Assembly (NCBI GenBank): GCA_002305045.1
Contig: DBPX01000022.1
Span: 145,864-209,863, forward strand
Length of the DNA stretch: 64,000 nucleotides
Origin: Ruminococcus sp. UBA1409
GTDB lineage: Bacteria; Bacillota; Clostridia; Oscillospirales; Ruminococcaceae
Direction of reading: 5' to 3'
The position numbers were made by a program, and so were the translations under genes. Under the pieces are notes generated by a model. It did not search any database and was not told the DNA's origin. It worked only from the letters and a program-made list of their open reading frames with translations. Shown one piece after another: positions 1 through 64,000 of the stretch (position 1 is the stretch's first letter; the number at the start of each line of letters is the position of its first letter).

Positions 1-2430
<2,430 letters not shown>

Positions 2431-2499
2431 GCGGCACAGGATTGACAGACTAACGCCTTCCCGTCAGCAAAAATCCCATCTGAAAGGAATGATACCCTA

Positions 2500-3765
2500 A
2501 TGAATACAAAGCCATGCCATAGCGCAGGGGCAGCTGTCGCCTTCAAGCCGGCGGACATCCTCCTTCCGGCAAGGGGGACGGACTACTCAAAGTGGAGCGT
2601 CATCGCCTGCGACCAGTACACCAGTCAGCCGGAGTACTGGGAAAGGGCTGAAAGGGCAGTCGGCGGGGCGCCGTCCACGCTCAGGCTCGTTCTTCCCGAG
2701 GCGTATCTGGATAGTCCCGGGCTTGAAAAAAGAATCGACAGCATTAACCTCGCCCAGAAGGAGTATCTTGACTCCGGGCTTTTCGAGGAGTACAAGGACT
2801 CGATGGTCTATGTCAGAAGAATACAGTCGGACGGGAGCCTCCGTGAGGGACTGGTCGGGGCTATAGACCTCGAGGAGTACGACTATCTTCCCGGCTCGCA
2901 GTCCCAGGTAAGGGCGACAGAGGCAACCGTCGCCGAGAGGATACCTCCCAGGCTTAAAATAAGGCAGGGAGCCTGTCTTGAGCTTCCGCATATCATGATT
3001 TTAATCGACGACCCGCAAAAAAGCGTCATAGAGCCTCTGGGAGGGGCGGAGCTTGAAAAGCTCTACGATTTTAATCTCATGCTTGGAGGCGGCAGCATAA
3101 GCGGCTATCTGGTCCCGCAGGCTGAGCTTTCAAGGGTGAACGGCGCTCTTTCAAGGCTGTTAGAGCGCTGTCCTATGCTCTTTGCCATGGGGGACGGCAA
3201 CCACTCCCTAGCCACCGCAAAGGAGTATTATAACCGTCTTAAAGCCGAGAATCCGGGAGCGGACCTCAGCCGTCATCCGGCAAGATACGCTCTTTGCGAG
3301 ATAGTAAACCTGCACTCCCCGGCTCTTAGGTTTGAGGCTATACACAGAATCGTCTTTACAGACTGCCCCGAGCGGCTTGTCTTGGCTCTTGAAAGGGAGC
3401 TTGGGCTGTCCTGCGAGCCCTCAGAGCTGTCCCTTGAGCTGCTCACCGGCGGCACAGAAAAAAGGCTTTACATACACAAGCCGACGGCAAAGCTGGCTGT
3501 CGGGTGTCTGCAGGCGTTTTTGGACGGCTTCCTTAAAGAAAACGGCGGCAGGATCGACTACATCCACGGTGAGGAGGTAGTCAAGGAGCTTTCAGCAAGG
3601 CCGGGAGCGGTGGGCTTCATCCTTGAGCCTATGGAAAAGAGCCAGCTCTTCCCTGCCGTAATGGCGGACGGAGCGCTCCCAAGAAAAACCTTCTCAATGG
3701 GTCACGCCGACGACAAGAGGTTTTATCTGGAGGCAAGGCGCATAGCCGAGGTAATAAAGCTATGA
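2500..3765 (+). CDS. DUF1015 family protein
   Basis: The 421-residue product matches the conserved bacterial DUF1015 family in length and in its signature FAMGDGNHSLATAK near residue 230. It also has the typical N-terminal pattern in which residues 15-45 contain ADILLPA and CDQYTSQPEYW. No biochemical function is established for the family, although it often neighbours serine-biosynthesis genes. It is a soluble protein without signal or membrane segment. The ATG at 2500 follows a GAAAGG ribosome site. The 3' end overlaps the next gene by 4 nt (ATGA), which indicates translational coupling with the CBS gene. Confidence 0.88.
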   Translation: MNTKPCHSAGAAVAFKPADILLPARGTDYSKWSVIACDQYTSQPEYWERAERAVGGAPSTLRLVLPEAYLDSPGLEKRIDSINLAQKEYLDSGLFEEYKDSMVYVRRIQSDGSLREGLVGAIDLEEYDYLPGSQSQVRATEATVAERIPPRLKIRQGACLELPHIMILIDDPQKSVIEPLGGAELEKLYDFNLMLGGGSISGYLVPQAELSRVNGALSRLLERCPMLFAMGDGNHSLATAKEYYNRLKAENPGADLSRHPARYALCEIVNLHSPALRFEAIHRIVFTDCPERLVLALERELGLSCEPSELSLELLTGGTEKRLYIHKPTAKLAVGCLQAFLDGFLKENGGRIDYIHGEEVVKELSARPGAVGFILEPMEKSQLFPAVMADGALPRKTFSMGHADDKRFYLEARRIAEVIKL

Positions 3766-4478
3766 AGCCCTCCAACGCCGATATTTTCATAGAAAAATAC
3801 AAGGAGCTTGAGCAGGCGGTGAGGGCGGAGTACCACCTCTCCGACGGGGACTCGATTTCCTACTATCTGGGCCACAAGACCAAGTACAAAAAATACCAGG
3901 AGGACATAGCCTACTGTCAGCGGGTAAGAAACTTCTTCGCACACAACGGCAAGGTCCCGATAGGGGTAAACCCGGAATTTGCCGTCCAGCCGTCCGACAG
4001 TATGCTCGAGTTCATCTCCCGGCTGATAGACAAAATCAAGGACAGGGACCGCTGCATAGATGTCGCCGTCAGGCTGAACAAGGTTTTCTTCTGCGGAATG
4101 AACCACAGCGTCCGCTCGGCAGTCAAAATCATGCGTGAGAACGACTTTACCCATGTTCCGGTGCTTGAGGGCGGCAGGGTCGCAGGAATCTTCGACGAAT
4201 ACTCGCTGATTCGCTGTCTGACCGACAGCGACGGCCACAGCATCGGCAGCGAGCTTCGCTTTAACAAAATACGCCAGCAGATTGACATCACCGACAAAAT
4301 CGGCAAGGGCTATGTCTTTGTGCCGTCGGCGATGTACGCCGAGGAGCTTAGAGAAAAGATTGACCTCGCCTACTCCGAGGGCAGACGGATAAAGATGGCG
4401 TTCGTCACCCAAAACGGAAGCAAGGACGAGCTGCTTTTAGGAATCATCACCCCGTGGGACCTAATCTCGGCGGGATGA
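3762..4478 (+). CDS. CBS-domain protein with HEPN-like N-terminus
   Basis: The 238-residue soluble protein has two parts. Residues 1-90 are mostly helical and carry RNFFAH (about residues 51-56), which fits the R-x4-H motif of HEPN domains. Residues 95-160 look like a CBS domain (FFCGMNHSVRSAVKIMRENDFTHVPVL, split here by description: a CGMNHSV entry followed by THVPVLEGG), and a second, weaker CBS-like half ends in LLGIITPWDL. CBS domains bind adenosine nucleotides and act as regulatory sensors; HEPN domains are often RNases or their inactive relatives. The start overlaps DUF1015 by ATGA. The HEPN assignment is an inference from one motif. Confidence 0.7.
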   Translation: MKPSNADIFIEKYKELEQAVRAEYHLSDGDSISYYLGHKTKYKKYQEDIAYCQRVRNFFAHNGKVPIGVNPEFAVQPSDSMLEFISRLIDKIKDRDRCIDVAVRLNKVFFCGMNHSVRSAVKIMRENDFTHVPVLEGGRVAGIFDEYSLIRCLTDSDGHSIGSELRFNKIRQQIDITDKIGKGYVFVPSAMYAEELREKIDLAYSEGRRIKMAFVTQNGSKDELLLGIITPWDLISAG

Positions 4479-4494
4479 AGGCTTTTAAATTTGA

Positions 4495-4527
4495 AATACC
4501 CCCTCATCAGAACGGTGAGGGGGTATT
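4495..4527. terminator. Bidirectional terminator between convergent genes
   Basis: A perfect 12-bp stem (4495-4506 with 4516-4527, AATACCCCCTCA and its complement) encloses a 9-nt loop. It lies between the CBS gene on plus and the HAD gene on minus. AT-rich flanks on both sides suit termination in both directions, although no long T-run follows on plus. Confidence 0.75.
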
Positions 4528-4533
4528 CAGCTA

Positions 4534-5184
4534 TTACAGACCAAGGCAAATATGGCAGACATCCTCGGGAGTGTCTGCAAGCCCTACGGCGCCGGCAGAC
4601 ATTAGCTCCTCCGGGGTGCCGTAGCCGTAGGTGACGCCAAGGCAGTCTATGCCGTTTTTGGCGGCTCCTATGACATCCTGGCTTCTGTCTCCCACCATAA
4701 GGCATATGGACGGCTCTACTGCCCCAAGAAGCCTTACGGCATCCCTTATCACCTCCGCCTTTGGCATCTCCACCCTGTCAAGCGGAGTCCCCTTGATGAC
4801 TGTAAAGTAGTCCCTTAGCTTAAACCTTTCAAGGATTCTAAGGGTGTAAATCTCTGGCTTGGAGGTAGCGACAGCAAGCGTCATTTTTGCCTCGATAAGC
4901 GAAAGCAGCGCTGGGACGACCCCGTCGTAGACCCTGTTTTCAAAGAGTCCGACCTCAGAAAAATACTCACGGTAGAAGCCTATCGCCCTTTTGGCGTCCT
5001 CCTCGCTAAGACCGAAAAGCTCTCTGTAGGAGACGCCAAGCGGAGGACCGATAAATCTGTTCAGCAGGGACTTATCGTAGTCGTATATCCCCATCCTATC
5101 TAAGGAGTATTTAAGCGAGTTGATTATGCCCTCCCCGGATTCTGTCAGGGTGCCGTCAAGGTCAAATAGTATGTATCGCTTCAT
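4534..5184 (-). CDS. HAD hydrolase, phosphoglycolate phosphatase-like
   Basis: The 216-residue protein is a haloacid dehalogenase superfamily phosphatase of the Gph/PpaX type. Motif I is DLDGTLTES (residues 8-16) with the nucleophile Asp and the acid/base Asp. Motif II is ATSKPE, and motif IV is GDRSQDVIGAAKNG. A helical cap domain occupies about residues 18-80, as in subfamily I enzymes. The likely substrate is a small phosphate ester such as phosphoglycolate or pyrophosphate; the sequence does not decide which. It lies downstream of polA on the same strand but is separated from it by the structured 5273-5770 element, so it probably has its own promoter. Confidence 0.85.
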   Translation of the reverse strand: MKRYILFDLDGTLTESGEGIINSLKYSLDRMGIYDYDKSLLNRFIGPPLGVSYRELFGLSEEDAKRAIGFYREYFSEVGLFENRVYDGVVPALLSLIEAKMTLAVATSKPEIYTLRILERFKLRDYFTVIKGTPLDRVEMPKAEVIRDAVRLLGAVEPSICLMVGDRSQDVIGAAKNGIDCLGVTYGYGTPEELMSAGAVGLADTPEDVCHICLGL

Positions 5185-5272
5185 ATCTTAATCCGCCTTT
5201 CTTTTTTAGCCGTCCGGCGTTGTCTTGCACTTCCTTGTCATTTTCCCTGCTCCCAGGGAGGCCCAGCTGCGG

Positions 5273-5770
5273 GGCAAATCGCCTGCCTCCGGCAGGCGCC
5301 CTCGGTCGGCTCCGTGCCCCGGGCGGGTTTATTTCTAAGCGGGCGTGCGACCGGGGATGAAGGCTTCGCCCCGGAAGCCATAAATTACGCCTAGCTAGCC
5401 CCGGCGGGAGAAGCTCGCCGGCCCCGGCCCCTAAGATGAGCCGAGGCGGGGCGAAGCCTTCAGGGGAGGGGCCTGCGCCCCTCCTGCTTCCCGCAGGAAG
5501 CCCCCGGTCCCGACTCGCCCTTTCCCGGTCCCGACTCGCCTGTCCCGACCCTCCTCCGGCCTCAAGACCCGCCCGGGGCACGCTAAAAGGCTCAGCCCGC
5601 CTGCTAGGAGCCCTCCCTATCCCGGCCTCGTTAAGGTCAGCCAGGCATAGGTATATAAAATCTCAAGCCTTTTGGGCGGGCTGAGCCTTGCGGCCCGTTT
5701 GCCCCTGCGGGGGCGAACGGGCTTCCGACCGAGGGCGCCGCATCGCTTTTAAGCGATGCGGCGATTTGCC
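5273..5770. other. Structured non-coding element 1 (double four-way junction)
   Basis: This GC-rich block in the 650-bp gap between polA and the HAD gene has nested complementary arms. Outer stem: 5273-5280 with 5763-5770. Left hairpin: 5281-5297 (GCCTGCC tcc GGCAGGC). Inner stem: 5298-5309 with 5725-5736. Right hairpin: 5737-5762. These four meet with no unpaired base. Inside are three arms: 5314-5330 with 5565-5581, 5587-5601 with 5675-5689, and 5693-5705 with 5710-5722. Further inside the first arm, 5358-5372 pairs perfectly with 5448-5462. Both non-Watson-Crick pairs I found (5329/5566 and one in the third arm) are T opposite G on plus, so they are tolerated in a plus-strand RNA. A 17-bp direct repeat lies at 5503-5519 and 5524-5540. 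No convincing ORF is present. Function unknown. Confidence 0.72.
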
Positions 5771-5837
5771 GTTACCGCGCTTTTCTCCCCTGAGCCTATG
5801 CAGGGTCACGGGGAGCTTTATCCCCCCTCTTTATCCC

Positions 5838-8390
5838 TTACTCCTTTGCCTCGAGCCAGCTCTTGCCCCGCCCCAGCTCGACAAGAAGCGGGACCCTTAG
5901 GCTCGCCGCAGACTCCATCTCACGCTTTAAAAGCTCCTGAGCCTTGTCTGCCGACTCGGCTGACGCCTCTACTATCAGCTCATCATGCACCTGGAGAATC
6001 AGCCTGGCGTCAAGACCCTCCTCCTTTAGGCTCCTGTAGACCTTCACCATGGCGAGCTTTATAATGTCCGCCGCAGCCCCCTGTATCGGAGCGTTCATCG
6101 CCGCTCTTTTCCCGAAGGCCTGGAGGTTTCTGTTCGAGCTTTTAAGCTCCGGGATGTATCGCCTCCTGCCGAATACCGTCTTGACATAGCCGTTTTCCTC
6201 TGCAAACTGTACGGTGCTTTTCATGAACGAGTCCACCGCAGGATAGGTTTCGAGGTAGGATTTTATATACCTGTCAGCCTCCGCCACAGAGACTCCGATG
6301 TTCATCGCCCTTAGGTCCTTTGCAAGGGAGTACGCTCCTATACCGTATATTATCCCAAAGTTGACAGCCTTTGCCGCCCTTCTCATGTCGTGGTCGACAA
6401 ATTCCTCCGGCACTCCAAAGACCTCGGCGGCGGTTTTGGTGTGGATGTCCTTGCCGGAGTGGAAGGTGCTTATCATCCTCTCGTCGCCGCAGACGCTGGC
6501 TAATACCCTGAGCTCTATCTGGGAGTAGTCGGCGTCTATGAGGAGCTTCCCGGGAGCCGCTGTGAAGAACCGTCTCAGCTGGCTTCCAAGCTCCTTTCTC
6601 ACCGGGATGTTTTGCATATTGGGATTCGCCGAGGATATCCTGCCCGTCCTTGTCTCGGTCTGCTTGAACTCGCTCCTGACCCTGCCGTCTGGGTCTATCA
6701 GCGGCAAAAGCCCCTCGACATAGGTGGATTTCAGCTTTGTTAAGGTCCTGTACTCCAGCACCAGTCCTATTACCGGGTGGACATCTGTTAGAGCCTCTAA
6801 AACCTCTGCACTGGTGGAGTAGCCGCTCTTTGTCTTTTTCCCGGACGGCAGCCCCAGCTCCCCGAAAAGCACCTCGCCGAGCTGCTTGGGAGAGGAGATG
6901 TTAAACTCATGCCCGCAGACGCCGTATATCTCCTGCCTGAGCCTGTCTATCTCGCCGTCAAGACCCTCGCCGAAGCTTTTTATACCCTCGCTGTCAGCCC
7001 TCACGCCGACGACCTCCATAGACGCAAGCACCTCGCAAAGTGGAAGCTCGATGTCGTAGTAAAGCTTATCAAGGCAGGCCTCGTCAAGGTTTATTCTAAG
7101 GATACGGCACAGCTCGGGAAGCGCCGCAGCCGCTCCGAAGCGGCTTTTTAGGTCCGGGAATACTCCGAAGCTCGCCATCAGGCTCTCAAGGGTATAGTCC
7201 CCCGCCTGAGAATTTAAAAGATACCCCGCAATATCGCAGGCAAACTCGAGCCCTGTGAGCGAGGCTCCGTTTTTCATCGCCAGCTTGTGGGCGGACTTTG
7301 CCTCGTATGCAGACTTTTTGCAGTCCTTTTTAAAATAGGCAAGAATCAGACCCTCTTCCTCGGTGTAATAGACCCTGCCGTTGTAAAAAATCTGAAGCTG
7401 TGCGCCGTCCAGGATAAAATAGCTCTCGCCGTCAATTATATCAAGCTGTGATTTATCAAGGTCTAGGGCGCATACAGGCTCTAACGCCTTATTTTCCCCG
7501 TGGGACTCCTTGGCGGCCTGAGGCTTAGACGACGCCTCCAGCCCGAGCCTTTCAAGGAGCTTAAACATCTCAAGCTCGGTCAAAAGCCCGGAAAGGAGCC
7601 TTTGATCTGCTTCGGTGCAGGAATAGCCGGCCATATCCTGAGGGACGGGCGCATCTCTTACTATTGTTGCAAGCCACCTGCTCTCATAGGCTGACGCCCT
7701 GCCGTTAATAAGCTTTGCTCTCACCGAGGGAGTAAGCTTTGCCTCCCCGAGCGAGTCATACAGCCTGTCAATGCTGCCGTACTCCCTTATGAGCGACAGG
7801 GCTGTTTTCTCCCCGATTCCGGGTACTCCCGGGATATTGTCTGAGCTGTCCCCCATGAGAGCCTTTATGTCTATCAGAGCCTGAGGCCTTGTGCCGTACT
7901 CCGAATAAAATCTCGCCTCGTCAAAGGGTATCGTCTCCTTATTTGTCACCAGCCTGACGCTGACGCCCTCCCCGATAAGCTGCAGGCTGTCACGGTCGCC
8001 GGTCAGAAGGACGCATTCGCCGCCGTTTTTAGCCACAAGAGCCGACACGGAGCCTAAAATATCGTCCGCCTCGTAGCCCTTTAGCTCCAAGACCGGGATT
8101 CCCATCGCCGAAAGTATCTCCCTAAGCTTTGGAAGCTGCATGGCAAGCTCCTCGGGCATCGGCTTTCTTTTAGCCTTGTAGTAGGCGCATTTCTCATGCC
8201 TGAAGGTAGGTCCCTTTAGGTCAAAGGCGCAGGCTACCGAGTCCGGCTTTACTATCTCCCTCTCCTTTAGAAAAATATTCATAAAGCCCGTTATGGCGTT
8301 GGTGTAAAAGCCCCTTGAGGTGGAAAGAAGCTTTATCCCGTAGAACGCCCGGTTTAAAATCGAGTTGCCGTCAATTAAAAGCAGCCTCAT
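5838..8390 (-). CDS. polA: DNA polymerase I
   Basis: The 850-residue enzyme fills gaps and removes RNA primers during replication and repair. Residues 1-290 form the 5'-3' exonuclease (LLIDGNSILNRAFYG, then LTGDRDSLQL and the helix-hairpin-helix GVPGIGEKTA). The middle proofreading domain lacks the DEDD catalytic acids, as in Bacillus-type Pol I, so it is probably inactive. The polymerase domain shows motif A (DYSQIELRVLA), motif B (RRAAKAVNFGIIYG, with Phe at the nucleotide-discrimination position) and motif C (QVHDELIVEA). The ATG at 8390 follows AAAAAGGAG at 7 nt. Length is normal for Firmicutes. Confidence 0.97.
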   Translation of the reverse strand: MRLLLIDGNSILNRAFYGIKLLSTSRGFYTNAITGFMNIFLKEREIVKPDSVACAFDLKGPTFRHEKCAYYKAKRKPMPEELAMQLPKLREILSAMGIPVLELKGYEADDILGSVSALVAKNGGECVLLTGDRDSLQLIGEGVSVRLVTNKETIPFDEARFYSEYGTRPQALIDIKALMGDSSDNIPGVPGIGEKTALSLIREYGSIDRLYDSLGEAKLTPSVRAKLINGRASAYESRWLATIVRDAPVPQDMAGYSCTEADQRLLSGLLTELEMFKLLERLGLEASSKPQAAKESHGENKALEPVCALDLDKSQLDIIDGESYFILDGAQLQIFYNGRVYYTEEEGLILAYFKKDCKKSAYEAKSAHKLAMKNGASLTGLEFACDIAGYLLNSQAGDYTLESLMASFGVFPDLKSRFGAAAALPELCRILRINLDEACLDKLYYDIELPLCEVLASMEVVGVRADSEGIKSFGEGLDGEIDRLRQEIYGVCGHEFNISSPKQLGEVLFGELGLPSGKKTKSGYSTSAEVLEALTDVHPVIGLVLEYRTLTKLKSTYVEGLLPLIDPDGRVRSEFKQTETRTGRISSANPNMQNIPVRKELGSQLRRFFTAAPGKLLIDADYSQIELRVLASVCGDERMISTFHSGKDIHTKTAAEVFGVPEEFVDHDMRRAAKAVNFGIIYGIGAYSLAKDLRAMNIGVSVAEADRYIKSYLETYPAVDSFMKSTVQFAEENGYVKTVFGRRRYIPELKSSNRNLQAFGKRAAMNAPIQGAAADIIKLAMVKVYRSLKEEGLDARLILQVHDELIVEASAESADKAQELLKREMESAASLRVPLLVELGRGKSWLEAKE

Positions 8391-8496
8391 CTAAATACTC
8401 CTTTTTCGTAAAATTAACCGCCCCGACTGCCCCATAGGACGCCGCCCGGGGATTGAAAAGCCGTCCGAGCTGTGCTATAATGTCGGTTAAGACCGC

Positions 8497-9204
8497 TTAC
8501 TGTTTAAGCGATTCAAGCGACTTGAGCCTTGCCTCACTGTTTTTTATGAGGTTTACCGTGGAGGAATAATACTGCGGGAAGTCGTCCGCCATCGAGGAGG
8601 GTCCAAGCCTCGGTCTTTGCTCCTTTTTGACAGAATCCTCATCTAAAAGGCTCACTCCACGGCTCGCCGCCCTGAGCCTGCCGTAGGCTAGGGACATCGC
8701 AGCGTCGCAGGCGGACTCCGAGAAGCTGGAGTCGACTCCAAAGAAGTTCTCGTCGTTTTCGGGATTCGAGGAGAAGATGCACCTTAAAAGCTTGTAGACC
8801 GCCAGCATTATGAAGCCGGAGCCCTCCTTGATTACCGTCGCCGAGCCGGTTTTCCCCATCAGCCCAAATACGACATTCAGGGAGTTTTGAATCAGCTTTT
8901 TGTTAAACGCAACCATTATCGTTCCCGGGCTGACCCTGTCCCTTTGGGACTGCTCCTCGCCGGGAAGCTCGTCTACGGATATGGTTTTGCCCTCCGGCTC
9001 GGGGGAGCGTCCTAAAAGATAGTCGCAGGAGACATTGTAATACTCCGCAGCCCTCACCACGAAGTCAAGCCCGCACTCCCTTTTTCCGTTCTCGTAGTGG
9101 GATAAAAGGCCCTGCGATACCCCCATATCCTCTGCCGCCTGCTTCTGGGATATCTTCTTTTCCTTTCTCAAAAGGGTTATGATTCTGGCAAAGTCGGTAT
9201 TCAC
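8497..9204 (-). CDS. XRE-family transcriptional regulator
   Basis: Residues 7-62 form a Cro/CI helix-turn-helix: the recognition region contains KISQKQAAEDMGVSQG followed by LSHYENGKR, and the domain ends in YYNVSCDYLLG. The remaining 170 residues match nothing I recognise; they are mostly helical and polar, with a possible dimer or ligand region near FNKKLIQNSLNVVFGLMG. The gene is monocistronic in appearance, with a consensus promoter at 9365-9393 and a leader of about 155 nt. It is divergent from the histidine phosphatase gene. Its targets cannot be inferred. Confidence 0.85.
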   Translation of the reverse strand: MNTDFARIITLLRKEKKISQKQAAEDMGVSQGLLSHYENGKRECGLDFVVRAAEYYNVSCDYLLGRSPEPEGKTISVDELPGEEQSQRDRVSPGTIMVAFNKKLIQNSLNVVFGLMGKTGSATVIKEGSGFIMLAVYKLLRCIFSSNPENDENFFGVDSSFSESACDAAMSLAYGRLRAASRGVSLLDEDSVKKEQRPRLGPSSMADDFPQYYSSTVNLIKNSEARLKSLESLKQ

Positions 9205-9364
9205 GCCGGTCTCTCCTTCCGCCTTGTGTATTATTATGCCCGTCCTGCCATATGGCGTATCCGGGCGCAGGGAGTCTACCCTCTGTATTTTTTATAGGGA
9301 CAAAAAAGCCCTGCTTCCCGGAATCTGGAGCCGGAAATGGGGTCAGGACTCTCCCGCAAGAAGT

Positions 9365-9393
9365 ATTATACTCCATTTTATACTCTTTGTAAA
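9365..9393 (-). promoter_or_regulatory. Promoter of the XRE regulator
   Basis: On the minus strand TTTACA (9393-9388) and TATAAT (9370-9365) are separated by exactly 17 nt. This is a near-consensus sigma-A promoter reading toward the regulator start at 9204. Confidence 0.75.
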
Positions 9394-9507
9394 GCATGAC
9401 CGGGCTTATCCGGCGCTATCAGTTTCAATAAAATTCCGACCGGCTTTTTGTTTATTTTGCGGCTTTTAAGACCCCGCCGCCCTGAGCCGGCTGAAAGGAC
9501 GGTCAAA

Positions 9508-10137
9508 ATGACAGGCTATAGAATCCACTTTATCCGCCACGCCCTCACCGAGGCTAACGAGGAGGGCAGGTATATCGGCATAACCGAGTCCCCGGTCTCT
9601 AAAAAGGGGAGGGAGGAGCTTTCCAGTAAGCTTTTGACCCGTGTATACCCCAAGGTCGACAGGGTTTATGTCAGTCCCATGAAAAGATGCATAGCGACGG
9701 CGTCCTTTATATATCCCGAGGGGTACGCAAGAGTCCTGCCCGAGCTAAGGGAGATGAACTTCGGCGAGTTCGAGGGCAAAAGGGTGGACGAGCTTATCGG
9801 TCGTGAGGACTACAAGGCGTTTTTAAAGGGCGGGCTTGACAATCCCCCTCCCGGCGGCGAGAGCGTAAGAAGCGTGATAGAGCGGTGCTACGAGGGTATA
9901 AGCTTCATAGTCGAGGACATGATGAAAAGCTCCTATAAAAACGCCGCCGTAGTCACCCACGGCGGTATCATCATGAATATGCTGAGCTGCTTCGGGATTC
10001 CAAAATACAGCCCCAACGCCTTTGCCTGCGACTTCGGCGAGGGCTTTACGGTTTTGGTGACCGCCCAGCTGTGGCAGTCTGGGGGAGTCTTTGAGATTCT
10101 GGGAAGGCTGCCGTATGAAAGGCAGGACGGGGAGTAG
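9508..10137 (+). CDS. Histidine phosphatase family protein
   Basis: The 209-residue protein belongs to the phosphoglycerate mutase-like histidine phosphatases. The catalytic RHALTEAN motif (residues 9-16) carries the phospho-accepting His but has Ala in place of the usual Gly. MNFGEFEG holds the acid residue, and VVTHGGIIMNML holds the second catalytic His. Relatives include CobC (alpha-ribazole phosphatase) and GpmB-type broad phosphatases. No cobalamin genes are nearby, so the substrate stays open. An upstream frame extends to 9448, but the ATG at 9508 follows GAAAGGAC at a proper distance and starts the conserved domain, so it is preferred. Confidence 0.85.
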   Translation: MTGYRIHFIRHALTEANEEGRYIGITESPVSKKGREELSSKLLTRVYPKVDRVYVSPMKRCIATASFIYPEGYARVLPELREMNFGEFEGKRVDELIGREDYKAFLKGGLDNPPPGGESVRSVIERCYEGISFIVEDMMKSSYKNAAVVTHGGIIMNMLSCFGIPKYSPNAFACDFGEGFTVLVTAQLWQSGGVFEILGRLPYERQDGE

Positions 10138-10189
10138 GACCTAGTGTCAGCATGTCTGCCCGGTCTATATGTGACGCTAAACGGAAAGC

Positions 10190-10402
10190 CGCTTTTAGGA
10201 AAAAGGAGGCGGCTCAGCTTGTCAAAAATAATTATGGCTAAGGCCTCCTCCTCTGCGGATTACACAGGGGCGTTGCCACAAAGGCTATGTCCTTTAGACC
10301 CCCGCCGCCCTTTGAAAAAGGCGGGTGAAGGCTTTTTATCCTTTTAGTCCCACACCGCCCCTTGGACGGCAGCCGCATCCTTTTTCTTAGGAGGCGGCTT
10401 TT
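10190..10402 (+). terminator. Cluster of terminator-like hairpins
   Basis: The 267-bp gap after the histidine phosphatase holds no convincing gene but three GC stems: AGCCGC/GCGGCT near 10194-10216, CCCGCC/GGCGGG near 10302-10325, and AGCCGC (10371-10376) with GCGGCT (10394-10399). The last is followed by TTTTAGTTATTTT and looks like a plus-strand intrinsic terminator. The first and third hairpins share their outer stem sequence, as if one were a copy of the other. Confidence 0.55.
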
Positions 10403-10404
10403 AG

Positions 10405-10896
10405 TTATTTTCCGGCTCTTTTCCTTAAAAGACCGCTAAAAATACGCTCTCCCGCCATGAAGATAAGACAGCCGAAGAGAACTCCGCAGCTATCTATCCC
10501 GACATCCGTAAGGCTCGAGGAGCGCTCTGAGACAAAAAGCTGGTGAAGCTCGTCGGCGAGGGCGGCGGCAACTCCTATAGCCAGCGAGACAAAAAGCCTT
10601 CTTCCCGGTTTTAGCACCCCGGAAAGACCGTAAAGCCCCAGCCCCAGCAGGGTGTAGAGCGAGAAGTGCGCAAGCTTTCTTATAGCAAGATGCCAGCTGT
10701 CAAACGACTGCCCGACGGGGTCAAGACCGAAGATGAGCATTATAAGCCTTGTGATCCGTGAGCTTTGGTCGGCAGACTCCGGGCCTGTGTCCCCCGAGAA
10801 CAAAAAGGTCGCCGCAGCAATCCCGATGACAAGCAGAGCCGAGAGGATAATTCTTAGCCTCATGCCACGGCTCAGTCCCTTAAAGCCCTCCAGCAC
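10405..10896 (-). CDS. VanZ family membrane protein
   Basis: The 163-residue integral membrane protein has about four hydrophobic segments. Its VanZ-like core contains KLAHFSLYTLLGLGLYG near residue 75 and DELHQLFVSERSSSLTDVGID near residues 115-135, split as DELHQLF plus a downstream Asp-rich helix start. VanZ-like proteins are often encoded with envelope polysaccharide genes; their biochemical role is poorly defined. The start is a GTG at 10896 after AAAGGAGG, 8 nt away. It is the last gene of the exopolysaccharide operon, 91 nt after the LCP gene. Confidence 0.85.
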   Translation of the reverse strand: MLEGFKGLSRGMRLRIILSALLVIGIAAATFLFSGDTGPESADQSSRITRLIMLIFGLDPVGQSFDSWHLAIRKLAHFSLYTLLGLGLYGLSGVLKPGRRLFVSLAIGVAAALADELHQLFVSERSSSLTDVGIDSCGVLFGCLIFMAGERIFSGLLRKRAGK

Positions 10897-10987
10897 AGCT
10901 GTTACCTCCTTTAAAGCAAAATGACCGGACGATTTTTACCGTCCGGCCGGTGAAAAGCATTTAGTGTATATTATGAAAAAGCGACGC

Positions 10988-12031
10988 TCAGGACTCGGTC
11001 TGCGGCTTAGACTCCTCGAAGAACAGCTCCAGAACGAGCCGGTTTAAAGCCTCCTGGTCGTAGTTGTACTCGATGTACCTGTCGCCCATTACCGCCTCGC
11101 CGTCGATATATTTTATCCCGGCGAACTCGTACTCATAGACGGAATCGGCAATATCTGACAGGTCGTTCACCGTGCAGTCGGAGACAAGATAGTCGTTAAT
11201 CTCCATAAGGACGCTCAGAACAAGCTCCGGGTCGGTCTCTAGTCTTGACTTGTAGGCGTTCATAAGCCCGGTCATGTAGACCCTCTGGCGCTCCATCCTG
11301 GCAAGGTTGGTAGGCTCTCCCATGCCGAGCCTGGTGCGGACATAGGCAAGGGACTGCTCTCCCATGAGGGTTATGGTCTCGCCCATGACGAAATCCTCCC
11401 TGACGGCGCTGAAATCGTCCTCAATGGTGACGGTGACTCCCCCAACAGCGTCGTTTACTATCGGGACGGCGTCCATCGTCACACTGACATAGTGGTCCAC
11501 CTCGGTGTCGGAAAGAAGCTCGCTGACAGCCTTGGTAGTGTTCTTACAGCTATCCCGTCCGCCGGAGCCGTAGGTGTGCGCAAGGGCAATCTGACCGACA
11601 AAGCTGCCGACCTCGTCCCCTCCGGGACCTATTACCGTGATGTTAGTCATAGTGTCCCTGTTGATATGAAGCCCGGTGTAGGTCTTATTTTCGTGGTCGA
11701 GTATGACGAGCATCAGAAAATCGCACTGCTGCGAGTTTATGTAGCCGTCCATATCCGTCTCCGCCGAGGCTATCTCGCTGTCCTTGTCGATACCTAAAAC
11801 CAGCAGCGTCTCGATCCCTCTGCGGCGGATATACCACCTGTCGTTGTAAAATACCTCCTCCAGCTCCTCCTCGCCTGTTATGCTGTGATATCCTGGGTTT
11901 TGGGACTCGTCCACCCAAAAGTGCTGCCGCTCCCAGAAACGAAGCAGCAGCACCATTGCCACGACAATCACTAATACAAGCGCTAGAGCCAGAGCGACCT
12001 TAGCATAAGGTCTCCTGATTCTAAGCTTCAT
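10988..12031 (-). CDS. LytR-CpsA-Psr (LCP) family transferase
   Basis: The 347-residue protein has a short cytoplasmic N-terminus and one membrane anchor (residues 9-28), then an extracellular LCP domain. The domain starts with TLLVLGIDKDSE near residue 76, followed by CDFLMLVILDHENKT, GLHINRDTMT, and an Arg-containing AYVRTRLGMGEPTNLARMERQ block (AYVRTR then MERQRVYM). LCP enzymes transfer lipid-linked glycopolymers onto peptidoglycan. Its position after the Wzz/BY-kinase/PHP genes makes it the likely attachment enzyme for the polymer made by this operon. It starts 12 nt after the SPATGE protein. Confidence 0.92.
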   Translation of the reverse strand: MKLRIRRPYAKVALALALVLVIVVAMVLLLRFWERQHFWVDESQNPGYHSITGEEELEEVFYNDRWYIRRRGIETLLVLGIDKDSEIASAETDMDGYINSQQCDFLMLVILDHENKTYTGLHINRDTMTNITVIGPGGDEVGSFVGQIALAHTYGSGGRDSCKNTTKAVSELLSDTEVDHYVSVTMDAVPIVNDAVGGVTVTIEDDFSAVREDFVMGETITLMGEQSLAYVRTRLGMGEPTNLARMERQRVYMTGLMNAYKSRLETDPELVLSVLMEINDYLVSDCTVNDLSDIADSVYEYEFAGIKYIDGEAVMGDRYIEYNYDQEALNRLVLELFFEESKPQTES

Positions 12032-12043
12032 TGCCCCTGATTA

Positions 12044-12679
12044 TCAGCGAGCAACAGCTCCGACTATGAAGCCACGGCCGATAGCAAGCTCACCGGTAGC
12101 AGGAGAGGAAGGTCCGCCCGCACTGACGCCGGTCCTCTTGAGTCTGAGGAAGGCAACAGGGGAGAAGTTTGTAAGGGTAAAGGTGACAAATCCGTTATCG
12201 TCAACGGTGCAGGGAACAACCTCCCAGCCCTTTGTGCCCTTATGAAGAGCAATAACGGTGTCGCTGGAGCTAAGGCTGGGGAGCCTTACGCTGAGAGTGA
12301 CAGAGTGGGTGTCCTCGTCGAAGTTCTTAAGGAGTTCGACATCAAAGACATGAATCGGCTGATAGTCGCTGGAATCGGTCCCGTCAGGGATGTAGTCGTT
12401 GAAGTTCTCGACCAGCTCGGTGTAGTCCTCGGTCTCGACGACCTCGTCGTAAGCCTCCTTGAAGCCCTCAACCTTGGAGACAGCCTCAGAAGCCGAGGTC
12501 ATGCTTACCTCAGACGCCAAAATAGCGTTCTCGCTTCCGTCGACCTTGTTCTCGACGCCGGCGACAAACTCGGGAGCGGTATCCTGAGTTACGCTGGGAA
12601 CGCCGTTGGCTGCAAGCATAGACAATGCCATAGAAAGGCAAAGGAGCATTGCAACTGCTGCACTTAATAGCTTTTTCAT
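12044..12679 (-). CDS. Small secreted protein with SPATG sorting-like motif, candidate sortase B substrate
   Basis: The 211-residue protein has a clear signal peptide (MKKLLSAAVAMLLCLSMALS, cleavage probably after SMLA at about residue 23). The mature part is acidic and has a beta-rich segment near residues 105-180 (FDVELLKNF, SVTLSVRLPSL, GWEVVPCTVDDNG, SPVAFLRL). The C-terminus ends in SSPATGE followed by only 14 residues including two Arg. SPATG fits the (S/P)PxTG motif known for clostridial class B sortase, and a class B sortase gene lies directly upstream. The hydrophobic tail is shorter than in classical sorting signals, so anchoring is an inference. No known family recognised. Confidence 0.75.
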   Translation of the reverse strand: MKKLLSAAVAMLLCLSMALSMLAANGVPSVTQDTAPEFVAGVENKVDGSENAILASEVSMTSASEAVSKVEGFKEAYDEVVETEDYTELVENFNDYIPDGTDSSDYQPIHVFDVELLKNFDEDTHSVTLSVRLPSLSSSDTVIALHKGTKGWEVVPCTVDDNGFVTFTLTNFSPVAFLRLKRTGVSAGGPSSPATGELAIGRGFIVGAVAR

Positions 12680-12712
12680 AACTTATACCTCCATAATAAA
12701 CACTGTTTTATA

Positions 12713-13630
12713 TCAGTCCCGCTGTGCCAGGACGAGATAACGCTTGTTGGGGTTTCCCTTGTAGCAGGTGGAAAGGATAATCACATCGTTTCCGCCCTTT
12801 TCAAAATCCTTGCTGCTAAGCGACACTCCCAGCCCGGAGGCTGAAAATACCGTGCTGTAGAAGCTCTCATAGTCCGCAAGGCGGGTAAAATCGTAGTTGT
12901 AAAGAATATGCTCGTCGCCGTAGGGAAGTGCGGCAAAGACGGTGTAGTGAAGCTCTTCGTCGGGCAGATAGATTATTATCTCGCTGTAATTTTTAAGCCC
13001 GCTTGCGCTGGAATACAGCTTCTGGAGCTGACCGAACATCGAGTCGTCGTTCATCCTGTGGCCGTAGAGTATGGTGACTGGGTCGGAAAAATCTGTGCCG
13101 TTGTAGGCGTGCTCGGTAAATATCGCACCGCCCTTGTCCATCTTCTTCTCCCATGAGTTGGTAAGATAGTATTCATCGTTCGCCTGGTTCTGGACTATCG
13201 GATAGTCCACCTTGGTCCCGGGAATCTTTATCCAGGCGTAGACATCCTTGTTCTTCTTCTGATACTCCTCAAAATCTATCGGGCTGACATACCCGGGCTC
13301 GGAGTCCTCGGAACCGTCATTATCCTCATCAGCTTCGGCTTCCTTGACCTCCCCATTGTCTGAGTCGTCCTCTGACTGAGGGAATTCCTCCGGCTGGGAA
13401 TTATCCGGCAAGGAGCCTTCCTCGCCCGAGTCCTCCCTGACGCCGCTTGATGAGACAGCCTCGCTTATCCTAGCGAACATCGACTGCCTGCCCAGGGCGT
13501 AAACGCCGGTGGGAAGAAGCTGGACAGCCATCACAGCCGCTAAGGCTGCGGCAAGAAGCCTGCGCTCTGCCGTTTTGAAGAGTCTCCCAGATAGGAGTAT
13601 GCCAAGCATCCTTTCTGCCTTTTTAATCAT
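12713..13630 (-). CDS. srtB: Class B sortase
   Basis: Sortases are membrane transpeptidases that cleave a sorting motif and attach the protein to the wall. The 305-residue product has an N-terminal hydrophobic anchor (about residues 24-45) and a long acidic Glu/Asp/Ser linker (residues 60-115). The catalytic domain holds all three key residues: His in ILYGHRMND (about 190), Cys in LSTCYKG (about 288) and Arg in NKRYLVLA (about 298). The DVYAWIKIPGTKVDYPI block is typical of class B. The gene sits 33 nt upstream of the SPATGE protein and 38 nt downstream of the PHP phosphatase, inside the exopolysaccharide operon. Confidence 0.93.
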   Translation of the reverse strand: MIKKAERMLGILLSGRLFKTAERRLLAAALAAVMAVQLLPTGVYALGRQSMFARISEAVSSSGVREDSGEEGSLPDNSQPEEFPQSEDDSDNGEVKEAEADEDNDGSEDSEPGYVSPIDFEEYQKKNKDVYAWIKIPGTKVDYPIVQNQANDEYYLTNSWEKKMDKGGAIFTEHAYNGTDFSDPVTILYGHRMNDDSMFGQLQKLYSSASGLKNYSEIIIYLPDEELHYTVFAALPYGDEHILYNYDFTRLADYESFYSTVFSASGLGVSLSSKDFEKGGNDVIILSTCYKGNPNKRYLVLAQRD

Positions 13631-13668
13631 AAAATCACTTATACCCTTTTTTAACCTGTCCCGGGAGG

Positions 13669-14391
13669 CTAGAAGCCTGTTATCCCGAAGGACTCAAGCA
13701 GCCTGCGGCTTTTATCCTCGATAGTCACCAAAAAGCTCTCGCCGAGATGCTTTTTTATCTGCTCGGACGCTGTTCTAAGGTTCGGCGCTCTTAGCTCGAG
13801 ATTGTGACAGTCGGAGCCAAGAACATCTATCGCTCCCCGCCTTAAAAGAGAGGACACCGACCGCCTTTTGAAGGGTCCCTGGATAAACGCCTCGCCGTTT
13901 GTCTGTATTATTATACTCCTATGGGGCAGATTTGTCAAGTACTCCCTTGCCCCGAAATGTAAATATCTTTCTATGTGAGCAAGCATAACCACAGTGTCCC
14001 GCCGTAGAGACAGCTCGGTTACCTCCTCCCACATCCTAGCCGTCCAGTTTGAAAACGGCATCTCCAGGAGGATTATCCCCGTCCCGTCAAGCTTCAGGCT
14101 GTCGATGTCGTGCGACCTTGCGATGCCCTCAAAGTAGGCGACCTCCGCTCCTAACAGGATTTTTGGGACCCTCTCGGAGCAGCCGGCCAGCGAGGCTTTT
14201 AAAAGCTCCCACGACCTGCGGCGGCGGGCGAGAAACTCCTCGGGCGTATTCTCCCAGGGGTAAAAGTGCGGAGTTGCGCACATCAGGCTGACTCCCTGCC
14301 GGAAGGATAGCTTTAAAAGCTCTATGCTTTCCTCCGGGGTTTTAGCGCCGTCGTCCATCCCGGGGAGGATATGGGAATGAAAGTCAATCAT
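13669..14391 (-). CDS. PHP-type tyrosine-protein phosphatase, CpsB/YwqE family
   Basis: The 240-residue metal-dependent phosphatase starts with the PHP motif DFHSHILPGMDDGAKT (metal-binding His at residues 4 and 6). Further metal ligands are expected in CATPHFYPWENT, LAHIERY and SDCHNL. CpsB/YwqE enzymes dephosphorylate the tyrosine cluster of the partner BY-kinase and thereby tune polysaccharide chain length and export. The partner kinase gene lies 9 nt upstream. Confidence 0.93.
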   Translation of the reverse strand: MIDFHSHILPGMDDGAKTPEESIELLKLSFRQGVSLMCATPHFYPWENTPEEFLARRRRSWELLKASLAGCSERVPKILLGAEVAYFEGIARSHDIDSLKLDGTGIILLEMPFSNWTARMWEEVTELSLRRDTVVMLAHIERYLHFGAREYLTNLPHRSIIIQTNGEAFIQGPFKRRSVSSLLRRGAIDVLGSDCHNLELRAPNLRTASEQIKKHLGESFLVTIEDKSRRLLESFGITGF

Positions 14392-14400
14392 CGCCGGGGA

Positions 14401-15180
14401 CTATTTTCTCTTGTCCGTCCTGTCGAAGGAAACCGGGGACTTTATCTTGCTGTACTGCCTGCCGTACTTGTAGCTGCTGTTTGACGAGCGCTTGTAGTAC
14501 TTGCCGTGATGCTGTGACCTTGTGAGAACAAAGCCCAGAATCTTGACATTCCTGAAGCGCATATACCTCATTGCCTCCTGTAGGGAATGCTTGTCGCAGA
14601 AATTCCTTCTTACCACCACGATAACGCCGTCAAGATGGTCGGAAATTACAAGACCGTCGGAAACAGAGGTCACGGGAGGGAGGTCAAAGATGATGTAATC
14701 GTAGCTCGAGGAAAGGGACTTTATAAGCCTTCCCATCATGTCGGACGCTAAAAGCTCGTTTGGATTCGGGGGAATGTCTCCCGCTACTATTGCGTGGAGA
14801 TTCTCGTGAAGCCCGGAGCTTCTTAGAACATCGGCTCCGTTTGAAAGACCGGCCAGGAGGTTTGAAAGTCCCGGCGAGGAGGCTATGCCCAGCCTCCTGT
14901 AAAGGGTAGGAAGCCTCATGTCGGCGTCGATTAGAAGGACCTTCTTGCCCGTCTCTGCGATGCTGTAGGCTAAATTAATGGCTGTTGTGGACTTCCCCTC
15001 GCTGGGAACAGAGCTTGTTATTCCGACCACCTTGCAGCCGCCCTCGTTAGCCGGAAGGCTGAAGGTGAGGTTTGCTCTTAAAAGCTTGTATGCCTCGGCT
15101 GCGGCGAAGTTTAGATTCTCTCCGATTGGGGAGTCCATAAAAGCGTCCTGCGAGCGAAGCCTTTTGTTGAGTCTGCTCAT
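14401..15180 (-). CDS. BY-kinase, CpsD/YwqD family
   Basis: The 259-residue cytoplasmic bacterial tyrosine kinase has Walker A in SSVPSEGKSTTAIN (about residues 50-63), Walker A' in VLLIDADMR and Walker B in YIIFDLPP. The C-terminal tail has the Tyr-rich autophosphorylation cluster (YYKRS, SYKYGRQYSK). It works with the membrane activator encoded just upstream; the two genes overlap by 4 nt (15177-15180), the usual split Wzc arrangement of Firmicutes. Confidence 0.94.
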   Translation of the reverse strand: MSRLNKRLRSQDAFMDSPIGENLNFAAAEAYKLLRANLTFSLPANEGGCKVVGITSSVPSEGKSTTAINLAYSIAETGKKVLLIDADMRLPTLYRRLGIASSPGLSNLLAGLSNGADVLRSSGLHENLHAIVAGDIPPNPNELLASDMMGRLIKSLSSSYDYIIFDLPPVTSVSDGLVISDHLDGVIVVVRRNFCDKHSLQEAMRYMRFRNVKILGFVLTRSQHHGKYYKRSSNSSYKYGRQYSKIKSPVSFDRTDKRK

Positions 15181-15923
15181 CTGCCGCCTCCGTTTCCGTA
15201 GCTGCGGTAGCCTCCAGAGCCAGAGCTGTCAAGCTCGGGAATGGCAGCCAGCACAGGAAGGTTGTAGGTGTGAAGAAGATAGTCCTCGTCCTTGACAAGA
15301 TTGTCAAGAAGCTCCATGACGACTATCACGCCGCAGATAGCGACAAAGCCGACAACTCCGCCCATTATCGTTATCTTTGTGACGCTGGGTGAGGCCTTCT
15401 GGCTGGGGACCACCGCATAGTCTACCAGCTTGACCGAGCTGCCGTCTACAATGGAGGATATCTTCTCGGGAAGGACCTCTGCGATGGTGTTGGCGATTCT
15501 CTCAGCCTCCTGAGGGTCGTGGCTTGTGACTACAATCTCGAATATCTCGGTTTCGTTGACGGAGGAGGTCTCTATCATCGAATAAAGGGTCTCGTAGCTG
15601 TAGCTGAGCCCGGCACGCTCGATTACGGTGTTTAGGGTCATCCTGGTCTTTAGGATGACGGTATAGGTATCGACAAGGCTCTTTGCGGCCGTCAGGCTTC
15701 CCGAACTTATCGAGAAGCTTGAGCCTGCAAGGGAGATGTCGGAGTTGTTGACATACATAAGTGCGCTCGCCTTATAAAGAGGCGTTATCATAAAGGTAGC
15801 ATAGGAAAAAGCCACTATTGCGGCAACCACGGTCACCAGAACGACAGCCCAAAGCCTGTGAATAATCGCTCTAAGAAGCTGCAAAAGGTCTATTTCCATT
15901 ACATCGTTTTCTTTGGAATTCAT
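15177..15923 (-). CDS. Wzz/CpsC-type chain-length determinant and kinase activator
   Basis: The 248-residue membrane protein has two transmembrane helices (about residues 24-48 and 186-206) flanking an extracellular loop. Its N-terminal EIDLLQLLRAIIHRLW and the post-TM region TPLYKASALMYV are typical of Wzz-domain proteins. The cytoplasmic C-terminus activates the BY-kinase. This is the first gene of the exopolysaccharide operon, about 140 nt below the consensus promoter at 16063-16091. Confidence 0.92.
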   Translation of the reverse strand: MNSKENDVMEIDLLQLLRAIIHRLWAVVLVTVVAAIVAFSYATFMITPLYKASALMYVNNSDISLAGSSFSISSGSLTAAKSLVDTYTVILKTRMTLNTVIERAGLSYSYETLYSMIETSSVNETEIFEIVVTSHDPQEAERIANTIAEVLPEKISSIVDGSSVKLVDYAVVPSQKASPSVTKITIMGGVVGFVAICGVIVVMELLDNLVKDEDYLLHTYNLPVLAAIPELDSSGSGGYRSYGNGGGR

Positions 15924-16062
15924 CTATAGTCCCCATTCTTGCGAATAATCCTTGGAAAAGCTCCTGCTAAATGCCAATACCCCCCGGATTTTTTACTCGG
16001 GAGGAAGGCACCGGGATAAAGTAAGCAAATACTAGCCTTAACATTCTATTCAGTCAATTAGT

Positions 16063-16091
16063 ATTGTACTACCTTGTTTGCCGGTTGTCAA
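16063..16091 (-). promoter_or_regulatory. Promoter of the exopolysaccharide/sortase operon
   Basis: On minus, consensus TTGACA (16091-16086) and TACAAT (16068-16063) are spaced by exactly 17 nt. It is the strongest promoter-like sequence in the AT-rich 269-bp gap between the PC4-like gene and the Wzz-like gene, and it reads into the latter. Confidence 0.82.
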
Positions 16092-16192
16092 GCCCAAAAA
16101 CCGAAACGAAAATTTAAGCGAGTATTTTGTAATAAAAATATAATTTCAGGCGCCCTATTTGTTGTATTTTGACAATAAGACGGCTTTTCCCT

Positions 16193-16453
16193 CTACAAAA
16201 TCTCAGATTCATCGACATCTTCGCCGTCTAAAACGGTCTCTTTTCCTAAAATTACCCTCTTTAAATTTTCGTACTCCTCCTCGGTAAGGGTGACTCCCTT
16301 ACCCATTCTTGAATGGTCGGGCGACCACTCCCTTATGTCGTACTTTGCGGGATAGTCGTTCCAGCTGACGAGATTTATCTCCTTAGTCCATCCCTTTTGA
16401 TTCTCAGAGAGCACTCCGAGGCTCTTTACAATCTCAAATTTAAGCTCTGCCAT
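16193..16453 (-). CDS. YdbC-like PC4-domain protein
   Basis: The 86-residue protein matches the YdbC/PC4 (transcriptional coactivator p15-like) family, which binds single-stranded DNA as a dimer. Supporting blocks are GWTKEINLVSWND, KYDIREWSPDH and the end MGKGVTLTEEEYENLK. Its start overlaps the end of the flippase gene by 14 nt, so it is translated from the same mRNA. A role in the surface pathway is not implied by the sequence. Confidence 0.82.
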   Translation of the reverse strand: MAELKFEIVKSLGVLSENQKGWTKEINLVSWNDYPAKYDIREWSPDHSRMGKGVTLTEEEYENLKRVILGKETVLDGEDVDESEIL

Positions 16454-17948
16454 TTTTATCCTCCAATCCGCCCTGCCTGCTTATAAGCCTGCCTAAGGGC
16501 TTTAGCCTGTTTTTTATCCTCTCAGGAGCGACGATAAGAGCCACCCTGATAAGCTCGCCGATGTTTACAGCCGTCACCGCCAAGAACAGTGCGGCTAGAA
16601 GCCCGTATCTCAAGCCCGCACTAAAATCAAGTGCGACAATCACGCTCATAATAAGAATCAAGAGAGTGCTTATTATGAGCCTGGGTCTTGAGTAGTCGAA
16701 TCTAATCAGCCGCCTCGTGTCGATAAGGCGGTACAAAAACGCTCCCAGATAGGAAATAAGCGTCGCCGTGGCAGCTCCAAAAATCCCAAACCTTGGTATC
16801 AGCAGAAGATTTAGGACTATGTTTGAAAGTCCCGCCGCCAAAGAGGTGTAAAAGGTGTGCTTTGTTTTCTTCTGGGCGATGTATACCGAGCCTAGAAAGA
16901 CATTGAAGCAGGTGAAAACCGTCGCCACGGTGAGAATCGGAGCGTACTTATATGCGATGAAATACTCCCCGTCCACCCAGAGCCACAAAACCGGCTTTAT
17001 AAAAAGGAGTATCCCTGCGGCAAGGATGAACATAAACGAGCAGCTCATCGAGAATATATCGGTGTAAAGCCGCTCCCGCTCCGAGGAGGAGTTTTCTGAT
17101 ATCGCCGACATATTCCATGCCTGGGAGAACATCGTGAAAACCGTGGTGAGAATCATCGGTATCTTGTAGGCGACGACCAGGATTCCGTTTAGCTCCTCGC
17201 CGTGGAAGTAGGTAACCATAAAGTGGTCGGACACGCTGGTGACAAGCCACAAAACCGTCGCCGGTATCATCGGGATGCAGTATTTGAGCATCGGTCTAAG
17301 CTGTCCCCGGTCTATTTTAAGACCTACGAAGCGATACAGCCCTCCCGCAAAAAACAAAAACACAGAGGACAGAGCGTCCGATAGTATAATCGCCAGAAGA
17401 TAGCCTAATATCCCGAGCTTAAGACCCGGCAGGAGGAGTATGTTTAAAAGGAGCATGGTAAGGGTACACAAAACTCCGTCAAGAGCGAAAAGCCTGACCT
17501 TCTCCACAGCTCTTACAAAGGTCATATTGAGCTGTCTTAGGCTGGAGGTCCACACATATATATAGAGCAGAGGCGCATATCCCTCGAGATAGCCGAGCAT
17601 TGATATTGCGGGCATGACAAGAAGAAGCGCAAAAAGCCCGACTGTCAGAATCCTGAGGCAGAGGGTGTATACCTCCCTTCTTGAGGAAAGCTCCCTGGCG
17701 TCAAGCCCGAAGCGAAGCGCCGCCTCCGAGACGGTGAGGGTGAATATCGGTATTAAAAGATTCGCCGTCTGGGTGATGAGGTCGACGGTGCCGTACTCCC
17801 CGGGCGTCAGCGAGGAGGTGTAAAGCGGCACTAAAATCAGAACCAGAAGCTTTGAGCCGAACGAGCCTATCGCAAAGGTGAGGGTGTTTAAAAACAGCCT
17901 TTTATAGCTCCTCCCGGACTCGCCGGAGGTTGTTTTAGCGTCATCCAA
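16440..17948 (-). CDS. Oligosaccharide flippase, Wzx/MATE-like
   Basis: The 502-residue polytopic protein has about 12-14 hydrophobic helices. Its N-terminus (FLNTLTFAIGSFGSKLL then LVPLYTSSLTPGEYG) is typical of polysaccharide-biosynthesis flippases of the MOP superfamily, which move undecaprenyl-linked repeat units across the membrane. It lies just upstream of the exopolysaccharide operon and reads the same way, so it is the likely exporter of the polymer. No glycosyltransferase genes are in the window, so the sugar units must be made elsewhere. Confidence 0.9.
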   Translation of the reverse strand: MDDAKTTSGESGRSYKRLFLNTLTFAIGSFGSKLLVLILVPLYTSSLTPGEYGTVDLITQTANLLIPIFTLTVSEAALRFGLDARELSSRREVYTLCLRILTVGLFALLLVMPAISMLGYLEGYAPLLYIYVWTSSLRQLNMTFVRAVEKVRLFALDGVLCTLTMLLLNILLLPGLKLGILGYLLAIILSDALSSVFLFFAGGLYRFVGLKIDRGQLRPMLKYCIPMIPATVLWLVTSVSDHFMVTYFHGEELNGILVVAYKIPMILTTVFTMFSQAWNMSAISENSSSERERLYTDIFSMSCSFMFILAAGILLFIKPVLWLWVDGEYFIAYKYAPILTVATVFTCFNVFLGSVYIAQKKTKHTFYTSLAAGLSNIVLNLLLIPRFGIFGAATATLISYLGAFLYRLIDTRRLIRFDYSRPRLIISTLLILIMSVIVALDFSAGLRYGLLAALFLAVTAVNIGELIRVALIVAPERIKNRLKPLGRLISRQGGLEDKNGRA

Positions 17949-18186
17949 GGCAGCTCCCTCCTCTCTTTAGAAGCCTTATCTCTAAGCTAATTTTAAATGC
18001 AGACAGGTATATTGTATCAGGAGTTTGTGAAAAAATCAAGAAATTTTCAATACCACTTTTATTTTCGGGGAAAAGGTGGTATAATAGTCTCAAGGACTTG
18101 GTCCCAAGCCCGCCGGCAGACCCTTCCCACAGAGCCGGGGACTGTCCCATCCAATATACTAAAGACTGCGAAAGGACGGTACATAA

Positions 18187-18324
18187 ATGAAGAAAAAGAA
18201 GAATCCCATTCTTATCATACTCACGACTGTCGCCGCATTGGCTGCGGTTTTGACTATAGTAAAGCTCACCTCCGAGGCTTTGGGACTCGGCACCCACCGC
18301 TATATAGATGTAGACGGCGAGTGA
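18187..18324 (+). CDS. Small single-span membrane protein
   Basis: A 45-residue ORF starts with MKKKKNPILIILTTVAA, giving a basic N-terminus and a hydrophobic helix (residues 7-26), and ends in a short acidic tail (DVDGE). GAAAGGAC lies about 11 nt upstream of the ATG and a TATAAT (18080-18085) lies about 100 nt upstream, so expression is plausible. It is divergent from the flippase gene. No family recognised; it could be a signal-anchor micro-protein. Confidence 0.5.
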   Translation: MKKKKNPILIILTTVAALAAVLTIVKLTSEALGLGTHRYIDVDGE

Positions 18325-18371
18325 TTCGCTCCAAAGCGGTTTTTCCCGGTGGGAGCTGCCCTTAGCGGCTT

Positions 18372-18439
18372 GACCTAAAGAGTCCCACGAATTAGAGAGT
18401 CCCAGGACCTAAAGAGTCCCAAGAGCTAGAGAATCTCAA
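18372..18439. repeat. Two-copy 34-bp direct repeat
   Basis: GACCTAAAGAGTCCCA begins a unit at 18372 and again at 18406. The units continue with a variable hexamer and an AGAGAGTCCC or AGAGAATCTC half that is a decayed copy of the first half. It lies between two small ORFs. Confidence 0.6.
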
Positions 18440-18453
18440 TAAGAGGAGCCCCG

Positions 18454-18660
18454 ATGGGATTATTCCAAAAGGGGGTTCCTCGGGGATGCTTCATCGGGGA
18501 ATTTCCCTCGCCTCGGATATTTTTTAAGCCCATCGGCTTTGAGCCACTTGGCTTTAAGCCCCTCGGCTTTATGCCCCTCGGCTTTGAACCCCTCGGCGAC
18601 CATGGCAGGAATCTGCTGGGAGCGCAGCCGTGGGGCTTTTTATGTCCTGGCGATTTTTAG
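18454..18660 (+). CDS. Possible small repetitive peptide (FxPLG repeats)
   Basis: A 68-residue frame starts at an ATG 5 nt after AGGAG and contains in-frame repeats of F-x-P-L/I-G. They come from a 15-bp tandem repeat at 18526-18600. The rest has no recognisable domain. The plausible ribosome site and frame-preserving repeat (unit divisible by three) argue for coding, but composition is odd and the region could equally be non-coding repeat DNA. The arm CCCCGATG at the start codon (18449-18456) is complementary to 18492-18499, which could occlude initiation. Confidence 0.3.
   Translation: MGLFQKGVPRGCFIGEFPSPRIFFKPIGFEPLGFKPLGFMPLGFEPLGDHGRNLLGAQPWGFLCPGDF
18526..18600. repeat. 15-bp tandem repeat, five units
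   Basis: Five contiguous units of the pattern AAGCCCCTCGGCTTT, with 1-4 substitutions each, run from 18526 to 18600. In the plus-strand frame of 18454-18660 they encode successive FxPLG pentapeptides. Confidence 0.8.
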
Positions 18661-18750
18661 ATACGCAGGAGGCTTTTCCAGCCTCCGCCTTTCTAGGGCT
18701 TTCCTGTCTAGAAGCCCAGTCTTAAGCGAGGAATCGTGGAGCTAGAACGA

Positions 18751-18789
18751 AAAAATCCCGCCCTGTCCGAAAAATCGGGCTGGGCGGGA
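18751..18789 (-). terminator. Terminator of the first lipoprotein gene
   Basis: TCCCGCCC (18756-18763) pairs with 18782-18789, with an inner stem TCCGA/TCGGG. On minus it is followed by a T-run from the A5 at 18751-18755. It lies directly after the stop of the lipoprotein gene at 18806. Confidence 0.8.
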
Positions 18790-18805
18790 CCTCTTTCCCG
18801 GGAAA

Positions 18806-20266
18806 TTACTCGGTGACCTGACCTGTTGCCTCGTACTCATCAATCATAGCGTTAAGCTCGTCGATGTAGTAGTCGAACGCCTCCCTGTGCTGCTCCTTGA
18901 GCTGCGCCCAGGTGCTGGAGGCTCCGCTTCTGCGGATGTTCCAGTCGAAGGTGTTGTAGATGTCCTGAATACCTGTCGGAAGGTCGCCGGTGTAGAACAT
19001 TCTGGGATTCTCGGCTACGATGCGGTTGCAGGTGTCGTGCATCTCGAGCATCTCATCTGTCCACTTGTATATCTCCTTGAGCTGCTTGCGGTCTATGCTT
19101 ACAACCGTGGGGTCAAGAATCTTGAAGCGGTCGCAGGCGGAAAGAAGCGCAACTCCCTCGGGATTGGTGGCTCCCGAGCAAATCATATAGCCGGTGGGGG
19201 AGGCGTTGAGGTAGTAGATACCGTCGCCGTCCTGATATCTGGGAAGGGGTGCGAACATAAGCTCGCCAGCCTCGATGTCGCCCCAGACATTGTTGATTTC
19301 CTCAACGGGATGGGTGAAGCCGGAGCGGTCGCAGGGCCAGAACAGGCAAAGGCCGTCCTTGATGCCGGCGCCGTACTCGGCGTTGTTTCTGTTAGCCCAG
19401 TAGTTGGTGCCCTCGTAGTAGCAGCAGTCGTTTCTTACGAGGTCGTAGATAAGGTTCTCGGCAACCTCGATGGTGGGGTCGTCAAGATTCGAGAAGAACT
19501 TGCCGTTCTCGTCCTTATCGATAAGGTAGATGCCGGTCGACTCCTCGACAAGGCTGTTTACGACATACCAGCCGTCAAGAGCGAAGCGGTCCTCATCGGG
19601 GTCGGAGAACTCCATGCACATCTCGACGTATACATCCCAGGTCCACTCGTCGTTAGCGTAAAGCTCGGCGGGGTCGTCAAAGCCCCACTCGTCGATGACT
19701 CTGCGGTTGTAGGGGATGACATCCTTGTAGGTGAGGTCGGTGACTATTGCAAAGTGCTTGTCGCCAAGGGCAAAATACTCGGCAGCCTCAGCCATGTCAG
19801 CCCAGAGGGGGTCGGTGTAGTCTATCCACTGGTCGATAGGCTGATACATTCCCTTTATGCAGCTCATCGGGAAGGTGGCGCCGTTGGAGGTTCCTGCGGG
19901 TGCGAAGTCGGGAGAGCTGGAGGAAAGAACAAGGTTTGCAAGGTCGTTGTTTCTTTCGGAATAGGTGGTCTCGATGAACTCCATCTCGCCGCCGTACTTC
20001 TCCTGGAAGGTGAAGTAGCCGGTGTTGATGATTTCATCCTCGGAGTAGTTCTGGAATGGGTCGTACCATGCGAAGAACTTTACCGTCGTGTTTGCTCCGG
20101 GTGCGGTCTCAGCGTCAGGCAGCATGATTCCCGCAGCGGCAAGGATAGCCTCGGCGTCCTCGGTGGAAAGAGTGAGCTTGATTGGCTGTCTCTTTTCCTT
20201 TCCGCAGCCGACAAGGGCTATGACCATCACGGCACAAAGGAGCATTGCAATTACTTTTTTAAGCAT
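18806..20266 (-). CDS. Solute-binding-like lipoprotein, paralogue 1
   Basis: The 486-residue product is a type II lipoprotein: MLKKVIAMLLCAVMVIALVG then the lipobox Cys. The mature part resembles family 1 extracellular solute-binding proteins of ABC importers (FQEKYGG, then a DLANLVL block and SSPDF, and EWTWDVYVEMCMEF). It is the most downstream of five tandem paralogues that share LTLSTEDAEAILAAAG and DDPAELYANDEWTWD. An upstream in-frame ATG at 20311 exists, but AGAAAGGAAACC precedes the ATG at 20266 and the signal peptide starts there. No permease or ATPase gene is near, so the ligand is unknown. Confidence 0.88.
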   Translation of the reverse strand: MLKKVIAMLLCAVMVIALVGCGKEKRQPIKLTLSTEDAEAILAAAGIMLPDAETAPGANTTVKFFAWYDPFQNYSEDEIINTGYFTFQEKYGGEMEFIETTYSERNNDLANLVLSSSSPDFAPAGTSNGATFPMSCIKGMYQPIDQWIDYTDPLWADMAEAAEYFALGDKHFAIVTDLTYKDVIPYNRRVIDEWGFDDPAELYANDEWTWDVYVEMCMEFSDPDEDRFALDGWYVVNSLVEESTGIYLIDKDENGKFFSNLDDPTIEVAENLIYDLVRNDCCYYEGTNYWANRNNAEYGAGIKDGLCLFWPCDRSGFTHPVEEINNVWGDIEAGELMFAPLPRYQDGDGIYYLNASPTGYMICSGATNPEGVALLSACDRFKILDPTVVSIDRKQLKEIYKWTDEMLEMHDTCNRIVAENPRMFYTGDLPTGIQDIYNTFDWNIRRSGASSTWAQLKEQHREAFDYYIDELNAMIDEYEATGQVTE

Positions 20267-20480
20267 TTCAGGTTTCCTTTCTTGTGATTGATTTAGACGC
20301 TTCAAAAGCAAAGCCTGCTCCTTTATGGGAGCATTGCAGTTACTTTTAAGCGTCTCGGGTTTTCTTCCTTTGACTAGCTTAATTCTTAAATTTATGGTAA
20401 CGGCTTCGGCTCGTTAGGATCGTCCGCCATTACTTTTTAAATTCCGGGGTCCCTTTTTTAGCTGGCTTAATGTTAATCTC
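20238..20480. repeat. Degenerate repeats of a lipoprotein gene start
   Basis: The start-proximal segment of paralogue 1 (20238-20300) recurs in decayed form at about 20325-20382 (GGGAGCATTGCAGTTACTTT and onward through TAAGCGTCTCGGG and CTTCCTTTGACTAG) and again, weaker, at about 20430-20480. The matched part covers signal-peptide codons, start and ribosome site. These look like remnants of duplication events upstream of the gene. Confidence 0.6.
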
Positions 20481-20536
20481 CCTGACACGGGAGCGCCCCG
20501 CCGTGGGAGGATATCTTAGCGCAAGACTTGGCTTTA

Positions 20537-20577
20537 GCTCCCCGGGAGAGTCCTATGCTCAGCGTCTCCCGGGGAGC
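20537..20577. terminator. Strong hairpin downstream of paralogue 2
   Basis: GCTCCCCGGGAGA (20537-20549) pairs perfectly over 13 bp with 20565-20577. It follows the paralogue 2 stop on minus. No T-run follows on minus, so it may be a processing or mRNA-stabilising hairpin instead of a classical terminator. Confidence 0.55.
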
Positions 20578-20625
20578 GTTTAGTTTATTACGGCAAAGCG
20601 CCGTCTCCCCTGAGTATTTTCAGGC

Positions 20626-22083
20626 CTATACCGTTCCGCCTGCGTTATACTCCTCAATCATGGCGTTAAGCTCATCGATGTAGTAGTCAAATCTCTCCTG
20701 ATTCGACTCCTTGAGCTGTGCCCAGGTGCTGGTGGCTCCGCTTCTGCGGATGTTCCAGTCGAAGGTGTTGTATACATCCTGAAGTCCCTGAGGCAGGTTT
20801 CCGGTGTAGAACATCTTTGGATTGTCTGCAACTATCTGGTTGCAGGTGTCGTGCATCTCGAGCATCTCATCGCTCCACTTGTAGACCTCACGGAGCTGCT
20901 TCTTGTCGATGTCGACAACGGTGGGGTCTAAAATCTTGAAGCGCTCGCAGGAGGCAAGAAGAGCAACTCCCTCGGGGTTGGTAGCGCCCTTGCATATCAT
21001 GTAGCCCTTGGGCATGGCGTTGAGGTAGTAGATACCGTCGCCGTCCTGATATCTGGGAAGAGGTGCGAACATGAACTCGCCCGCCTCGATGTCGCCCCAG
21101 ATGTTGTTCATCTCCTCGACGGGGAGCCTGAAGCCGTCGTCCCTGTCGCATATCCAGAACAGGCAAAGACCGTCCTTGACGCCTGCGCCGTACTGAGCCT
21201 GATTTCTGTTAGCCCAGTAGTTGGTGCCCTCGTGGTAGCAGCACTCGTTCTTTACGAGGTCGTAAATCATGTTCTGAGCGAACTCGATTATGGTGCTGTC
21301 AAGATTTGAGAAGAACTTTCCGTTCTCGTCCTTGTCAAGAAGGTATACTCCGCTCGACTCCTCGACTATCGAGTTTACGACATACCAGCCGTCAAGAGCG
21401 TAGCGGTCCTCGTCGGGGTCGGAGAACTCCATGCACATCTCGTAGAATACATCCCAGGTCCACTCATCGTTTGCATAAAGCTCGGCGGGATCGTCGAAGC
21501 CCCACTCCTCAATGACTCTGCGGTTGTAGGGAACGACATCCTTATATGTAAGGTCGGTGACTATCGAGAAGTGACCTCCGCCAAGAGTGAAATACTCTGC
21601 GGCGTCTGCCATGTCAGCCCAGAGAGGGTCGGTATAGTCTATCCACTGGTCTACCGGCTGGTACTGACCCTTGATGCAGTCCATCGGGAAAACAGCGAAG
21701 TTAGATGTACCTGTCAGAGTGCAGTCCGGCGGAGTTCCGGCAAGGAGAAGGTTTGCAAGGTCGTTTGACTTATCCTCGTAGGTGGTCTCAATCCATTCGA
21801 TGCTTCCGCCGTACTTTTCCTGGAAGGTAAAGTAGCCGGTGTTTACAATTTCATCCTCTGAGTAGTTTTGCAGATAATCTACCCAGCTGAAATATTTGAC
21901 CACGGTGTTTGCGCCCGGAGCCGACTCGGCGTCAGGCAGCATGATTCCCGCCGCCCTCAGAATAGCCTCGGAGTCCTCTGTCGAAAGGGTGAGCTTAATC
22001 GGCTGTCTCTTTTCCTTGCCGCATCCGACGACCGCAAGGACCATCATAGCGGCTAGCGCCATGGAAAGTATCCTCTTCAACAT
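20626..22083 (-). CDS. Solute-binding-like lipoprotein, paralogue 2
   Basis: The 485-residue lipoprotein (MLKRILSMALAAMMVLAVVG then Cys) is the closest relative of paralogue 1: both have the GKEKRQPIKL post-lipobox sequence, WIDYTDPLWADMA and NIRRSGA near the C-terminus. The mature protein has the family 1 solute-binding pattern (FQEKYGG, DLANLLLAGTPPD). The ATG at 22083 follows GAAGGTG at 8 nt and is preferred over an upstream in-frame start at 22122. A promoter lies at 22182-22210. Four Trp/Asp-rich blocks are nearly invariant across the five copies, suggesting a shared fold with different ligands. Confidence 0.88.
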   Translation of the reverse strand: MLKRILSMALAAMMVLAVVGCGKEKRQPIKLTLSTEDSEAILRAAGIMLPDAESAPGANTVVKYFSWVDYLQNYSEDEIVNTGYFTFQEKYGGSIEWIETTYEDKSNDLANLLLAGTPPDCTLTGTSNFAVFPMDCIKGQYQPVDQWIDYTDPLWADMADAAEYFTLGGGHFSIVTDLTYKDVVPYNRRVIEEWGFDDPAELYANDEWTWDVFYEMCMEFSDPDEDRYALDGWYVVNSIVEESSGVYLLDKDENGKFFSNLDSTIIEFAQNMIYDLVKNECCYHEGTNYWANRNQAQYGAGVKDGLCLFWICDRDDGFRLPVEEMNNIWGDIEAGEFMFAPLPRYQDGDGIYYLNAMPKGYMICKGATNPEGVALLASCERFKILDPTVVDIDKKQLREVYKWSDEMLEMHDTCNQIVADNPKMFYTGNLPQGLQDVYNTFDWNIRRSGATSTWAQLKESNQERFDYYIDELNAMIEEYNAGGTV

Positions 22084-22181
22084 AAATTTCACCTTCAAAA
22101 TCAGTTTTATAGACTTTTGCACCAGTTTTTAGGAGGCTTGGGCAGGCCCTTTAAGACTCCCGGCGGTACATCATATATATA

Positions 22182-22210
22182 CTTATAACATATTTTTCGC
22201 ACAAATGCAA
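22182..22210 (-). promoter_or_regulatory. Promoter of paralogue 2
   Basis: On minus, TTGCAT (22210-22205) and TATAAG (22187-22182) are spaced by 17 nt, upstream of the lipoprotein start at 22083. The rest of the 594-bp gap 22084-22677 is comparatively AT-rich and holds no gene I can support. Confidence 0.55.
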
Positions 22211-22677
22211 GTGCTTTTTTACTAGGCGCTGTCAATCACACAGTATTTTGTTTAAAATCGCAACATTCCGCCCTGATACTGTTTATTATAGTAATACGCC
22301 GCCCGATTCCCTCTGTGTCGGCTGCATAAATCAATATATGCCTCCGGCTCGCCCGATTTACCCTGCTAAAGGTATAAATCTCTCCCGGGAGGGATTCATA
22401 GCGGGCAATGTAAGAATCTGTAATCGACTCCCGGCTTGCGTTACTCTGCACAATTTCCAAAGCGAAATCTTGTTGGATATTTTTAATTTCCAGGCGATAA
22501 AATTCTCTTGAACAAGCTAATATTTTAATAATCCCAAGTAAGGCAGGGGCAGCGGTCCGCACACAAAAGATGCGGTCAGGACTGCCTCCCGGACGGTCTG
22601 TCCTTAAATTTCGGTGCGGCGAGATTTCCCCCTAGCTCCCTGACATATGGTCTGCCGGGACGGTATGCTCGCAGACG

Positions 22678-24135
22678 TTACTCATCTCCGCTGCCGTAGG
22701 CTGCTACCTCCTCGTTGAGCTCGTTTACATAGTATTCAAGCCTTTCGGCGTAGCCCTCTCTTATAGATGCCCAGGTCTGAGCCTCCTGAAGCCTTCCCAG
22801 CTCCTTACAGCTGTTTACCGTGCTGTCAAGCTGCGTACCGAGACCGGCGTCGTAAACCAGGACGCTGTACTCGCCGTTTGCAAGATCGTGGGTGTGGTCG
22901 TACATGTCGAGCATCTCCTCGCTCCACTTGTAGACCTCGATAAGCTGCTTTTTGTCTACCGAGACGACAGTCGGGTCGAGAATCTTGAAGCGGTCGCAGG
23001 AGGCAAGAAGAGCAACTCCCTCGGGGTTGGGACCGTCTTTAACCATGCAGTAGCCGTTTGACTTCGTTGTGCAGTAGTAGTTGCCGTCTCCCTCGGAGTC
23101 TCTGGGGATGGGCACGAACATAAGCTCACCAGCCTCGATATCGCCCCAGACCTGATTAATCTCCGCAACGGGAGCGGTGAACGCCCATGTTCCCCTCAGC
23201 CAGAAGAGGGTAAGACCGTCCTTGATTCCGACTCCCTCTATCTCCTCGCCGCCACGGAGCGCCCAGCCGTTGTTCCAAAGAGGATAGATGCAGTCGTTTC
23301 TTTTCAGCTCGTAGATGAGGTTTGCGGCTCTTTCAAGCCTCGGGTCGTCAAGATTGGAGACAAACCTTTGCTCCTCGGTGTCGTAGGTGACGATGTCCGT
23401 GCCGCTCGACTCCATGAGAGCGTTGTCATATCCCCAGCCGTCGAGAGCGTAGCGGTCCTCGTCAGGGTCGGAGAAGTCTATGCACATCTCAAGGAAGGCT
23501 TCCCAGGTCCACTCGTCGTTGGCGTAAAGCTCGGCGGGGTCGTCAAAGCCCCACTCGTCGATGACTCTGCGGTTGTAGGCGCAGACATGCTCGATGGAGA
23601 TATCCGTAACTATCATATAGACTCTGCCGTTGAGCGTAAAATGGTCTCTTGCGAAGCCGGCTGTGCCCGACCATAGGGGGTCGTCATAGTCTATGTAATC
23701 GTCGACCGGCTGGAAAACACCCTTTATTGCGTAGTTGGGGAAGGTCTCGACATCGCCGGGGTAGCAGTCGGGAGGGGTTCCGCCCAGGGTAAGGGTGGCA
23801 AGGTCGTCAAATCTCCTGTCCCAAGTGCATTCCACCCACTCGATGGTGCAGCCGTATTTTTCGTTGAAGGTGAAGTAGCCGGTGTTGACGATTTCATCAT
23901 CGGAGTAGTTTTGCAGAGCGTCATACCAGGCGTACCACTTCACAACACTGTTGGCGCAGGGGACCTCGGCGGCGTCCGGCAGGCTGATTCCCGCAGCGGC
24001 AAGAATCGCCTCGGCGTCCTCGGTGGAAAGGGTGAGCTTGATGACCTCACGGCTGCTCTTTCCGCATCCGACGACCGCCGTCAACATAAGCAGCGCAAGA
24101 AGCAGGATTGCTATTCTTTTTGTAGCCCGTCTCAT
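22678..24135 (-). CDS. Solute-binding-like lipoprotein, paralogue 3
   Basis: The 485-residue lipoprotein (signal LLLALLMLTAVVG then Cys) is the most divergent of the five: it lacks the EKRQ stretch after the lipobox (GKSSREVIKL instead) and has an altered C-terminal third (DHTHDLANGEY, ending in AAYGSGDE). The shared blocks LTLSTEDAEAILAAAG and DDPAELYANDEWTWEAF remain. The ATG at 24135 follows GAAAGGAAAC. It has its own gap on both sides, so each paralogue may be a separate transcription unit. Confidence 0.87.
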   Translation of the reverse strand: MRRATKRIAILLLALLMLTAVVGCGKSSREVIKLTLSTEDAEAILAAAGISLPDAAEVPCANSVVKWYAWYDALQNYSDDEIVNTGYFTFNEKYGCTIEWVECTWDRRFDDLATLTLGGTPPDCYPGDVETFPNYAIKGVFQPVDDYIDYDDPLWSGTAGFARDHFTLNGRVYMIVTDISIEHVCAYNRRVIDEWGFDDPAELYANDEWTWEAFLEMCIDFSDPDEDRYALDGWGYDNALMESSGTDIVTYDTEEQRFVSNLDDPRLERAANLIYELKRNDCIYPLWNNGWALRGGEEIEGVGIKDGLTLFWLRGTWAFTAPVAEINQVWGDIEAGELMFVPIPRDSEGDGNYYCTTKSNGYCMVKDGPNPEGVALLASCDRFKILDPTVVSVDKKQLIEVYKWSEEMLDMYDHTHDLANGEYSVLVYDAGLGTQLDSTVNSCKELGRLQEAQTWASIREGYAERLEYYVNELNEEVAAYGSGDE

Positions 24136-24293
24136 AGATAGTTTCCTTTCGCATTGGGATTTAGGGGAAGAATTAAGGAAAAATCACACCTATACTATTA
24201 TTTTATACTAAATCTGATAATAAATCAATATGCAAATCAACCAATTTGTAAAAGGAATTTTCTACATCTGCCACAAATGTCCTTAAAAGCAAA

Positions 24294-24320
24294 CAGGAGC
24301 TGGCAGTCTGCCAACCCCTG
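24294..24320 (-). terminator. Terminator of paralogue 4
   Basis: CAGGAGCTGGCAG (24294-24306) pairs over 13 positions (two G-T) with 24308-24320. On minus it is followed by TTTGCTTTT. It lies just after the stop of paralogue 4. Confidence 0.75.
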
Positions 24321-24374
24321 TCGGTTCGGAAAAATATGTTATCTGTTGAAGCAATCGGTTGTCATGCTGGGATT

Positions 24375-25808
24375 TTATACCCCTTCGCTGATTAGACTGT
24401 TCAGCTCGTCGATGTAGTAATCAAAGGACTCCTGATTCTGCTCCTTGAGCTGTGCCCAGGTGGAGGGAGTGGTGTTCCTTATGATGCCGTTGCCCAGGTT
24501 GTTAATGGTGTTCTGGAGACCGTCGGGGAGGTTTCCTGTGAGGTCGATTCTCTGGTTTGCAAGAGCAATCTCACGGCAGGTATCCCACATCTCGAGCATC
24601 TCCTGATTCCACTTGTAGACCTCCTCGAGCTGCTTGCGGTCGATTCTGACTACGGTGGGGTCGACTATCTTGAAGCGGTTGCAGGCTGCCAGAAGTGCAA
24701 CGCCGTCGGGGTTCTTGCAGTCCTTGACCATGCCGTAGGCGCTTATAGTCGAGCACTCGTAGTAGATGCCGTCGCCCTGCGGGTCTCTGGGAAGGGGAGC
24801 GAACATCAGCTCGCCGGCCTCAATATCGCCCCAGAGTGCGCTTACCTCCTCAACGGTATCGGTGAAGAAGCTTATGCCTATTACATAGAAGAGGCAAAGA
24901 CCATCCTTAACGCCTGCGCCAAAGGTTGCATTGTTTCTGAGCGCCCACATCGAGGTGCCCTCATGGTACTTGCAGTCGTTCTTGGCGAGGTCGTAGATGA
25001 GGTTCTGCGCTCTTTCAATCTCGGGAGAGTCGAGGTTTGAGTAGAATACTCCGTTCTCGTCGACCTGGAGCATCTGCTGACCGGTGGACTCTACCAAGGC
25101 TCCGGCATAGGCGTAGCCGTCAAGAGCGTAGCGGTTCTCGTCTCCGTCGGAGAACTCCATGCACATCTCGTAGAATACATCCCAGGTCCACTCGTCGTTG
25201 GCGTAAAGCTCGGCGGGATCGTCGAAGCCCCACTCCTCGATGACTCTGCGGTTGTAGGGAACGACATTGGCGACTCCGAGGTCGAATATAATGCCGTAGT
25301 GCTGACCTTTGAGAACAAAGTAGTCAGCGGTCTCCTTCATGCCGGCCCAGAGCGGGTCGTCATAGTCGATGTAGTCGTCTACAGGCTGGTACTGACCCTT
25401 TATGCACGCCATGGGATAAACGGCGGTGGAGTTAGTGCCGAAGGGTGTGAAGTCCGGGGGATTTCCGGCAAGGACAAGGTTTGCGAGGTCGTTCATTCTC
25501 TCGAAGTAGTCGCACTCGATCCACTCGACCTCTCCTCCGTACTTCTCGGTGAAGGTGTAAAAGCCGGTGTTGATTATCTCGTCCTCTGAGTAGTTGTGGA
25601 ACTCGTCATACCAAGCGAGCCAGGTCACGGTGCTGTTAGCTCCCTTGGCCTCCTCGGCGTCGGGAAGGACGATTCCGGCGGCGGCAAGTATAGCCTCGGA
25701 ATCCTCGGTGGAAAGGGTCAGCTTGATTATCTGCCTTTTTTCCTTTCCGCAGCCTACAAGCACGAATATCATAATAAGCGCCAGGCTGAGGGTAAGTATT
25801 CTTTTCAT
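24375..25808 (-). CDS. Solute-binding-like lipoprotein, paralogue 4
   Basis: The 477-residue lipoprotein (MKRILTLSLALIMIFVLVG then Cys) is closest to paralogue 5: both share GKEKRQIIKL, EWIECDYFERMNDLANL, GYAYAGA.VESTGQQML and an insertion-free C-terminus with GIIRN. Clear ribosome site AAGGAG 9 nt before the ATG at 25808. The mature part has the family 1 solute-binding layout with two lobes joined near the DDPAELYANDEWTWD block. Ligand unknown. Confidence 0.88.
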   Translation of the reverse strand: MKRILTLSLALIMIFVLVGCGKEKRQIIKLTLSTEDSEAILAAAGIVLPDAEEAKGANSTVTWLAWYDEFHNYSEDEIINTGFYTFTEKYGGEVEWIECDYFERMNDLANLVLAGNPPDFTPFGTNSTAVYPMACIKGQYQPVDDYIDYDDPLWAGMKETADYFVLKGQHYGIIFDLGVANVVPYNRRVIEEWGFDDPAELYANDEWTWDVFYEMCMEFSDGDENRYALDGYAYAGALVESTGQQMLQVDENGVFYSNLDSPEIERAQNLIYDLAKNDCKYHEGTSMWALRNNATFGAGVKDGLCLFYVIGISFFTDTVEEVSALWGDIEAGELMFAPLPRDPQGDGIYYECSTISAYGMVKDCKNPDGVALLAACNRFKIVDPTVVRIDRKQLEEVYKWNQEMLEMWDTCREIALANQRIDLTGNLPDGLQNTINNLGNGIIRNTTPSTWAQLKEQNQESFDYYIDELNSLISEGV

Positions 25809-25920
25809 CTTGTTAATCTCCTTCTTTTCGGGAGTAGACAGCCGCCCTTGACGGGCGGCGTCGGCTTTTGCTTAGAGCCGGCTAAGGCCTTAAGGGCTTA
25901 AAGCCTTGAAGCCTTAAGGC

Positions 25921-27369
25921 TTATGACCTCTTGGCGTTCTCGTCGGCTATGAGAGCGTTAAGCTCCTCGATGTAATACTCGACCGACTCACGGTTCTCCT
26001 CCTTGAGCTGCGCCCAGGACGAGGGGTTGGAGTTCCTTATGATACCGTCGCTCAGTCTGCCGAGGGCGGTGGCAAGGTTGCTGGGAAGGTCGCCGGTGAG
26101 GTCCATGCGCTGGTTTGCAAGGGCTATCTCACGGCAGGTGTCCCACATCTCGAGCATCTCGTCGTTCCACTTGTAGACCTCACGGAGCTGCTTGCGGTCG
26201 ATATTCTCGACGGTGGGGTCGATTCTCTTGAATCTCTCGCAGGCTGCGAAGAGCGCAACGCCCTCAGGGTTAGCGCAGTCCTTGACTATGCCGTAGCTCT
26301 TCATGTAGGGAGAGGCGCCCATGTAGTATACGCCGTCGCCCTGCGGGTCCCTGGGAAGGGGAGCGAACATAAGCTCGCCGGCCTCGATGTCGCCCCAGAG
26401 TGCGCTTACCTCCTCAACGGTGCCACGGAAGAACTCTACGCCTATTGTGTAGAACAGGCAAAGTCCGTCCTTAACGCCGGAGCCGAAGATTGCGTTGTTT
26501 CTCGGCCACATATTTGTGCCGTTGTGGTAGCAGCAGTCGTTCTTGGCAAGGTCGTAGATGAGGTTCTCCGCTCTTTCAATCTCGGGAGAGTCGATATTGG
26601 AGTAGAATACGCCGTTCTCGTCTATCTGGAGCATCTGCTGGCCGGTAGACTCAACCATAGCTCCTGCGTAGGCGTAGCCGTCGAGGGCGAAGCGGTCCTC
26701 GTCAGGGTCGGAGAACTCTACGCACATCTCGTAGAATACATCCCAGGTCCACTCGTCGTTGGCGTAAAGCTCGGCGGGGTCGTCAAAGCCCCACTCCTCG
26801 AGGACTCTGCGGTTGTAGGGGATGACATTGGAGGAATCAAGGTCAAATACTATTACATAGTGCTCGCCGCCTAGAGTGAAGTAATCTGCGGTCTCCTTGA
26901 GTCCGTTCCAAAGCGGGTCGTCATAGTCTATCCACTGGTCGATAGCCTGATACTGACCCTTGATGCAGCTCATCGGGTAGGTGGCTGTGGAGTTGGTGCC
27001 GGAGGGTGTGAAGTCCGGGGGATTTCCGGCGAGGATAAGATTTGCGAGGTCGTTCATTCTCTCGAAGTAGTCGCACTCGATCCACTCAATCTCTCCGCCG
27101 TACTTCTCGGTGAAGGTGAAGTATCCGGTATTGACGACTTCATCCTCGGAGTAGTTGTGGAACTGGTCGAACCAAGAGAGCCACTTGATGGTGGAATTTG
27201 CACCGGCGGCAGTCTCAGCGTCGGGGAGCATGATTCCCGCAGCGGCGAGAATAGCCTCCGAATCCTCGGTGGAAAGGGTCAGCTTGATTATCTGCCTTTT
27301 TTCCTTTCCGCAGCCGACCATCACAAAGACGGTCACGAGAATAAGAAGCAGCGCAATAATTCTTCTCAT
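25921..27369 (-). CDS. Solute-binding-like lipoprotein, paralogue 5
   Basis: The 482-residue lipoprotein (MRRIIALLLILVTVFVMVG then Cys) is the first of the tandem array in transcription order. It is the near twin of paralogue 4, including YALDG/FALDGYAYAGAMVEST. GAAAGGAAATG precedes the ATG at 27369 and TATAAT occurs on minus at 27458-27453. The stop codon lies inside a palindrome-rich AAGGCCTTAAGG tract at 25885-25922. As for the others, no ABC transporter genes flank it. Confidence 0.88.
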   Translation of the reverse strand: MRRIIALLLILVTVFVMVGCGKEKRQIIKLTLSTEDSEAILAAAGIMLPDAETAAGANSTIKWLSWFDQFHNYSEDEVVNTGYFTFTEKYGGEIEWIECDYFERMNDLANLILAGNPPDFTPSGTNSTATYPMSCIKGQYQAIDQWIDYDDPLWNGLKETADYFTLGGEHYVIVFDLDSSNVIPYNRRVLEEWGFDDPAELYANDEWTWDVFYEMCVEFSDPDEDRFALDGYAYAGAMVESTGQQMLQIDENGVFYSNIDSPEIERAENLIYDLAKNDCCYHNGTNMWPRNNAIFGSGVKDGLCLFYTIGVEFFRGTVEEVSALWGDIEAGELMFAPLPRDPQGDGVYYMGASPYMKSYGIVKDCANPEGVALFAACERFKRIDPTVENIDRKQLREVYKWNDEMLEMWDTCREIALANQRMDLTGDLPSNLATALGRLSDGIIRNSNPSSWAQLKEENRESVEYYIEELNALIADENAKRS

Positions 27370-27541
27370 AATACATTTCCTTTCGCTAATGTTTTGGGTC
27401 TATTCCGGCGTCGACACTGCGCCAGAATATTCAAATACTAATTAACGGTTTCATTATACACTATTTCTTTTTCATTTTCTATGATTTATCCGCCTACTTT
27501 GATTGATTTTTTGTAACATGCTTACAATCCTCTTACAAAAA

Positions 27542-27570
27542 GCCTCCCCGGGATATCAAGCCGGGGAGGT
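27542..27570 (-). terminator. Terminator of aspS
   Basis: On minus, ACCTCCCCGG and CCGGGGAGGC pair over 10 bp (27561-27570 with 27542-27551) around a 9-nt loop, followed by TTTTTG. It is a canonical intrinsic terminator right after the aspS stop. Confidence 0.88.
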
Positions 27571-27593
27571 CTTTAGGTAATCTTATCAGCGTA

Positions 27594-29390
27594 TCATTCC
27601 TCGCTGTCCGCTATTTGGATGTGAAGCTCGTCAAGCTGCTTCCTGTCGACATAGGACGGGCAGCCGGACATCAGCTCGCTTGCGTTCTGGACCTTGGGGA
27701 AGGCGGTGACATCCCTTAGGCTCTCGGCTCCCGAGAAGAGCATCGCCAGACGGTCAAGCCCCAGACCGAAGCCTCCGTGCGGAGGTGCGCCGTACCTGTA
27801 GGCGTCGACTAGGAAGCCGAACTTCGCCTCGATTTCCTCCTTAGTAAGCCCCAAGGAGGCGAACATCCTGCTCTGAAGCCCGCTGTCGGTTATTCTCATC
27901 GAGCCGGAGAGCAGCTCGACGCCGTTAAGAACTAAGTCGTAGCACTTCGCCCTGACCCTGCCGGGGTCGGTGTCAAGATATTCAAGGCACTCGTCCAGCG
28001 GCATGGTAAAGGGGTGGTGCATAGCGTCCCAGCGGCCTGTATCGTCGTTATACTCAAAGAACGGGAACTCGACTATCCAGACAAGCTCATAGCTGTGCTC
28101 ATAGCTGTCCCTAGGAATAATTCCAAGACCCCTTGCGGCTATAAGCCTTATGGCTCCTAAAACGGGGAGGACGACTCTGTCCCTGTCGGCGCAGATGAGA
28201 ACGACATCTCCCTTTTTTGCTTCCAGAAGCCCCAAAAGCTCCTCGAGCTGACCGGGAGCCAAAAACTTCCCGAAAGAGCAGGCGGGAGCGTCCTCCAGCC
28301 ATCTTATATAGGCAAGACCCTTTGCGCCTATCCCCTTTGCGTGCTCGACAAGCTTGTCTATTTCCTTTCTTGTATATGTCTGCGCTGCGTTTTCAAGGAC
28401 TATCGCCCTGACCGAGCCGTTGCTCTCCAGCGCCGAGCTGAACACTCCGAAATCAACGCCCCTTGCCCAGCCGCTTATGTCTTTAATCTCCATGCCGAAG
28501 CGGGTGTCCGGCTTGTCAGAGCCGTAGCGCTCCATGGCGTCCTTATAGGTCAGCCTTTTTATCGGGGTGGGAATGTCAAGCCCCTTTATGCTCTTGAACA
28601 GCCGCTTCATAAGCCCCTCGCCGATGCAAAGAATGTCCTCGACATCGACAAAGGACATCTCCATGTCTATCTGGGTAAACTCCGGCTGACGGTCAGCCCT
28701 TAGGTCCTCGTCTCTAAAGCACCTTGCAAGCTGGATGTAGCGGTCGATTCCCGAGACCATAAGAAGCTGCTTGTATATCTGGGGAGACTGCGGCAGGGCG
28801 TAAAACCTGCCCTTGTGGAGCCTCGAGGGGACAAGATAGTCCCTTGCGCCCTCCGGGGTGGACTTCATCATCATGGGAGTCTCCACCTCGATAAAGCCGT
28901 TCTCGTAAAAATACTCCCTTGCCACCCTTGCGATTTCATGCCTTGTTATAAGATTCTTAGTGAGCCTCGGGGTCCTAAGCTCTAAATAGCGGTACTTTAG
29001 CTTCAGCTCGTCGTTTACCCTGTCAGACCCTGCCAGCTCGAAGGGAGGAGTCTCGGCTCTTGAGAGGATTTTAAGCTCGCTCACAAGAATCTCCACCGAG
29101 CCGGTGGGAAGCTCGGGGTTGACGCTCTCCCTGGGCGCAATCTCCCCCTTAGCCATGAGAACGAACTCGTTTTTGACCTCCGCCGCCTTTTTAAAGACCT
29201 CCCTGGGAGTGGAGTCGGAGAATGCGAGCTGGACTATCCCGGTCCTGTCCCTTAGGTCGATGAATATAAGGTTTCCAAGGTTTCTCACCTTTGCCGCAAA
29301 GCCGCAGACGACCACCTCAGCCGGCTGGAGCGGGACCTCGCCGCAGTAGTGAGTCCTCCTAAGGCTTCCCATTGTGTCAACACTGTTCAT
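27594..29390 (-). CDS. aspS: Aspartyl-tRNA synthetase
   Basis: The 598-residue class II synthetase charges tRNA-Asp (and perhaps tRNA-Asn). It has an N-terminal OB-fold anticodon-binding domain (residues 1-110), motif 2 in FRDEDLRADRQPEFTQID and motif 3 in GGFGLGLDRLAMLF. The inserted bacterial GAD domain lies between them (about residues 290-410). The start at 29390 follows GAAAGGAAG. It lies 29 nt after hisS and shares its transcript. The hisS-aspS pairing is common in Firmicutes. Confidence 0.96.
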   Translation of the reverse strand: MNSVDTMGSLRRTHYCGEVPLQPAEVVVCGFAAKVRNLGNLIFIDLRDRTGIVQLAFSDSTPREVFKKAAEVKNEFVLMAKGEIAPRESVNPELPTGSVEILVSELKILSRAETPPFELAGSDRVNDELKLKYRYLELRTPRLTKNLITRHEIARVAREYFYENGFIEVETPMMMKSTPEGARDYLVPSRLHKGRFYALPQSPQIYKQLLMVSGIDRYIQLARCFRDEDLRADRQPEFTQIDMEMSFVDVEDILCIGEGLMKRLFKSIKGLDIPTPIKRLTYKDAMERYGSDKPDTRFGMEIKDISGWARGVDFGVFSSALESNGSVRAIVLENAAQTYTRKEIDKLVEHAKGIGAKGLAYIRWLEDAPACSFGKFLAPGQLEELLGLLEAKKGDVVLICADRDRVVLPVLGAIRLIAARGLGIIPRDSYEHSYELVWIVEFPFFEYNDDTGRWDAMHHPFTMPLDECLEYLDTDPGRVRAKCYDLVLNGVELLSGSMRITDSGLQSRMFASLGLTKEEIEAKFGFLVDAYRYGAPPHGGFGLGLDRLAMLFSGAESLRDVTAFPKVQNASELMSGCPSYVDRKQLDELHIQIADSEE

Positions 29391-29419
29391 ATTAAAGCTT
29401 CCTTTCAGCTGTATGATTT

Positions 29420-30703
29420 TTATAAGGAGCGGTATTTGCCTGCCTCCTCACGGCAGGAAGCCGCTATGTCGCCAAGGCTTACCCTTCTCTCCTCGCCGGT
29501 CTCCATGTTTTTAAGAGCCGCAGCGCCGTCCTCAAGCTCGCTCTCGCCGAGGACAATTACAAACCTTGCTCCGATTTTGTTGGCGTACTTCAGCTGAGCC
29601 TTGACCCCTCTTGAGAGGATATCGTACTCCGCCCTGAGTCCCAAGGCCCTAAGCTCCAGGCAGAGCTTCAAAGAAAGACTCCTTGCCGAGTCTGTCATCG
29701 GGGCAAGGTATACATCTACAAGCGGAGGCTCACCAAAGACCGGGCTTTTATCCGTCATGGCAAGAATCAGCCTCTCGATTCCCGCTCCGAAGCCAAGCGC
29801 CGGCGTGGGCTGACCTCCAAGCTCGGAAACCAAGCCGTCGTACCGGCCTCCGCCGCAGATCGTGCCCTGCGCTCCTATCGAGTCGGATATAAACTCAAAG
29901 ACCGTTCTTGTGTAGTAATCAAGACCCCTTACGATTCTCGGGTTGAGTACATACTCGACTCCGGCATCGTCAAGAAGCCCTGTGAGGGCGGTAAAATGCT
30001 CCCTGCAATCCCCGCAGAGATAATCGGTTATGAGCGGCGCTCCCCTTCCTATCTCCTGGCAGACCGGCGACTTGCAGTCAAGCAGCCTCATCGGGTTTTT
30101 GTCAAGCCTTTCAAGGCAGGTTGGGCAGAGCCTGTCCTTATACTCCGAGAAATACTCCACCAGCGCACGGTGATAATCCCTTCTGCACTCACGGCAGCCT
30201 ATCGAATTGAGATTGAGCTTAACCTCGGTAATACCCAGGCTCTTAAGCAGACTCCCGGCGAGAAGGATTATCTCGGCGTCGGCGTAGGGGGAGGAGCTTC
30301 CGAACATCTCGACCCCGAACTGATGGAACTCCCTGAGCCTTCCTGCCTGCGGCTTTTCGTGCCTGAAGCAGGGGAGGATGTAATAGACCTTCTGCGGGAA
30401 GCCCTCGTTCATGACGCCGTTCTCCAGCATCGCCCTGACGACTCCCGCCGTGCCCTCGGGTCTTAGGGTGAAGGTTTTGTCTCCAGACGAGGATACTGTG
30501 TACATCTCCTTGGTGACTACATCGGAGGTATCCCCCACCGAGCGGACATAAAGCCCTGTTTCCTCGAACATCGGTGTCCTTATCTCCCTGAAGCCGAAGC
30601 TGTGGGCAACGCTCCTTGCTATGCCCTCAACCGCCTGCCATCTGTGTGTATCCTTAGGAAGGGTATCCTGTGTCCCCTTGGGACGCTGTAAGCTGACTGC
30701 CAT
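29420..30703 (-). CDS. hisS: Histidyl-tRNA synthetase
   Basis: The 427-residue class II synthetase contains PKGTQDTLP at the N-terminus, the motif 2 region CFRHEKPQAGRLREFHQFG, the His-specific blocks VRGLDYYTRTVFE and CGGGRYDGLV, and motif 3 in ALGFGAGIERL. A C-terminal anticodon-binding domain follows. The ATG at 30703 is preceded by AAGGAG. Upstream lies a 350-nt leader with an intrinsic terminator before the gene, suggesting attenuation control of both synthetases. Confidence 0.96.
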   Translation of the reverse strand: MAVSLQRPKGTQDTLPKDTHRWQAVEGIARSVAHSFGFREIRTPMFEETGLYVRSVGDTSDVVTKEMYTVSSSGDKTFTLRPEGTAGVVRAMLENGVMNEGFPQKVYYILPCFRHEKPQAGRLREFHQFGVEMFGSSSPYADAEIILLAGSLLKSLGITEVKLNLNSIGCRECRRDYHRALVEYFSEYKDRLCPTCLERLDKNPMRLLDCKSPVCQEIGRGAPLITDYLCGDCREHFTALTGLLDDAGVEYVLNPRIVRGLDYYTRTVFEFISDSIGAQGTICGGGRYDGLVSELGGQPTPALGFGAGIERLILAMTDKSPVFGEPPLVDVYLAPMTDSARSLSLKLCLELRALGLRAEYDILSRGVKAQLKYANKIGARFVIVLGESELEDGAAALKNMETGEERRVSLGDIAASCREEAGKYRSL

Positions 30704-31020
30704 AATAACTTCTCCTTGATGTTAAAAATAGGTGTGTTTTCCTAGGAGGGCTGCCCTCACGGAAGGGCGGCTCCCGAAAAGATAAAAAGCGACACCCATC
30801 TCCCTCTAGGGACACGGACGCCGCTGTACCGTCCTCGGTTTTCGGATAGCTCCGAACTATTATCCTCGTAACGCAGAGCTGCGGCTCGGCTTTACCGCCG
30901 GGCGGCTCATAGAGTGACAATAGCCCCGTCCTCCGGCGGGACGCCTTCGCCCGGCTAAGCCGGCGAATCTAAATCTGCCGGACGGCGGGCTGCCTCCTCA
31001 CTCACAGCCTTTTATATTTT
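30704..31020 (-). promoter_or_regulatory. hisS-aspS leader with attenuator-like terminator
   Basis: On minus, an intrinsic terminator sits in the leader: 30824-30809 pairs with 30804-30789 (15 of 16 positions including G-T pairs) around TAGA, followed by TTTTTATCTTTT. The 5' arm also takes part in a competing hairpin, GGACG/CGTCC at 30834-30816. The loop GGTACAGCG resembles the T-box core but has CGGT where a T-box needs TGGN. Synthetase operons in Firmicutes are typically under T-box control; here the match is partial, so I call it an attenuator of unproven type. Confidence 0.55.
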
Positions 31021-31027
31021 ATAGGAA

Positions 31028-31053
31028 AAGCCTGATTAATCCTAATATCAGGC
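31028..31053 (-). terminator. Terminator of mgsA
   Basis: On minus AGCCTGAT and ATCAGGCT pair over 8 bp around a 10-nt loop, followed by TTTCC, directly after the mgsA stop codon at 31054-31056. Confidence 0.65.
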
Positions 31054-31461
31054 TCAGGCAAGACCTGTTCTGTAGTTCTCTCTCCAGTCAAGGTCGCCCC
31101 TTGACAGCGCCATGACAAGAGCCTCGGCGGTTGCGATATTAGTCGCCACGGGAACATTGTAGACATCGCAGAGCCTCAGAATATCCCTCTCGTCAGGCTC
31201 GCTTGCCCTTCTGTGTATAGGGTCCCTGAAGAAAAGCAGAAGGTCGATTTCGTTGCAGGATATCTTAGAACTTATCTGCTGACAGCCGCCGGCGGCTCCC
31301 ACAAGATACTGAACGATGTTAAGACCTGTAGCCTCCGCAACCTGCTTGCCGGTCGTCCCGGTAGCACAGAGCTTGTGCTTCGACAAAATCCCGCTGTAGG
31401 CGATGCAGAACTGAATCATCAGCTCCTTTTTATCGTCATGCGCTATCAATGCGATGTTCAT
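31054..31461 (-). CDS. mgsA: Methylglyoxal synthase
   Basis: The 135-residue enzyme converts dihydroxyacetone phosphate to methylglyoxal and phosphate, a glycolytic bypass. Conserved blocks are NIALIAHDDKK, the phosphate-binding ATGTTG, GAAGGCQQI, and LLLFFRDPI followed by a His. A TTG at 31479 would add six residues, but the GAAGGGGG ribosome site lies between that codon and the ATG at 31461, so the ATG is the start. A consensus promoter is at 31577-31605. Confidence 0.95.
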   Translation of the reverse strand: MNIALIAHDDKKELMIQFCIAYSGILSKHKLCATGTTGKQVAEATGLNIVQYLVGAAGGCQQISSKISCNEIDLLLFFRDPIHRRASEPDERDILRLCDVYNVPVATNIATAEALVMALSRGDLDWRENYRTGLA

Positions 31462-31576
31462 AAGCTTATCCCCCTTCAAAAATATTCTCCCCTCGGGAGG
31501 CTAATCCCTCGGTCAGGTTTAAAATTATCAGATTATCTGCCGATTATAATATGCTTCAATCGTCTGCACATCGTAC

Positions 31577-31605
31577 ATTATATCACAAATATCTTAAAAT
31601 GTCAA
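31577..31605 (-). promoter_or_regulatory. Promoter of mgsA
   Basis: On minus, consensus TTGACA (31605-31600) and TATAAT (31582-31577) are spaced by 17 nt in an AT-rich gap between the PBP2 stop and mgsA. Confidence 0.85.
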
Positions 31606-31639
31606 AGCCTTTTTTGAATTTTTAACTAAATTAATTTTC

Positions 31640-33754
31640 TTATCCAGAGTCCTCCCCGACCACGCAGACGCTTTTGAGCCTGCCGTTAGAAAGCTCCTCC
31701 ACGCCGGATTCATACCCCATGCAAAGGGATACTATATCCCTTACCATATACTTTGCGTACTCGCCGCCCTCTACTACTATGGCAAAGGATATCACCGGGT
31801 CGTCAGCCGGGTAGAAGCCGACGACGGTGGAGTTCTGCGTCGCCTTATTGCTCGCCTGAGGGGTTCCCGTCTTTATTGCGACCTCCATCGGAAGTGCGTC
31901 GGTCGAGAAGCCTGCCAGAAGCTCGCCCTCGGTATCCCCGGGGGAATAGGTCTGCGAGGTTGTGTTTTTCCCGGCAAGCACCATTCCGTCTATCACCGGC
32001 TCAAAGGCGTCGGGGGAGTCTATGACGGTCTCCCGGCTAGGCTCGGCAGAGCTTATAAGATTTTCCTGATTAAAATCCCATACCGAGTCCACAAGATAGG
32101 GGGACACCCTTTCTCCCCTTGTGGCTATGGTGTTTGCAAGAAGGCACATCTGGAGCGGCGTCACCCCGACCTCCGACTGCCCGATGGCTGCCTGAAGCAG
32201 CTGTCCTACGGTCCAGTCCATGCCAAGCTCCAAAAAGGTATCGGGACAGGCAAGATACCCGGTAGCCGTGCCTATTTCCAGCTCCAGCTCCTCGCCGAGA
32301 CCCATTGCGTGCTGATACCAAAGTAGCTTATCCAGCCCCAGCTGCTGGACGAGCTGGTAAAAGAATATGTTGCAGCTTTTTTCTATCGCCGTCACGACAT
32401 TTATGCTGCCGTGAGAGCCTGTGCAGTTTACTATAATGTCAAGGAAGCTGTACCTTCTTGCACAGTAGAAGGTGTCCTCGCTTGTTATTATCCCCTCCGC
32501 CAGGGAGGCTATGGCTGTCACCGTTTTCATGACCGAGCCGGGTCTGTAAAGACCGTCTGTGGCACGGTTGTAAAGCGGCTGGCCCTCCCTCTCGACCACC
32601 GAGGAGTAGCTTTCTAAAAGCTCGTTTATGTCGTAGCCGGGGCTTGACACCATGGCTAGAATCGCTCCCGTGTCAACCTCCATGACGACCGCCGCTCCGG
32701 CACAGCACTCCGAAAAGTCAAGGTATTCCTTTGTCGAGCTGTCGTACTTTGTCAAAACCCCGGTGCGAAGATACTCTATATGCCTGCTGAGTATCTCCTG
32801 CACGCCGCTCTGGATGTCCTTATCTATAGTCAGCCTGACGGTATTTCCCGGCTTGACCTGGCTGGTTACGGTCTCGCTGACCTGCCCGTTGTAGGAGACG
32901 GTAATCCTCTTTTCGCCGTTTTCACCTCTTAGCTCGCTCTCAAGAGCCTTTTCTATCCCGCTTTTCCCGAGGGTGTCGCTTATTAGGTAGCCCTCGCCGG
33001 AAAGAGCCTCGTACTCCTCCTTGTATATCGGTCCGACATAGCCTATTCCGTGAGGGAATATGTCGCCGTATTCGTACACCCTCTTAGAGCCTTGGGAAAT
33101 ATCAGCCCCGGGGAGACTGCCGCCGAGCTCCTTGACCTTAGCCGCAGTTTTCATGCTGACATCCCTTGCATATACATAGTCGATTTTCTGGGAGAAGTCC
33201 CCAATCAGCATCATATACCTGACTCCGGCGATAATCCTTCTCTCCCTCGGAGTGTAGACCGAGGATATCTCGTACTCCTCTATCAGCCGGTCTATGCAGT
33301 TTTCGGCGGTGGCGTAGTCGTTTAAGCGGAGCCTGTCAAAGAGCCTTGACAGCTCAGAGTCCCCGGCGTCCTCCGAAAACTCATAGGGAGCCTCCATGCT
33401 TATGGGGGTGGAGTCTATCCACTCCACGCCGTCCTCCTCTAAAAGCCTTGCAAGCTCTATTATCACCCTGTTGCCCTCGGCGTGGTCGGAGGGGAAGAAG
33501 GAGTATTCTATTATGACATCATAGGAGGCTACGCTTTTTACAAGCGAGACCCCGTTGCGGTCGGCTATCTCTCCCCTGGGAGCCTTTACCGTCTGCGTGG
33601 CGGTAGTCTCCCCTCTTGACATATTGAGGTAGAGGCTGCCGTCTACTATCTGAATCTTCATCAGCCGGACGCCGAAGAACACGGCAAAGCCGACAATAAG
33701 AAGGACTGCCACCGTCCCTCTTATGATATTTGAAACAAGCCTTGAATTTTTCAT
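31640..33754 (-). CDS. mrdA: Penicillin-binding protein 2 (elongasome transpeptidase)
   Basis: The 704-residue class B PBP crosslinks peptidoglycan. It has one N-terminal membrane anchor (about residues 10-30), a dimerisation domain starting near APRGEIADRNG, and the transpeptidase domain with SxxK in RPGSVMKTV, SxN in EKSCNIFF and KTG in AIKTGTPQ. Position after mreD, which completes the mreBCD-PBP2 order, supports a role in cell elongation and not division. The gene is last in the operon, 69 nt after mreD. Confidence 0.93.
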   Translation of the reverse strand: MKNSRLVSNIIRGTVAVLLIVGFAVFFGVRLMKIQIVDGSLYLNMSRGETTATQTVKAPRGEIADRNGVSLVKSVASYDVIIEYSFFPSDHAEGNRVIIELARLLEEDGVEWIDSTPISMEAPYEFSEDAGDSELSRLFDRLRLNDYATAENCIDRLIEEYEISSVYTPRERRIIAGVRYMMLIGDFSQKIDYVYARDVSMKTAAKVKELGGSLPGADISQGSKRVYEYGDIFPHGIGYVGPIYKEEYEALSGEGYLISDTLGKSGIEKALESELRGENGEKRITVSYNGQVSETVTSQVKPGNTVRLTIDKDIQSGVQEILSRHIEYLRTGVLTKYDSSTKEYLDFSECCAGAAVVMEVDTGAILAMVSSPGYDINELLESYSSVVEREGQPLYNRATDGLYRPGSVMKTVTAIASLAEGIITSEDTFYCARRYSFLDIIVNCTGSHGSINVVTAIEKSCNIFFYQLVQQLGLDKLLWYQHAMGLGEELELEIGTATGYLACPDTFLELGMDWTVGQLLQAAIGQSEVGVTPLQMCLLANTIATRGERVSPYLVDSVWDFNQENLISSAEPSRETVIDSPDAFEPVIDGMVLAGKNTTSQTYSPGDTEGELLAGFSTDALPMEVAIKTGTPQASNKATQNSTVVGFYPADDPVISFAIVVEGGEYAKYMVRDIVSLCMGYESGVEELSNGRLKSVCVVGEDSG

Positions 33755-33823
33755 AGCGAGAATTGCCGTCCCTTTTTAAATAGGTATACTCTTTTTTAAT
33801 CTGGCGATATCCTGCCCGCCGTG

Positions 33824-34396
33824 CTACACCCTGTCTATCTTATCGTCTGCGCCCTCAATCTCAAGGGTCCTTTTAGTCTCCGTCAGCCTGACGGTAAGCC
33901 TTATTAGATAAAACAGCGCCGGAGCCGTCGCCACAGCCCAAAGAGCGGAGGGAAGAAGCTTTTTTTCAAGAGCTATCAGCCTGCCCTCAAGCTCCCAGAT
34001 GCCGTAGTAGAAGAAATAGTCGGCATAGAGATAGCCCGCCGTCAGGATAACAACACAAGCCATATAGCCTATCAGGTTTTTTCTTAGAAGCTGCCTGAAC
34101 ATCGCAGAGATAAGCCCCGAGGCAAGGCACAGGTAAAGCGCCGTGAAGCCGGCGAGCTGGTCCATGACGACATCGGCGGCGAGTCCTGCCAGCCCTCCCA
34201 GAATCGCAGAGGGTATCTCCTCCGAGAAAACCGCAACGGCGAGCGATAGGGGAATAAGCGAATAGGAAAGAAAGTCCCAGCCAGGAGCCGTCGAGCAGGA
34301 CGCCGTAAGTATCACAAGAAGAAAAAAGCAAAGCCACCTAAGAGCGAGCCTTGCGGGTGCGGGAAGCTGCCCTTTTGTCCTATTCCTGAGCCTCAA
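33824..34396 (-). CDS. mreD: Rod shape-determining protein MreD
   Basis: The roughly 190-residue hydrophobic protein has five or six membrane segments and sits between mreC and the PBP2 gene, as MreD does. Sequence conservation of MreD is low; context carries much of the assignment. The frame opens at a TTG at 34417, but the second TTG at 34396 is better placed after AAAGGGAG. Either choice overlaps the end of mreC, so the pair is translationally coupled. Confidence 0.82.
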   Translation of the reverse strand: MRLRNRTKGQLPAPARLALRWLCFFLLVILTASCSTAPGWDFLSYSLIPLSLAVAVFSEEIPSAILGGLAGLAADVVMDQLAGFTALYLCLASGLISAMFRQLLRKNLIGYMACVVILTAGYLYADYFFYYGIWELEGRLIALEKKLLPSALWAVATAPALFYLIRLTVRLTETKRTLEIEGADDKIDRV

Positions 34397-35237
34397 AGCC
34401 CTCTCCCTTTCCGTCAAAATCTACTATTACATAAACCTTTTTAAGACCTGCCGAGTCTATCGCCGGGGCGGCGTAGCCGGTATTTGAAAGCCCGCTTGCG
34501 TCCTTTGCCAGCGAGGTTATCCTCCCCACGACAAGCCCTCCGGGGACAAGCCCAGAGTATCCCGAGGTTACAAGGATGTCCCCCTCCTCAAGCTGGCAAT
34601 CGAGCGGCAGGTATAGGACGCTGAAAACCCCGTCCGCCGCAAGCTCCAGGCTCCCCGAGCTGACCCCCGTCTCCCCCGTCCTGACGCAGAAAACGCCTAT
34701 CGAAAGCTCGTTTGACATTATGGGAGTCACCAGGGAATAGGTGTACTGGACCTCGGTCACGAAGCCTACAAGCCCGTCCTTGGTGACGACAGGGTCCATT
34801 TCGCTTATGCCGTCCTTAGCTCCCTTGTCGATAAAGAAGGAGCCGAAAAGGTCGTTGGCTGTTCTTCCTATGACGGTGCAGGGCTCGGAGAACTCCATCC
34901 CGGTATCCGTCCCCGCAAGTCCGACCATCTCCCTTAGCTGCTCATTCTCCTGCTTTACGCTGATGTAGTCGGCAAGCTCGGCGGTGAGCCTTGCAAGCTC
35001 CTCCCTGAGCCGCTTGTTTTCCTCATAGTAGTCCCCGGCGTTTATCAGCATATCCAGCCTTGAGGACACCCACGAGGATATCGAGCTTGACACCCTCTGC
35101 ACAGGGGAGAGCACCGCTCCCACCGCAGAGCTGACTCCGTTCTGCCCGGAAAGCGCAGCGTAGAGCATGACTCCTGCGAACAGGGCGCAAAGAGCAAGTA
35201 TTATCTTAAATTTTTTGCTTGTAAAAAACTCCTTCAA
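34380..35237 (-). CDS. mreC: Rod shape-determining protein MreC
   Basis: The 285-residue bitopic protein has an N-terminal membrane helix (about residues 8-25), a coiled coil near YYEENKRLREELARLTAE (about residues 70-100) and a beta-rich extracellular domain with IGRTANDLFGSFFIDKGAKDG, split as VIGRTAND and KGAKDGI. It links MreB to PBP2. A TTG at 35237, 8 nt after GGAGG, is the likely start; the TTG at 35252 would bury the ribosome site. Confidence 0.9.
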   Translation of the reverse strand: MKEFFTSKKFKIILALCALFAGVMLYAALSGQNGVSSAVGAVLSPVQRVSSSISSWVSSRLDMLINAGDYYEENKRLREELARLTAELADYISVKQENEQLREMVGLAGTDTGMEFSEPCTVIGRTANDLFGSFFIDKGAKDGISEMDPVVTKDGLVGFVTEVQYTYSLVTPIMSNELSIGVFCVRTGETGVSSGSLELAADGVFSVLYLPLDCQLEEGDILVTSGYSGLVPGGLVVGRITSLAKDASGLSNTGYAAPAIDSAGLKKVYVIVDFDGKGEGFEAQE

Positions 35238-35263
35238 CGCCGAAACCTCCAATGCGCCTCGGG

Positions 35264-36277
35264 TCAGTAGCTCTCTCCGCCCTCCAGGACATCGTGCAGC
35301 TCCTCTATGTTCTCAAGGAGCTTGCCGGTGCCGTCTACCACGCAGTCAAGCGGGCTTTGGGCGATGTATACGGGTATGCCGGTCTCCTCGAAGATGAGCC
35401 TGTCAAGACCTCTTAGAAGCGCTCCTCCTCCGGCGAGGGTTATTCCGCTGTCTATAATGTCGGCGGAAAGCTCGGGCGGGGTCCTCTCAAGGGTAACCTT
35501 TATAGCCTCCACGATGTGGGAAAGCGGCTCGCTCAGAGCCTCCCTTATCTCGTCGGAGGATATCGTTATATTCTCCGGCAGACCTGTTAAAAGATTCCTG
35601 CCCTTTATCTCAAGCTCCTTTTCCTCCTCCATGGGATACGCCGAGCCTATCTCGATTTTAATCTGCTCGGCTGTCCTCTCGCCTATCAGGAGGTTGTACT
35701 TCTTCTTTATGAAATTGATTATCGAGAGGTCAAACTCGTCCCCGGCGACTCTTACGGACCGGCTGGTGACGATTCCGCAAAGGCTTATTACTGCGACCTC
35801 GCTGGTGCCTCCGCCGATGTCGACTATCATCGAGCCGGTCGGCTCCTCTACGGGAAGCCCCGCTCCTATAGCCGCCGCCATAGGCTCCTCGACTATCGAG
35901 ACCCGCTTTGCTCCTGCGCCCTCGGCAGCCTCCTTTACCGCCCTTCTCTCGACTGCGGTGACGCCGGAGGGTATGCAGATTATCACCCTCGCCTTTATGA
36001 AGGGGTTTGAGCCTATCGCCTTGTGTATGAACTCCTGGAGCATCGCCGTGGTCATGTCAAAGTCGGCGATAACGCCGTCCTTGAGGGGTCTTACCGCCTT
36101 TATCGAGCCGGGAGTCCTTCCTATGATGTTTTTAGCCTCCTGACCGACATATCTTACGGCGTCGGTCTTGGTGTCCACCGCAACGACAGACGGCTCCCTT
36201 ATGATAATTCCCTTTCCCTTGAGGTATACAAGGGTGTTAGCCGTCCCTAGGTCTATTCCTATATCCTTTTTGAACAT
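35264..36277 (-). CDS. mreB: Rod shape-determining protein MreB
   Basis: The 337-residue actin homologue polymerises under the membrane and steers wall synthesis. Phosphate 1 motif is [13 protein letters not shown]; phosphate 2 is [14 protein letters not shown]; the adenosine motif is [14 protein letters not shown]. Length and motifs are typical of MreB/Mbl. It is the first gene of the mreB-mreC-mreD-PBP2 operon and has a promoter at 36372-36400. Confidence 0.96.
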
Positions 36278-36371
36278 ATCCTTACACTTCCTTTAAAAGC
36301 TTTTCCCCGCCGAGATATCCCTTAGGCGGGCAGCCGCAGCCCCTTGACGGGGCTCCTGCCGAATCAAAATC

Positions 36372-36400
36372 AGTATAGCACAAAACGGCCTGCCCCGCAA
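36372..36400 (-). promoter_or_regulatory. Promoter of the mre operon, overlapping a terminator
   Basis: On minus TTGCGG (36400-36395) and TATACT (36377-36372) are 17 nt apart. The -35 lies in the loop of a hairpin AAAACGGC/GCCGTTTT (about 36383-36410), which itself looks like the terminator of the upstream DegV gene. The two signals therefore overlap. Confidence 0.65.
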
Positions 36401-36453
36401 GCCGTTTTATGTCACATTTTTTGATTTTTGAGCTTTTTTGCCGTTATACAAGG

Positions 36454-37329
36454 CTAATTCTGACTCTTTTTGAAAAAGAGGACTCCAAGACAGCACGGAC
36501 CGCAGTGGCTGGAGACGGTGCAGCCGGCGAAGGTCTCATAAACCTCCTCAAAGGGGGCAAGCTCCAGAACCAGAGCTCTTACCTTCTCGACAATGTCGCC
36601 AGGGACATATGAATGGGTTATCATAATCCTTTTTAGGTCGAGGTCCTGCCTGCCCTCAAGCCTTCCCCTTACATAGTCAAGAATCGATTTTTCCATGCTT
36701 CCACGGTATTTTTTAGCGGTCACCATCCGTCCGCCGCTGACCTCTATCTCCGGGCGGAGCTTTAAAAGATTCGCTCCGAAGGCGAGTATCCCGGGACAGC
36801 GCCCTCCCTTTTGCAGATACTCAAGCGTCTGCAAAACAAAGCTTACATCCAGGTCCTCCTTCGCCTTCTCGAGGGCGTTAAAGACCTCCTCGGGGGAGGC
36901 TCCCGAGTCGGACAGCTCCCTTGCCAATATGCAAAGATGTCCCGAGCCGGAGGAGAGGTTTCTTGAATCGACGACATAGACCCTAGCCGAGGGGTCCTCC
37001 TCGCTCAGAAGCCCCGCAGCGGCGACTGCGTTCTGATAGCAGCTTGAGAACTCTGCGGATATGTTGATATGTATGACAGCCCTGCCCTTGTCGGTGTGAG
37101 CCTTGAATATCTCGTGGTACTCCCCGACGGAGACTGCGGAGGTCTTAGGAAGCGTCCCCGAGCTTTTTACATAGTCAAAAACATCCTGCACGCCGACATC
37201 AACGCCGTCCCTTTTAAGCTCCTCGCCCAAAACGATTCCCAGCGGGACGGGCTGAATACGGTAGCGGGTGTAGAGCTCCTCGGTCAAATCGCAGGTGGAG
37301 TCGCAGGTGATAGCAAGCCTTTCGTCCAT
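36454..37329 (-). CDS. DegV family protein 1
   Basis: The 291-residue protein is a fatty-acid-binding DegV/FakB-type protein. It opens with ITCDSTCDLTEEL and has LPKTSAVSVGEY (the TS..S lipid-carboxylate site), then LSSGSGHLCILA and a C-terminal HCGPCCLGV in place of the common HTGPGA. FakB proteins present fatty acids to the FakA kinase; no fakA gene is in the window. A second DegV gene is at 49340-50224. Confidence 0.9.
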   Translation of the reverse strand: MDERLAITCDSTCDLTEELYTRYRIQPVPLGIVLGEELKRDGVDVGVQDVFDYVKSSGTLPKTSAVSVGEYHEIFKAHTDKGRAVIHINISAEFSSCYQNAVAAAGLLSEEDPSARVYVVDSRNLSSGSGHLCILARELSDSGASPEEVFNALEKAKEDLDVSFVLQTLEYLQKGGRCPGILAFGANLLKLRPEIEVSGGRMVTAKKYRGSMEKSILDYVRGRLEGRQDLDLKRIMITHSYVPGDIVEKVRALVLELAPFEEVYETFAGCTVSSHCGPCCLGVLFFKKSQN

Positions 37330-37372
37330 TTTAATCCTCTCCTTTAATCATAGGTTGTGGTTGCGCCGGGGC

Positions 37373-39874
37373 TTAGCCCCAGCCTCCCCAGCCCCAGTCG
37401 CCCCAGGAGGGAAGCTCAGCCTCAAGTATCCTAGTCTTGGGATAGGGGGTGTATGCCTCGTACCTGTCGGTGTAGGGGTTGTATTTTAGCGCAGTGCCGT
37501 CGGCGGCGTCCCTCAAAAGGAGCCGGCTTAACACCTCGCCGGAGCTGTCGCAAAGAGTCAGGACCTCGCCCTCCTTTAGGGCAAAGGGGCACTCAACCGA
37601 GCCTATAGCGTCCTGCCGTGAGTAGTTTTTGCATATCAGCTTTAAGGACCTTCCCGGCTCTATGGTGGCTGCGGGTATCTGGAAGGCCTCCTTGTCCTCG
37701 CCGTCAGAAAGGGTCATGCCGGAGGTGCTTATCGGCTCGTCGGAGTAGTTGTGAAGGACGATATAGTCGTTGGAGCCCTTGTAGCATACCTCGCCGATGT
37801 CAAGCCCGGCGTCGTCGCAGCTAAGGGTGAGGTATACATTGACCCTCTCGCCGTATTTTGAGAAGCTAAGCTCGGTGCTCTTATCGTATATCCTCTCGCC
37901 GTTTACCGTCCAGTATTCAAAGGTCCAGCCCTCGGCTACATCGCAGTCCAGCGGGACGGTAATAGCGTTGAAATACTCCCCGGCAAAGATGTGCTCCTCA
38001 TCCTCGGATATCTCGCAGGAGCTTATTTTTATGACGGCGTTATCTGTAGCCTCGGCGTAAATTGTGAAGAGCTCGTTCTCTGAATACGCCTCCGGGAATA
38101 TCTGGGTGAGCTGGAGCTTAGCCGAGTACGGCCTTTTTGTTATCCAGTTTTTCGCCGTCTCAAGCTCCCTCTCGACGCTCCATACGCTGGCAGTCCCGGC
38201 GTTTCCCGCCTCGACAAGCTCGTGAAGCCTTAGGGTATGCATGGTCTCCAGCATCTCGCAGGTGCGCTCCGGGGAGTAGTGCCAGTTCATCATGTCCAGC
38301 ACCGCAAGAGCGAATTTGTCCCTAATTTCAGGCCTTTTGCACATGGAGATAAGAAGGTCGCTTCGCCAGTATTTCTCGCCGTCGTCGTGGACATCCAGGT
38401 CCCAGTCCTCCGGGAACCGTCCGAAAAATTCCTCGTCGAACAGCCTGCATATATGCTTCTCAAGAAAATCTGTGCCGTACAGCCCGAGGCTGAAGTCGGT
38501 GTCGAAAAGAAGGTATCTCCACCTGCCGTCCAGCCTGTCCTGAGCCGAGGAGTCGCTGCCGTCCCCGCTGACATATCTGTAGACCTTGTAGTTGTTGTTG
38601 GGCCAGTCTCCGTTTCCGATATAGGAGTTAAGAGCGTGATAGGTTATGAAATTGTCGATATCCAGCTGGCTCTCAAGCTTAGAAAAGTTTTCGTCGTCGG
38701 TCAGGTCGGTGTAGGCAAGAGCCTGCATCTCGACCCAGTCCTGCCTTGCCTCGTCGATGTCATTGTCGGCGTCGTCCCTTATCATATACTCACAGCCCTT
38801 TAGGATATCCCAGACGCCGTCCTCGACATTGTAGGTATGGTCCAGCCAGTCCTCTGAAAAGACCTCCTGAAGCCAGGCAAAGCCGTAATACTCGCCGTTT
38901 AAAAAGACTGCCGCAGGTCTTGAATGCTTGGAGTCGACGCAGGTGGACATCGCAAGGTAGCTCATGGTATCGTCCCTTGCGAAAAGCGCTCCGTTGTCGT
39001 TGGCGCAGGCTCTTAGAGCCAGCTTCTTTGCGGACTTTAATATGTCCCCGTTTGAATCCTGGGCGTCGGGGAAGAACTCGTACCTGAAGCGGTTGTTTTC
39101 CTGGTCGTACTCGCTCCTTGCGTAGAGCCTTAGATTCTTCTGATTATTTGCCCTCGACCAGCCGCCGAAGATTCTCATTCCGCAGCTTTGGGATATGACG
39201 CAGGTGCCGTCATACTCATAGACCTCGACATAGGCGGGTCTCTCGCCTGCCATTCCCCTTTGGTTCCAGTTGGCAGGGTCTGTCGGCTGAATCTCCTTGG
39301 TGGGGTTTGTGGCGAGGTAATCGTCCCTCATCTTGCCGAGGATGAAAATGCCGTCCTCATAGTTATAAAGGTACTCAGGGTCGCAGGTTATCGAAAAGAC
39401 CATGCAGTCAAACCTCTCCCATATGTTGGAGCCGACTATGAAGCTCCTTGTCACCGTCTCGGAGAAGCTGCCGTCCGCATACTCGGCACAGGCGGAGATG
39501 GTGTATATCTTTGCGCTGACCTCATCGTCAAGCTTTAGGCTTATGCCGTCCGAGTAGGGTGCGCCCTCCCTTGAGGGATCGGAGCCGTCCTTAGTGTATT
39601 TAATCCTGACAGCGTCCGCCGCACTGAGGTAAAGCCTCTGCGAGCTGGAATAAAAGCCAGGCTCCAGGCTGAAGCGGACCGGCGAATCCTCGGTAGAGCC
39701 TATCGGCAGAGGCTCCGCTTCCTCCTCCTCGCCGACAGCGGTCCCGGACTCCACGACAGGCGTGGGGTTAAAGGTCACCCAGCGCTCGGCTAAAAGGGTA
39801 GCCACTACCGTGACCAAAAATACGCCAAGGACGGCTATTGCGGTGATTATCTTTGTCTTTGCGGATGGTTTCAT
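37373..39874 (-). CDS. CotH kinase-family protein with chitobiase-C-like and lamin-tail domains
   Basis: The 833-residue exported protein has an N-terminal membrane anchor (residues 9-28). A chitobiase C-terminal-like beta domain (residues about 65-145; IKYTKDGSDPS) is followed by a CotH kinase domain (about 150-560; KNLRLYARSEYD, NGEYYGFAWLQE and the metal-binding FDTDFSLGLYG). Near the C-terminus is a lamin-tail-like domain (about 685-790; GSNDYIVLHNYSDEPIS). The last residues are Trp/Gly-rich (WGDWGWGGWG). CotH phosphorylates spore-coat proteins in Bacillus; many gut homologues act outside sporulation. The family often co-occurs with VTC and DUF4956 genes, as here. Confidence 0.87.
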   Translation of the reverse strand: MKPSAKTKIITAIAVLGVFLVTVVATLLAERWVTFNPTPVVESGTAVGEEEEAEPLPIGSTEDSPVRFSLEPGFYSSSQRLYLSAADAVRIKYTKDGSDPSREGAPYSDGISLKLDDEVSAKIYTISACAEYADGSFSETVTRSFIVGSNIWERFDCMVFSITCDPEYLYNYEDGIFILGKMRDDYLATNPTKEIQPTDPANWNQRGMAGERPAYVEVYEYDGTCVISQSCGMRIFGGWSRANNQKNLRLYARSEYDQENNRFRYEFFPDAQDSNGDILKSAKKLALRACANDNGALFARDDTMSYLAMSTCVDSKHSRPAAVFLNGEYYGFAWLQEVFSEDWLDHTYNVEDGVWDILKGCEYMIRDDADNDIDEARQDWVEMQALAYTDLTDDENFSKLESQLDIDNFITYHALNSYIGNGDWPNNNYKVYRYVSGDGSDSSAQDRLDGRWRYLLFDTDFSLGLYGTDFLEKHICRLFDEEFFGRFPEDWDLDVHDDGEKYWRSDLLISMCKRPEIRDKFALAVLDMMNWHYSPERTCEMLETMHTLRLHELVEAGNAGTASVWSVERELETAKNWITKRPYSAKLQLTQIFPEAYSENELFTIYAEATDNAVIKISSCEISEDEEHIFAGEYFNAITVPLDCDVAEGWTFEYWTVNGERIYDKSTELSFSKYGERVNVYLTLSCDDAGLDIGEVCYKGSNDYIVLHNYSDEPISTSGMTLSDGEDKEAFQIPAATIEPGRSLKLICKNYSRQDAIGSVECPFALKEGEVLTLCDSSGEVLSRLLLRDAADGTALKYNPYTDRYEAYTPYPKTRILEAELPSWGDWGWGGWG

Positions 39875-39965
39875 ACAGCGCCCTCCCGGCGGCGGGACAT
39901 GGAAAAAGCCTTGCCATGACTCCGGCAGTTATATATCAGGTCGAAAATGTCATAAATAATATATT

Positions 39966-39994
39966 ATTATAACAAATACTTTTGAATTTGTAAA
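39966..39994 (-). promoter_or_regulatory. Promoter of the CotH gene
   Basis: On minus TTTACA (39994-39989) and TATAAT (39971-39966) are spaced 17 nt. It shares the 316-bp AT-rich divergent gap with the plus-strand promoter at 40095-40123; nothing else was seen in that gap. Confidence 0.8.
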
Positions 39995-40094
39995 CAGCTT
40001 TTTGTTGCCTGTGCGAGATTTTTTCATCATGCCTGACACTTACTTACAGTTAAAGATAAACTATAAATTTTTTATATTTATTTTTACAAACCTC

Positions 40095-40123
40095 TTGCAA
40101 AATTAACATGTGTATAGTATAAT
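40095..40123 (+). promoter_or_regulatory. Promoter of the exported protein at 40191
   Basis: TTGCAA (40095-40100) and TATAAT (40118-40123) with a 17-nt spacer, about 70 nt upstream of the gene. Confidence 0.72.
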
Positions 40124-40190
40124 GGAGATAACACCTGAGGAGTAGGTAAGATTCCCGGGAAACGACATTATTTTTGAAACAGGTGATAAT

Positions 40191-40787
40191 ATGCTTCTTT
40201 CCAAGGTCAAGACCTTTTTAATTGCCGCAACAATAATCTGTGTTACAATCATGATAATACAGTTTAGCATGATAGCAGAGGCTATTACCACCTCTATAGA
40301 GCTTTCAAATCCCTACGGCATGGCGGCTGTCAACATTATAGAGGGCAGGGATATGGTGGTAGTCAACGCCAAGGGCATTGTCAAGACGATAAGCGACGGC
40401 GTCTATCATGTAAGAATCGAGATATCCGCAAAGGACTATTACAAGGGTGACAGAGACTTTAACGGAAGAAGCATATCGGATATCTACCTTGTCAAGGACC
40501 TGGAGCTTGAATACAATCTTGACGACTCCGAAAGAGTGGTATTTTGCAGTGCGGGGGATGGCACCAAGGTCCTAGGAACAGGCTCCGGGATAATAGCCGT
40601 TGCCGATGAGGATTCCATCGCCGTTGACCTTATCATCACCGGGGAGGCTCCGATTCTGCACGAGCTGAAGCTTCGCTACGACATCTTCGGCATCGGGCTG
40701 TTTTACATGAACCGCTTCGAGGATGTCGAGGTCACTATAGACATCCCGATTGAGCGCTGCCATATCGGTCCGATTGAAAACGCCTAG
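40191..40787 (+). CDS. Exported protein of unknown function
   Basis: The 198-residue protein starts with a hydrophobic signal or anchor (residues 8-31, LIAATIICVTIMIIQF) and continues with an extracellular beta-rich domain: alternating strands such as MVVVNAKGIVKT, YHVRIEISAKDYYKG and AVDLIITGEAP. One Cys occurs near each end of the mature part. AGGTG precedes the ATG. I recognise no family. It is divergent from CotH and upstream of the VTC/DUF4956 operon, so a surface role is plausible. A terminator follows directly. Confidence 0.72.
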   Translation: MLLSKVKTFLIAATIICVTIMIIQFSMIAEAITTSIELSNPYGMAAVNIIEGRDMVVVNAKGIVKTISDGVYHVRIEISAKDYYKGDRDFNGRSISDIYLVKDLELEYNLDDSERVVFCSAGDGTKVLGTGSGIIAVADEDSIAVDLIITGEAPILHELKLRYDIFGIGLFYMNRFEDVEVTIDIPIERCHIGPIENA

Positions 40788-40804
40788 TCCGGCTGAAAAA
40801 GCTG

Positions 40805-40836
40805 AGTCCGCCTTTAAATCAGGGCGGGCTTTTTTG
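40805..40836 (+). terminator. Terminator of the exported-protein gene
   Basis: AGTCCGCC (40805-40812) pairs with GGCGGGCT (40823-40830), 8 bp with one T-G pair, 10-nt loop, followed by TTTTTTG. Canonical intrinsic terminator. Confidence 0.88.
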
Positions 40837-40855
40837 TGGGAGTATTTGTCAGGGA

Positions 40856-41449
40856 GGAGGGAGTCAGGGGGCGCCCGCAGCCTGACGGCTGCTATCCGCC
40901 CAGCTCCCGGCAGGAGGAGTCTAGACTCTGCTGCGGGGAGCCTAAAAATCCTTACAGGCTCCTGCAGGACCCTACAGGACACGCCGCCCGGTAAGGCATC
41001 CGGCAGGCATTTAAGCTGAAAACGGCTTCGCCGCCCTTTTGCCTGCCGGATGCCTCACTCCCCAGCCGCCTCCGGGAGGTTTTGGGGAAATCTCTGCCGC
41101 ACTCCGCCGCCGGGCTGGGCTGGGGCTAGCGGGCTAAAGCTCACCGCACGGAGGCGGCTGGGGAGCAGCGTGGAGCCGCACGCCCTCCCCGGGCATTAAG
41201 CGCCCTTGCTCCTGCCGCCCCGCCCCCCAGGCAGCAATAAGAGGGAAACACCGTGCGGCTCCACGCAGCCGGGCGGCTGTAAGGCTATCCCGAGGCTCAT
41301 AGGACGCCATACCGGCGTGGCTCCCCGCTTATGTGCTGCATGGGAGCAGGCTTATTTTGCGTACCCTGACCGTGACGCACCCCCTCCCCCTGCCGGGCTG
41401 GGCGGACCCCCTGCGAAGCAGGGGAGGGCGCCCCCGGGACAGTCCCTCC
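40856..41449. other. Structured non-coding element 2 (double four-way junction)
   Basis: This is the main content of the 913-bp gap 40788-41700. Outer stem: 40867-40876 with 41426-41435, extended by 40856-40862 with 41443-41449. Left hairpin: 40877-40892 (GCAGCC tgac GGCTGC). Inner stem: 40895-40911 with 41392-41406 (2-nt bulge). Right hairpin: 41408-41424 (CCCCTGC gaa GCAGGGG). Only four bases at this junction are unpaired. A long bulged helix (for example 40933-40940 with 41321-41328, and 40950-40956 with 41278-41284) leads to stem 40983-40991/41269-41277, which closes a second four-way junction. Its arms are 40994-41055, 41058-41165 and 41168-41266, with perfect terminal stems of 16, 16 and 15 bp. 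No convincing ORF. Function unknown. Confidence 0.72.
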
Positions 41450-41577
41450 CTATGCTAAGTCCCGGACGCCCGCCGCAGTGAAGCTCTTGCCCCGACCGCC
41501 ACAGACCTCACTTTCATCGCCCTTCCCCCGTTAAAACGCAGACCTTTCAGCTTCTTTATTTATTTTTACAAAAATAC

Positions 41578-41606
41578 TTGAAAATATCTTAGGCTTGTTG
41601 TATAAT
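41578..41606 (+). promoter_or_regulatory. Promoter of the VTC operon
   Basis: TTGAAA (41578-41583) and TATAAT (41601-41606) with a 17-nt spacer, about 95 nt before the VTC-domain start. Confidence 0.8.
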
Positions 41607-41700
41607 TTAAAGGAATGTAAAGCTTGTGTAAGGCAGACCTGCGGTTTTGTTGTGTGCAGGAGCCTTCCGCCGCTTTTTCGCAAGATTTGGAGGTGTGTTT

Positions 41701-42402
41701 ATGCCAGGATACCGGCATGAGCTAAAGCTGCTTATCCGGGAGGCTGAGTACCTGTCGCTGAGGTCAAGGCTGTCTTTTCTTCTGCCGGCGGACTCTAACG
41801 CAAGGGAATCGGGAGACTATTTCATAAGAAGCCTGTATTTTGACGATGCCGCAATGACCTCCTACTACGAGAAGCTTTCGGGAGTGGCGGACAGGAGGAA
41901 GTACCGGCTCCGCACCTACAACCTCTCCGACTCGGTGATAAAGCTCGAATGTAAGCAAAAGCGGGGGGACAGGATTAAAAAGACCGGGCTTACCGTCGAT
42001 AAAAAAACAGCCGCAGAGCTTACAATGGGCGACTTCTCCGGGCTTGACGGCAGCAAAAGCCCTCTTGCGGGGGAGGTCGTGGCTCTTCACTCAAAGCATG
42101 GACTTAGACCCTCGGTCATAGTCGACTACGAGAGGGAGGCTTATATATACCCCGCAGGGAATGTCAGGCTGACCTTTGACAAGAGCCTTCACGCCGGGCT
42201 AAGCTCCCCGGATATATTCGACCCGGAGCTTCTTACCGTCCCGGTGTTCCCGGACGGCTCAGTCATCCTAGAGGTCAAGTACGACGAGTTTATCCCCTAT
42301 TTTATCCGACACGCCCTGTCAGGACTCAACGGCAGCCGGCTTGCGCTGTCTAAGTTCTGCCTTTGCAGGGACAAGCTTAAAAAATACAGATACAGGCTGT
42401 AG
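41701..42402 (+). CDS. VTC-domain protein (polyphosphate polymerase-like)
   Basis: The 233-residue protein resembles the catalytic tunnel domain of eukaryotic VTC polyphosphate polymerase. Basic and acidic strand residues line the tunnel in this fold; visible blocks are YRHELKLLI, YFIRSLYFDD, RKYRLRTYN, KLECKQKRGDRIKKT, and the C-terminal VILEVKYDEFIPYFI. Bacterial members are usually encoded with DUF4956 and CotH genes, as here, and their product is unproven. An upstream frame to 41647 exists, but GGAGG lies 7 nt before the ATG at 41701. Confidence 0.87.
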   Translation: MPGYRHELKLLIREAEYLSLRSRLSFLLPADSNARESGDYFIRSLYFDDAAMTSYYEKLSGVADRRKYRLRTYNLSDSVIKLECKQKRGDRIKKTGLTVDKKTAAELTMGDFSGLDGSKSPLAGEVVALHSKHGLRPSVIVDYEREAYIYPAGNVRLTFDKSLHAGLSSPDIFDPELLTVPVFPDGSVILEVKYDEFIPYFIRHALSGLNGSRLALSKFCLCRDKLKKYRYRL

Positions 42403-42448
42403 ACCCAGGCCTTAGCCGGCAAAAACTTAGATTGAAGGAGAAATTTAT

Positions 42449-43111
42449 ATGGACAGCGTTATTTCCGTACTCAAGCAGAGCGTAGAGCAGCTCGGTCTTG
42501 TCGAGCATCTCACGGTTTCCTACATACTGGTGTCACTGGCGTGCGCCGGAATCTGCGCCCTGGTTATATATCTTGTCTACAAGGCGTTTTACAGAGGAGC
42601 GGTCTACAGCGAGAGCTTTGCCGTGCTGATTGTCATGACTACGATAGTCACCGCCTTTGTCGTAATCACCATAGGCTCCAACCTCGTTCTGTCGCTCGGA
42701 ATGGTGGGCGCACTTTCAATCGTCAGGTTCCGCTCGGCGGTAAAGGACCCCTTGGATGTCGGATTTTTGTTCTGGGGAATCGCAGCCGGGATAACCTCGG
42801 GAGCGGGGCTTTACCCCTTCTCGCTGATAGCGACGGCGGTCATCTCGGTGATATATATACTCTTTGTGACCGTCGGCAGAGGGAAAAGGACCTTTGTCCT
42901 TGTGGTAAAGTACGACAAGGAGTCGGACGCCGCCGTGATGGACAGCCTCAAAGAGCTTAGGTACAAGCTAAGGGGCAAGGCGGCATACGGCGAGCTTATG
43001 GAGCTTACCGCAGACATAAGGCTTAAGGGGGAAAACGCCTCCTTTGTCGAAAGCATTAACTCAGTCGAGGGCGTTAAGAGCGCAGTTTTGGTCGAGTACA
43101 CCGGCGACTGA
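42449..43111 (+). CDS. DUF4956 membrane protein
   Basis: The 220-residue protein has three or four hydrophobic helices in residues 20-145 and a soluble C-terminal domain. The segment LVLSLGMVGALSIVRFRSAVKDP (split: LSLGMVGALSIV then RFRSAVKDP) is the family signature. DUF4956 genes travel with VTC-domain and CotH genes. It lies 46 nt after the VTC gene with ribosome site AAGGAG. Function unproven; a membrane partner of the VTC enzyme is the simplest guess. Confidence 0.88.
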   Translation: MDSVISVLKQSVEQLGLVEHLTVSYILVSLACAGICALVIYLVYKAFYRGAVYSESFAVLIVMTTIVTAFVVITIGSNLVLSLGMVGALSIVRFRSAVKDPLDVGFLFWGIAAGITSGAGLYPFSLIATAVISVIYILFVTVGRGKRTFVLVVKYDKESDAAVMDSLKELRYKLRGKAAYGELMELTADIRLKGENASFVESINSVEGVKSAVLVEYTGD

Positions 43112-43189
43112 CGGCTGCGTCTGCGCCTTAAAGAGACCTGTTTATTTATCCGACACGGCTTATTTTCAGGAAGGAGCGTCTAAGGGTCT

Positions 43190-43882
43190 ATGAGAAGAAA
43201 TTGTCCCAACTGCGGCGAGAGATTCGAGGGCAGGGTCTGCCCCAAGTGCTCCTGGGATGCCTCAAAGGCAAGGGTCCCTGCCACATCGCAGGACGACAGG
43301 TTTTTGACCGACGAGCAGCGTGCCGCAAGGCGGCTTTTGGACTCAGACAGAAAAAAGGATCGAAAGCTGCTTATATTCCTTATAGTGCTGGCGGCTGCCG
43401 CCTGCATTTACATCTTCTACAGGAACGGGCTTATCGGCGGCGGGAGCTATAAAAAGCCGATAGACCAGTATTTCAGCGGGATAGCAAACCGTGACTTTAC
43501 CTCCTATGTCGGGGCGATGCCCCCTCTTATGGAGGCGGACTATATCAGCGAGAGGGAGTCTCTTGGCTACACGGAGTACGAGTATCTTGACATTTTGTAC
43601 TCTGACATCTTCGAGCTGATAGGAGAAAACCCCACCGTCGAGGTGGAGTATTTTGGGAGGGAAAGACCCTCGGAGGAGCAGATAAGAGCCTTTGAAAGCT
43701 CCTATCTTGCCGTCTACGGCGAGACGATAAAAACCGACACCGTCTACGGGGTGGACATCATCGCCCACTTCTCGGGAGACAGCGGCAGTGCGGATATCGA
43801 GCAGGTCTGCTATATTTTAAGGCAGGGCGGCAGATGGTATGTCGTCGGCTGCGACTTCAACTATGATGAGACGCAGGAGTAG
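43190..43882 (+). CDS. Zinc-ribbon membrane protein of unknown function
   Basis: The 230-residue protein begins with a cytoplasmic zinc ribbon (CPNCGERFEGRVCPKC, Cys at residues 5, 8, 17 and 20). A polar linker follows, then one membrane helix (about residues 63-80, LLIFLIVLAAAACIYIF), then an extracellular domain of 150 residues whose beginning (YFSGIANRDFTSYVGAMPP) and end (YILRQGGRWYVVGCDFNYDE) suggest an NTF2-like or DUF4878-type fold. Third gene of the VTC operon. Confidence 0.75.
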   Translation: MRRNCPNCGERFEGRVCPKCSWDASKARVPATSQDDRFLTDEQRAARRLLDSDRKKDRKLLIFLIVLAAAACIYIFYRNGLIGGGSYKKPIDQYFSGIANRDFTSYVGAMPPLMEADYISERESLGYTEYEYLDILYSDIFELIGENPTVEVEYFGRERPSEEQIRAFESSYLAVYGETIKTDTVYGVDIIAHFSGDSGSADIEQVCYILRQGGRWYVVGCDFNYDETQE

Positions 43883-43921
43883 TCTTACAAAAAAATATAT
43901 TTACCGGAGTGCAGGACAGCA

Positions 43922-44887
43922 ATGGATTTTATTAAGACGACGGGCTTTTTTGAGTCAACCGCCGGCGACGGTGAAAAAAAGAGCTGTAAATACTACATAT
44001 ACGAGCCGGAAAACCACAAGTCAAAGGCTATAGTTCAGATTTCCCACGGGATGTGCGAGTATATCGAGCGGTACGAGGAGTTCGCAGAGCTATTGGTTTG
44101 CTGGGGCTTTTTGGTCTGCGGTCACGACCATATCGGTCACGGCAAAAGCGTCGGGTCGGAGGAGGAGCTTGGCTACTTCTCAAAAAAGAACGGCTGGAGC
44201 GCCCTTGTCGACGACCTTCACACCATGACAAGGCTCATCAAGGAGCGCTATCCCGGTCTGCCGGTCATACTTTTGGGCCACAGCATGGGAAGCTTTGTGG
44301 CAAGGCTCTATCTCACAAGATACCCTAACGAGGCTCGCTGTGCTGTCATCATGGGAACGGGGAACGCCAAGCTGCTTTCCTCGCTCGGAATCGCCGCCTC
44401 ACGGCTTGTCGGGCTTTTTAAGGGGGAGCGGCACCGCAGCCGGCTTCTCAGTGTTCTCATCTTCGGCTCGTATAACAAAAGGATTTCAAAGCCCGAGACC
44501 CCGATGGACTGGCTGACCCACGATAAGGCCATAGTCAAAAGGTACCTGGAGGACAGACGGTGCAGCTTTACCTTCACCGCTTCGGCGTTTAAGGACCTCA
44601 CCACGCTTCTTAACAGGGTGTCGGGGAAAAGCTGGGCGAGGTCCTATCCTAAAAGGCTTCCAACTCTTATAATCTCCGGGACGGGCGACCCCGTCGGCAG
44701 CTACGGCAGGGGAGTCCTGAAGGTGTACAGCCGGCTTGCTGAGGAGGGCTGCTGTGCGGACATCAAGCTCTATCCAAACGGCAGGCACGAGCTTCTCAAC
44801 GAGACGATACGAAGCGAGATACAAAGATTTATCCTTTGCTGGATGGAGGAGGCTCTGCGTGGCGCTCCCGGTCCCTGCGACTACTAG
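43922..44887 (+). CDS. Alpha/beta hydrolase, monoacylglycerol lipase-like
   Basis: The 321-residue protein is a serine aminopeptidase/lysophospholipase (S33-like) hydrolase. The oxyanion region is VQISHGMCEYIERY, the nucleophile elbow is LLGHSMGSF, the Asp is probably in ISGTGDPVGSYG, and the catalytic His is in PNGRHELLNE. It lacks a signal peptide. It is the last gene of the VTC operon, 39 nt after the zinc-ribbon gene, and is followed by a strong terminator. Confidence 0.9.
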   Translation: MDFIKTTGFFESTAGDGEKKSCKYYIYEPENHKSKAIVQISHGMCEYIERYEEFAELLVCWGFLVCGHDHIGHGKSVGSEEELGYFSKKNGWSALVDDLHTMTRLIKERYPGLPVILLGHSMGSFVARLYLTRYPNEARCAVIMGTGNAKLLSSLGIAASRLVGLFKGERHRSRLLSVLIFGSYNKRISKPETPMDWLTHDKAIVKRYLEDRRCSFTFTASAFKDLTTLLNRVSGKSWARSYPKRLPTLIISGTGDPVGSYGRGVLKVYSRLAEEGCCADIKLYPNGRHELLNETIRSEIQRFILCWMEEALRGAPGPCDY

Positions 44888-44934
44888 GCAATGGAGTGTC
44901 AAAAAGCATAAAAGCTGTTAAATAATCCTTTCCA

Positions 44935-44990
44935 ACCGGGAAGGCGACAGGTCCGGGAGATTCTCCTGACTTGTCCCTCCCCGGTTTTTT
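44935..44990 (+). terminator. Terminator of the VTC operon
   Basis: A long imperfect hairpin: ACCGGG (44935-44940) pairs with 44980-44985, GACAGGTC with GACTTGTC, and GGAG with CTCC, followed by TTTTTT. Confidence 0.85.
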
Positions 44991-45023
44991 GACGAAAAAT
45001 AGAGTTAAAATACAAAAATTACC

Positions 45024-45052
45024 TTGATTTTCTTAAAATGATGTAGCATAAT
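45024..45052 (+). promoter_or_regulatory. Promoter of the truncated secreted-protein gene
   Basis: TTGATT (45024-45029) and CATAAT (45047-45052), 17-nt spacer, about 110 nt before the ATG at 45163. Confidence 0.6.
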
Positions 45053-45162
45053 GAAGTTGTGCGTACCCTAGTAATAAGCTTGTCTTGCAGCCATATCTGG
45101 AGCCCTATGCCCGTGAAGCATAATCATTGGAGCGTTCACCAAAAATCCGCAGGAAAGGAGCA

Positions 45163-45723
45163 ATGACAACGAAAGCCTATAGCGCAGCTCCCAAAAGATG
45201 GCTTGCCGTGCTGGCTCTGACTGCCGCAGCCGTCCTTTTGATGACCGTAGGAGCCTTTGCAGCCTCCGGCATCAGCCTGAGTGAGGCCAGCTCGCTTGCT
45301 GAGGACTTCCTCAGCGAGTATTACTATGCCCTGCACCAGTTTGAGGGCTATGATTTCTCGCCCTACATCCAAAGCGAGAACCCGGCGGAAGCCCGTGGAG
45401 GCTTTAAATTATCATGCAAAAATTCCCCTCCCGAAAAAAGGATGGGTCTGGATGTAAAAAACCGGCAAGCAGATAACATTGTGCAAATATACGCACCGCA
45501 TAAGCCCTCACGCCTGCCTGCCGGCTTTTCTAAAAGCAAAATCCCCCTCCTTTTTATCAGGAGGGGGACGATTTATGCCTTTTTTATCCCATTAGGCGGC
45601 GGAATCAGTCGTTCTTTGCCAGCTCAACGAGGTAGTCGTACCTGTTCTTGGCGTTCTCGACGGCTGCGCCGAAGAGCTTTTCTGCTCTCTCGGGGTTTGC
45701 CCTGGCGAGGGAGTTGTACCTGA
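45163..45723 (+). pseudogene. Truncated secreted protein, possibly amidase-domain type
   Basis: The ATG at 45163 follows AGGAAAGGAG. It opens a convincing signal peptide (cleavage near AFAASG, residue 35) and about 40 mature residues (SEASSLAEDFLSEYYYALHQ, then FSPYIQSENPAEA) that resemble the N-terminal leader of clostridial secreted amidase-domain proteins. Past about 45400 the translation turns into low-quality sequence, runs through the PFOR terminator and ends antisense to PFOR. The body of the gene therefore appears deleted. Promoter and start signals survive. Family assignment is tentative. Confidence 0.5.
45542..45568 (-). terminator. Terminator of the PFOR gene
   Basis: TCCCCCTCCT (45542-45551) pairs perfectly with 45559-45568 (10 bp, 7-nt loop). 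On minus it is followed by TTTTG and T-rich sequence, downstream of the PFOR stop. Confidence 0.85.
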
Positions 45724-48700
45724 CCTCACCCATGATGAAGTCCTTATAGTCGGCGGTAGGAGCCTTGGAGTCGAGCTGGAAGGGATTCTTGCCCTCTGCG
45801 GCGAGTCTGGGGTCGTACCTGTAGAGGTGCCAGTAGCCTGCCTCGACAGCCTTCTTCTCCTCGGTCTGAGCGATGCTCATGCCGCCCTTGATGCCGTGGT
45901 TGATGCAGGGAGCGTAGCCGATTATCAGCGACGGACCGTGGTAGCTCTCAGCCTCGGCTATCGCCTTGATGCACTGGTTGTAGTCTGCACCCATTGCTAC
46001 ATGAGCGACATATACATAGCCGTAGGTCATGGCGATTCCTGCGAGGTCCTTCTTCTTGATGGCCTTTCCGGCCGCCGCAAACTGAGCGATAGCTCCTGTA
46101 GGAGTAGCCTTGGAGGACTGTCCTCCTGTGTTGGAGTAAACCTCGGTATCGAATACGAAGATGTTGATATCCTCGTTCTGAGCGATTACATGGTCTAATC
46201 CGCCGAAGCCGATATCGTATGCCCAGCCGTCTCCGCCGAATATCCACATCGACTTCTTTCTTAAGAAGTCCTTATCCTTGAGGACCTCAAGGGCAAGAGG
46301 AGTTCCTATCTTGGGAAGAGCCTCGATCAGCTTGTCGGTTGCTGCGCTGTTCGCCTTGCCGTCCTCGACGGTGGAGAGATACTCCTCGATGACAGCCTTG
46401 CACTCCGGGCACTCGAGGGTCTTTTCAATCTCGAGAAGCTTGGCTATATTTCTCTGACGGATGGTGTTCTGAGCGAGGAACATTCCGTAGCCGTACTCAG
46501 CGTTGTCCTCAAACAAAGAGTTAGCCCAAGCCGGACCCTTGCCTGCCTTGTTGGTGGTGTAGGGAGTGGAGGGTGCGGAGCCGCCCCAGATGGAGGAGCA
46601 GCCGGTGGCGTTTGCGATGTACATCCTGTCGCCGAAGAGCTGGGTTATCAGCTTGGCATAGGGAGTCTCGCCGCAGCCTGCACATGCGCCGGAGAACTCG
46701 AGCAGAGGCTGCTTGAACTGCGAGCCCTTAACTGTGGTCTCCTTGAACTTCTCGTGAACCTCGGGCTTGTCTGCAAGGGTAAGAGCGTAGTTGAATACCT
46801 CCTGCTCTGCGAGCTGCTCGTCAAGAGGTCTTAGGCTAAGAGCCTTCTCGCCCTTCTTTCCGGGACATACATTGACGCAGGAGCCGCAGCCGGTGCAGTC
46901 AAGAGCGGAAATCGTCATTACGAAGTAGTAGCCGGGCATTCCGGTGGCGGGCTTTGCCTTCTTTCTTGCAAGCTCAGGAGCCGCCTCAAGCTCAGCCTCG
47001 GTCATGATGACGGGACGGATAACGGCGTGAGGACATACATACGAGCAGAAGTTGCACTGGATGCAGTTATCAGAGTTCCATGCCGGAACATCGATGGCGA
47101 TTCCTCTCTTCTCGAACGCCGCCGAGCCCTGCGGGAAGGTGCCGTCCGCATTCTCTATGAAGGCGGAAACGGGGAGCTTGTCGCCCTGCTGAGCGTTGCA
47201 GGGGATGAGGATGTTGTTTACATACTTGACAAGGGCCTCGTTGTCGCCGGTGGCTGCGGGCATACCCATTGCAGTGTCTGCACAGCTCTTCCAGGACTCG
47301 GGAACCTTGACCTCGACGATACCCTCGCAGCCTGCGTCGATAGCATCGTGATTCATCTTGACGATAGCCTCGCCCTTCTTGGAGTAGGAGGCGGTTGCAG
47401 CGTCCTTCATGTACTTTATAGCCTCGTCAATCGGGATGATTCCGGCGAGCTTGAAGAATGCGGACTGCAAAACGGTGTTGATTCTGGAGCCGAGACCGAT
47501 TCTCTTGCCTATATCGATACCGTTGATTATGTAGAACTTGATATTGTTCTCGGCAATATATCTCTTGACCTGACCGGGAAGCCTCTCGTCAAGCTCGTCT
47601 ACCGTCCACTGGCAGTTGAGAAGGAAGGTTCCGCCCGGCTTTACATCCTGTACCATGTCGTACTTGGTGATGTAGGACTCGTTGTGGCAGGCTACAAAGT
47701 CCGCCTGGTTGATAAGGTAGGTGGACTTTATCGGAGTGTCGCCGAATCTCAGGTGGGAGACGGTGACGCCGCCCGACTTCTTGGAATCGTAGGAGAAGTA
47801 TGCCTGAGCGTACTTGTCGGTATGGTCGCCTATAATCTTGATGGAGTTCTTGTTTGCACCGACGGTACCGTCAGAGCCAAGACCCCAGAACTTGCAGGAG
47901 ATAGTTCCGGCAGGAGCGGAGTCGAGCTTGCCGCCGCACTCGAGGGAGAGATCGGTGACATCGTCTTCGATGCCTATTGTGAATCTCGGCCAGTATCTCT
48001 TGCCGCTGTAGGGACAGTTGTCGTATACAGCCTTAATCTGGTCGGGAGTGGTGTCCTTAGAGCCAAGTCCGTATCTTCCTGAGGAAACGGGGACATCCTT
48101 GAAGGCAGAGCCCTTAAGAGCCGCAACGACATCAAGGTACAAGGGCTCGCCCAGGGAGCCGGGCTCCTTAGTCCTGTCAAGAACGCTTATCATCTTGACG
48201 GTGGCAGGAATAGCCTCTATGAGCTTGTCCGCACGGAAGGGTCTATACAGCCTTACCTTTACAAGGCCAAGCTTCTCTCCACGGGCGTTGAGGTAGTCGA
48301 TAGTCTCCTCGATGGTGTCGCATACCGAGCCCATGGCGATTATTATCTTCTCAGCGTCGGGAGCGCCGTAGTAGTTAAAGAGCTTGTAGTTTGTGCCTAT
48401 CTTCCTGTTTACATCCTTCATATACGACTCTACGATGCCGGGAACGGCGTCATAGTAGGCGTTGCAGGCCTCACGGGCCTGGAAGAAGATGTCGGGGTTC
48501 TGAGCGGAGCCTCTCAAAACGGGATGCTCGGGGTTAATGGCACGGCTCCTGAAATCGTCAAGAGACCTCCAGTCGACCAGCTCGGCGACATCCTCCTTGT
48601 CCCAGGTTTCAATCTTCTGGATCTCGTGAGAGGTCCTGAAGCCGTCGAAGAAGTGAAGGAAGGGAACCCTTGACTCTATGGTGGAAAGATGAGCTATGGT

Positions 48701-49159
48701 TCCAAGGTCCATGACCTCCTGCGGGTTGGTGGAGCACAGCATTGCAAAGCCGGTCTGACGGCAGGCATAGACATCGGAATGGTCGCCGAAGATGTTAAGA
48801 GCGTGGCTGGCTACGCACCTTGCGGAGACATGGATTACGCAGGGCAGAAGCTCGCCGGCAATCTTGTACATATTGGGAATCATCAAAAGAAGTCCCTGAG
48901 AGGCGGTGTAGGTGGTGGTGAGCGCTCCGGCAGACAGCGAGCCGTGAACAGTTCCGGCAGCTCCCGCCTCGGACTGCATCTCGGCAACACGGACAGGGGT
49001 GCCGAAGAGATTGGTCTGTCCCTTGGCGCTCCAGGCGTCTGTGACCTCAGCCATTACTGACGAGGGAGTAATGGGGTAGATAGCGGCAACTTCGGTAAAG
49101 GGATATGCCGCCCAGGCGGCAGCGTTATTGCCGTCCATGGTTTTCATTTTTCTTGCCAT
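45605..49159 (-). CDS. nifJ: Pyruvate:ferredoxin (flavodoxin) oxidoreductase
   Basis: The 1184-residue single-chain enzyme oxidises pyruvate with CoA to acetyl-CoA and CO2 and reduces ferredoxin, the key step of clostridial energy metabolism. Visible: the N-terminal domain with YPITPSSVMAEVTDAW, the inserted 2[4Fe-4S] ferredoxin domain (CIQCNFCSYVCP and CTGCGSCVNVCP, about residues 690-760), the proximal cluster Cys in CAGCGETPY, and the TPP site GGDGWAYDIGFGG plus DTEVYSNTGGQ. Length is standard. Consensus-like promoter at 49228-49256 and a strong terminator; monocistronic. Confidence 0.97.
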   Translation of the reverse strand: MARKMKTMDGNNAAAWAAYPFTEVAAIYPITPSSVMAEVTDAWSAKGQTNLFGTPVRVAEMQSEAGAAGTVHGSLSAGALTTTYTASQGLLLMIPNMYKIAGELLPCVIHVSARCVASHALNIFGDHSDVYACRQTGFAMLCSTNPQEVMDLGTIAHLSTIESRVPFLHFFDGFRTSHEIQKIETWDKEDVAELVDWRSLDDFRSRAINPEHPVLRGSAQNPDIFFQAREACNAYYDAVPGIVESYMKDVNRKIGTNYKLFNYYGAPDAEKIIIAMGSVCDTIEETIDYLNARGEKLGLVKVRLYRPFRADKLIEAIPATVKMISVLDRTKEPGSLGEPLYLDVVAALKGSAFKDVPVSSGRYGLGSKDTTPDQIKAVYDNCPYSGKRYWPRFTIGIEDDVTDLSLECGGKLDSAPAGTISCKFWGLGSDGTVGANKNSIKIIGDHTDKYAQAYFSYDSKKSGGVTVSHLRFGDTPIKSTYLINQADFVACHNESYITKYDMVQDVKPGGTFLLNCQWTVDELDERLPGQVKRYIAENNIKFYIINGIDIGKRIGLGSRINTVLQSAFFKLAGIIPIDEAIKYMKDAATASYSKKGEAIVKMNHDAIDAGCEGIVEVKVPESWKSCADTAMGMPAATGDNEALVKYVNNILIPCNAQQGDKLPVSAFIENADGTFPQGSAAFEKRGIAIDVPAWNSDNCIQCNFCSYVCPHAVIRPVIMTEAELEAAPELARKKAKPATGMPGYYFVMTISALDCTGCGSCVNVCPGKKGEKALSLRPLDEQLAEQEVFNYALTLADKPEVHEKFKETTVKGSQFKQPLLEFSGACAGCGETPYAKLITQLFGDRMYIANATGCSSIWGGSAPSTPYTTNKAGKGPAWANSLFEDNAEYGYGMFLAQNTIRQRNIAKLLEIEKTLECPECKAVIEEYLSTVEDGKANSAATDKLIEALPKIGTPLALEVLKDKDFLRKKSMWIFGGDGWAYDIGFGGLDHVIAQNEDINIFVFDTEVYSNTGGQSSKATPTGAIAQFAAAGKAIKKKDLAGIAMTYGYVYVAHVAMGADYNQCIKAIAEAESYHGPSLIIGYAPCINHGIKGGMSIAQTEEKKAVEAGYWHLYRYDPRLAAEGKNPFQLDSKAPTADYKDFIMGEVRYNSLARANPERAEKLFGAAVENAKNRYDYLVELAKND

Positions 49160-49227
49160 AAATATCCTCCTTGATTAATTGGATAAATGAAATAGTTATG
49201 GACAAATTTCATAACCTTACAAAGTAC

Positions 49228-49256
49228 ATATTATCACAAAGACCTCGGTTTGTAAA
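49228..49256 (-). promoter_or_regulatory. Promoter of PFOR
   Basis: On minus TTTACA (49256-49251) and TAATAT (49233-49228) with a 17-nt spacer, about 70 nt before the PFOR start. Confidence 0.72.
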
Positions 49257-49339
49257 GAGTCGGAGCCTATTTTTTATTGATATTTGACTCTATTTTTAAT
49301 GTCGGGCGGGCAAAAGCCGTCCTATCCCGAGATTTTTGA

Positions 49340-50224
49340 CTAGTCCCTGCTAACTCCCTCGGGAGCTAGGTGGACCACGGCGCACATTCCCGGACCGACA
49401 TGGGCGCCTATGACCGGGGAAAGAAGCATGACCGAGATGTCAGCCCCGGGATTTTTCTCCAAAAGCCTCTGCCTCAGGTACTCAGCCTTCTCGGGGTCGT
49501 CGGAGTGAAGAATCATTATCCTCTCGGAGTCCCCGCCGGCAGAGTGAGCTGCGTAAAGCTCGACAAGCTCGTTCATGGCAGCCCTGGAGCCACGCTTTTT
49601 CCCGAACGCCGAAAGAGTGCCGTCGGGATTTACCTTTAGAATCGGCTTTATGCTGAAGGCAGAGCCTACGATTGCGGTCGTTGCTGGGATCCTGCCTCCC
49701 TTTTTAAGGAACATCAAATCCTCCACCATAAACCAGTGATAGATTCTTAGCCTGTTCTCCTCCAGCCATTTTGCGTTCTCCTCTAGGCTCATGCCCGAGG
49801 CTCTGTTTTTTGCGGCAAGCTCGATAAGCATGCCCATTCCAGCCGTCGCCGCAAGGGAGTCAACGCAGACAAGCCTTGAAGCAAACTTCTCGTTTAGCTC
49901 CTCTGCCGCAACCAGGGAGGAGCTGTAGGTGCTTGAAAGCCCGCTTGACAGGGATATGTAGAGCACCGACCTCCCCGAGGCTAGAACAGGCTCGAAAAGC
50001 TGGGTGTACATATAAGGAGATATCTGGGTGGTATGGGTGGACTCCCCGGAGCGCTGGGCGTCGTAGAAGGCCTTAAGCTCGCTCTCGCTCTGGGGACGCT
50101 CGACCGTCTCGCTTTTTTGACCTATCGTAAAGCTCATGGGGACAAAGGCTATCCCCTCCCTTTTGGCGACCTCCGCCGGAAGGTCTGCGGACATATCGGT
50201 GTATATTTCATAATCTGCTGGCAT
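49340..50224 (-). CDS. DegV family protein 2
   Basis: The 294-residue fatty-acid-binding protein has YEIYTDMSADLPAEV at the N-terminus, STHTTQISPYMYTQLF (lipid-carboxylate site), ISLSSGLSSTYSS and a C-terminal IGAHVGPGMCAVVH, close to the family HTGPG form. It is only distantly similar to DegV 1, so the two probably bind different fatty acids. An in-frame extension to 50296 lacks a ribosome site; AAGGAGG precedes the ATG at 50224. Confidence 0.9.
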   Translation of the reverse strand: MPADYEIYTDMSADLPAEVAKREGIAFVPMSFTIGQKSETVERPQSESELKAFYDAQRSGESTHTTQISPYMYTQLFEPVLASGRSVLYISLSSGLSSTYSSSLVAAEELNEKFASRLVCVDSLAATAGMGMLIELAAKNRASGMSLEENAKWLEENRLRIYHWFMVEDLMFLKKGGRIPATTAIVGSAFSIKPILKVNPDGTLSAFGKKRGSRAAMNELVELYAAHSAGGDSERIMILHSDDPEKAEYLRQRLLEKNPGADISVMLLSPVIGAHVGPGMCAVVHLAPEGVSRD

Positions 50225-50465
50225 CCTTGAATCTTCCTCCTTGCTAATTTCCCTTTCTGTCAGCCGGCATGACCGGGGACTGGCGGTATAATGCATACCA
50301 TATAATTATATCGCCACGCCGCCGACTCAGAACATTATATTATCTTTTCTCAAAAAAATCAACAGTATTTGATAAAGTCCCATTATTTCCTCCCTCGCAG
50401 GAGGCTAAAGCTCCTCATTTGGCGATAATTTAAGCCGATTTTTATAAAAAACTCCGAAAAAGCCC

Positions 50466-50494
50466 TTGACAAAGCCTAATTGCCATGCTATGAT
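50466..50494 (+). promoter_or_regulatory. Promoter of the rpmG-secE-nusG-rplK-rplA operon
   Basis: TTGACA (50466-50471) and TATGAT (50489-50494), 17-nt spacer. The 190-nt leader that follows contains three consecutive small hairpins (TGCCCG/CGGGCA, TACCGGC/GCCGGTA and ACCGG/CCGGT, about 50607-50656). Confidence 0.85.
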
Positions 50495-50686
50495 GATTTC
50501 ACCTCTTTGAAAGGGGCTTTTTAGCGTGCGGATTTTTCCGTCAGCCCCGTGACCGCAGAAGCGGCGCAGCCCGGACAGTGTTCCTTCGGCGCTGCGGAGG
50601 GAGGCAGTGCCCGAATCGGGCAGTACCGGCGTGCCGGTAAAACCGGAATCCCGGTAGGACAATTTCGTCAGGAGGTGCCGAAAATA

Positions 50687-50836
50687 ATGAGGGTTAAAAT
50701 CACACTTGCCTGCACCGAGTGCAAGCAGAGAAACTACAACACAAAGAAGAACAAGAAGAATGACCCTGACAGGCTTGAGATGAACAAATACTGCAAGTTC
50801 TGTAGGAAACACACTCTTCACAAAGAAACCAAGTAA
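50687..50836 (+). CDS. rpmG: 50S ribosomal protein L33
   Basis: The 49-residue protein has the zinc-binding Cys pairs CTEC and CKFC, so it is the C+ (zinc) form, and the typical [14 protein letters not shown] and [15 protein letters not shown]. The ATG at 50687 follows AGGAGG. An upstream open frame to 50549 is not needed. L33 before secE and nusG is a standard Firmicutes order. Confidence 0.96.
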
Positions 50837-50848
50837 GGAGGCAGCGGA

Positions 50849-51085
50849 ATGAAAAAGGACCGCACCGAGGGTAAGAAGTCCAAGGCTCCCAGAAAGCCCA
50901 ACCCGATAGCAACCTTCTTCAAGGGCTTGGTTTCTGAAATTAAAAAGGTCGTATGGCCGAGCAAGAAGCAGATAATCAATAATACGATAGTCGTTCTTGC
51001 GGTCTGCCTTATAAGCGGAGCTGCACTGTTTGCCGTTGACTCCATCTTTGGTCTTTTGCTCAATCTTTTGACCAAGGGAGCATGA
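50849..51085 (+). CDS. secE: Preprotein translocase subunit SecE
   Basis: The 78-residue protein has a basic N-terminus, the amphipathic FFKGLVSEIKKVVWPSKKQ block (residues about 24-42) and one C-terminal membrane helix, as in short SecE of Gram-positives. It stabilises SecY. It starts 12 nt after rpmG with AAGGAGG. Confidence 0.95.
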   Translation: MKKDRTEGKKSKAPRKPNPIATFFKGLVSEIKKVVWPSKKQIINNTIVVLAVCLISGAALFAVDSIFGLLLNLLTKGA

Positions 51086-51140
51086 CCGGCGGCAAGCCTT
51101 AAAGTATGTTCAAGTTCACTGAAAGGAGAGAACAATAGTT

Positions 51141-51680
51141 ATGGATGAAGCCGCAACGGCGAGATGGTATGTTGTTCACACCTATTCCGGATATGAGAAC
51201 AAGGTCGCACAGAATATTGAAAAGGTTGTTGAAAACCGCAAGCTTCAGGATGTTATCCAGCAGGTCAGAATCCCGGTAGAGCTGGTTGAGGAAACCGACG
51301 CCAAGGGCAACAGGAAGGAAGCTGAAAGCAAGCTGTTTCCCAGCTATGTGCTGGTAAAGATGGTCATGACCGACGAGTCATGGTATATCGTAAGGAACAC
51401 CAGAGGAGTGACCGGCTTTGTCGGACCAGGCTCCAAGCCCGTTCCGCTCACCGATAAGGAGGTGGCGGCTCTTGGAGTGGATGTAAGAAAGGTCGCAACC
51501 AGCGTAAACTTCAAGCCGGGAGACGAGGTAACAGTCCTCGGAGGACCGTTTAACGGCTGGACGGGAACAGTTAAAAGCATCAACCTCGAGGAGCAGACGG
51601 TGGACATTGTTGTGTCCATGTTCGGAAGGGAGACTCCCGCTACGCTGTCTGTCACTCAGGTAAAGCGGGCGGAGCTGTAG
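51141..51680 (+). CDS. nusG: Transcription termination/antitermination protein NusG
   Basis: The 179-residue elongation factor has an NGN domain (ARWYVVHTYSGYENKV at the start; GFVGPGSKPVPLT) and a C-terminal KOW domain (FKPGDEVTVLGGPFNGWTG). Length and neighbours are typical. Confidence 0.97.
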   Translation: MDEAATARWYVVHTYSGYENKVAQNIEKVVENRKLQDVIQQVRIPVELVEETDAKGNRKEAESKLFPSYVLVKMVMTDESWYIVRNTRGVTGFVGPGSKPVPLTDKEVAALGVDVRKVATSVNFKPGDEVTVLGGPFNGWTGTVKSINLEEQTVDIVVSMFGRETPATLSVTQVKRAEL

Positions 51681-51709
51681 TCCCGCTACCGTATAGGTAT
51701 TTTTAAAAA

Positions 51710-51772
51710 GTGGGAGAGCCGGAATTTTTCAAACGGCTCGCCTAATAAGCCGAAAGCATGGCTTATCACCAC
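51710..51772 (+). promoter_or_regulatory. L1-type autoregulatory leader before rplK
   Basis: GTGGGAG (51710-51716) and the closing ACCAC (51768-51772) bracket a hairpin directly upstream of rplK. This GTGGGAG...ACCAC layout matches the ribosomal protein L1 binding site known in Firmicutes rplK leaders. L1 would repress its own operon here. Confidence 0.65.
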
Positions 51773-51792
51773 ATAATTGGAGGAAAAGTATT

Positions 51793-52218
51793 ATGGCACA
51801 GAAGGTTACAGGCATTATCAAGCTTCAGATCCCTGCCGGTAAAGCAACTCCGGCGCCGCCGGTAGGACCTGCTCTCGGTCAGCACGGCGTCAATATCATG
51901 GCATTTACCAAGGATTTCAACGAGAGAACAAAGAACGATATGGGACTTATCATCCCGGTCGTAATCACAGTATACGCCGACCGTTCCTTTACATTTATCA
52001 CCAAGACTCCTCCGGCAGCCGTTCTTATCAAGAAGGCCTGCGGCATCGAGTCCGGCTCCGGCGTTCCCAACAAGACAAAGGTCGCCAAGATAACCAAGGA
52101 GCAGGTAAGGGCTATCGCCGAGCAGAAGCTCCCCGACCTCAACGCAGGCTCGGTTGAGGCTGCAATGAGCATGATAGCAGGCACCGCACGCTCTATGGGC
52201 GTTGTAGTAGAGGACTGA
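51793..52218 (+). CDS. rplK: 50S ribosomal protein L11
   Basis: The 141-residue protein has the conserved N-terminus [23 protein letters not shown] (read as [11 protein letters not shown] then [11 protein letters not shown]) and the C-terminal rRNA-binding part with [30 protein letters not shown] precedes the ATG. Confidence 0.98.
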
Positions 52219-52244
52219 TTGAGCGCTTCTCTAGGCGCTAAAAA

Positions 52245-52294
52245 GTGGGAGGAATATCCTTTTCCGCTAACCGCCGAAGCGGCGGTACTACCAC
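52245..52294 (+). promoter_or_regulatory. Second L1-type leader, between rplK and rplA
   Basis: GTGGGAGG (52245-52252) and ACCAC (52290-52294) again close a hairpin, containing CCGCCG/CGGCGG, just before rplA. The pair of motifs AAAAAGTGGGAG before rplK and before rplA is shared, so L1 may act at both genes. Confidence 0.6.
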
Positions 52295-52318
52295 GAATTG
52301 TTAAAGGAGATATATAAG

Positions 52319-53014
52319 ATGAAACATGGAAAGAAATATGTCGATGCGCTCAAGACCATCGACAGGCAGAAGCTCTACGATACCGAGGAGGCAGTCGCTC
52401 TCTCCTCTTCTAACGCCAAGGCAAGGTTTGACGAGACCATCGAGGCTCACATCCGCCTCGGAGTCGATTCCCGTCACGCCGACCAGCAGGTAAGAGGCGC
52501 AGTCGTCCTCCCTCACGGAACAGGTAAGACCGTCAGGGCGCTGGTTTTCTGCAAGGAGGACAAGTACGAGGCTGCTAAGGCAGCAGGAGCCGATTATGTC
52601 GGCGGCATGGAGTATGTCGAGAAGATTACCAAGGAAAACTGGCTTGACTTCGATGTGGTTATAGCCTCTCCCGACATGATGGGAATCGTCGGCCGCTTGG
52701 GTAAGGTTTTAGGTCCCAGAGGACTCATGCCAAACCCCAAGGCTGGAACCGTCTCCCCCGATGTTGCAAGGGCCGTCCAGGAGGCTAAGGCCGGTAAGAT
52801 TGAGTACCGTCTTGACAAGACCAACATCATCCACTGCCCGATAGGCAAGGCGTCCTTTGGCAAGGAGAAGCTCGCCGAGAATCTCGAGGCTCTTCTTGAC
52901 GCAGTAGTAAAGGCAAAGCCCGCCGCCGCCAAGGGTCAGTACCTAAAGAGCGTCGTTGTTTCCTCGACCATGGGAATAGGCGTCAAGGTCAACACCGCCA
53001 AGTACGGAGTCTGA
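52319..53014 (+). CDS. rplA: 50S ribosomal protein L1
   Basis: The 231-residue L1 has [27 protein letters not shown] (blocks [14 protein letters not shown] and LPHGTGK) and [21 protein letters not shown] (block [11 protein letters not shown]). AAAGGAG precedes the ATG at 52319. A TTG at 52298 would place the ribosome site inside the gene and is rejected. Confidence 0.97.
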
Positions 53015-53104
53015 GCTTTTGCTATAAGACTGTCATATAAAACGGTTAAAGCACAAAGGCTGAGCGATTTCCTCAGCTTTTGTGTTATTTTTTTAAAAAA
53101 GGGG

Positions 53105-53133
53105 TTGACAACGGTCTTTGACTGTGGTATAAA
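53105..53133 (+). promoter_or_regulatory. Promoter of rplJ-rplL
   Basis: Consensus TTGACA (53105-53110) and TATAAA (53128-53133), 17-nt spacer, upstream of the L10 leader. Confidence 0.85.
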
Positions 53134-53144
53134 TAATATGCTTC

Positions 53145-53290
53145 GTTTCTTAAGACAGCCGGTGCGGCGTATGCTGCGTAAATCCGACCGAGGAAAGTGC
53201 ATAGCGGGGCGCATAGCTGCGTCCGTCGGCTCAACGCTTTTTGTGCTCCTTTCCTTTTTTTGCGACGGGGAAGGGGTTTTTATTTTGCTT
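53145..53290 (+). ncRNA. Ribosomal protein L10 leader with attenuator
   Basis: AGACAGCCGGTGCGGC (from 53153), a GCGTAAATCC segment and CCGAGGAAAG match the Firmicutes L10(L12)4-binding leader of rplJL. Downstream, CTCCTTTCC (53246-53254) pairs with 53268-53276 and is followed by TTTTTATTTT, an intrinsic terminator before rplJ. Binding of the L10 complex is known to favour termination in this leader class. Confidence 0.82.
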
Positions 53291-53329
53291 CTTGACTCGA
53301 AGCTACTAAATCGCAAAGAGGTGAATTAA

Positions 53330-53836
53330 ATGCCAAACCAGAATGTTCTCAACCAGAAGATTGCCAAGGTCGCCGAGATAAAGGGGCTTATAAGCTCCTC
53401 AAAGGCAGGCGTTTTGGTAGACTACAGCGGTATCTCCGTGGAGGATGACACCAAGCTCCGCAAGGAGCTGAGAGAGGCTGGAGTCCGTTACTTCGTCGAG
53501 AAGAACACCCTTTTAAGGCGTGCTCTTAACGAGGTCGGAATGGAGTCCCTGACCGAGGTCCTCAGCGGCGCAACCGCCATCGCCGTATCCGATGGGGACG
53601 AGACAGCAGCCGCAAGAATCCTCGGAAGCTACGCCGAGGAGCATGAGAGCTTCAAGCTCAAGGCAGGCTACATCGGCTCCGACATCTATGACGCAGAGGG
53701 CGTCATGGCGATATCCAAAATCCCCTCGAGGGAGACTCTTCTTGCACAGCTCGTCGGCTCCCTGCAGGGTCCGATGCAGAAGCTCGCCGCAACTCTTTCG
53801 GCTCTCGCCGACAAGAAGGAGGAGGAAGCAGCCTAA
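53330..53836 (+). CDS. rplJ: 50S ribosomal protein L10
   Basis: The 168-residue stalk base protein has AGVLVDYSGISVEDDTKLRKELREAG in the N-terminal half (block DYSGISVEDDTKLR) and a C-terminal helix that binds L7/L12 dimers. GCAAAGAGGTG precedes the ATG. Confidence 0.97.
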   Translation: MPNQNVLNQKIAKVAEIKGLISSSKAGVLVDYSGISVEDDTKLRKELREAGVRYFVEKNTLLRRALNEVGMESLTEVLSGATAIAVSDGDETAAARILGSYAEEHESFKLKAGYIGSDIYDAEGVMAISKIPSRETLLAQLVGSLQGPMQKLAATLSALADKKEEEAA

Positions 53837-53966
53837 GCGCTGTAATCTGGCTGCCGCCGGCTGAGTGTCTGGCGCCGCCGGTCTTAAAATCACTGCGTTT
53901 TAAGAAAAACAGCGGCTGATATATGCCGCAAAAAATCAAAATAATACTGAAAAGGAGATTAATAAT

Positions 53967-54335
53967 ATGGCTTCTGAAAAGATTTTAGGCATTGTTGAAG
54001 AGGTTAAGGGCCTCTCTGTTCTCGAGCTCAAGGAGCTTGTTGACGCTATCCAGGAGGAGTTCGGAGTTACCGCCGTTGTAGCTGCCGCTCCCGCCGCCGG
54101 CGCTGCTGCCGCCGCTGCTGAGAAGACCGAGTTTGATGTCGTTCTCGCTTCCTTCGGTGACGCTAAGATGGGCGTTATCAAGGCTGTCAAGGAGCTTCTC
54201 GGTCTCGGACTCAAGGAGGCTAAGGAGTTCGTTGAGGCTGCTCCTAAGACCGTCAAGGAGGGCGTCTCCAAGGCTGAGGCTGACGAAATCAAGGCTAAGC
54301 TCGAGGAGGCTGGAGCTACCGTCGAGGTTAAGTAA
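53967..54335 (+). CDS. rplL: 50S ribosomal protein L7/L12
   Basis: The 122-residue stalk protein has the N-terminal dimerisation helices, an Ala/Pro-rich hinge ([13 protein letters not shown]) and the C-terminal factor-binding domain ([21 protein letters not shown], block GLGLKEAKE). AAAGGAG precedes the ATG. Strong codon bias fits high expression. Confidence 0.98.
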
Positions 54336-54390
54336 TACCTGCGGTATCCTAGTCACGGCTTGAGCGCCGTGGCTTCATAGAAATGACAAA

Positions 54391-54427
54391 AGCCCTGTGT
54401 TTCTTTAAGAAATTCAGGGCTTTTTAT
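54391..54427 (+). terminator. Terminator of rplJ-rplL
   Basis: AGCCCTG (54391-54397) pairs with CAGGGCT (54415-54421) with an inner TTTCTT/AAGAAA stem, followed by TTTTAT. Confidence 0.88.
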
Positions 54428-54455
54428 AGTGATGTTCGCCCTGTGGCAAGTGAAG

Positions 54456-54880
54456 CTGCCTTGCGGCAGTGGTATCTCCACCATAGCTTGATAAGGAGGC
54501 AGCCTTATGCAAAGTGAGCTGTCAGCTTAGCTGACTAATTGCTTGCCGTTTAGGTCTCACATTAGCCTGACATCCATGCGCCCTTCGTGAAGCGGCGGGA
54601 GGCTGTCTTCCCTTGCTAACCGGCAAGCACTCCGCCGCAGCTGACGCTGCGGCGGCTCACTTTGCATATCCGGGGCGTCATAGCTTTGTGGGAGGAGGGG
54701 GCCGCCTGCGGCAGTGGCGTTCGGCTGACGGCGAGTGGTATTGCTTCGCAGCAAGGCTCGCTTTGCAGTGAAATTTGTCTTACGACAAGTGAAATTCGCT
54801 TAACAGCGAGTGAAGCTGCCTTGCGGCAGTAAGGCTACTGCGCAGTGAAGCAGCGTTTCAGTGAGACAGCCTTTCACGGC
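54456..54880. repeat. Array of mini-hairpins separated by GTGAA
   Basis: Short 5-bp hairpins with 4-nt loops recur: 54456-54469, 54741-54754, 54775-54788, 54796-54809, 54816-54829, and a loop-2 version at 54837-54846. Examples are TTGTC-TTAC-GACAA, TCGCT-TAAC-AGCGA and CTGCC-TTGC-GGCAG. In the compact part (54775-54846) they start about every 20-21 nt and are joined by GTGAAAT or GTGAAG. The exact hairpin CTGCC-TTGC-GGCAG occurs twice, within a shared TGAAGCTGCCTTGCGGCAGT. Sequences differ while pairing is kept. Part of a 961-bp region without genes. Confidence 0.68.
54506..54668. other. Structured non-coding element 4 (single four-way junction)
   Basis: A perfect 14-bp stem (54506-54519 with 54655-54668) encloses three arms: hairpin 54521-54535 (GTCAGC tta GCTGAC), stem 54540-54553 with 54616-54629 (13 of 14 pairs), and hairpin 54632-54655 (CCGCCGCAGC tgac GCTGCGGCGG). 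It lies inside the mini-hairpin region, next to element 3. Its TGAC loop is shared with the left hairpin of element 2. No ORF supported. Confidence 0.6.
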
Positions 54881-54910
54881 TTGAGGGGAGCTTGTCCACC
54901 GCTCAGGACC

Positions 54911-55253
54911 GGGAGTTTTGAAGCCGGCAAAGCCAAAGGGCTTTGCCGGCTTCGCCGCCGGTTCTCAAAATCCGCCGGGCGCTAATCCCCCGGGCTTTTA
55001 TATCCCGATATAGCCCTAGCCCGCCACCCTCCCGGAGCATGGGTCCTAGGACGAAAAATCCCGGCGGATTTGACCGTCCTGGCAGGGCGGCCTCCCTCCC
55101 GAAAAAAAGGTGAGGGTGACCTAGGGGGCAGCAGAGCCTTGCCCGGGGCAGCGAGCAAGCTAAAGCCCTGCCGCCCTGCCCGGACGGGGAGGGGACTAAG
55201 TCCCCGGAGAACCGGCGGCGGGGAAAGGCGAAGCCTTTCCCCGCAAAACTCCC
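54911..55253. other. Structured non-coding element 3 (double four-way junction)
   Basis: Outer stem: 54911-54920 with 55244-55253 (10 bp). Left hairpin: 54921-54952 (14 bp, loop AAAG). Inner stem: 54953-54966 with 55207-55220 (14 bp). Right hairpin: 55221-55241 (9 bp, loop GAA). Only two bases are unpaired and the junction can branch-migrate. Distal junction arms: 54968-54979 with 55060-55071, 55074-55090 with 55171-55187 (16 of 17), and 55191-55205. The layout equals that of element 1. It lies between the rplL terminator and the convergent AraC gene. No convincing ORF. Confidence 0.72.
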
Positions 55254-55296
55254 TTTGTGTGACGCACTCTCCCCAAAAGAGGGAAGCCTCACGCCT

Positions 55297-56184
55297 TTAC
55301 GGCTCCTCCAGCCTCCTTGAGGCTGATTTTTCCTGCCTGAAGCCCATAGCCAGCCTGAACTGCCCGGGAGTCACTCCCTCCAGCTTCCTAAAGGTACTGC
55401 AAAAGTACCCGGTGTCGGTGAAGCCGCTGAGCGCCGCTATCTCCTTGATAGGAAGCTCGGGACGGTTTAAAAGAAGCTCCTTGCTCTTATTAATCCTGAC
55501 CTGGGCGATATATCTAAAGATTGTGCTGCCGGTGAGGCTCTTGAACAGCCTGCAAAGGTACTGCGGCGTGTAGTCCATCAGCCTTGCAAGCTGATTGAGG
55601 GTTATCTCCTCGCCGTAGTGGCTGTCTATATATCCAAAAATCCGCCTGAGTCTTGTTGCCCTAGCCTCTATGGACAGCTCGCTCGCCCTGATGACATAAA
55701 GGTATATCCCCAGAAGCACTCTGTATACCATGGCGGACGCCTTTATGAGCCTTAAGGGGTCGTCTGAGCAGGACATCCTGTAAAGCGCCAGAATAGCCTC
55801 GTGAAGCTCCTCGGGAGCGCTCACAGAGTACACCTGCGAGCTGGCTGCACAAATCTCCCTTTTTATAAACTCCTCGCTTTTGTCTCCGTAAAAGACCACC
55901 CAATCGACCTCCCAGCTCTCTGAGAGGGGATAGTATTCGTGCGGCTCTCCGGGGACCAAAAGCATCCCCTGCCCCGGCTCGACGGCAATCCTCTGTCCGT
56001 CTATAACCACCTCTCCCCTGCCTCTTAGGCACTGAATCCACTGGTAATAGCCTCTTACCCACTGCGTCTCGGCTCTTCCTCCGGGACGCTTTACATGCTC
56101 CTGAGAGTGAAAGCAGCCTACACCTGCAAAGCCGAAAAGCTGCCGGGAGTCGTAATCCTCCCTTGACACAAACAGCATACTCAT
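55297..56184 (-). CDS. AraC-family transcriptional regulator
   Basis: The 295-residue protein has an N-terminal cupin-like sensor domain (MLLVPGEPHEYYPL near residue 75) and a C-terminal double helix-turn-helix (ITLNQLARLMDYTPQYLCRLFK, read as LNQLARLMDYTPQYL, then IKEIAALSGFTDTGYFCSTFRK, read as ALSGFTDTGYF). Such regulators usually sense sugars; no sugar operon adjoins it. AAAGGAGG precedes TTG-ATG codons at 56187-56182; the ATG at 56184 is preferred. Confidence 0.92.
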   Translation of the reverse strand: MSMLFVSREDYDSRQLFGFAGVGCFHSQEHVKRPGGRAETQWVRGYYQWIQCLRGRGEVVIDGQRIAVEPGQGMLLVPGEPHEYYPLSESWEVDWVVFYGDKSEEFIKREICAASSQVYSVSAPEELHEAILALYRMSCSDDPLRLIKASAMVYRVLLGIYLYVIRASELSIEARATRLRRIFGYIDSHYGEEITLNQLARLMDYTPQYLCRLFKSLTGSTIFRYIAQVRINKSKELLLNRPELPIKEIAALSGFTDTGYFCSTFRKLEGVTPGQFRLAMGFRQEKSASRRLEEP

Positions 56185-56215
56185 CAAGACTATCCTCCTT
56201 TAACAACGCTGGAAC

Positions 56216-56400
56216 TGATAAAAAAGGGTCGACCCCCGACTTGCGAGATGGGGCTTTCGCAGGTCAGGGGCCATTGAAGGGGAAATTAGAAAACACTAAT
56301 GAAGCTGGCAGATAATAGCCCCCGGTTGAAGGGGAAGTCGCTTAAGAGCCTACCGCCATAGCCGTAAGGAAGGACCATAGGCTCTTAAGCTTAAAGAAAG
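56216..56400 (+). other. Structured intergenic segment, possible leader
   Basis: Two hairpins stand in the 385-bp gap: CCCC-c-GAC-t-TGCGA with its complement (56233-56270) and a perfect 13-bp stem 56340-56352 with 56378-56390. The segment TTGAAGGGGAA occurs twice (about 56275 and 56328), once after each of two C-rich/G-rich pairs. It ends just before a small ORF with a ribosome site. It does not fit a riboswitch class I can recall in detail. Confidence 0.4.
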
Positions 56401-56408
56401 GGAAAAAT

Positions 56409-56627
56409 ATGAAAAAGCTTTCGCTTACAGGTGGATGGGGAGCTTTAGCTATGGGCGTCCCCCTAGCCCTCGGTATCTATTCCGCCCTACTCGTGGCGTT
56501 CTGTACAATATCTTTTCTTCGTTTTAAAGTATATGTTAGCGCCCTTGCCGGATGCGCCGATACCCGTTTTCAGCCGGTCACCTCGCCCAGAACGACCTCG
56601 ACATCCATGCTGAAGCCGTCCCTGTAG
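56409..56627 (+). CDS. Possible small membrane protein
   Basis: A 72-residue frame begins MKKLSLTGGWGALAMG with a hydrophobic stretch at residues 10-40. AAAGGG lies 8 nt before the ATG and a structured segment lies upstream. The last 19 codons run antisense into the 3' end of htrA, where the translation loses character, so the gene may be truncated or spurious. No family recognised. Confidence 0.3.
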   Translation: MKKLSLTGGWGALAMGVPLALGIYSALLVAFCTISFLRFKVYVSALAGCADTRFQPVTSPRTTSTSMLKPSL

Positions 56628-57907
56628 ATGGTAAGCACCATCGTGTCGCCGACCGAGCAGTCGCTTACAAGCTCGTTTAGCTCCTTGAAGGAGGTTACCG
56701 TCTCGCCGTTTGCGCCTATTATAATGTCGCTTGGCATAAGACCCGCCCTTTCCGCTCCGCTGTCGGGAGTCACGAATCTTATGAACACCCCCTCGGGCAG
56801 ACGGTAATAAAGCGATATGAACGAGGTTATATCCTCCCCGGTGACGCCTATCATCGGTCTGCCGGTGACATAGCCGTAGGCGATTAAATCCTCGATTATC
56901 GGGATAGCCTCGTCTATCGGTATCGCAAAGCCCAGTCCCTCGCCGTAGGAGGAGTCGACCTTTGCGGAGGTTACGCCGATTACCTGCCCGTAGCAGTTTA
57001 TAAGCGGTCCGCCGGAGTTGCCCTTGTTGATTGTAGCCTGCGTCTGGATAAGAGTCATCCTCTTGTCGCCTATGGTAAGAGTCCTGTTAAGCCCGGAGAT
57101 TATCCCGGTGGTCATCGAGCCGTAGAGGTCGAAGCCGAGAGGATTTCCTATCACTATCGACAGCTCGCCGACCCTAAGGTCCTCGGAGTGCCCGAACTCG
57201 CACGGGACAAGACCCTCCGCCTCGATTTTAAGTACCGCAAGATCGGTCTGATCGTCGGAGCCGATTATCTCGGCAGAGTACTCCTCCATCCCGCTGTCTA
57301 TTATCATCACCGAGACGGCATCCTCCAGCACATGGGCGTTGGTTATAATGTAGCCGTCGCTGCTGATTACTATCCCGGTGCCGGTTGTCGTACCCAAGGG
57401 GACCGTGCAGGATATTCCCACAACAGACGGGGAAACCTTGTCGTAAATATCGGGAAGGTACATGGCGTCCTCTGGAGCGGCAAGCTGCTCCATCGAGGGG
57501 ACCTGAGCGCTCTTAGCGCCGTCCCCCGAGAAATCCTGGGAGTCCTCCTTGGAGACATTTCCAATCATCGAGCCCAGAGCAGCTCCTCCCAGGGAGCCGC
57601 CAGAGCCGTCAGAGGAATCTAAGCCGCCGTCCCCGCCGTCGGCAACGGATTCAAAAATCGTTCTTGAAATCGCCAGAGAGTATATATATATCGAGGAGGC
57701 GGAAACCGCAGCCACCAGTATCACTACCAGCAGGATTCTTCCCACAGAGGGCTTTTTTAAGCACCTGCCGCCGTCGAAGTTGTATATATACTCGCACCTT
57801 CCGGCATCGTCAGGCATCATCGCCCTGATGCCCCCGCCCGCTGAAGCCCTCGAGCCGTTCTCACGGGAGCTGTTACCGATATAAGCGTCTTTATCAAAAT
57901 CACTCAT
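56570..57907 (-). CDS. HtrA/DegP-like serine protease with PDZ domain
   Basis: The 445-residue protein is membrane-anchored (helix about residues 58-76) with the protease outside. A Gly/Ser-rich linker follows the anchor. The catalytic triad is His in TNAHVLED, Asp in DDQTDLAVL and Ser in NKGNSGGPLIN. A single C-terminal PDZ domain follows (AGLMPSDIIIGANGETV). HtrA enzymes degrade misfolded exported proteins. The gene is monocistronic and convergent with the small plus-strand ORF. Confidence 0.94.
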   Translation of the reverse strand: MSDFDKDAYIGNSSRENGSRASAGGGIRAMMPDDAGRCEYIYNFDGGRCLKKPSVGRILLVVILVAAVSASSIYIYSLAISRTIFESVADGGDGGLDSSDGSGGSLGGAALGSMIGNVSKEDSQDFSGDGAKSAQVPSMEQLAAPEDAMYLPDIYDKVSPSVVGISCTVPLGTTTGTGIVISSDGYIITNAHVLEDAVSVMIIDSGMEEYSAEIIGSDDQTDLAVLKIEAEGLVPCEFGHSEDLRVGELSIVIGNPLGFDLYGSMTTGIISGLNRTLTIGDKRMTLIQTQATINKGNSGGPLINCYGQVIGVTSAKVDSSYGEGLGFAIPIDEAIPIIEDLIAYGYVTGRPMIGVTGEDITSFISLYYRLPEGVFIRFVTPDSGAERAGLMPSDIIIGANGETVTSFKELNELVSDCSVGDTMVLTIYRDGFSMDVEVVLGEVTG

Positions 57908-58055
57908 ATAAAGCTCCTCCTGAGCAATAAAGCCGGCTGACCGGCTGGCGGTGCGGTGTGTGACTTACTGACTTTAATTATAAGGCTTTTTGTGATAATC
58001 CTATGAAAGAAATCGGAATATTTGCAGATTTAAAGGTAAGAATCAGGTGTGACCC

Positions 58056-58084
58056 TTGCGAAAGGCAGCCGATTGTGATATAAT
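58056..58084 (+). promoter_or_regulatory. Promoter of the MBOAT-like operon
   Basis: TTGCGA (58056-58061) and TATAAT (58079-58084), 17-nt spacer, about 115 nt before the start at 58203. Confidence 0.72.
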
Positions 58085-58202
58085 ATGCTCAAATGCGGAA
58101 CATTTTAATTGCGAGACACTTAAAATCAGCTTCATTTTCGTCCTGAGGGCAGGACCTTAGCTTTTTTGGTTTATGTTGTGAGCTTATGCTCCGGGAGACG
58201 GT

Positions 58203-59525
58203 ATGGTCTATCATCAGCTTATTTTCGTCTTTGTTTTTCTGCCGGTATATCTTATCGGCTCGCTGCTCCTAAGAGAGCCGCAGGCAAAAAATCTCTTGAG
58301 CGCAGGGCTATCCCTTGTCTTTTTGGTATGGGGCCGGCCTGTCTATTTTGCGCTCATAATCATAAACATATTCCTAGCATATCTTGCCGGGAGGCTTCAA
58401 GACTCCAAGACAGGCAGGCGCTTAAGGCTTGCCGCCGCAGTGCTGAACACGCTGTCGGTGCTTCCAGGAGCATTCTACCTGGCGGCAAAAAACGACCTCT
58501 CGGGAGGAATCGCCGCCGTAGGTCTTATGGGGTTTGCTCTTCGTCAGGCTCTTTACCTTTTATATACCAAAAGGCCGGAAAAAAGCCCTCTTAGGCTGAC
58601 GGTGTACCTTATCTCCTTTGAGTTCATGTGCGTCTCGCCGGTGCTGGGCTACGACCAGCTAAGAGACGAGCTTGTAAAGCGGAGGCGTCCCGGTCTTGCA
58701 GAGCTTAAGGCCGGGCTGACGAGGTTTATCTTCGGCCTGGGAGCGGCAGGAGTGATAGGCCTGGGGCTTGACAGGCTGAGGCTCTTAGCTCTTCACACAC
58801 AGCCTGTTCCCTGGATGGACGGCGTTTTCGGTCTGTTAATCGGCTTTATCGAGATATACGCCGCCGCCATAGCCTATATTTCGATGTCAGAGGGGCTTTG
58901 CCTCATGAGCGGCTACAGGGTCCGCTGCTGGGACTCCTGCTTCATGCCAAGACCCAGGATGAAAAACCATCTGGGCTATATCTGGCTCACGGCGTCAGCC
59001 CAGCTTTCAAGGCTGCTCTGCGGTATGTCCGGCTACAAGCTAGCGGGACTCTGCGCCGTTATGTGTATAATCATAGGAGCGGCTCACGGTCTGGGAGCCG
59101 GAGCCGTAGGGCTTCTTGCCTGCATACTTCTTGCCATGCTGCTAGAGGAGCTGTTCGAGCTTAAGGGGACGCCCGCCGGATTTATAACATACCTTCTTTT
59201 AATTGCGGGGCTCACGCTTTGCACCGTCTGCGGCAGCGAGGGTCTTTCGGGGCTATTTTCCTCCCTAGCCCCCGGCAGCTACGATTTTGATATCAGCTAT
59301 CTTTTTGACAGCGAGCTCTCAAGGCTCTACCCCATCATAATCCTTGGAATAATATACTGCTCGCCGCTAAAGCCGATGCTTTCAAGGCTTGCAAGACGGC
59401 TCGGCTCACGGTCGCCGGGTTATCCTATAATAAGGCTTCTGACTGCGGCGGCTCTTTGTGCGGTGATAATAGTATATCTTGCCGCCTACTCCTCATTTGC
59501 CGTTTCAGGAGGTGCAGCGCTATGA
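58203..59525 (+). CDS. MBOAT-like (AlgI-type) membrane acyltransferase, divergent
   Basis: The 440-residue polytopic protein starts with LIFVFVFLPVYLIGSLLL and KNLLSAGLSLVFLVWGRPVYF, which is the typical N-terminus of AlgI-type membrane-bound O-acyltransferases. The usual WHG active-site segment is replaced by IIGAAHGLGAGAVG (about residue 295), which keeps the His but not the Trp. AlgI-type proteins acetylate exported polysaccharides together with a DHHW/AlgJ partner. Divergence suggests altered activity. It overlaps the next gene by 4 nt. Confidence 0.72.
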   Translation: MVYHQLIFVFVFLPVYLIGSLLLREPQAKNLLSAGLSLVFLVWGRPVYFALIIINIFLAYLAGRLQDSKTGRRLRLAAAVLNTLSVLPGAFYLAAKNDLSGGIAAVGLMGFALRQALYLLYTKRPEKSPLRLTVYLISFEFMCVSPVLGYDQLRDELVKRRRPGLAELKAGLTRFIFGLGAAGVIGLGLDRLRLLALHTQPVPWMDGVFGLLIGFIEIYAAAIAYISMSEGLCLMSGYRVRCWDSCFMPRPRMKNHLGYIWLTASAQLSRLLCGMSGYKLAGLCAVMCIIIGAAHGLGAGAVGLLACILLAMLLEELFELKGTPAGFITYLLLIAGLTLCTVCGSEGLSGLFSSLAPGSYDFDISYLFDSELSRLYPIIILGIIYCSPLKPMLSRLARRLGSRSPGYPIIRLLTAAALCAVIIVYLAAYSSFAVSGGAAL

Positions 59526-60700
59526 ATAATGACGATATCCTGCTGACAGGGCTTACCCCTCCTGACAGTGAAAGGGATAAGCCAAGCCGCCCGTTTGACC
59601 CGTCAGACGGCGGGAAGGAGCTTGTTCTTAACCCTCCCGAGGCTGACGGCATGGAAAGGGAGGAGCAGTATCCCCGTGATGTCAGCCCGGAGGAGGTCTT
59701 TGGCGGCTCAAAGGAAAAAGCCCCCTCCCCCAAGCGAAGGAGCCAGGCGGATATCCTTCTTTTAGAGCTTGGCAGGCAGTCTGGAGCGGACAGGTACAAC
59801 TTCATCTGCTTCTTCCTGCCGGCAATTCTGATTTTAGTTCTTAGCCTTAGCTTCATCCTAATCAGCCGTGGAGACATCGAGGAGGATTTAGCTCCCCTTA
59901 GCTACAGCTCGATAGCCGACGGCAGCTATACAAAAAGCCTTAATGCAATATACGAGGAAAGGCTCCCGTTTTTGGACGGCTTCAGGAAAATAGCAGGGGC
60001 TATAGGCTTTATCGAGGCTGAGGCTGCAGCGCCCCAGGAGGACGGTCTGCCGGATTCCTCAGAGACTCCCGAGACTCCCGAGACTCCCGCTAAGACCGAC
60101 CCTCCCGCAGAGCCTGAGACCCCCGCAGAGCCTGAGACTCCGTCGGTCACCCAGCCTCCCGAGAGCGAGGCTCCTGAGGACTCTGACTCCGTCACCCTGG
60201 CTCCTGTTGACGACGAGACTCAGGAAGACCTTGATATAAGCCAGCTTGAGACCTTTACAATGTACACCACCGCCACCCTTTACATAAGGCTTGGACCCTC
60301 CACCGAGGACGCTATTTTGGGCTATTTCACCCGTGGCGAGGAGGTAAGCGTCGTAGATATCGACGAAAACGGCTGGGCAAGGGTCATAACCGGCGGGCAT
60401 ATAGCCTACTCCTACTCCGAGTATCTAAGCTATGAGCCGGTGCCAGAGCCAGAGCCTGAGCCGGAATCTGAAGCTGAGCCGGAGCCGGAGGATATTCCCC
60501 TGGCAGACCCTCCCGAGGACGAGGAGGAGATAGTCTTAGACGAGGGACTAGGCGAGGAGCAGGATTTCCTGCCGGAGGAAACCGTCCAGACAATGCCGCC
60601 CGAGCCGGAGGAGGAAGAGCCTTCCGTGACCTACATAACCAATCCGCCCTATTATCCCGGCTTCACCGGCTACGGACCCCAGGGCACTCCCTCGCCGTGA
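59522..60700 (+). CDS. Membrane-anchored SH3-domain protein, DHHW-like N-terminal segment
   Basis: The 392-residue protein has a polar cytoplasmic N-terminus (about 95 residues) and one membrane helix (about residues 99-121, FLPAILILVLSLSFILI). A segment DGSYTKSLNAIYEERLPFLDG follows (blocks DGSYTKSL and ERLPFLDG) and resembles the start of DHHW/AlgJ-type partner proteins. Then come a Pro/Glu/Thr linker of ETPE-like repeats, an SH3 domain (LYIRLGPSTEDAILGYF, about residues 255-310) and a second acidic Pro/Glu tail. The DHHW catalytic part is absent. Start at ATGA overlap with the MBOAT-like gene, indicating a pair. Function inferred only from this context. Confidence 0.72.
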   Translation: MNNDDILLTGLTPPDSERDKPSRPFDPSDGGKELVLNPPEADGMEREEQYPRDVSPEEVFGGSKEKAPSPKRRSQADILLLELGRQSGADRYNFICFFLPAILILVLSLSFILISRGDIEEDLAPLSYSSIADGSYTKSLNAIYEERLPFLDGFRKIAGAIGFIEAEAAAPQEDGLPDSSETPETPETPAKTDPPAEPETPAEPETPSVTQPPESEAPEDSDSVTLAPVDDETQEDLDISQLETFTMYTTATLYIRLGPSTEDAILGYFTRGEEVSVVDIDENGWARVITGGHIAYSYSEYLSYEPVPEPEPEPESEAEPEPEDIPLADPPEDEEEIVLDEGLGEEQDFLPEETVQTMPPEPEEEEPSVTYITNPPYYPGFTGYGPQGTPSP

Positions 60701-61620
60701 TATACCCTGACGGCAAGAGGTATCTGAGCCTCGACAGCGTTTTAAAGCGGGAGTTCGGCAAAAAGACGGTCAAGGTCCCGCTGAACGCCGGGCTTGGCTG
60801 TCCCAACCGGGACGGCTCTAAGGGCATAGGAGGCTGCATATTCTGCTCGGGACGGTGCTCCGGCGAGTTTGCGGGGAATCCCTGCGAGTCCCTTTACAGC
60901 CAGTTTGAAGCCGTAAAGGCTCTCTACCTTAAAAAGTGGGGGGAGACTAATTACATCGCCTATCTTCAGGCAGGCTCCAACACCTACTCCGACCCCGAAG
61001 CCCTGTCCGAGATTTACGAAAGCTGTCTTAAGCTCCCGGCAGTAGGGCTTAGCATAGCGACACGGGCGGACTGCATAACCCCCCAAATCGCCGACCTCCT
61101 TTACGGCATATCAAAAAGGACCTATCTCACCGTCGAGCTGGGGCTTCAAAGCTCCAGTGACATAACAGCCGGGATAATCAACCGTGGGCATACCTTCGGG
61201 GAGTTCCTTACAGGCTACGGGCTTCTTTTCGAGCGCGGGATAAGAGTCTGCGTCCATATAATAAACGGTCTTCCCGGGGAGACCCGCCGTGATATGCTCA
61301 AAACCGCCGGGGATGTCGCCCGGCTTAATCCCTACGAGATAAAAATCCATCTCCTTCACATTATAAAGGGCACCGCCGCCGAGAGAATGTATCTTGACGG
61401 GAGGCTTGCTCCGATGGATAAAAATGAGTACACGGCTACAGTCTGCGACCAGCTGGAGCTTCTTCCTCCCAGCACCGCAATCGGCAGGCTGACAGGCGAC
61501 GGCGACAGAAAAACCCTAATCGCCCCGATGTGGTCGACCGACAAAAAGACAGTTCTCAACTCAATCTCCAAGGAGCTTTCGGCAAGGGAGAGCTTCCAGG
61601 GAAAATACTACTCAAAATAA
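60697..61620 (+). CDS. Radical SAM protein, YhcC/TIGR01212 family
   Basis: The 307-residue protein carries the cluster-binding motif CPNRDGSKGIGGCIFC (Cys at about 29, 41 and 44, the unusual C-x11-C-x2-C spacing of this family), an N-terminal RYLSLDSVLKREFG, and GLPGETRRDM. Its substrate is not established. The start is a GTG that overlaps the previous stop (GTGA), so it is coupled to the SH3 gene. Confidence 0.9.
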   Translation: MIYPDGKRYLSLDSVLKREFGKKTVKVPLNAGLGCPNRDGSKGIGGCIFCSGRCSGEFAGNPCESLYSQFEAVKALYLKKWGETNYIAYLQAGSNTYSDPEALSEIYESCLKLPAVGLSIATRADCITPQIADLLYGISKRTYLTVELGLQSSSDITAGIINRGHTFGEFLTGYGLLFERGIRVCVHIINGLPGETRRDMLKTAGDVARLNPYEIKIHLLHIIKGTAAERMYLDGRLAPMDKNEYTATVCDQLELLPPSTAIGRLTGDGDRKTLIAPMWSTDKKTVLNSISKELSARESFQGKYYSK

Positions 61621-61640
61621 AATAGGAAAGGAAGATTTCA

Positions 61641-62957
61641 TTGTCAAAATCGTCAAAGGAAAAAAGAGTCAATCCGAAAAAGCTTATAGACACCAAGGCC
61701 GAGCCTAAAAAGCCCCGCCCCTATCTCATGCCGATAGAGTGGGGAGGCTCCTGGTCGATGTCCCTATTAGCCAGCGCAAGGGTCAAAAAGGTCGGCTTTG
61801 AGGGGTTAAAGCCGCCGTACCTCATACTCTGCAACCACGCCTCCTTTATCGACTTCCCGCTTGTCGTCAAGGCAATCTTCCCGCACAGATGCTCATGGGT
61901 GATCTCGGTGGAGGAGTTCATCGGCAGAAACTGGCTGATGAGGGGAATCGGCGGAATCTATAAAAGGAAATTCACCCAGGATATGTCGGTGGTGAAGCAT
62001 ATACTCTTGGTGCTGACAAGGCAGAAAATCTCCTGCACCATCTACCCCGAGGCAAGATACTCCCTCGCCGGGATAAACGAGCAGATAGACGGCGCTCTCG
62101 GCAAGCTCGCAAAAAAGGCGGGCTGCCCGGTAGTAATAGGAATCTCTAAGGGCAACTTTCTTCGCTCTCCGCAGTGGTGCAAGCATCCCTACAGGAAGCT
62201 TCCCATCGAGGCGGAGTTTAGGCAGATTGTCACCCGTGAGGAGGTAAAAAGACTCTCAGCCGACGAGATTCAAGAAAGGATAGAGGAGGCGTTTGTCTAC
62301 GACGACTACGCCTATCAGAGGGACAATAAAATCGCAATAGACTCCGTGTTCAGAGCGCAGAACATCCACAGGATCCTATACCAGTGCCCTGTCTGCGGCA
62401 GGGAGTTCACCACCACCTCAAGAGGCACTAAAATCTGGTGCAGGGAGTGCAGGGCGTCCTGGGAGATGGATGTCTACGGTCAGCTCCACAGGGAAAACGG
62501 CGAGGACATCTTTACCCATGTGCCGGACTGGTACCGCTGGGAGAGGGAGAATGTCAAAAACGAGATACTCCGTGGCGAGTATTCCTTTAAGGACAGCGCA
62601 AGGCTTGAAAGGATAGTCAACACCAGCGAGGGCTTCAGGGTTATAGGAAATGTCGAGCTTACACACGATTACAACGGCTTTACCATGACCGGCGAGCTTG
62701 AAAACGGCCAGAGCTTCGAGTTTCACCGAAGCGTGGCGTCCATGCGCTCCGTACATATCGAGTACGACTTCAAGGGCAGAGGGGACGCTCTGGACCTGTG
62801 CACCCTGAGCGACACCTACTTTGTATTCCCTCTGACAGCCGAAAACTGCCTTACTAAGCTCCACTTTGCCACCGAGGAGCTGTATAAGCTTGAAAGGGCC
62901 GAGCAAAAAAGAAGGGTCCAGGATAAAAGCCCGGATAAGGCTCCCGAAACCGTATAA
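61641..62957 (+). CDS. PlsC-like acyltransferase with C-terminal zinc ribbon
   Basis: The 438-residue protein has a 1-acylglycerol-3-phosphate acyltransferase-like domain (residues about 30-215) with NHASFIDFP (NHx4D catalytic motif) and YPEARYS in place of the usual FPEGTRS. A zinc ribbon follows (CPVCGREF and CREC, about residues 250-275), then a beta-rich C-terminal domain of 160 residues I do not recognise. The TTG start at 61641 follows AGGAAAGGAAG. The fusion is normal for a clostridial subfamily in my recollection, but its acceptor is unknown. Confidence 0.82.
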   Translation: MSKSSKEKRVNPKKLIDTKAEPKKPRPYLMPIEWGGSWSMSLLASARVKKVGFEGLKPPYLILCNHASFIDFPLVVKAIFPHRCSWVISVEEFIGRNWLMRGIGGIYKRKFTQDMSVVKHILLVLTRQKISCTIYPEARYSLAGINEQIDGALGKLAKKAGCPVVIGISKGNFLRSPQWCKHPYRKLPIEAEFRQIVTREEVKRLSADEIQERIEEAFVYDDYAYQRDNKIAIDSVFRAQNIHRILYQCPVCGREFTTTSRGTKIWCRECRASWEMDVYGQLHRENGEDIFTHVPDWYRWERENVKNEILRGEYSFKDSARLERIVNTSEGFRVIGNVELTHDYNGFTMTGELENGQSFEFHRSVASMRSVHIEYDFKGRGDALDLCTLSDTYFVFPLTAENCLTKLHFATEELYKLERAEQKRRVQDKSPDKAPETV

Positions 62958-62974
62958 TATAAAGGGATTTTCAG

Positions 62975-63035
62975 CTCCCCGGGGATAAAAATCAGCCCCT
63001 TTATAAAATTATTCCCGGGAGCTGCAATATTAGCG
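62975..63035. terminator. Stem-loop after the acyltransferase gene
   Basis: CAGCTCCCCGGG (about 62974-62985) pairs with CCCGGGAGCTG (about 63014-63024) with one bulged C and an AT-rich loop. The rest of the 229-bp gap shows no other feature. Confidence 0.5.
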
Positions 63036-63186
63036 CTATCAGGATTGTTTTATCCTACGAGCGGCTGAATCATCCCGGGTCTTAGGGGCAATAATCATAT
63101 AAAGGGCGTTATAAGCCCTCCCGCAGAGCCCGGAGCGTCAGCCGGTTTAAGAATCAAATCAAAAGGAATTAAAAGGAGAATACCAA

Positions 63187-63849
63187 ATGAGAAAAATTCT
63201 AGCACTTATACTGACCGCCACGCTTATCCTCTCTCTGGCAGGCTGCCAGAGCGGCGACGATCCCGCCGCCGGAGGAAGCACCCCCAACGAAGCAGGGGAC
63301 AGCCAGAGCCAGGGCTCCGACTCTCCCGAGGAAAACGGCGGGGGCGCTCCCGAGGAAAACGGCGACGACGCTCCCGAGGAGACGGTCAGCTACTCCCCGC
63401 TTGACATACTCACCACCATATGGTCTAGCTACCCCGAGGACCAGAAGTTCGCCGCCGCCGGTGGAGAGACTATGGACGGTCCGGGTCTTATGACCGGCGA
63501 CTACGGCACAAAGGAGAGCCTTGACAGCATACTTGCCCTCCCGCAGGACTCCTACGAGCTTGTCAGCGAGACCGCCTGCCTTATGCATATGCTGAACGCC
63601 AACACCTTCACCTGCGGCGTATTCAAGCTGAGCTCCTCTGAGGACGCCTCAGCCCTTGCCTCCTCGCTCAACGACAGCATCAAGAACCGCCAGTGGATGT
63701 GCGGCTTCCCCGACAAGATGATGATAGCAACCCTTGGGGACTGCGTAATCTCCGCCTTCGGAAGCGCCGAGATAATGGACACCTTTAAGGCTGAGCTTAG
63801 CTCTAATTACCCCGACGCCGTTATCTCCTACGAGGAAAACCTCATCTAG
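63187..63849 (+). CDS. Lipoprotein, DUF4358-like
   Basis: The 220-residue lipoprotein (MRKILALILTATLILSLAG then Cys) has a Gly/Ser/Glu linker with APEEN/SPEEN repeats (residues 22-65) and a compact domain. Its layout (ILTTIWSSYPEDQKF; YELVSETACLMHMLN; FGSAEIMDTFKAEL) resembles the small DUF4358 lipoproteins found next to acyltransferase (MBOAT/DHHW) genes. AAAAGGAG precedes the ATG. Family assignment tentative. Confidence 0.75.
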   Translation: MRKILALILTATLILSLAGCQSGDDPAAGGSTPNEAGDSQSQGSDSPEENGGGAPEENGDDAPEETVSYSPLDILTTIWSSYPEDQKFAAAGGETMDGPGLMTGDYGTKESLDSILALPQDSYELVSETACLMHMLNANTFTCGVFKLSSSEDASALASSLNDSIKNRQWMCGFPDKMMIATLGDCVISAFGSAEIMDTFKAELSSNYPDAVISYEENLI

Positions 63850-63866
63850 CTATAAACCTATTCCGG

Positions 63867-63898
63867 CCGGCTGCCGACAAAAAAGCAGCCGGTCCTTT
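63867..63898 (+). terminator. Terminator-like hairpin after the lipoprotein gene
   Basis: CCGGCTGC (63867-63874) pairs with GCAGCCGG (63885-63892), loop of 10, followed by TCCTTTT. It may attenuate read-through into the MBOAT gene. Confidence 0.6.
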
Positions 63899-63915
63899 TA
63901 GAAAGGACAACGCCT

Positions 63916-64000
63916 ATGCTCTTTTCCTCAATACCCTTTCTTTACCGCTTCCTGCCAGTTACGATGCTGGTATACTTCCTTATCCCAAGCGGCTGGAAAT
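63916..64000 (+). CDS. MBOAT/AlgI-type acyltransferase, 3' truncated by window edge
   Basis: The ATG at 63916 follows GAAAGGAC. The visible 28 residues (MLFSSIPFLYRFLPVTMLVY then FLIPSGWK) match the very conserved AlgI-family N-terminus. This looks like the canonical partner of the divergent MBOAT-like gene at 58203. The rest lies outside the window. Confidence 0.8.
   Translation, partial: MLFSSIPFLYRFLPVTMLVYFLIPSGWK

Follow-up and report, generated by a model that had tools for sequence, protein, structure and literature searches.

Gene-less hairpin-ended elements in a Ruminococcus genome: probable mobile DNA of a class that carries a DUF559 nuclease gene

REPINs are paired inverted hairpin units that lie at gene ends and are found in copies within a genome, and in the REPIN/RAYT system these non-autonomous copies are moved by one small endonuclease gene. 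IS200/IS605 elements use an HUH transposase, and subterminal secondary structures are recognised at their ends. Among described systems these come close to the sequences reported here; REPINs and RAYTs are the subject of PMC3116915 and PMC3733652, IS200/IS605 and palindrome-associated elements that of PMC6006769. A further point of comparison is VsrA of Caulobacter, presented in passages of PMC12907096 as a DUF559 domain protein of PD-(D/E)XK type with a Vsr-like predicted structure; a role in mismatch repair is proposed, and those passages do not mention a mobile element.

The window, that is the whole 64-kb stretch of Ruminococcus DNA analysed here, contains three blocks of nested complementary arms, just where the original prediction had placed them:

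5273-5770, minus strand: block 1, double four-way-junction element of 498 nt, 3' of polA (5838-8390, minus strand); outer stem 5273-5283/5760-5770, left hairpin 5280-5298, right hairpin 5736-5763, inner stem 5295-5309/5725-5739, three interior arms (5313-5330/5565-5582, 5587-5601/5675-5689, 5693-5722)
40856-41449, no strand assigned: block 2, double four-way-junction element of 594 nt, downstream of the gene at 40191-40787 (plus strand); second junction with closing stem 40983-40991/41269-41277 and arms 40994-41055, 41058-41165 and 41168-41266
54911-55253, minus strand: block 3, double four-way-junction element of 343 nt, downstream of an AraC-type gene (55297-56187, minus strand); inner stem 54953-54966/55207-55220, enclosing arms 54968-55071, 55074-55187 and 55191-55205

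Every fold runs from the outer stem through the left hairpin and the inner stem to a branched interior, then back through the inner stem and the right hairpin to the outer stem, with 0, 4 and 2 unpaired bases at the basal junctions of blocks 1, 2 and 3, as had been claimed. Since the junction of block 1 can slide, neighbouring stems share up to 4 nt at their ends. Minimum-energy RNA folds reach -331.5, -369.1 and -212.6 kcal/mol (z -10.4, -9.8 and -9.7; equally stable shuffles 0/100, 0/20 and 0/100, in block order), both strands being about equally stable, the reverse slightly better. The whole layout was put to a strict automatic rule: a four-helix loop that has no more than 10 unpaired bases and a hairpin at its first and last place, and a branched middle arm containing a second four-helix loop. 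The parameters of the junction finder were tuned on the window, and shuffles therefore serve as the control. All three blocks satisfy the rule on both strands, and none of 60 dinucleotide shuffles per block does (0/180 in total), so that the comparison with shuffled sequences, suggested at the outset as a check, places the structure well above chance. In a sliding 300-nt fold scan (dinucleotide regression), a length too short for the blocks, block 3 alone of the three passed. The expectation that the blocks hold no convincing gene was borne out, four overlapping ORFs having no Pfam match at E 0.01; as to their unlikeness to OLE, GOLLD and ROOL, the window has no match at gathering score to any of 4227 Rfam families. 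A second copy of comparable length exists in the genome for none of them (best match of block 1, beyond itself and its own stems, 17-21 nt; of block 2, at most 45 nt, E 0.08 or worse; of block 3, 39 nt at 83%, E 0.006).

The general layout is shared by further GC-rich structured gaps in this genome, but besides blocks 1-3 only two of the eight further regions examined pass the strict rule. The double-junction layout of the blocks is found again in a family member with family-type arms (locus L140 of genome G046) and in a permuted element at C20:23768. The gap at C19:78883-79504 (z -9.4 and -11.3, 12 shuffles) displays the layout by eye, yet fails the strict rule. A last candidate, C16:7560-8150, was dropped as near chance (z -2.2, 3/100 shuffles as stable, rule satisfied by 1/60 shuffles).

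Block 1 is a lineage-specific insertion. The gap between polA and the HAD gene, filled by block 1, measures 653 nt here, versus 13-78 nt in nine relatives, two of which (L020 and L021) have an identical gap sequence. The comparison covered 24 HAD loci, 17 of them with polA; left out of the nine were seven polA loci arranged otherwise and L013, where a 375-nt gap is found without such an element. Around block 2, none of the 19 VTC loci compared has gene 40191.

A more compact element, overlooked in the original prediction, is the copy that has relatives. It lies 243 nt from block 3:

54506-54668, minus strand: compact element of 163 nt, outer geometry as in the blocks; outer stem 54506-54523/54651-54668, inner stem 54540-54553/54616-54629, hairpins 54521-54535 and 54632-54655
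54485-54494, minus strand: AGCTTGATAA, reading TTATCAAGCT on the opposite strand; the flank motif in its second form (by eye), next to the compact element
54878-54891, minus strand: GGCTTGAGGGGAGC, adjoining block 3 and resembling, by eye, the flank motif of compact copies (CCCTCAAGC on the other strand)

With 168.1 bits, it is one of 24 full copies (94-176 bits) dispersed in the genome. The ends consist, in order, of a terminal arm, a hairpin and an inter-end stem. Both sides have changed in 28 of 57 pairs (shuffles 0/500), and 90.8% of the alignment cells are paired, against 33-41% when the alignment is slid. Having terminal inverted repeats, no gene and dispersed copies, the family answers to the description of a MITE. 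The most conserved letters are those of the stems, and hairpin loops vary. The flank motif (TTATCAARCT or CCCTCAAGC) adjoins the outer stem of many copies, and the central domain is seen in both orientations relative to it (both by eye); no target-site duplication was seen by eye in the flanks, no exact empty site was defined, and the intergenic sequences aligned for comparison are too diverged. All 22 loci with a called left gene, of the 24, place the copy 3' of at least one neighbour (11 convergent, 5 tandem, 6 reverse tandem), counts that are approximate, the home-made gene caller having put rplL on the wrong strand.

The hairpin signature of the compact element extends to 66 of 295 genomes and 50 of 148 genera of the order (reversed-pattern control: 0 in all rows listed); 8 of the 24 compact copies carry it with 2-3 mismatches. 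In gene-bearing relatives, the gene between the ends encodes a DUF559 nuclease (PF04480 in Pfam). This gene was beyond what the window alone could show an earlier reader. The protein matches PDB 3hrl by sequence (E 5e-15), Foldseek retrieves 3hrl and the homing endonuclease 3r3p, and its predicted fold is Vsr-like. Its Pfam entry is still entitled 'protein of unknown function', and a single DUF559 query has at least 8000 homologues.

Paired ends accompany this gene widely. Across the order, the flank-to-flank stem score reaches at least 12 in 18 of 23 testable DUF559 loci (7/30 were left out, with short flanks) versus 0/131 control genes, which were drawn from this genome and the genus and not from the DUF559 genomes. 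Two of the 18 (L214 and L215) have identical end stems and are perhaps one element; several of the five below the threshold (L205, L211, L218, L228, L231) have hairpin ends by eye. The strict junction is present in 9/23, L212 and L216 being weak or odd, versus 0-2 per shuffle round. Within the genus, paired ends are found in 10/10 testable full matches; the five others among the 15 loci, two cut by contig ends (L235, L238) and three partial matches in other proteins (L243, L244, L248), have no stem of 12. Named DUF559 records, mostly from other phyla, have paired ends in 11 of 12 cases versus 4/400 random placements, match ends being used as borders as in the order test; Photobacterium misses the threshold. 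With gene ends as borders, five of the first six pass; the Sphingomonas record L253, having its right end within the gene, passes once match ends are taken. In Deinococcus sp. QL22, paaD-paaZ occurs without the element.

Sequence ties gene-less to gene-bearing ends within the same genome in four cases (G046, G045, G031, G056) out of five (not in G027), G002 and G037, where the members of the same-genome pair overlap in place, being excluded from the count. The compact element itself matches DUF559-bearing ends at 92% over 26 nt (E 7e-5), with 6/45 loci at E<0.01; against the same 45 loci, blocks 1-3 have no match each at E 0.01. The compact element is thus tied to the DUF559 class by sequence, the blocks by architecture only. 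Searches of this genome, a MAG 88.5% complete, found no DUF559 gene; in the genus 11 of 31 genomes have a match, strong in nine of those. The proposal that pairing is conserved where sequence is not holds for the compact family, through covariation, and by eye for nuclease-bearing relatives, which keep the end layout with quite different stems; it does not follow from three non-homologous blocks. Likewise, the search for further copies and covariation succeeded with the compact element, through its 24 copies and its relatives across the order, and gave no further copies of the blocks.

With a probability of about 0.6, we read the compact element, and most probably blocks 1-3, as non-autonomous mobile DNA, MITE- or REPIN-like, of a class whose gene-bearing members carry a single small gene, that of a DUF559 nuclease of Vsr-like fold. 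An end is a half-unit with three parts: a terminal arm complementary to itself, a short hairpin, and a strand pairing with the opposite end. The two ends together can form a four-way DNA junction, either in a cruciform or on the single strands that replication exposes. Gene-bearing copies have the nuclease gene between two half-units, and gene-less copies a small branched interior, of two or three hairpin arms, in its stead. The nuclease may recognise and cut the junction, and cutting may drive excision or copying into new sites: in this sense we infer that the elements move. Blocks 1-3, which lack sequence similarity to the compact family, would have been made by the same process. As this genome yielded no DUF559 gene, its copies would be stranded, or would formerly have moved in trans. 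DUF559 could also travel with the elements as a passenger, without being what moves them.

The original prediction had named RNA, cruciform DNA and mobile hairpin elements as possible identities; the last two fit together, and the RNA is disfavoured by mismatch counts. Large structured RNAs, transcribed as 3' UTR, sRNA or ribozyme-like molecules and keeping their pairing through selection at the RNA level, would suit the strong covariation of the compact family, the place of its copies 3' of one neighbour or more in each of the 22 loci that have a called left gene, and the flank motif adjoining the outer stem (by eye). RNA should, however, keep G-U and reject A-C. When the upstream gene sets the orientation, the core helices have 26 G-U versus 23 A-C mismatches (p 0.78); in the orientation of the alignment they have 29 versus 20 (p 0.25). 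Convergent sites have no single transcribed strand. As the two kinds are about equal, the count favours DNA over RNA. The near-equal stability of blocks 1-3 on either strand, slightly better in reverse, conservation that is highest in stems, with variable hairpin loops, a central domain that by eye faces either way with respect to the flank motif, and a protein gene inside relatives of the element all speak against RNA, as does Rfam, with no family at gathering score for 11 loci and sub-threshold hits only elsewhere. We hold this explanation to be quite unlikely.

That the elements derive from RAYT/REPIN or IS200/IS605, with a Y1 (HUH) transposase as the mover of the hairpin repeats, appears very improbable. 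Paired inverted hairpins, gene-end placement and copies within a genome do recall REPINs, but a Y1 transposase (PF01797) is absent from this genome in a search that was positive in 5 of 14 control genomes, the gene between such ends elsewhere is DUF559, of a different fold, and the element has two unlike hairpins with terminal arms instead of two equal REPs. It is unlikely, too, that the blocks have nothing to do with the DUF559 class, the compact element alone being a member and the blocks palindrome-rich gaps of independent origin, which template switching or some other element has shaped and which are alike only in fold. Consistent with this, no sequence link of blocks 1-3 to the class was found, any nested inverted repeats may yield a four-way layout, and C16:7560-8150 shows that GC-rich gaps may resemble the blocks by chance (z -2.2; 1/60 shuffles). 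Against it stand the double-junction layout common to the blocks, L140 of G046 and the permuted C20:23768, the 0/180 shuffles of the three blocks, the position of block 3, adjoining a family flank motif 243 nt from a compact copy, and the nature of block 1 as a lineage insert.

If DUF559 is the mover of hairpin-ended elements, a very common unexplained domain turns out to act in transposition, and one origin would account for many of the GC-rich palindromic repeats in bacterial genomes. More tentatively, and at somewhat less than even odds, these could be minimal transposable elements of several phyla in which one nuclease of about 115 aa, of Vsr/DUF559 type, reads a DNA shape, the end-hairpin four-way junction, and not a sequence, so that end sequences would be free to drift while pairing is kept. 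This would explain stems that differ from copy to copy, including those of the three blocks, and would be an unusual mode of transposon recognition. Among the matches listed, from open-licence papers only, we found no account of DUF559 mobile elements, and the novelty of DUF559 hairpin-ended elements is not proven.

How, then, do these elements compare with known systems? They share with REPIN/RAYT the short inverted hairpin units, the gene ends, the many copies and, on our reading, non-autonomous copies that one small endonuclease gene would move, but the associated gene encodes the Vsr-like DUF559 in place of a Y1 HUH enzyme, and the units, with a terminal arm and a hairpin, close a four-way junction in elements of about 140-600 nt. 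IS200/IS605 likewise have subterminal structures at their ends, but their HUH transposase was not found in this genome. MITEs (review, PMC10969869) are alike in terminal inverted repeats, dispersed gene-less copies and sequence common to gene-bearing relatives of the same genome (4/5 genomes here); they differ in that here a transposase of a known IS family was not found, hairpins are subterminal and the interior is branched. The fold of the nuclease is related to those of Vsr (1vsr, 1cw0) and of the homing endonuclease I-Bth0305I (3r3p, named a mobile intron protein in PDB), but hairpin ends flank the gene in the present elements, and DUF559 stands closer to 3hrl. Finally, VsrA of Caulobacter, as far as the passages of PMC12907096 describe it, has its DUF559 domain in common with the element nuclease.

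Three blocks of the window fold as double four-way junctions, as the original prediction held, and a smaller element adjoins the last of them:

5273-5770, block 1, double four-way junction
40856-41449, block 2, double four-way junction
54911-55253, block 3, double four-way junction
54506-54668, minus strand, compact element adjoining block 3

Under a strict rule the double junction is found in blocks 1-3 on both strands and in 0/60 shuffles of each. The blocks are also far more stable than shuffled sequence, with z values of -10.4, -9.8 and -9.7, respectively. None of the four open reading frames overlapping them has a Pfam match, and nothing in the whole window reaches the gathering score of any Rfam family. 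The genome is a 1.74-Mb MAG of 22 contigs (completeness 88.5%); the nearest long matches of its PolA in named genomes lie in two Ruminococcus-labelled MAGs, at 59% (L089) and 57% (L090) identity. A search of this genome found no second copy of block 1, 2 or 3.

Elsewhere in the window, a 33-nt intergenic direct repeat (AGAGTCCCA type) occurs three times at 18372-18438 with a spacing of 17 nt, and five tandem paralogues of 477-501 aa occupy 18806-27369, their repeated stretches being 63-87% alike in DNA. Unlike the GC-rich blocks, a gap on contig C12 of this genome (L080:19081-19519) is AT-rich (GC 0.36); its fold is very stable, with z about -11.8 and -11.2 on the two strands (12 shuffles).

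Of the further copies and covariation to which the original prediction looked for support, no copies were found for the blocks, while the compact element has both. Scanning for closely touching helices in the order outer stem, hairpin, inner stem, hairpin yielded five elements, 156-181 nt long and recognisably alike in sequence, one of which is the element in the window. The covariance model built from these five recovers, with 150 of 566 candidates scored, 24 full copies (94-176 bits) on nine contigs of the genome, plus weaker places. Their distribution is uneven: contig C12 (330 kb, about one-fifth of the genome) has none of the 24. Both sides have changed in 28 of 57 pairs, and 90.8% of paired cells are complementary, against 33-41% with the structure slid; 0/500 shuffles reach the observed values, which come from an alignment fitted to the model, hence biased towards structure, with the five seeds among the 24. 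By eye, an array of short-hairpin repeats (GAAGCTGCCTTGCGGCAGT and GAAATTCGC..GCGAG types) surrounds the compact element at 54428-54870, and many copies elsewhere are trailed by similar short hairpins. A stretch adjoining one copy (L100:1378-1450) matches the Rfam Gut-1 RNA below threshold, at 33.3 bits against 50.

The original prediction left the choice between a structured RNA, a DNA cruciform and a mobile hairpin element. A selected RNA should tolerate G-U and reject A-C on its transcribed strand. When the strand was set by the upstream gene, which turned six compact copies, the core helices held 26 G-U against 23 A-C (p 0.78); with every copy left as aligned, the counts were 29 and 20 (p 0.25). 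Copies between convergent genes are without a single transcribed strand, which limits the test, and the fitted alignment favours G-U, so that the test is, if anything, tilted towards RNA. Since the two mismatches are about equally frequent, and blocks 1-3 fold about equally well on either strand, the evidence speaks for a structure acting as DNA. Taken together, the results support the earlier interpretation in part.

The arrangement of the arms varies. By eye, two elements of contig C20 have their arms swapped: the GATTGCC-type arm, inner in the compact family, is outermost, the GCAAAG arm lies inside, and the hairpins are similar. Both arrangements are also seen, again by eye, in other genomes. 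Such variation agrees with half-units, each made of a terminal arm, a hairpin and a pairing strand, being combined head to head or tail to tail. Weak model matches occur in 11 of 60 genomes, own genome counted, and most of those in relatives, judged by eye, share a signature with this layout built around it. This 25-nt signature, with up to two mismatches allowed, is present in 66/295 genomes and 50/148 genera of the order, while the printed table for its reversed pattern holds 0 throughout; eight of the 24 compact copies carry it with two to three mismatches. In a genome of the same genus (G046), the gene-less locus L140 combines family-type arms with exactly the predicted double junction.

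Longer copies across the order hold, by eye, a small gene (L154 and L155, 444 and 470 nt; the compound L166, 659 nt), which a Pfam search at the place of L155 (in G089) identifies as DUF559 (PF04480). DUF559 matches occur in 39/147 genomes of the order, some weak or within larger proteins, and in 11/31 of the genus, nine of them strong; the Pfam search of the window's own genome, an 88.5% complete MAG, found none. Among the 23 of 30 fetched order loci that have full flanks, nine show a strict junction enclosing the gene (shuffled flanks give 0-2 per round over 20 rounds), and 18 have a flank-to-flank stem scoring at least 12, each with 0/50 shuffles as high; the same score is reached by 0/131 small control genes from the window's genome and the genus. 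All ten testable full matches of the genus have a stem of 12.8-53.4 (no shuffle control). The stem is again found, at 15-54 and each time with 0/100 shuffles as high, in 11 of 12 named records, where random placements reach 12 in 4/400 cases. These records, a non-random sample, are one of three phage records and 11 of the 15 plasmid records listed (of 37), the four listed from E. coli and Neisseria being left out; they include four Deinococcus, Azospirillum, two Sphingomonas, Novosphingobium, two cyanobacteria and Photobacterium, the sole miss. In three Deinococcus species (L250, L251, L255) the element lies beside or near the 4-hydroxyphenylacetate genes hpaB or hpaE, perhaps as one old insertion. 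In a plasmid of Azospirillum lipoferum 4B (L252) the DUF559-element stretch matches 23 places within its own record, and is thus abundantly repeated there.

Comparison of neighbourhoods bears on mobility. PolA and a HAD gene are adjacent, in the same order and strand, in ten relatives. Between aligned ends, the gap is 13-78 nt in nine of these, 375 nt without such an element in the tenth, and 653 nt, containing block 1, in the window. The relatives being distant (PolA 63-70% identical over aligned parts), the comparison points to this lineage having gained block 1, and does not amount to an exact empty site. Deinococcus offers a parallel: the paaD-paaZ interval is 83 nt long in Deinococcus sp. 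QL22, and in D. psychrotolerans a DUF559 element lies within it. By eye, no target-site duplication was seen in the flanks.

Gene-less and gene-bearing elements of the same genome have end sequence in common in G046 (83% over 65), G045 (85% over 101), G031 (90% over 49) and G056 (30/30), two more pairs with overlapping positions being uncounted; the two elements tested in G027 have none. The window's compact element matches DUF559 loci at 92% over 26 nt (E 7e-5) and reaches E<0.01 against six of the 45 loci; we place it in the DUF559 class with good confidence. Blocks 1-3 have no sequence match to these 45 loci, so that their tie to the family lies in architecture and placement downstream of genes, with, for block 3, a flank motif (54878-54891, by eye); they are probably members.

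The ends, their pairing, the copies, the gene, its predicted fold and the lineage-specific presence are shown; from these a mechanism may be inferred. The ends would extrude as a four-way junction, DUF559 would cut it, and repair or replication would put the freed element into a new site, survivors remaining mostly at gene ends. An enzyme reading shape, with stem sequence drifting, would leave pairing conserved and sequence not, as originally noted. Among the open-licence papers listed, we saw no description of such a DUF559 mobile-element class. By sequence, the best PDB match of the DUF559 protein given here is the endonuclease-like 3hrl (5e-15); the match to the mobile intron protein 3r3p is weak (0.07). 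The same two are the best folds for its AlphaFold2 model (pLDDT 79, pTM 0.72), at 3.6e-5 and 1.3e-4, ahead of mitoribosomal chains, 5hmC restriction enzymes and, at rank 18, Vsr (0.28). E62, D64, G65 and H68 are invariant in 40 close homologues and fit a nuclease centre, as in the Vsr/EDxHD group. A DUF559 protein of Caulobacter is described as PD-(D/E)XK and Vsr-like (PMC12907096).
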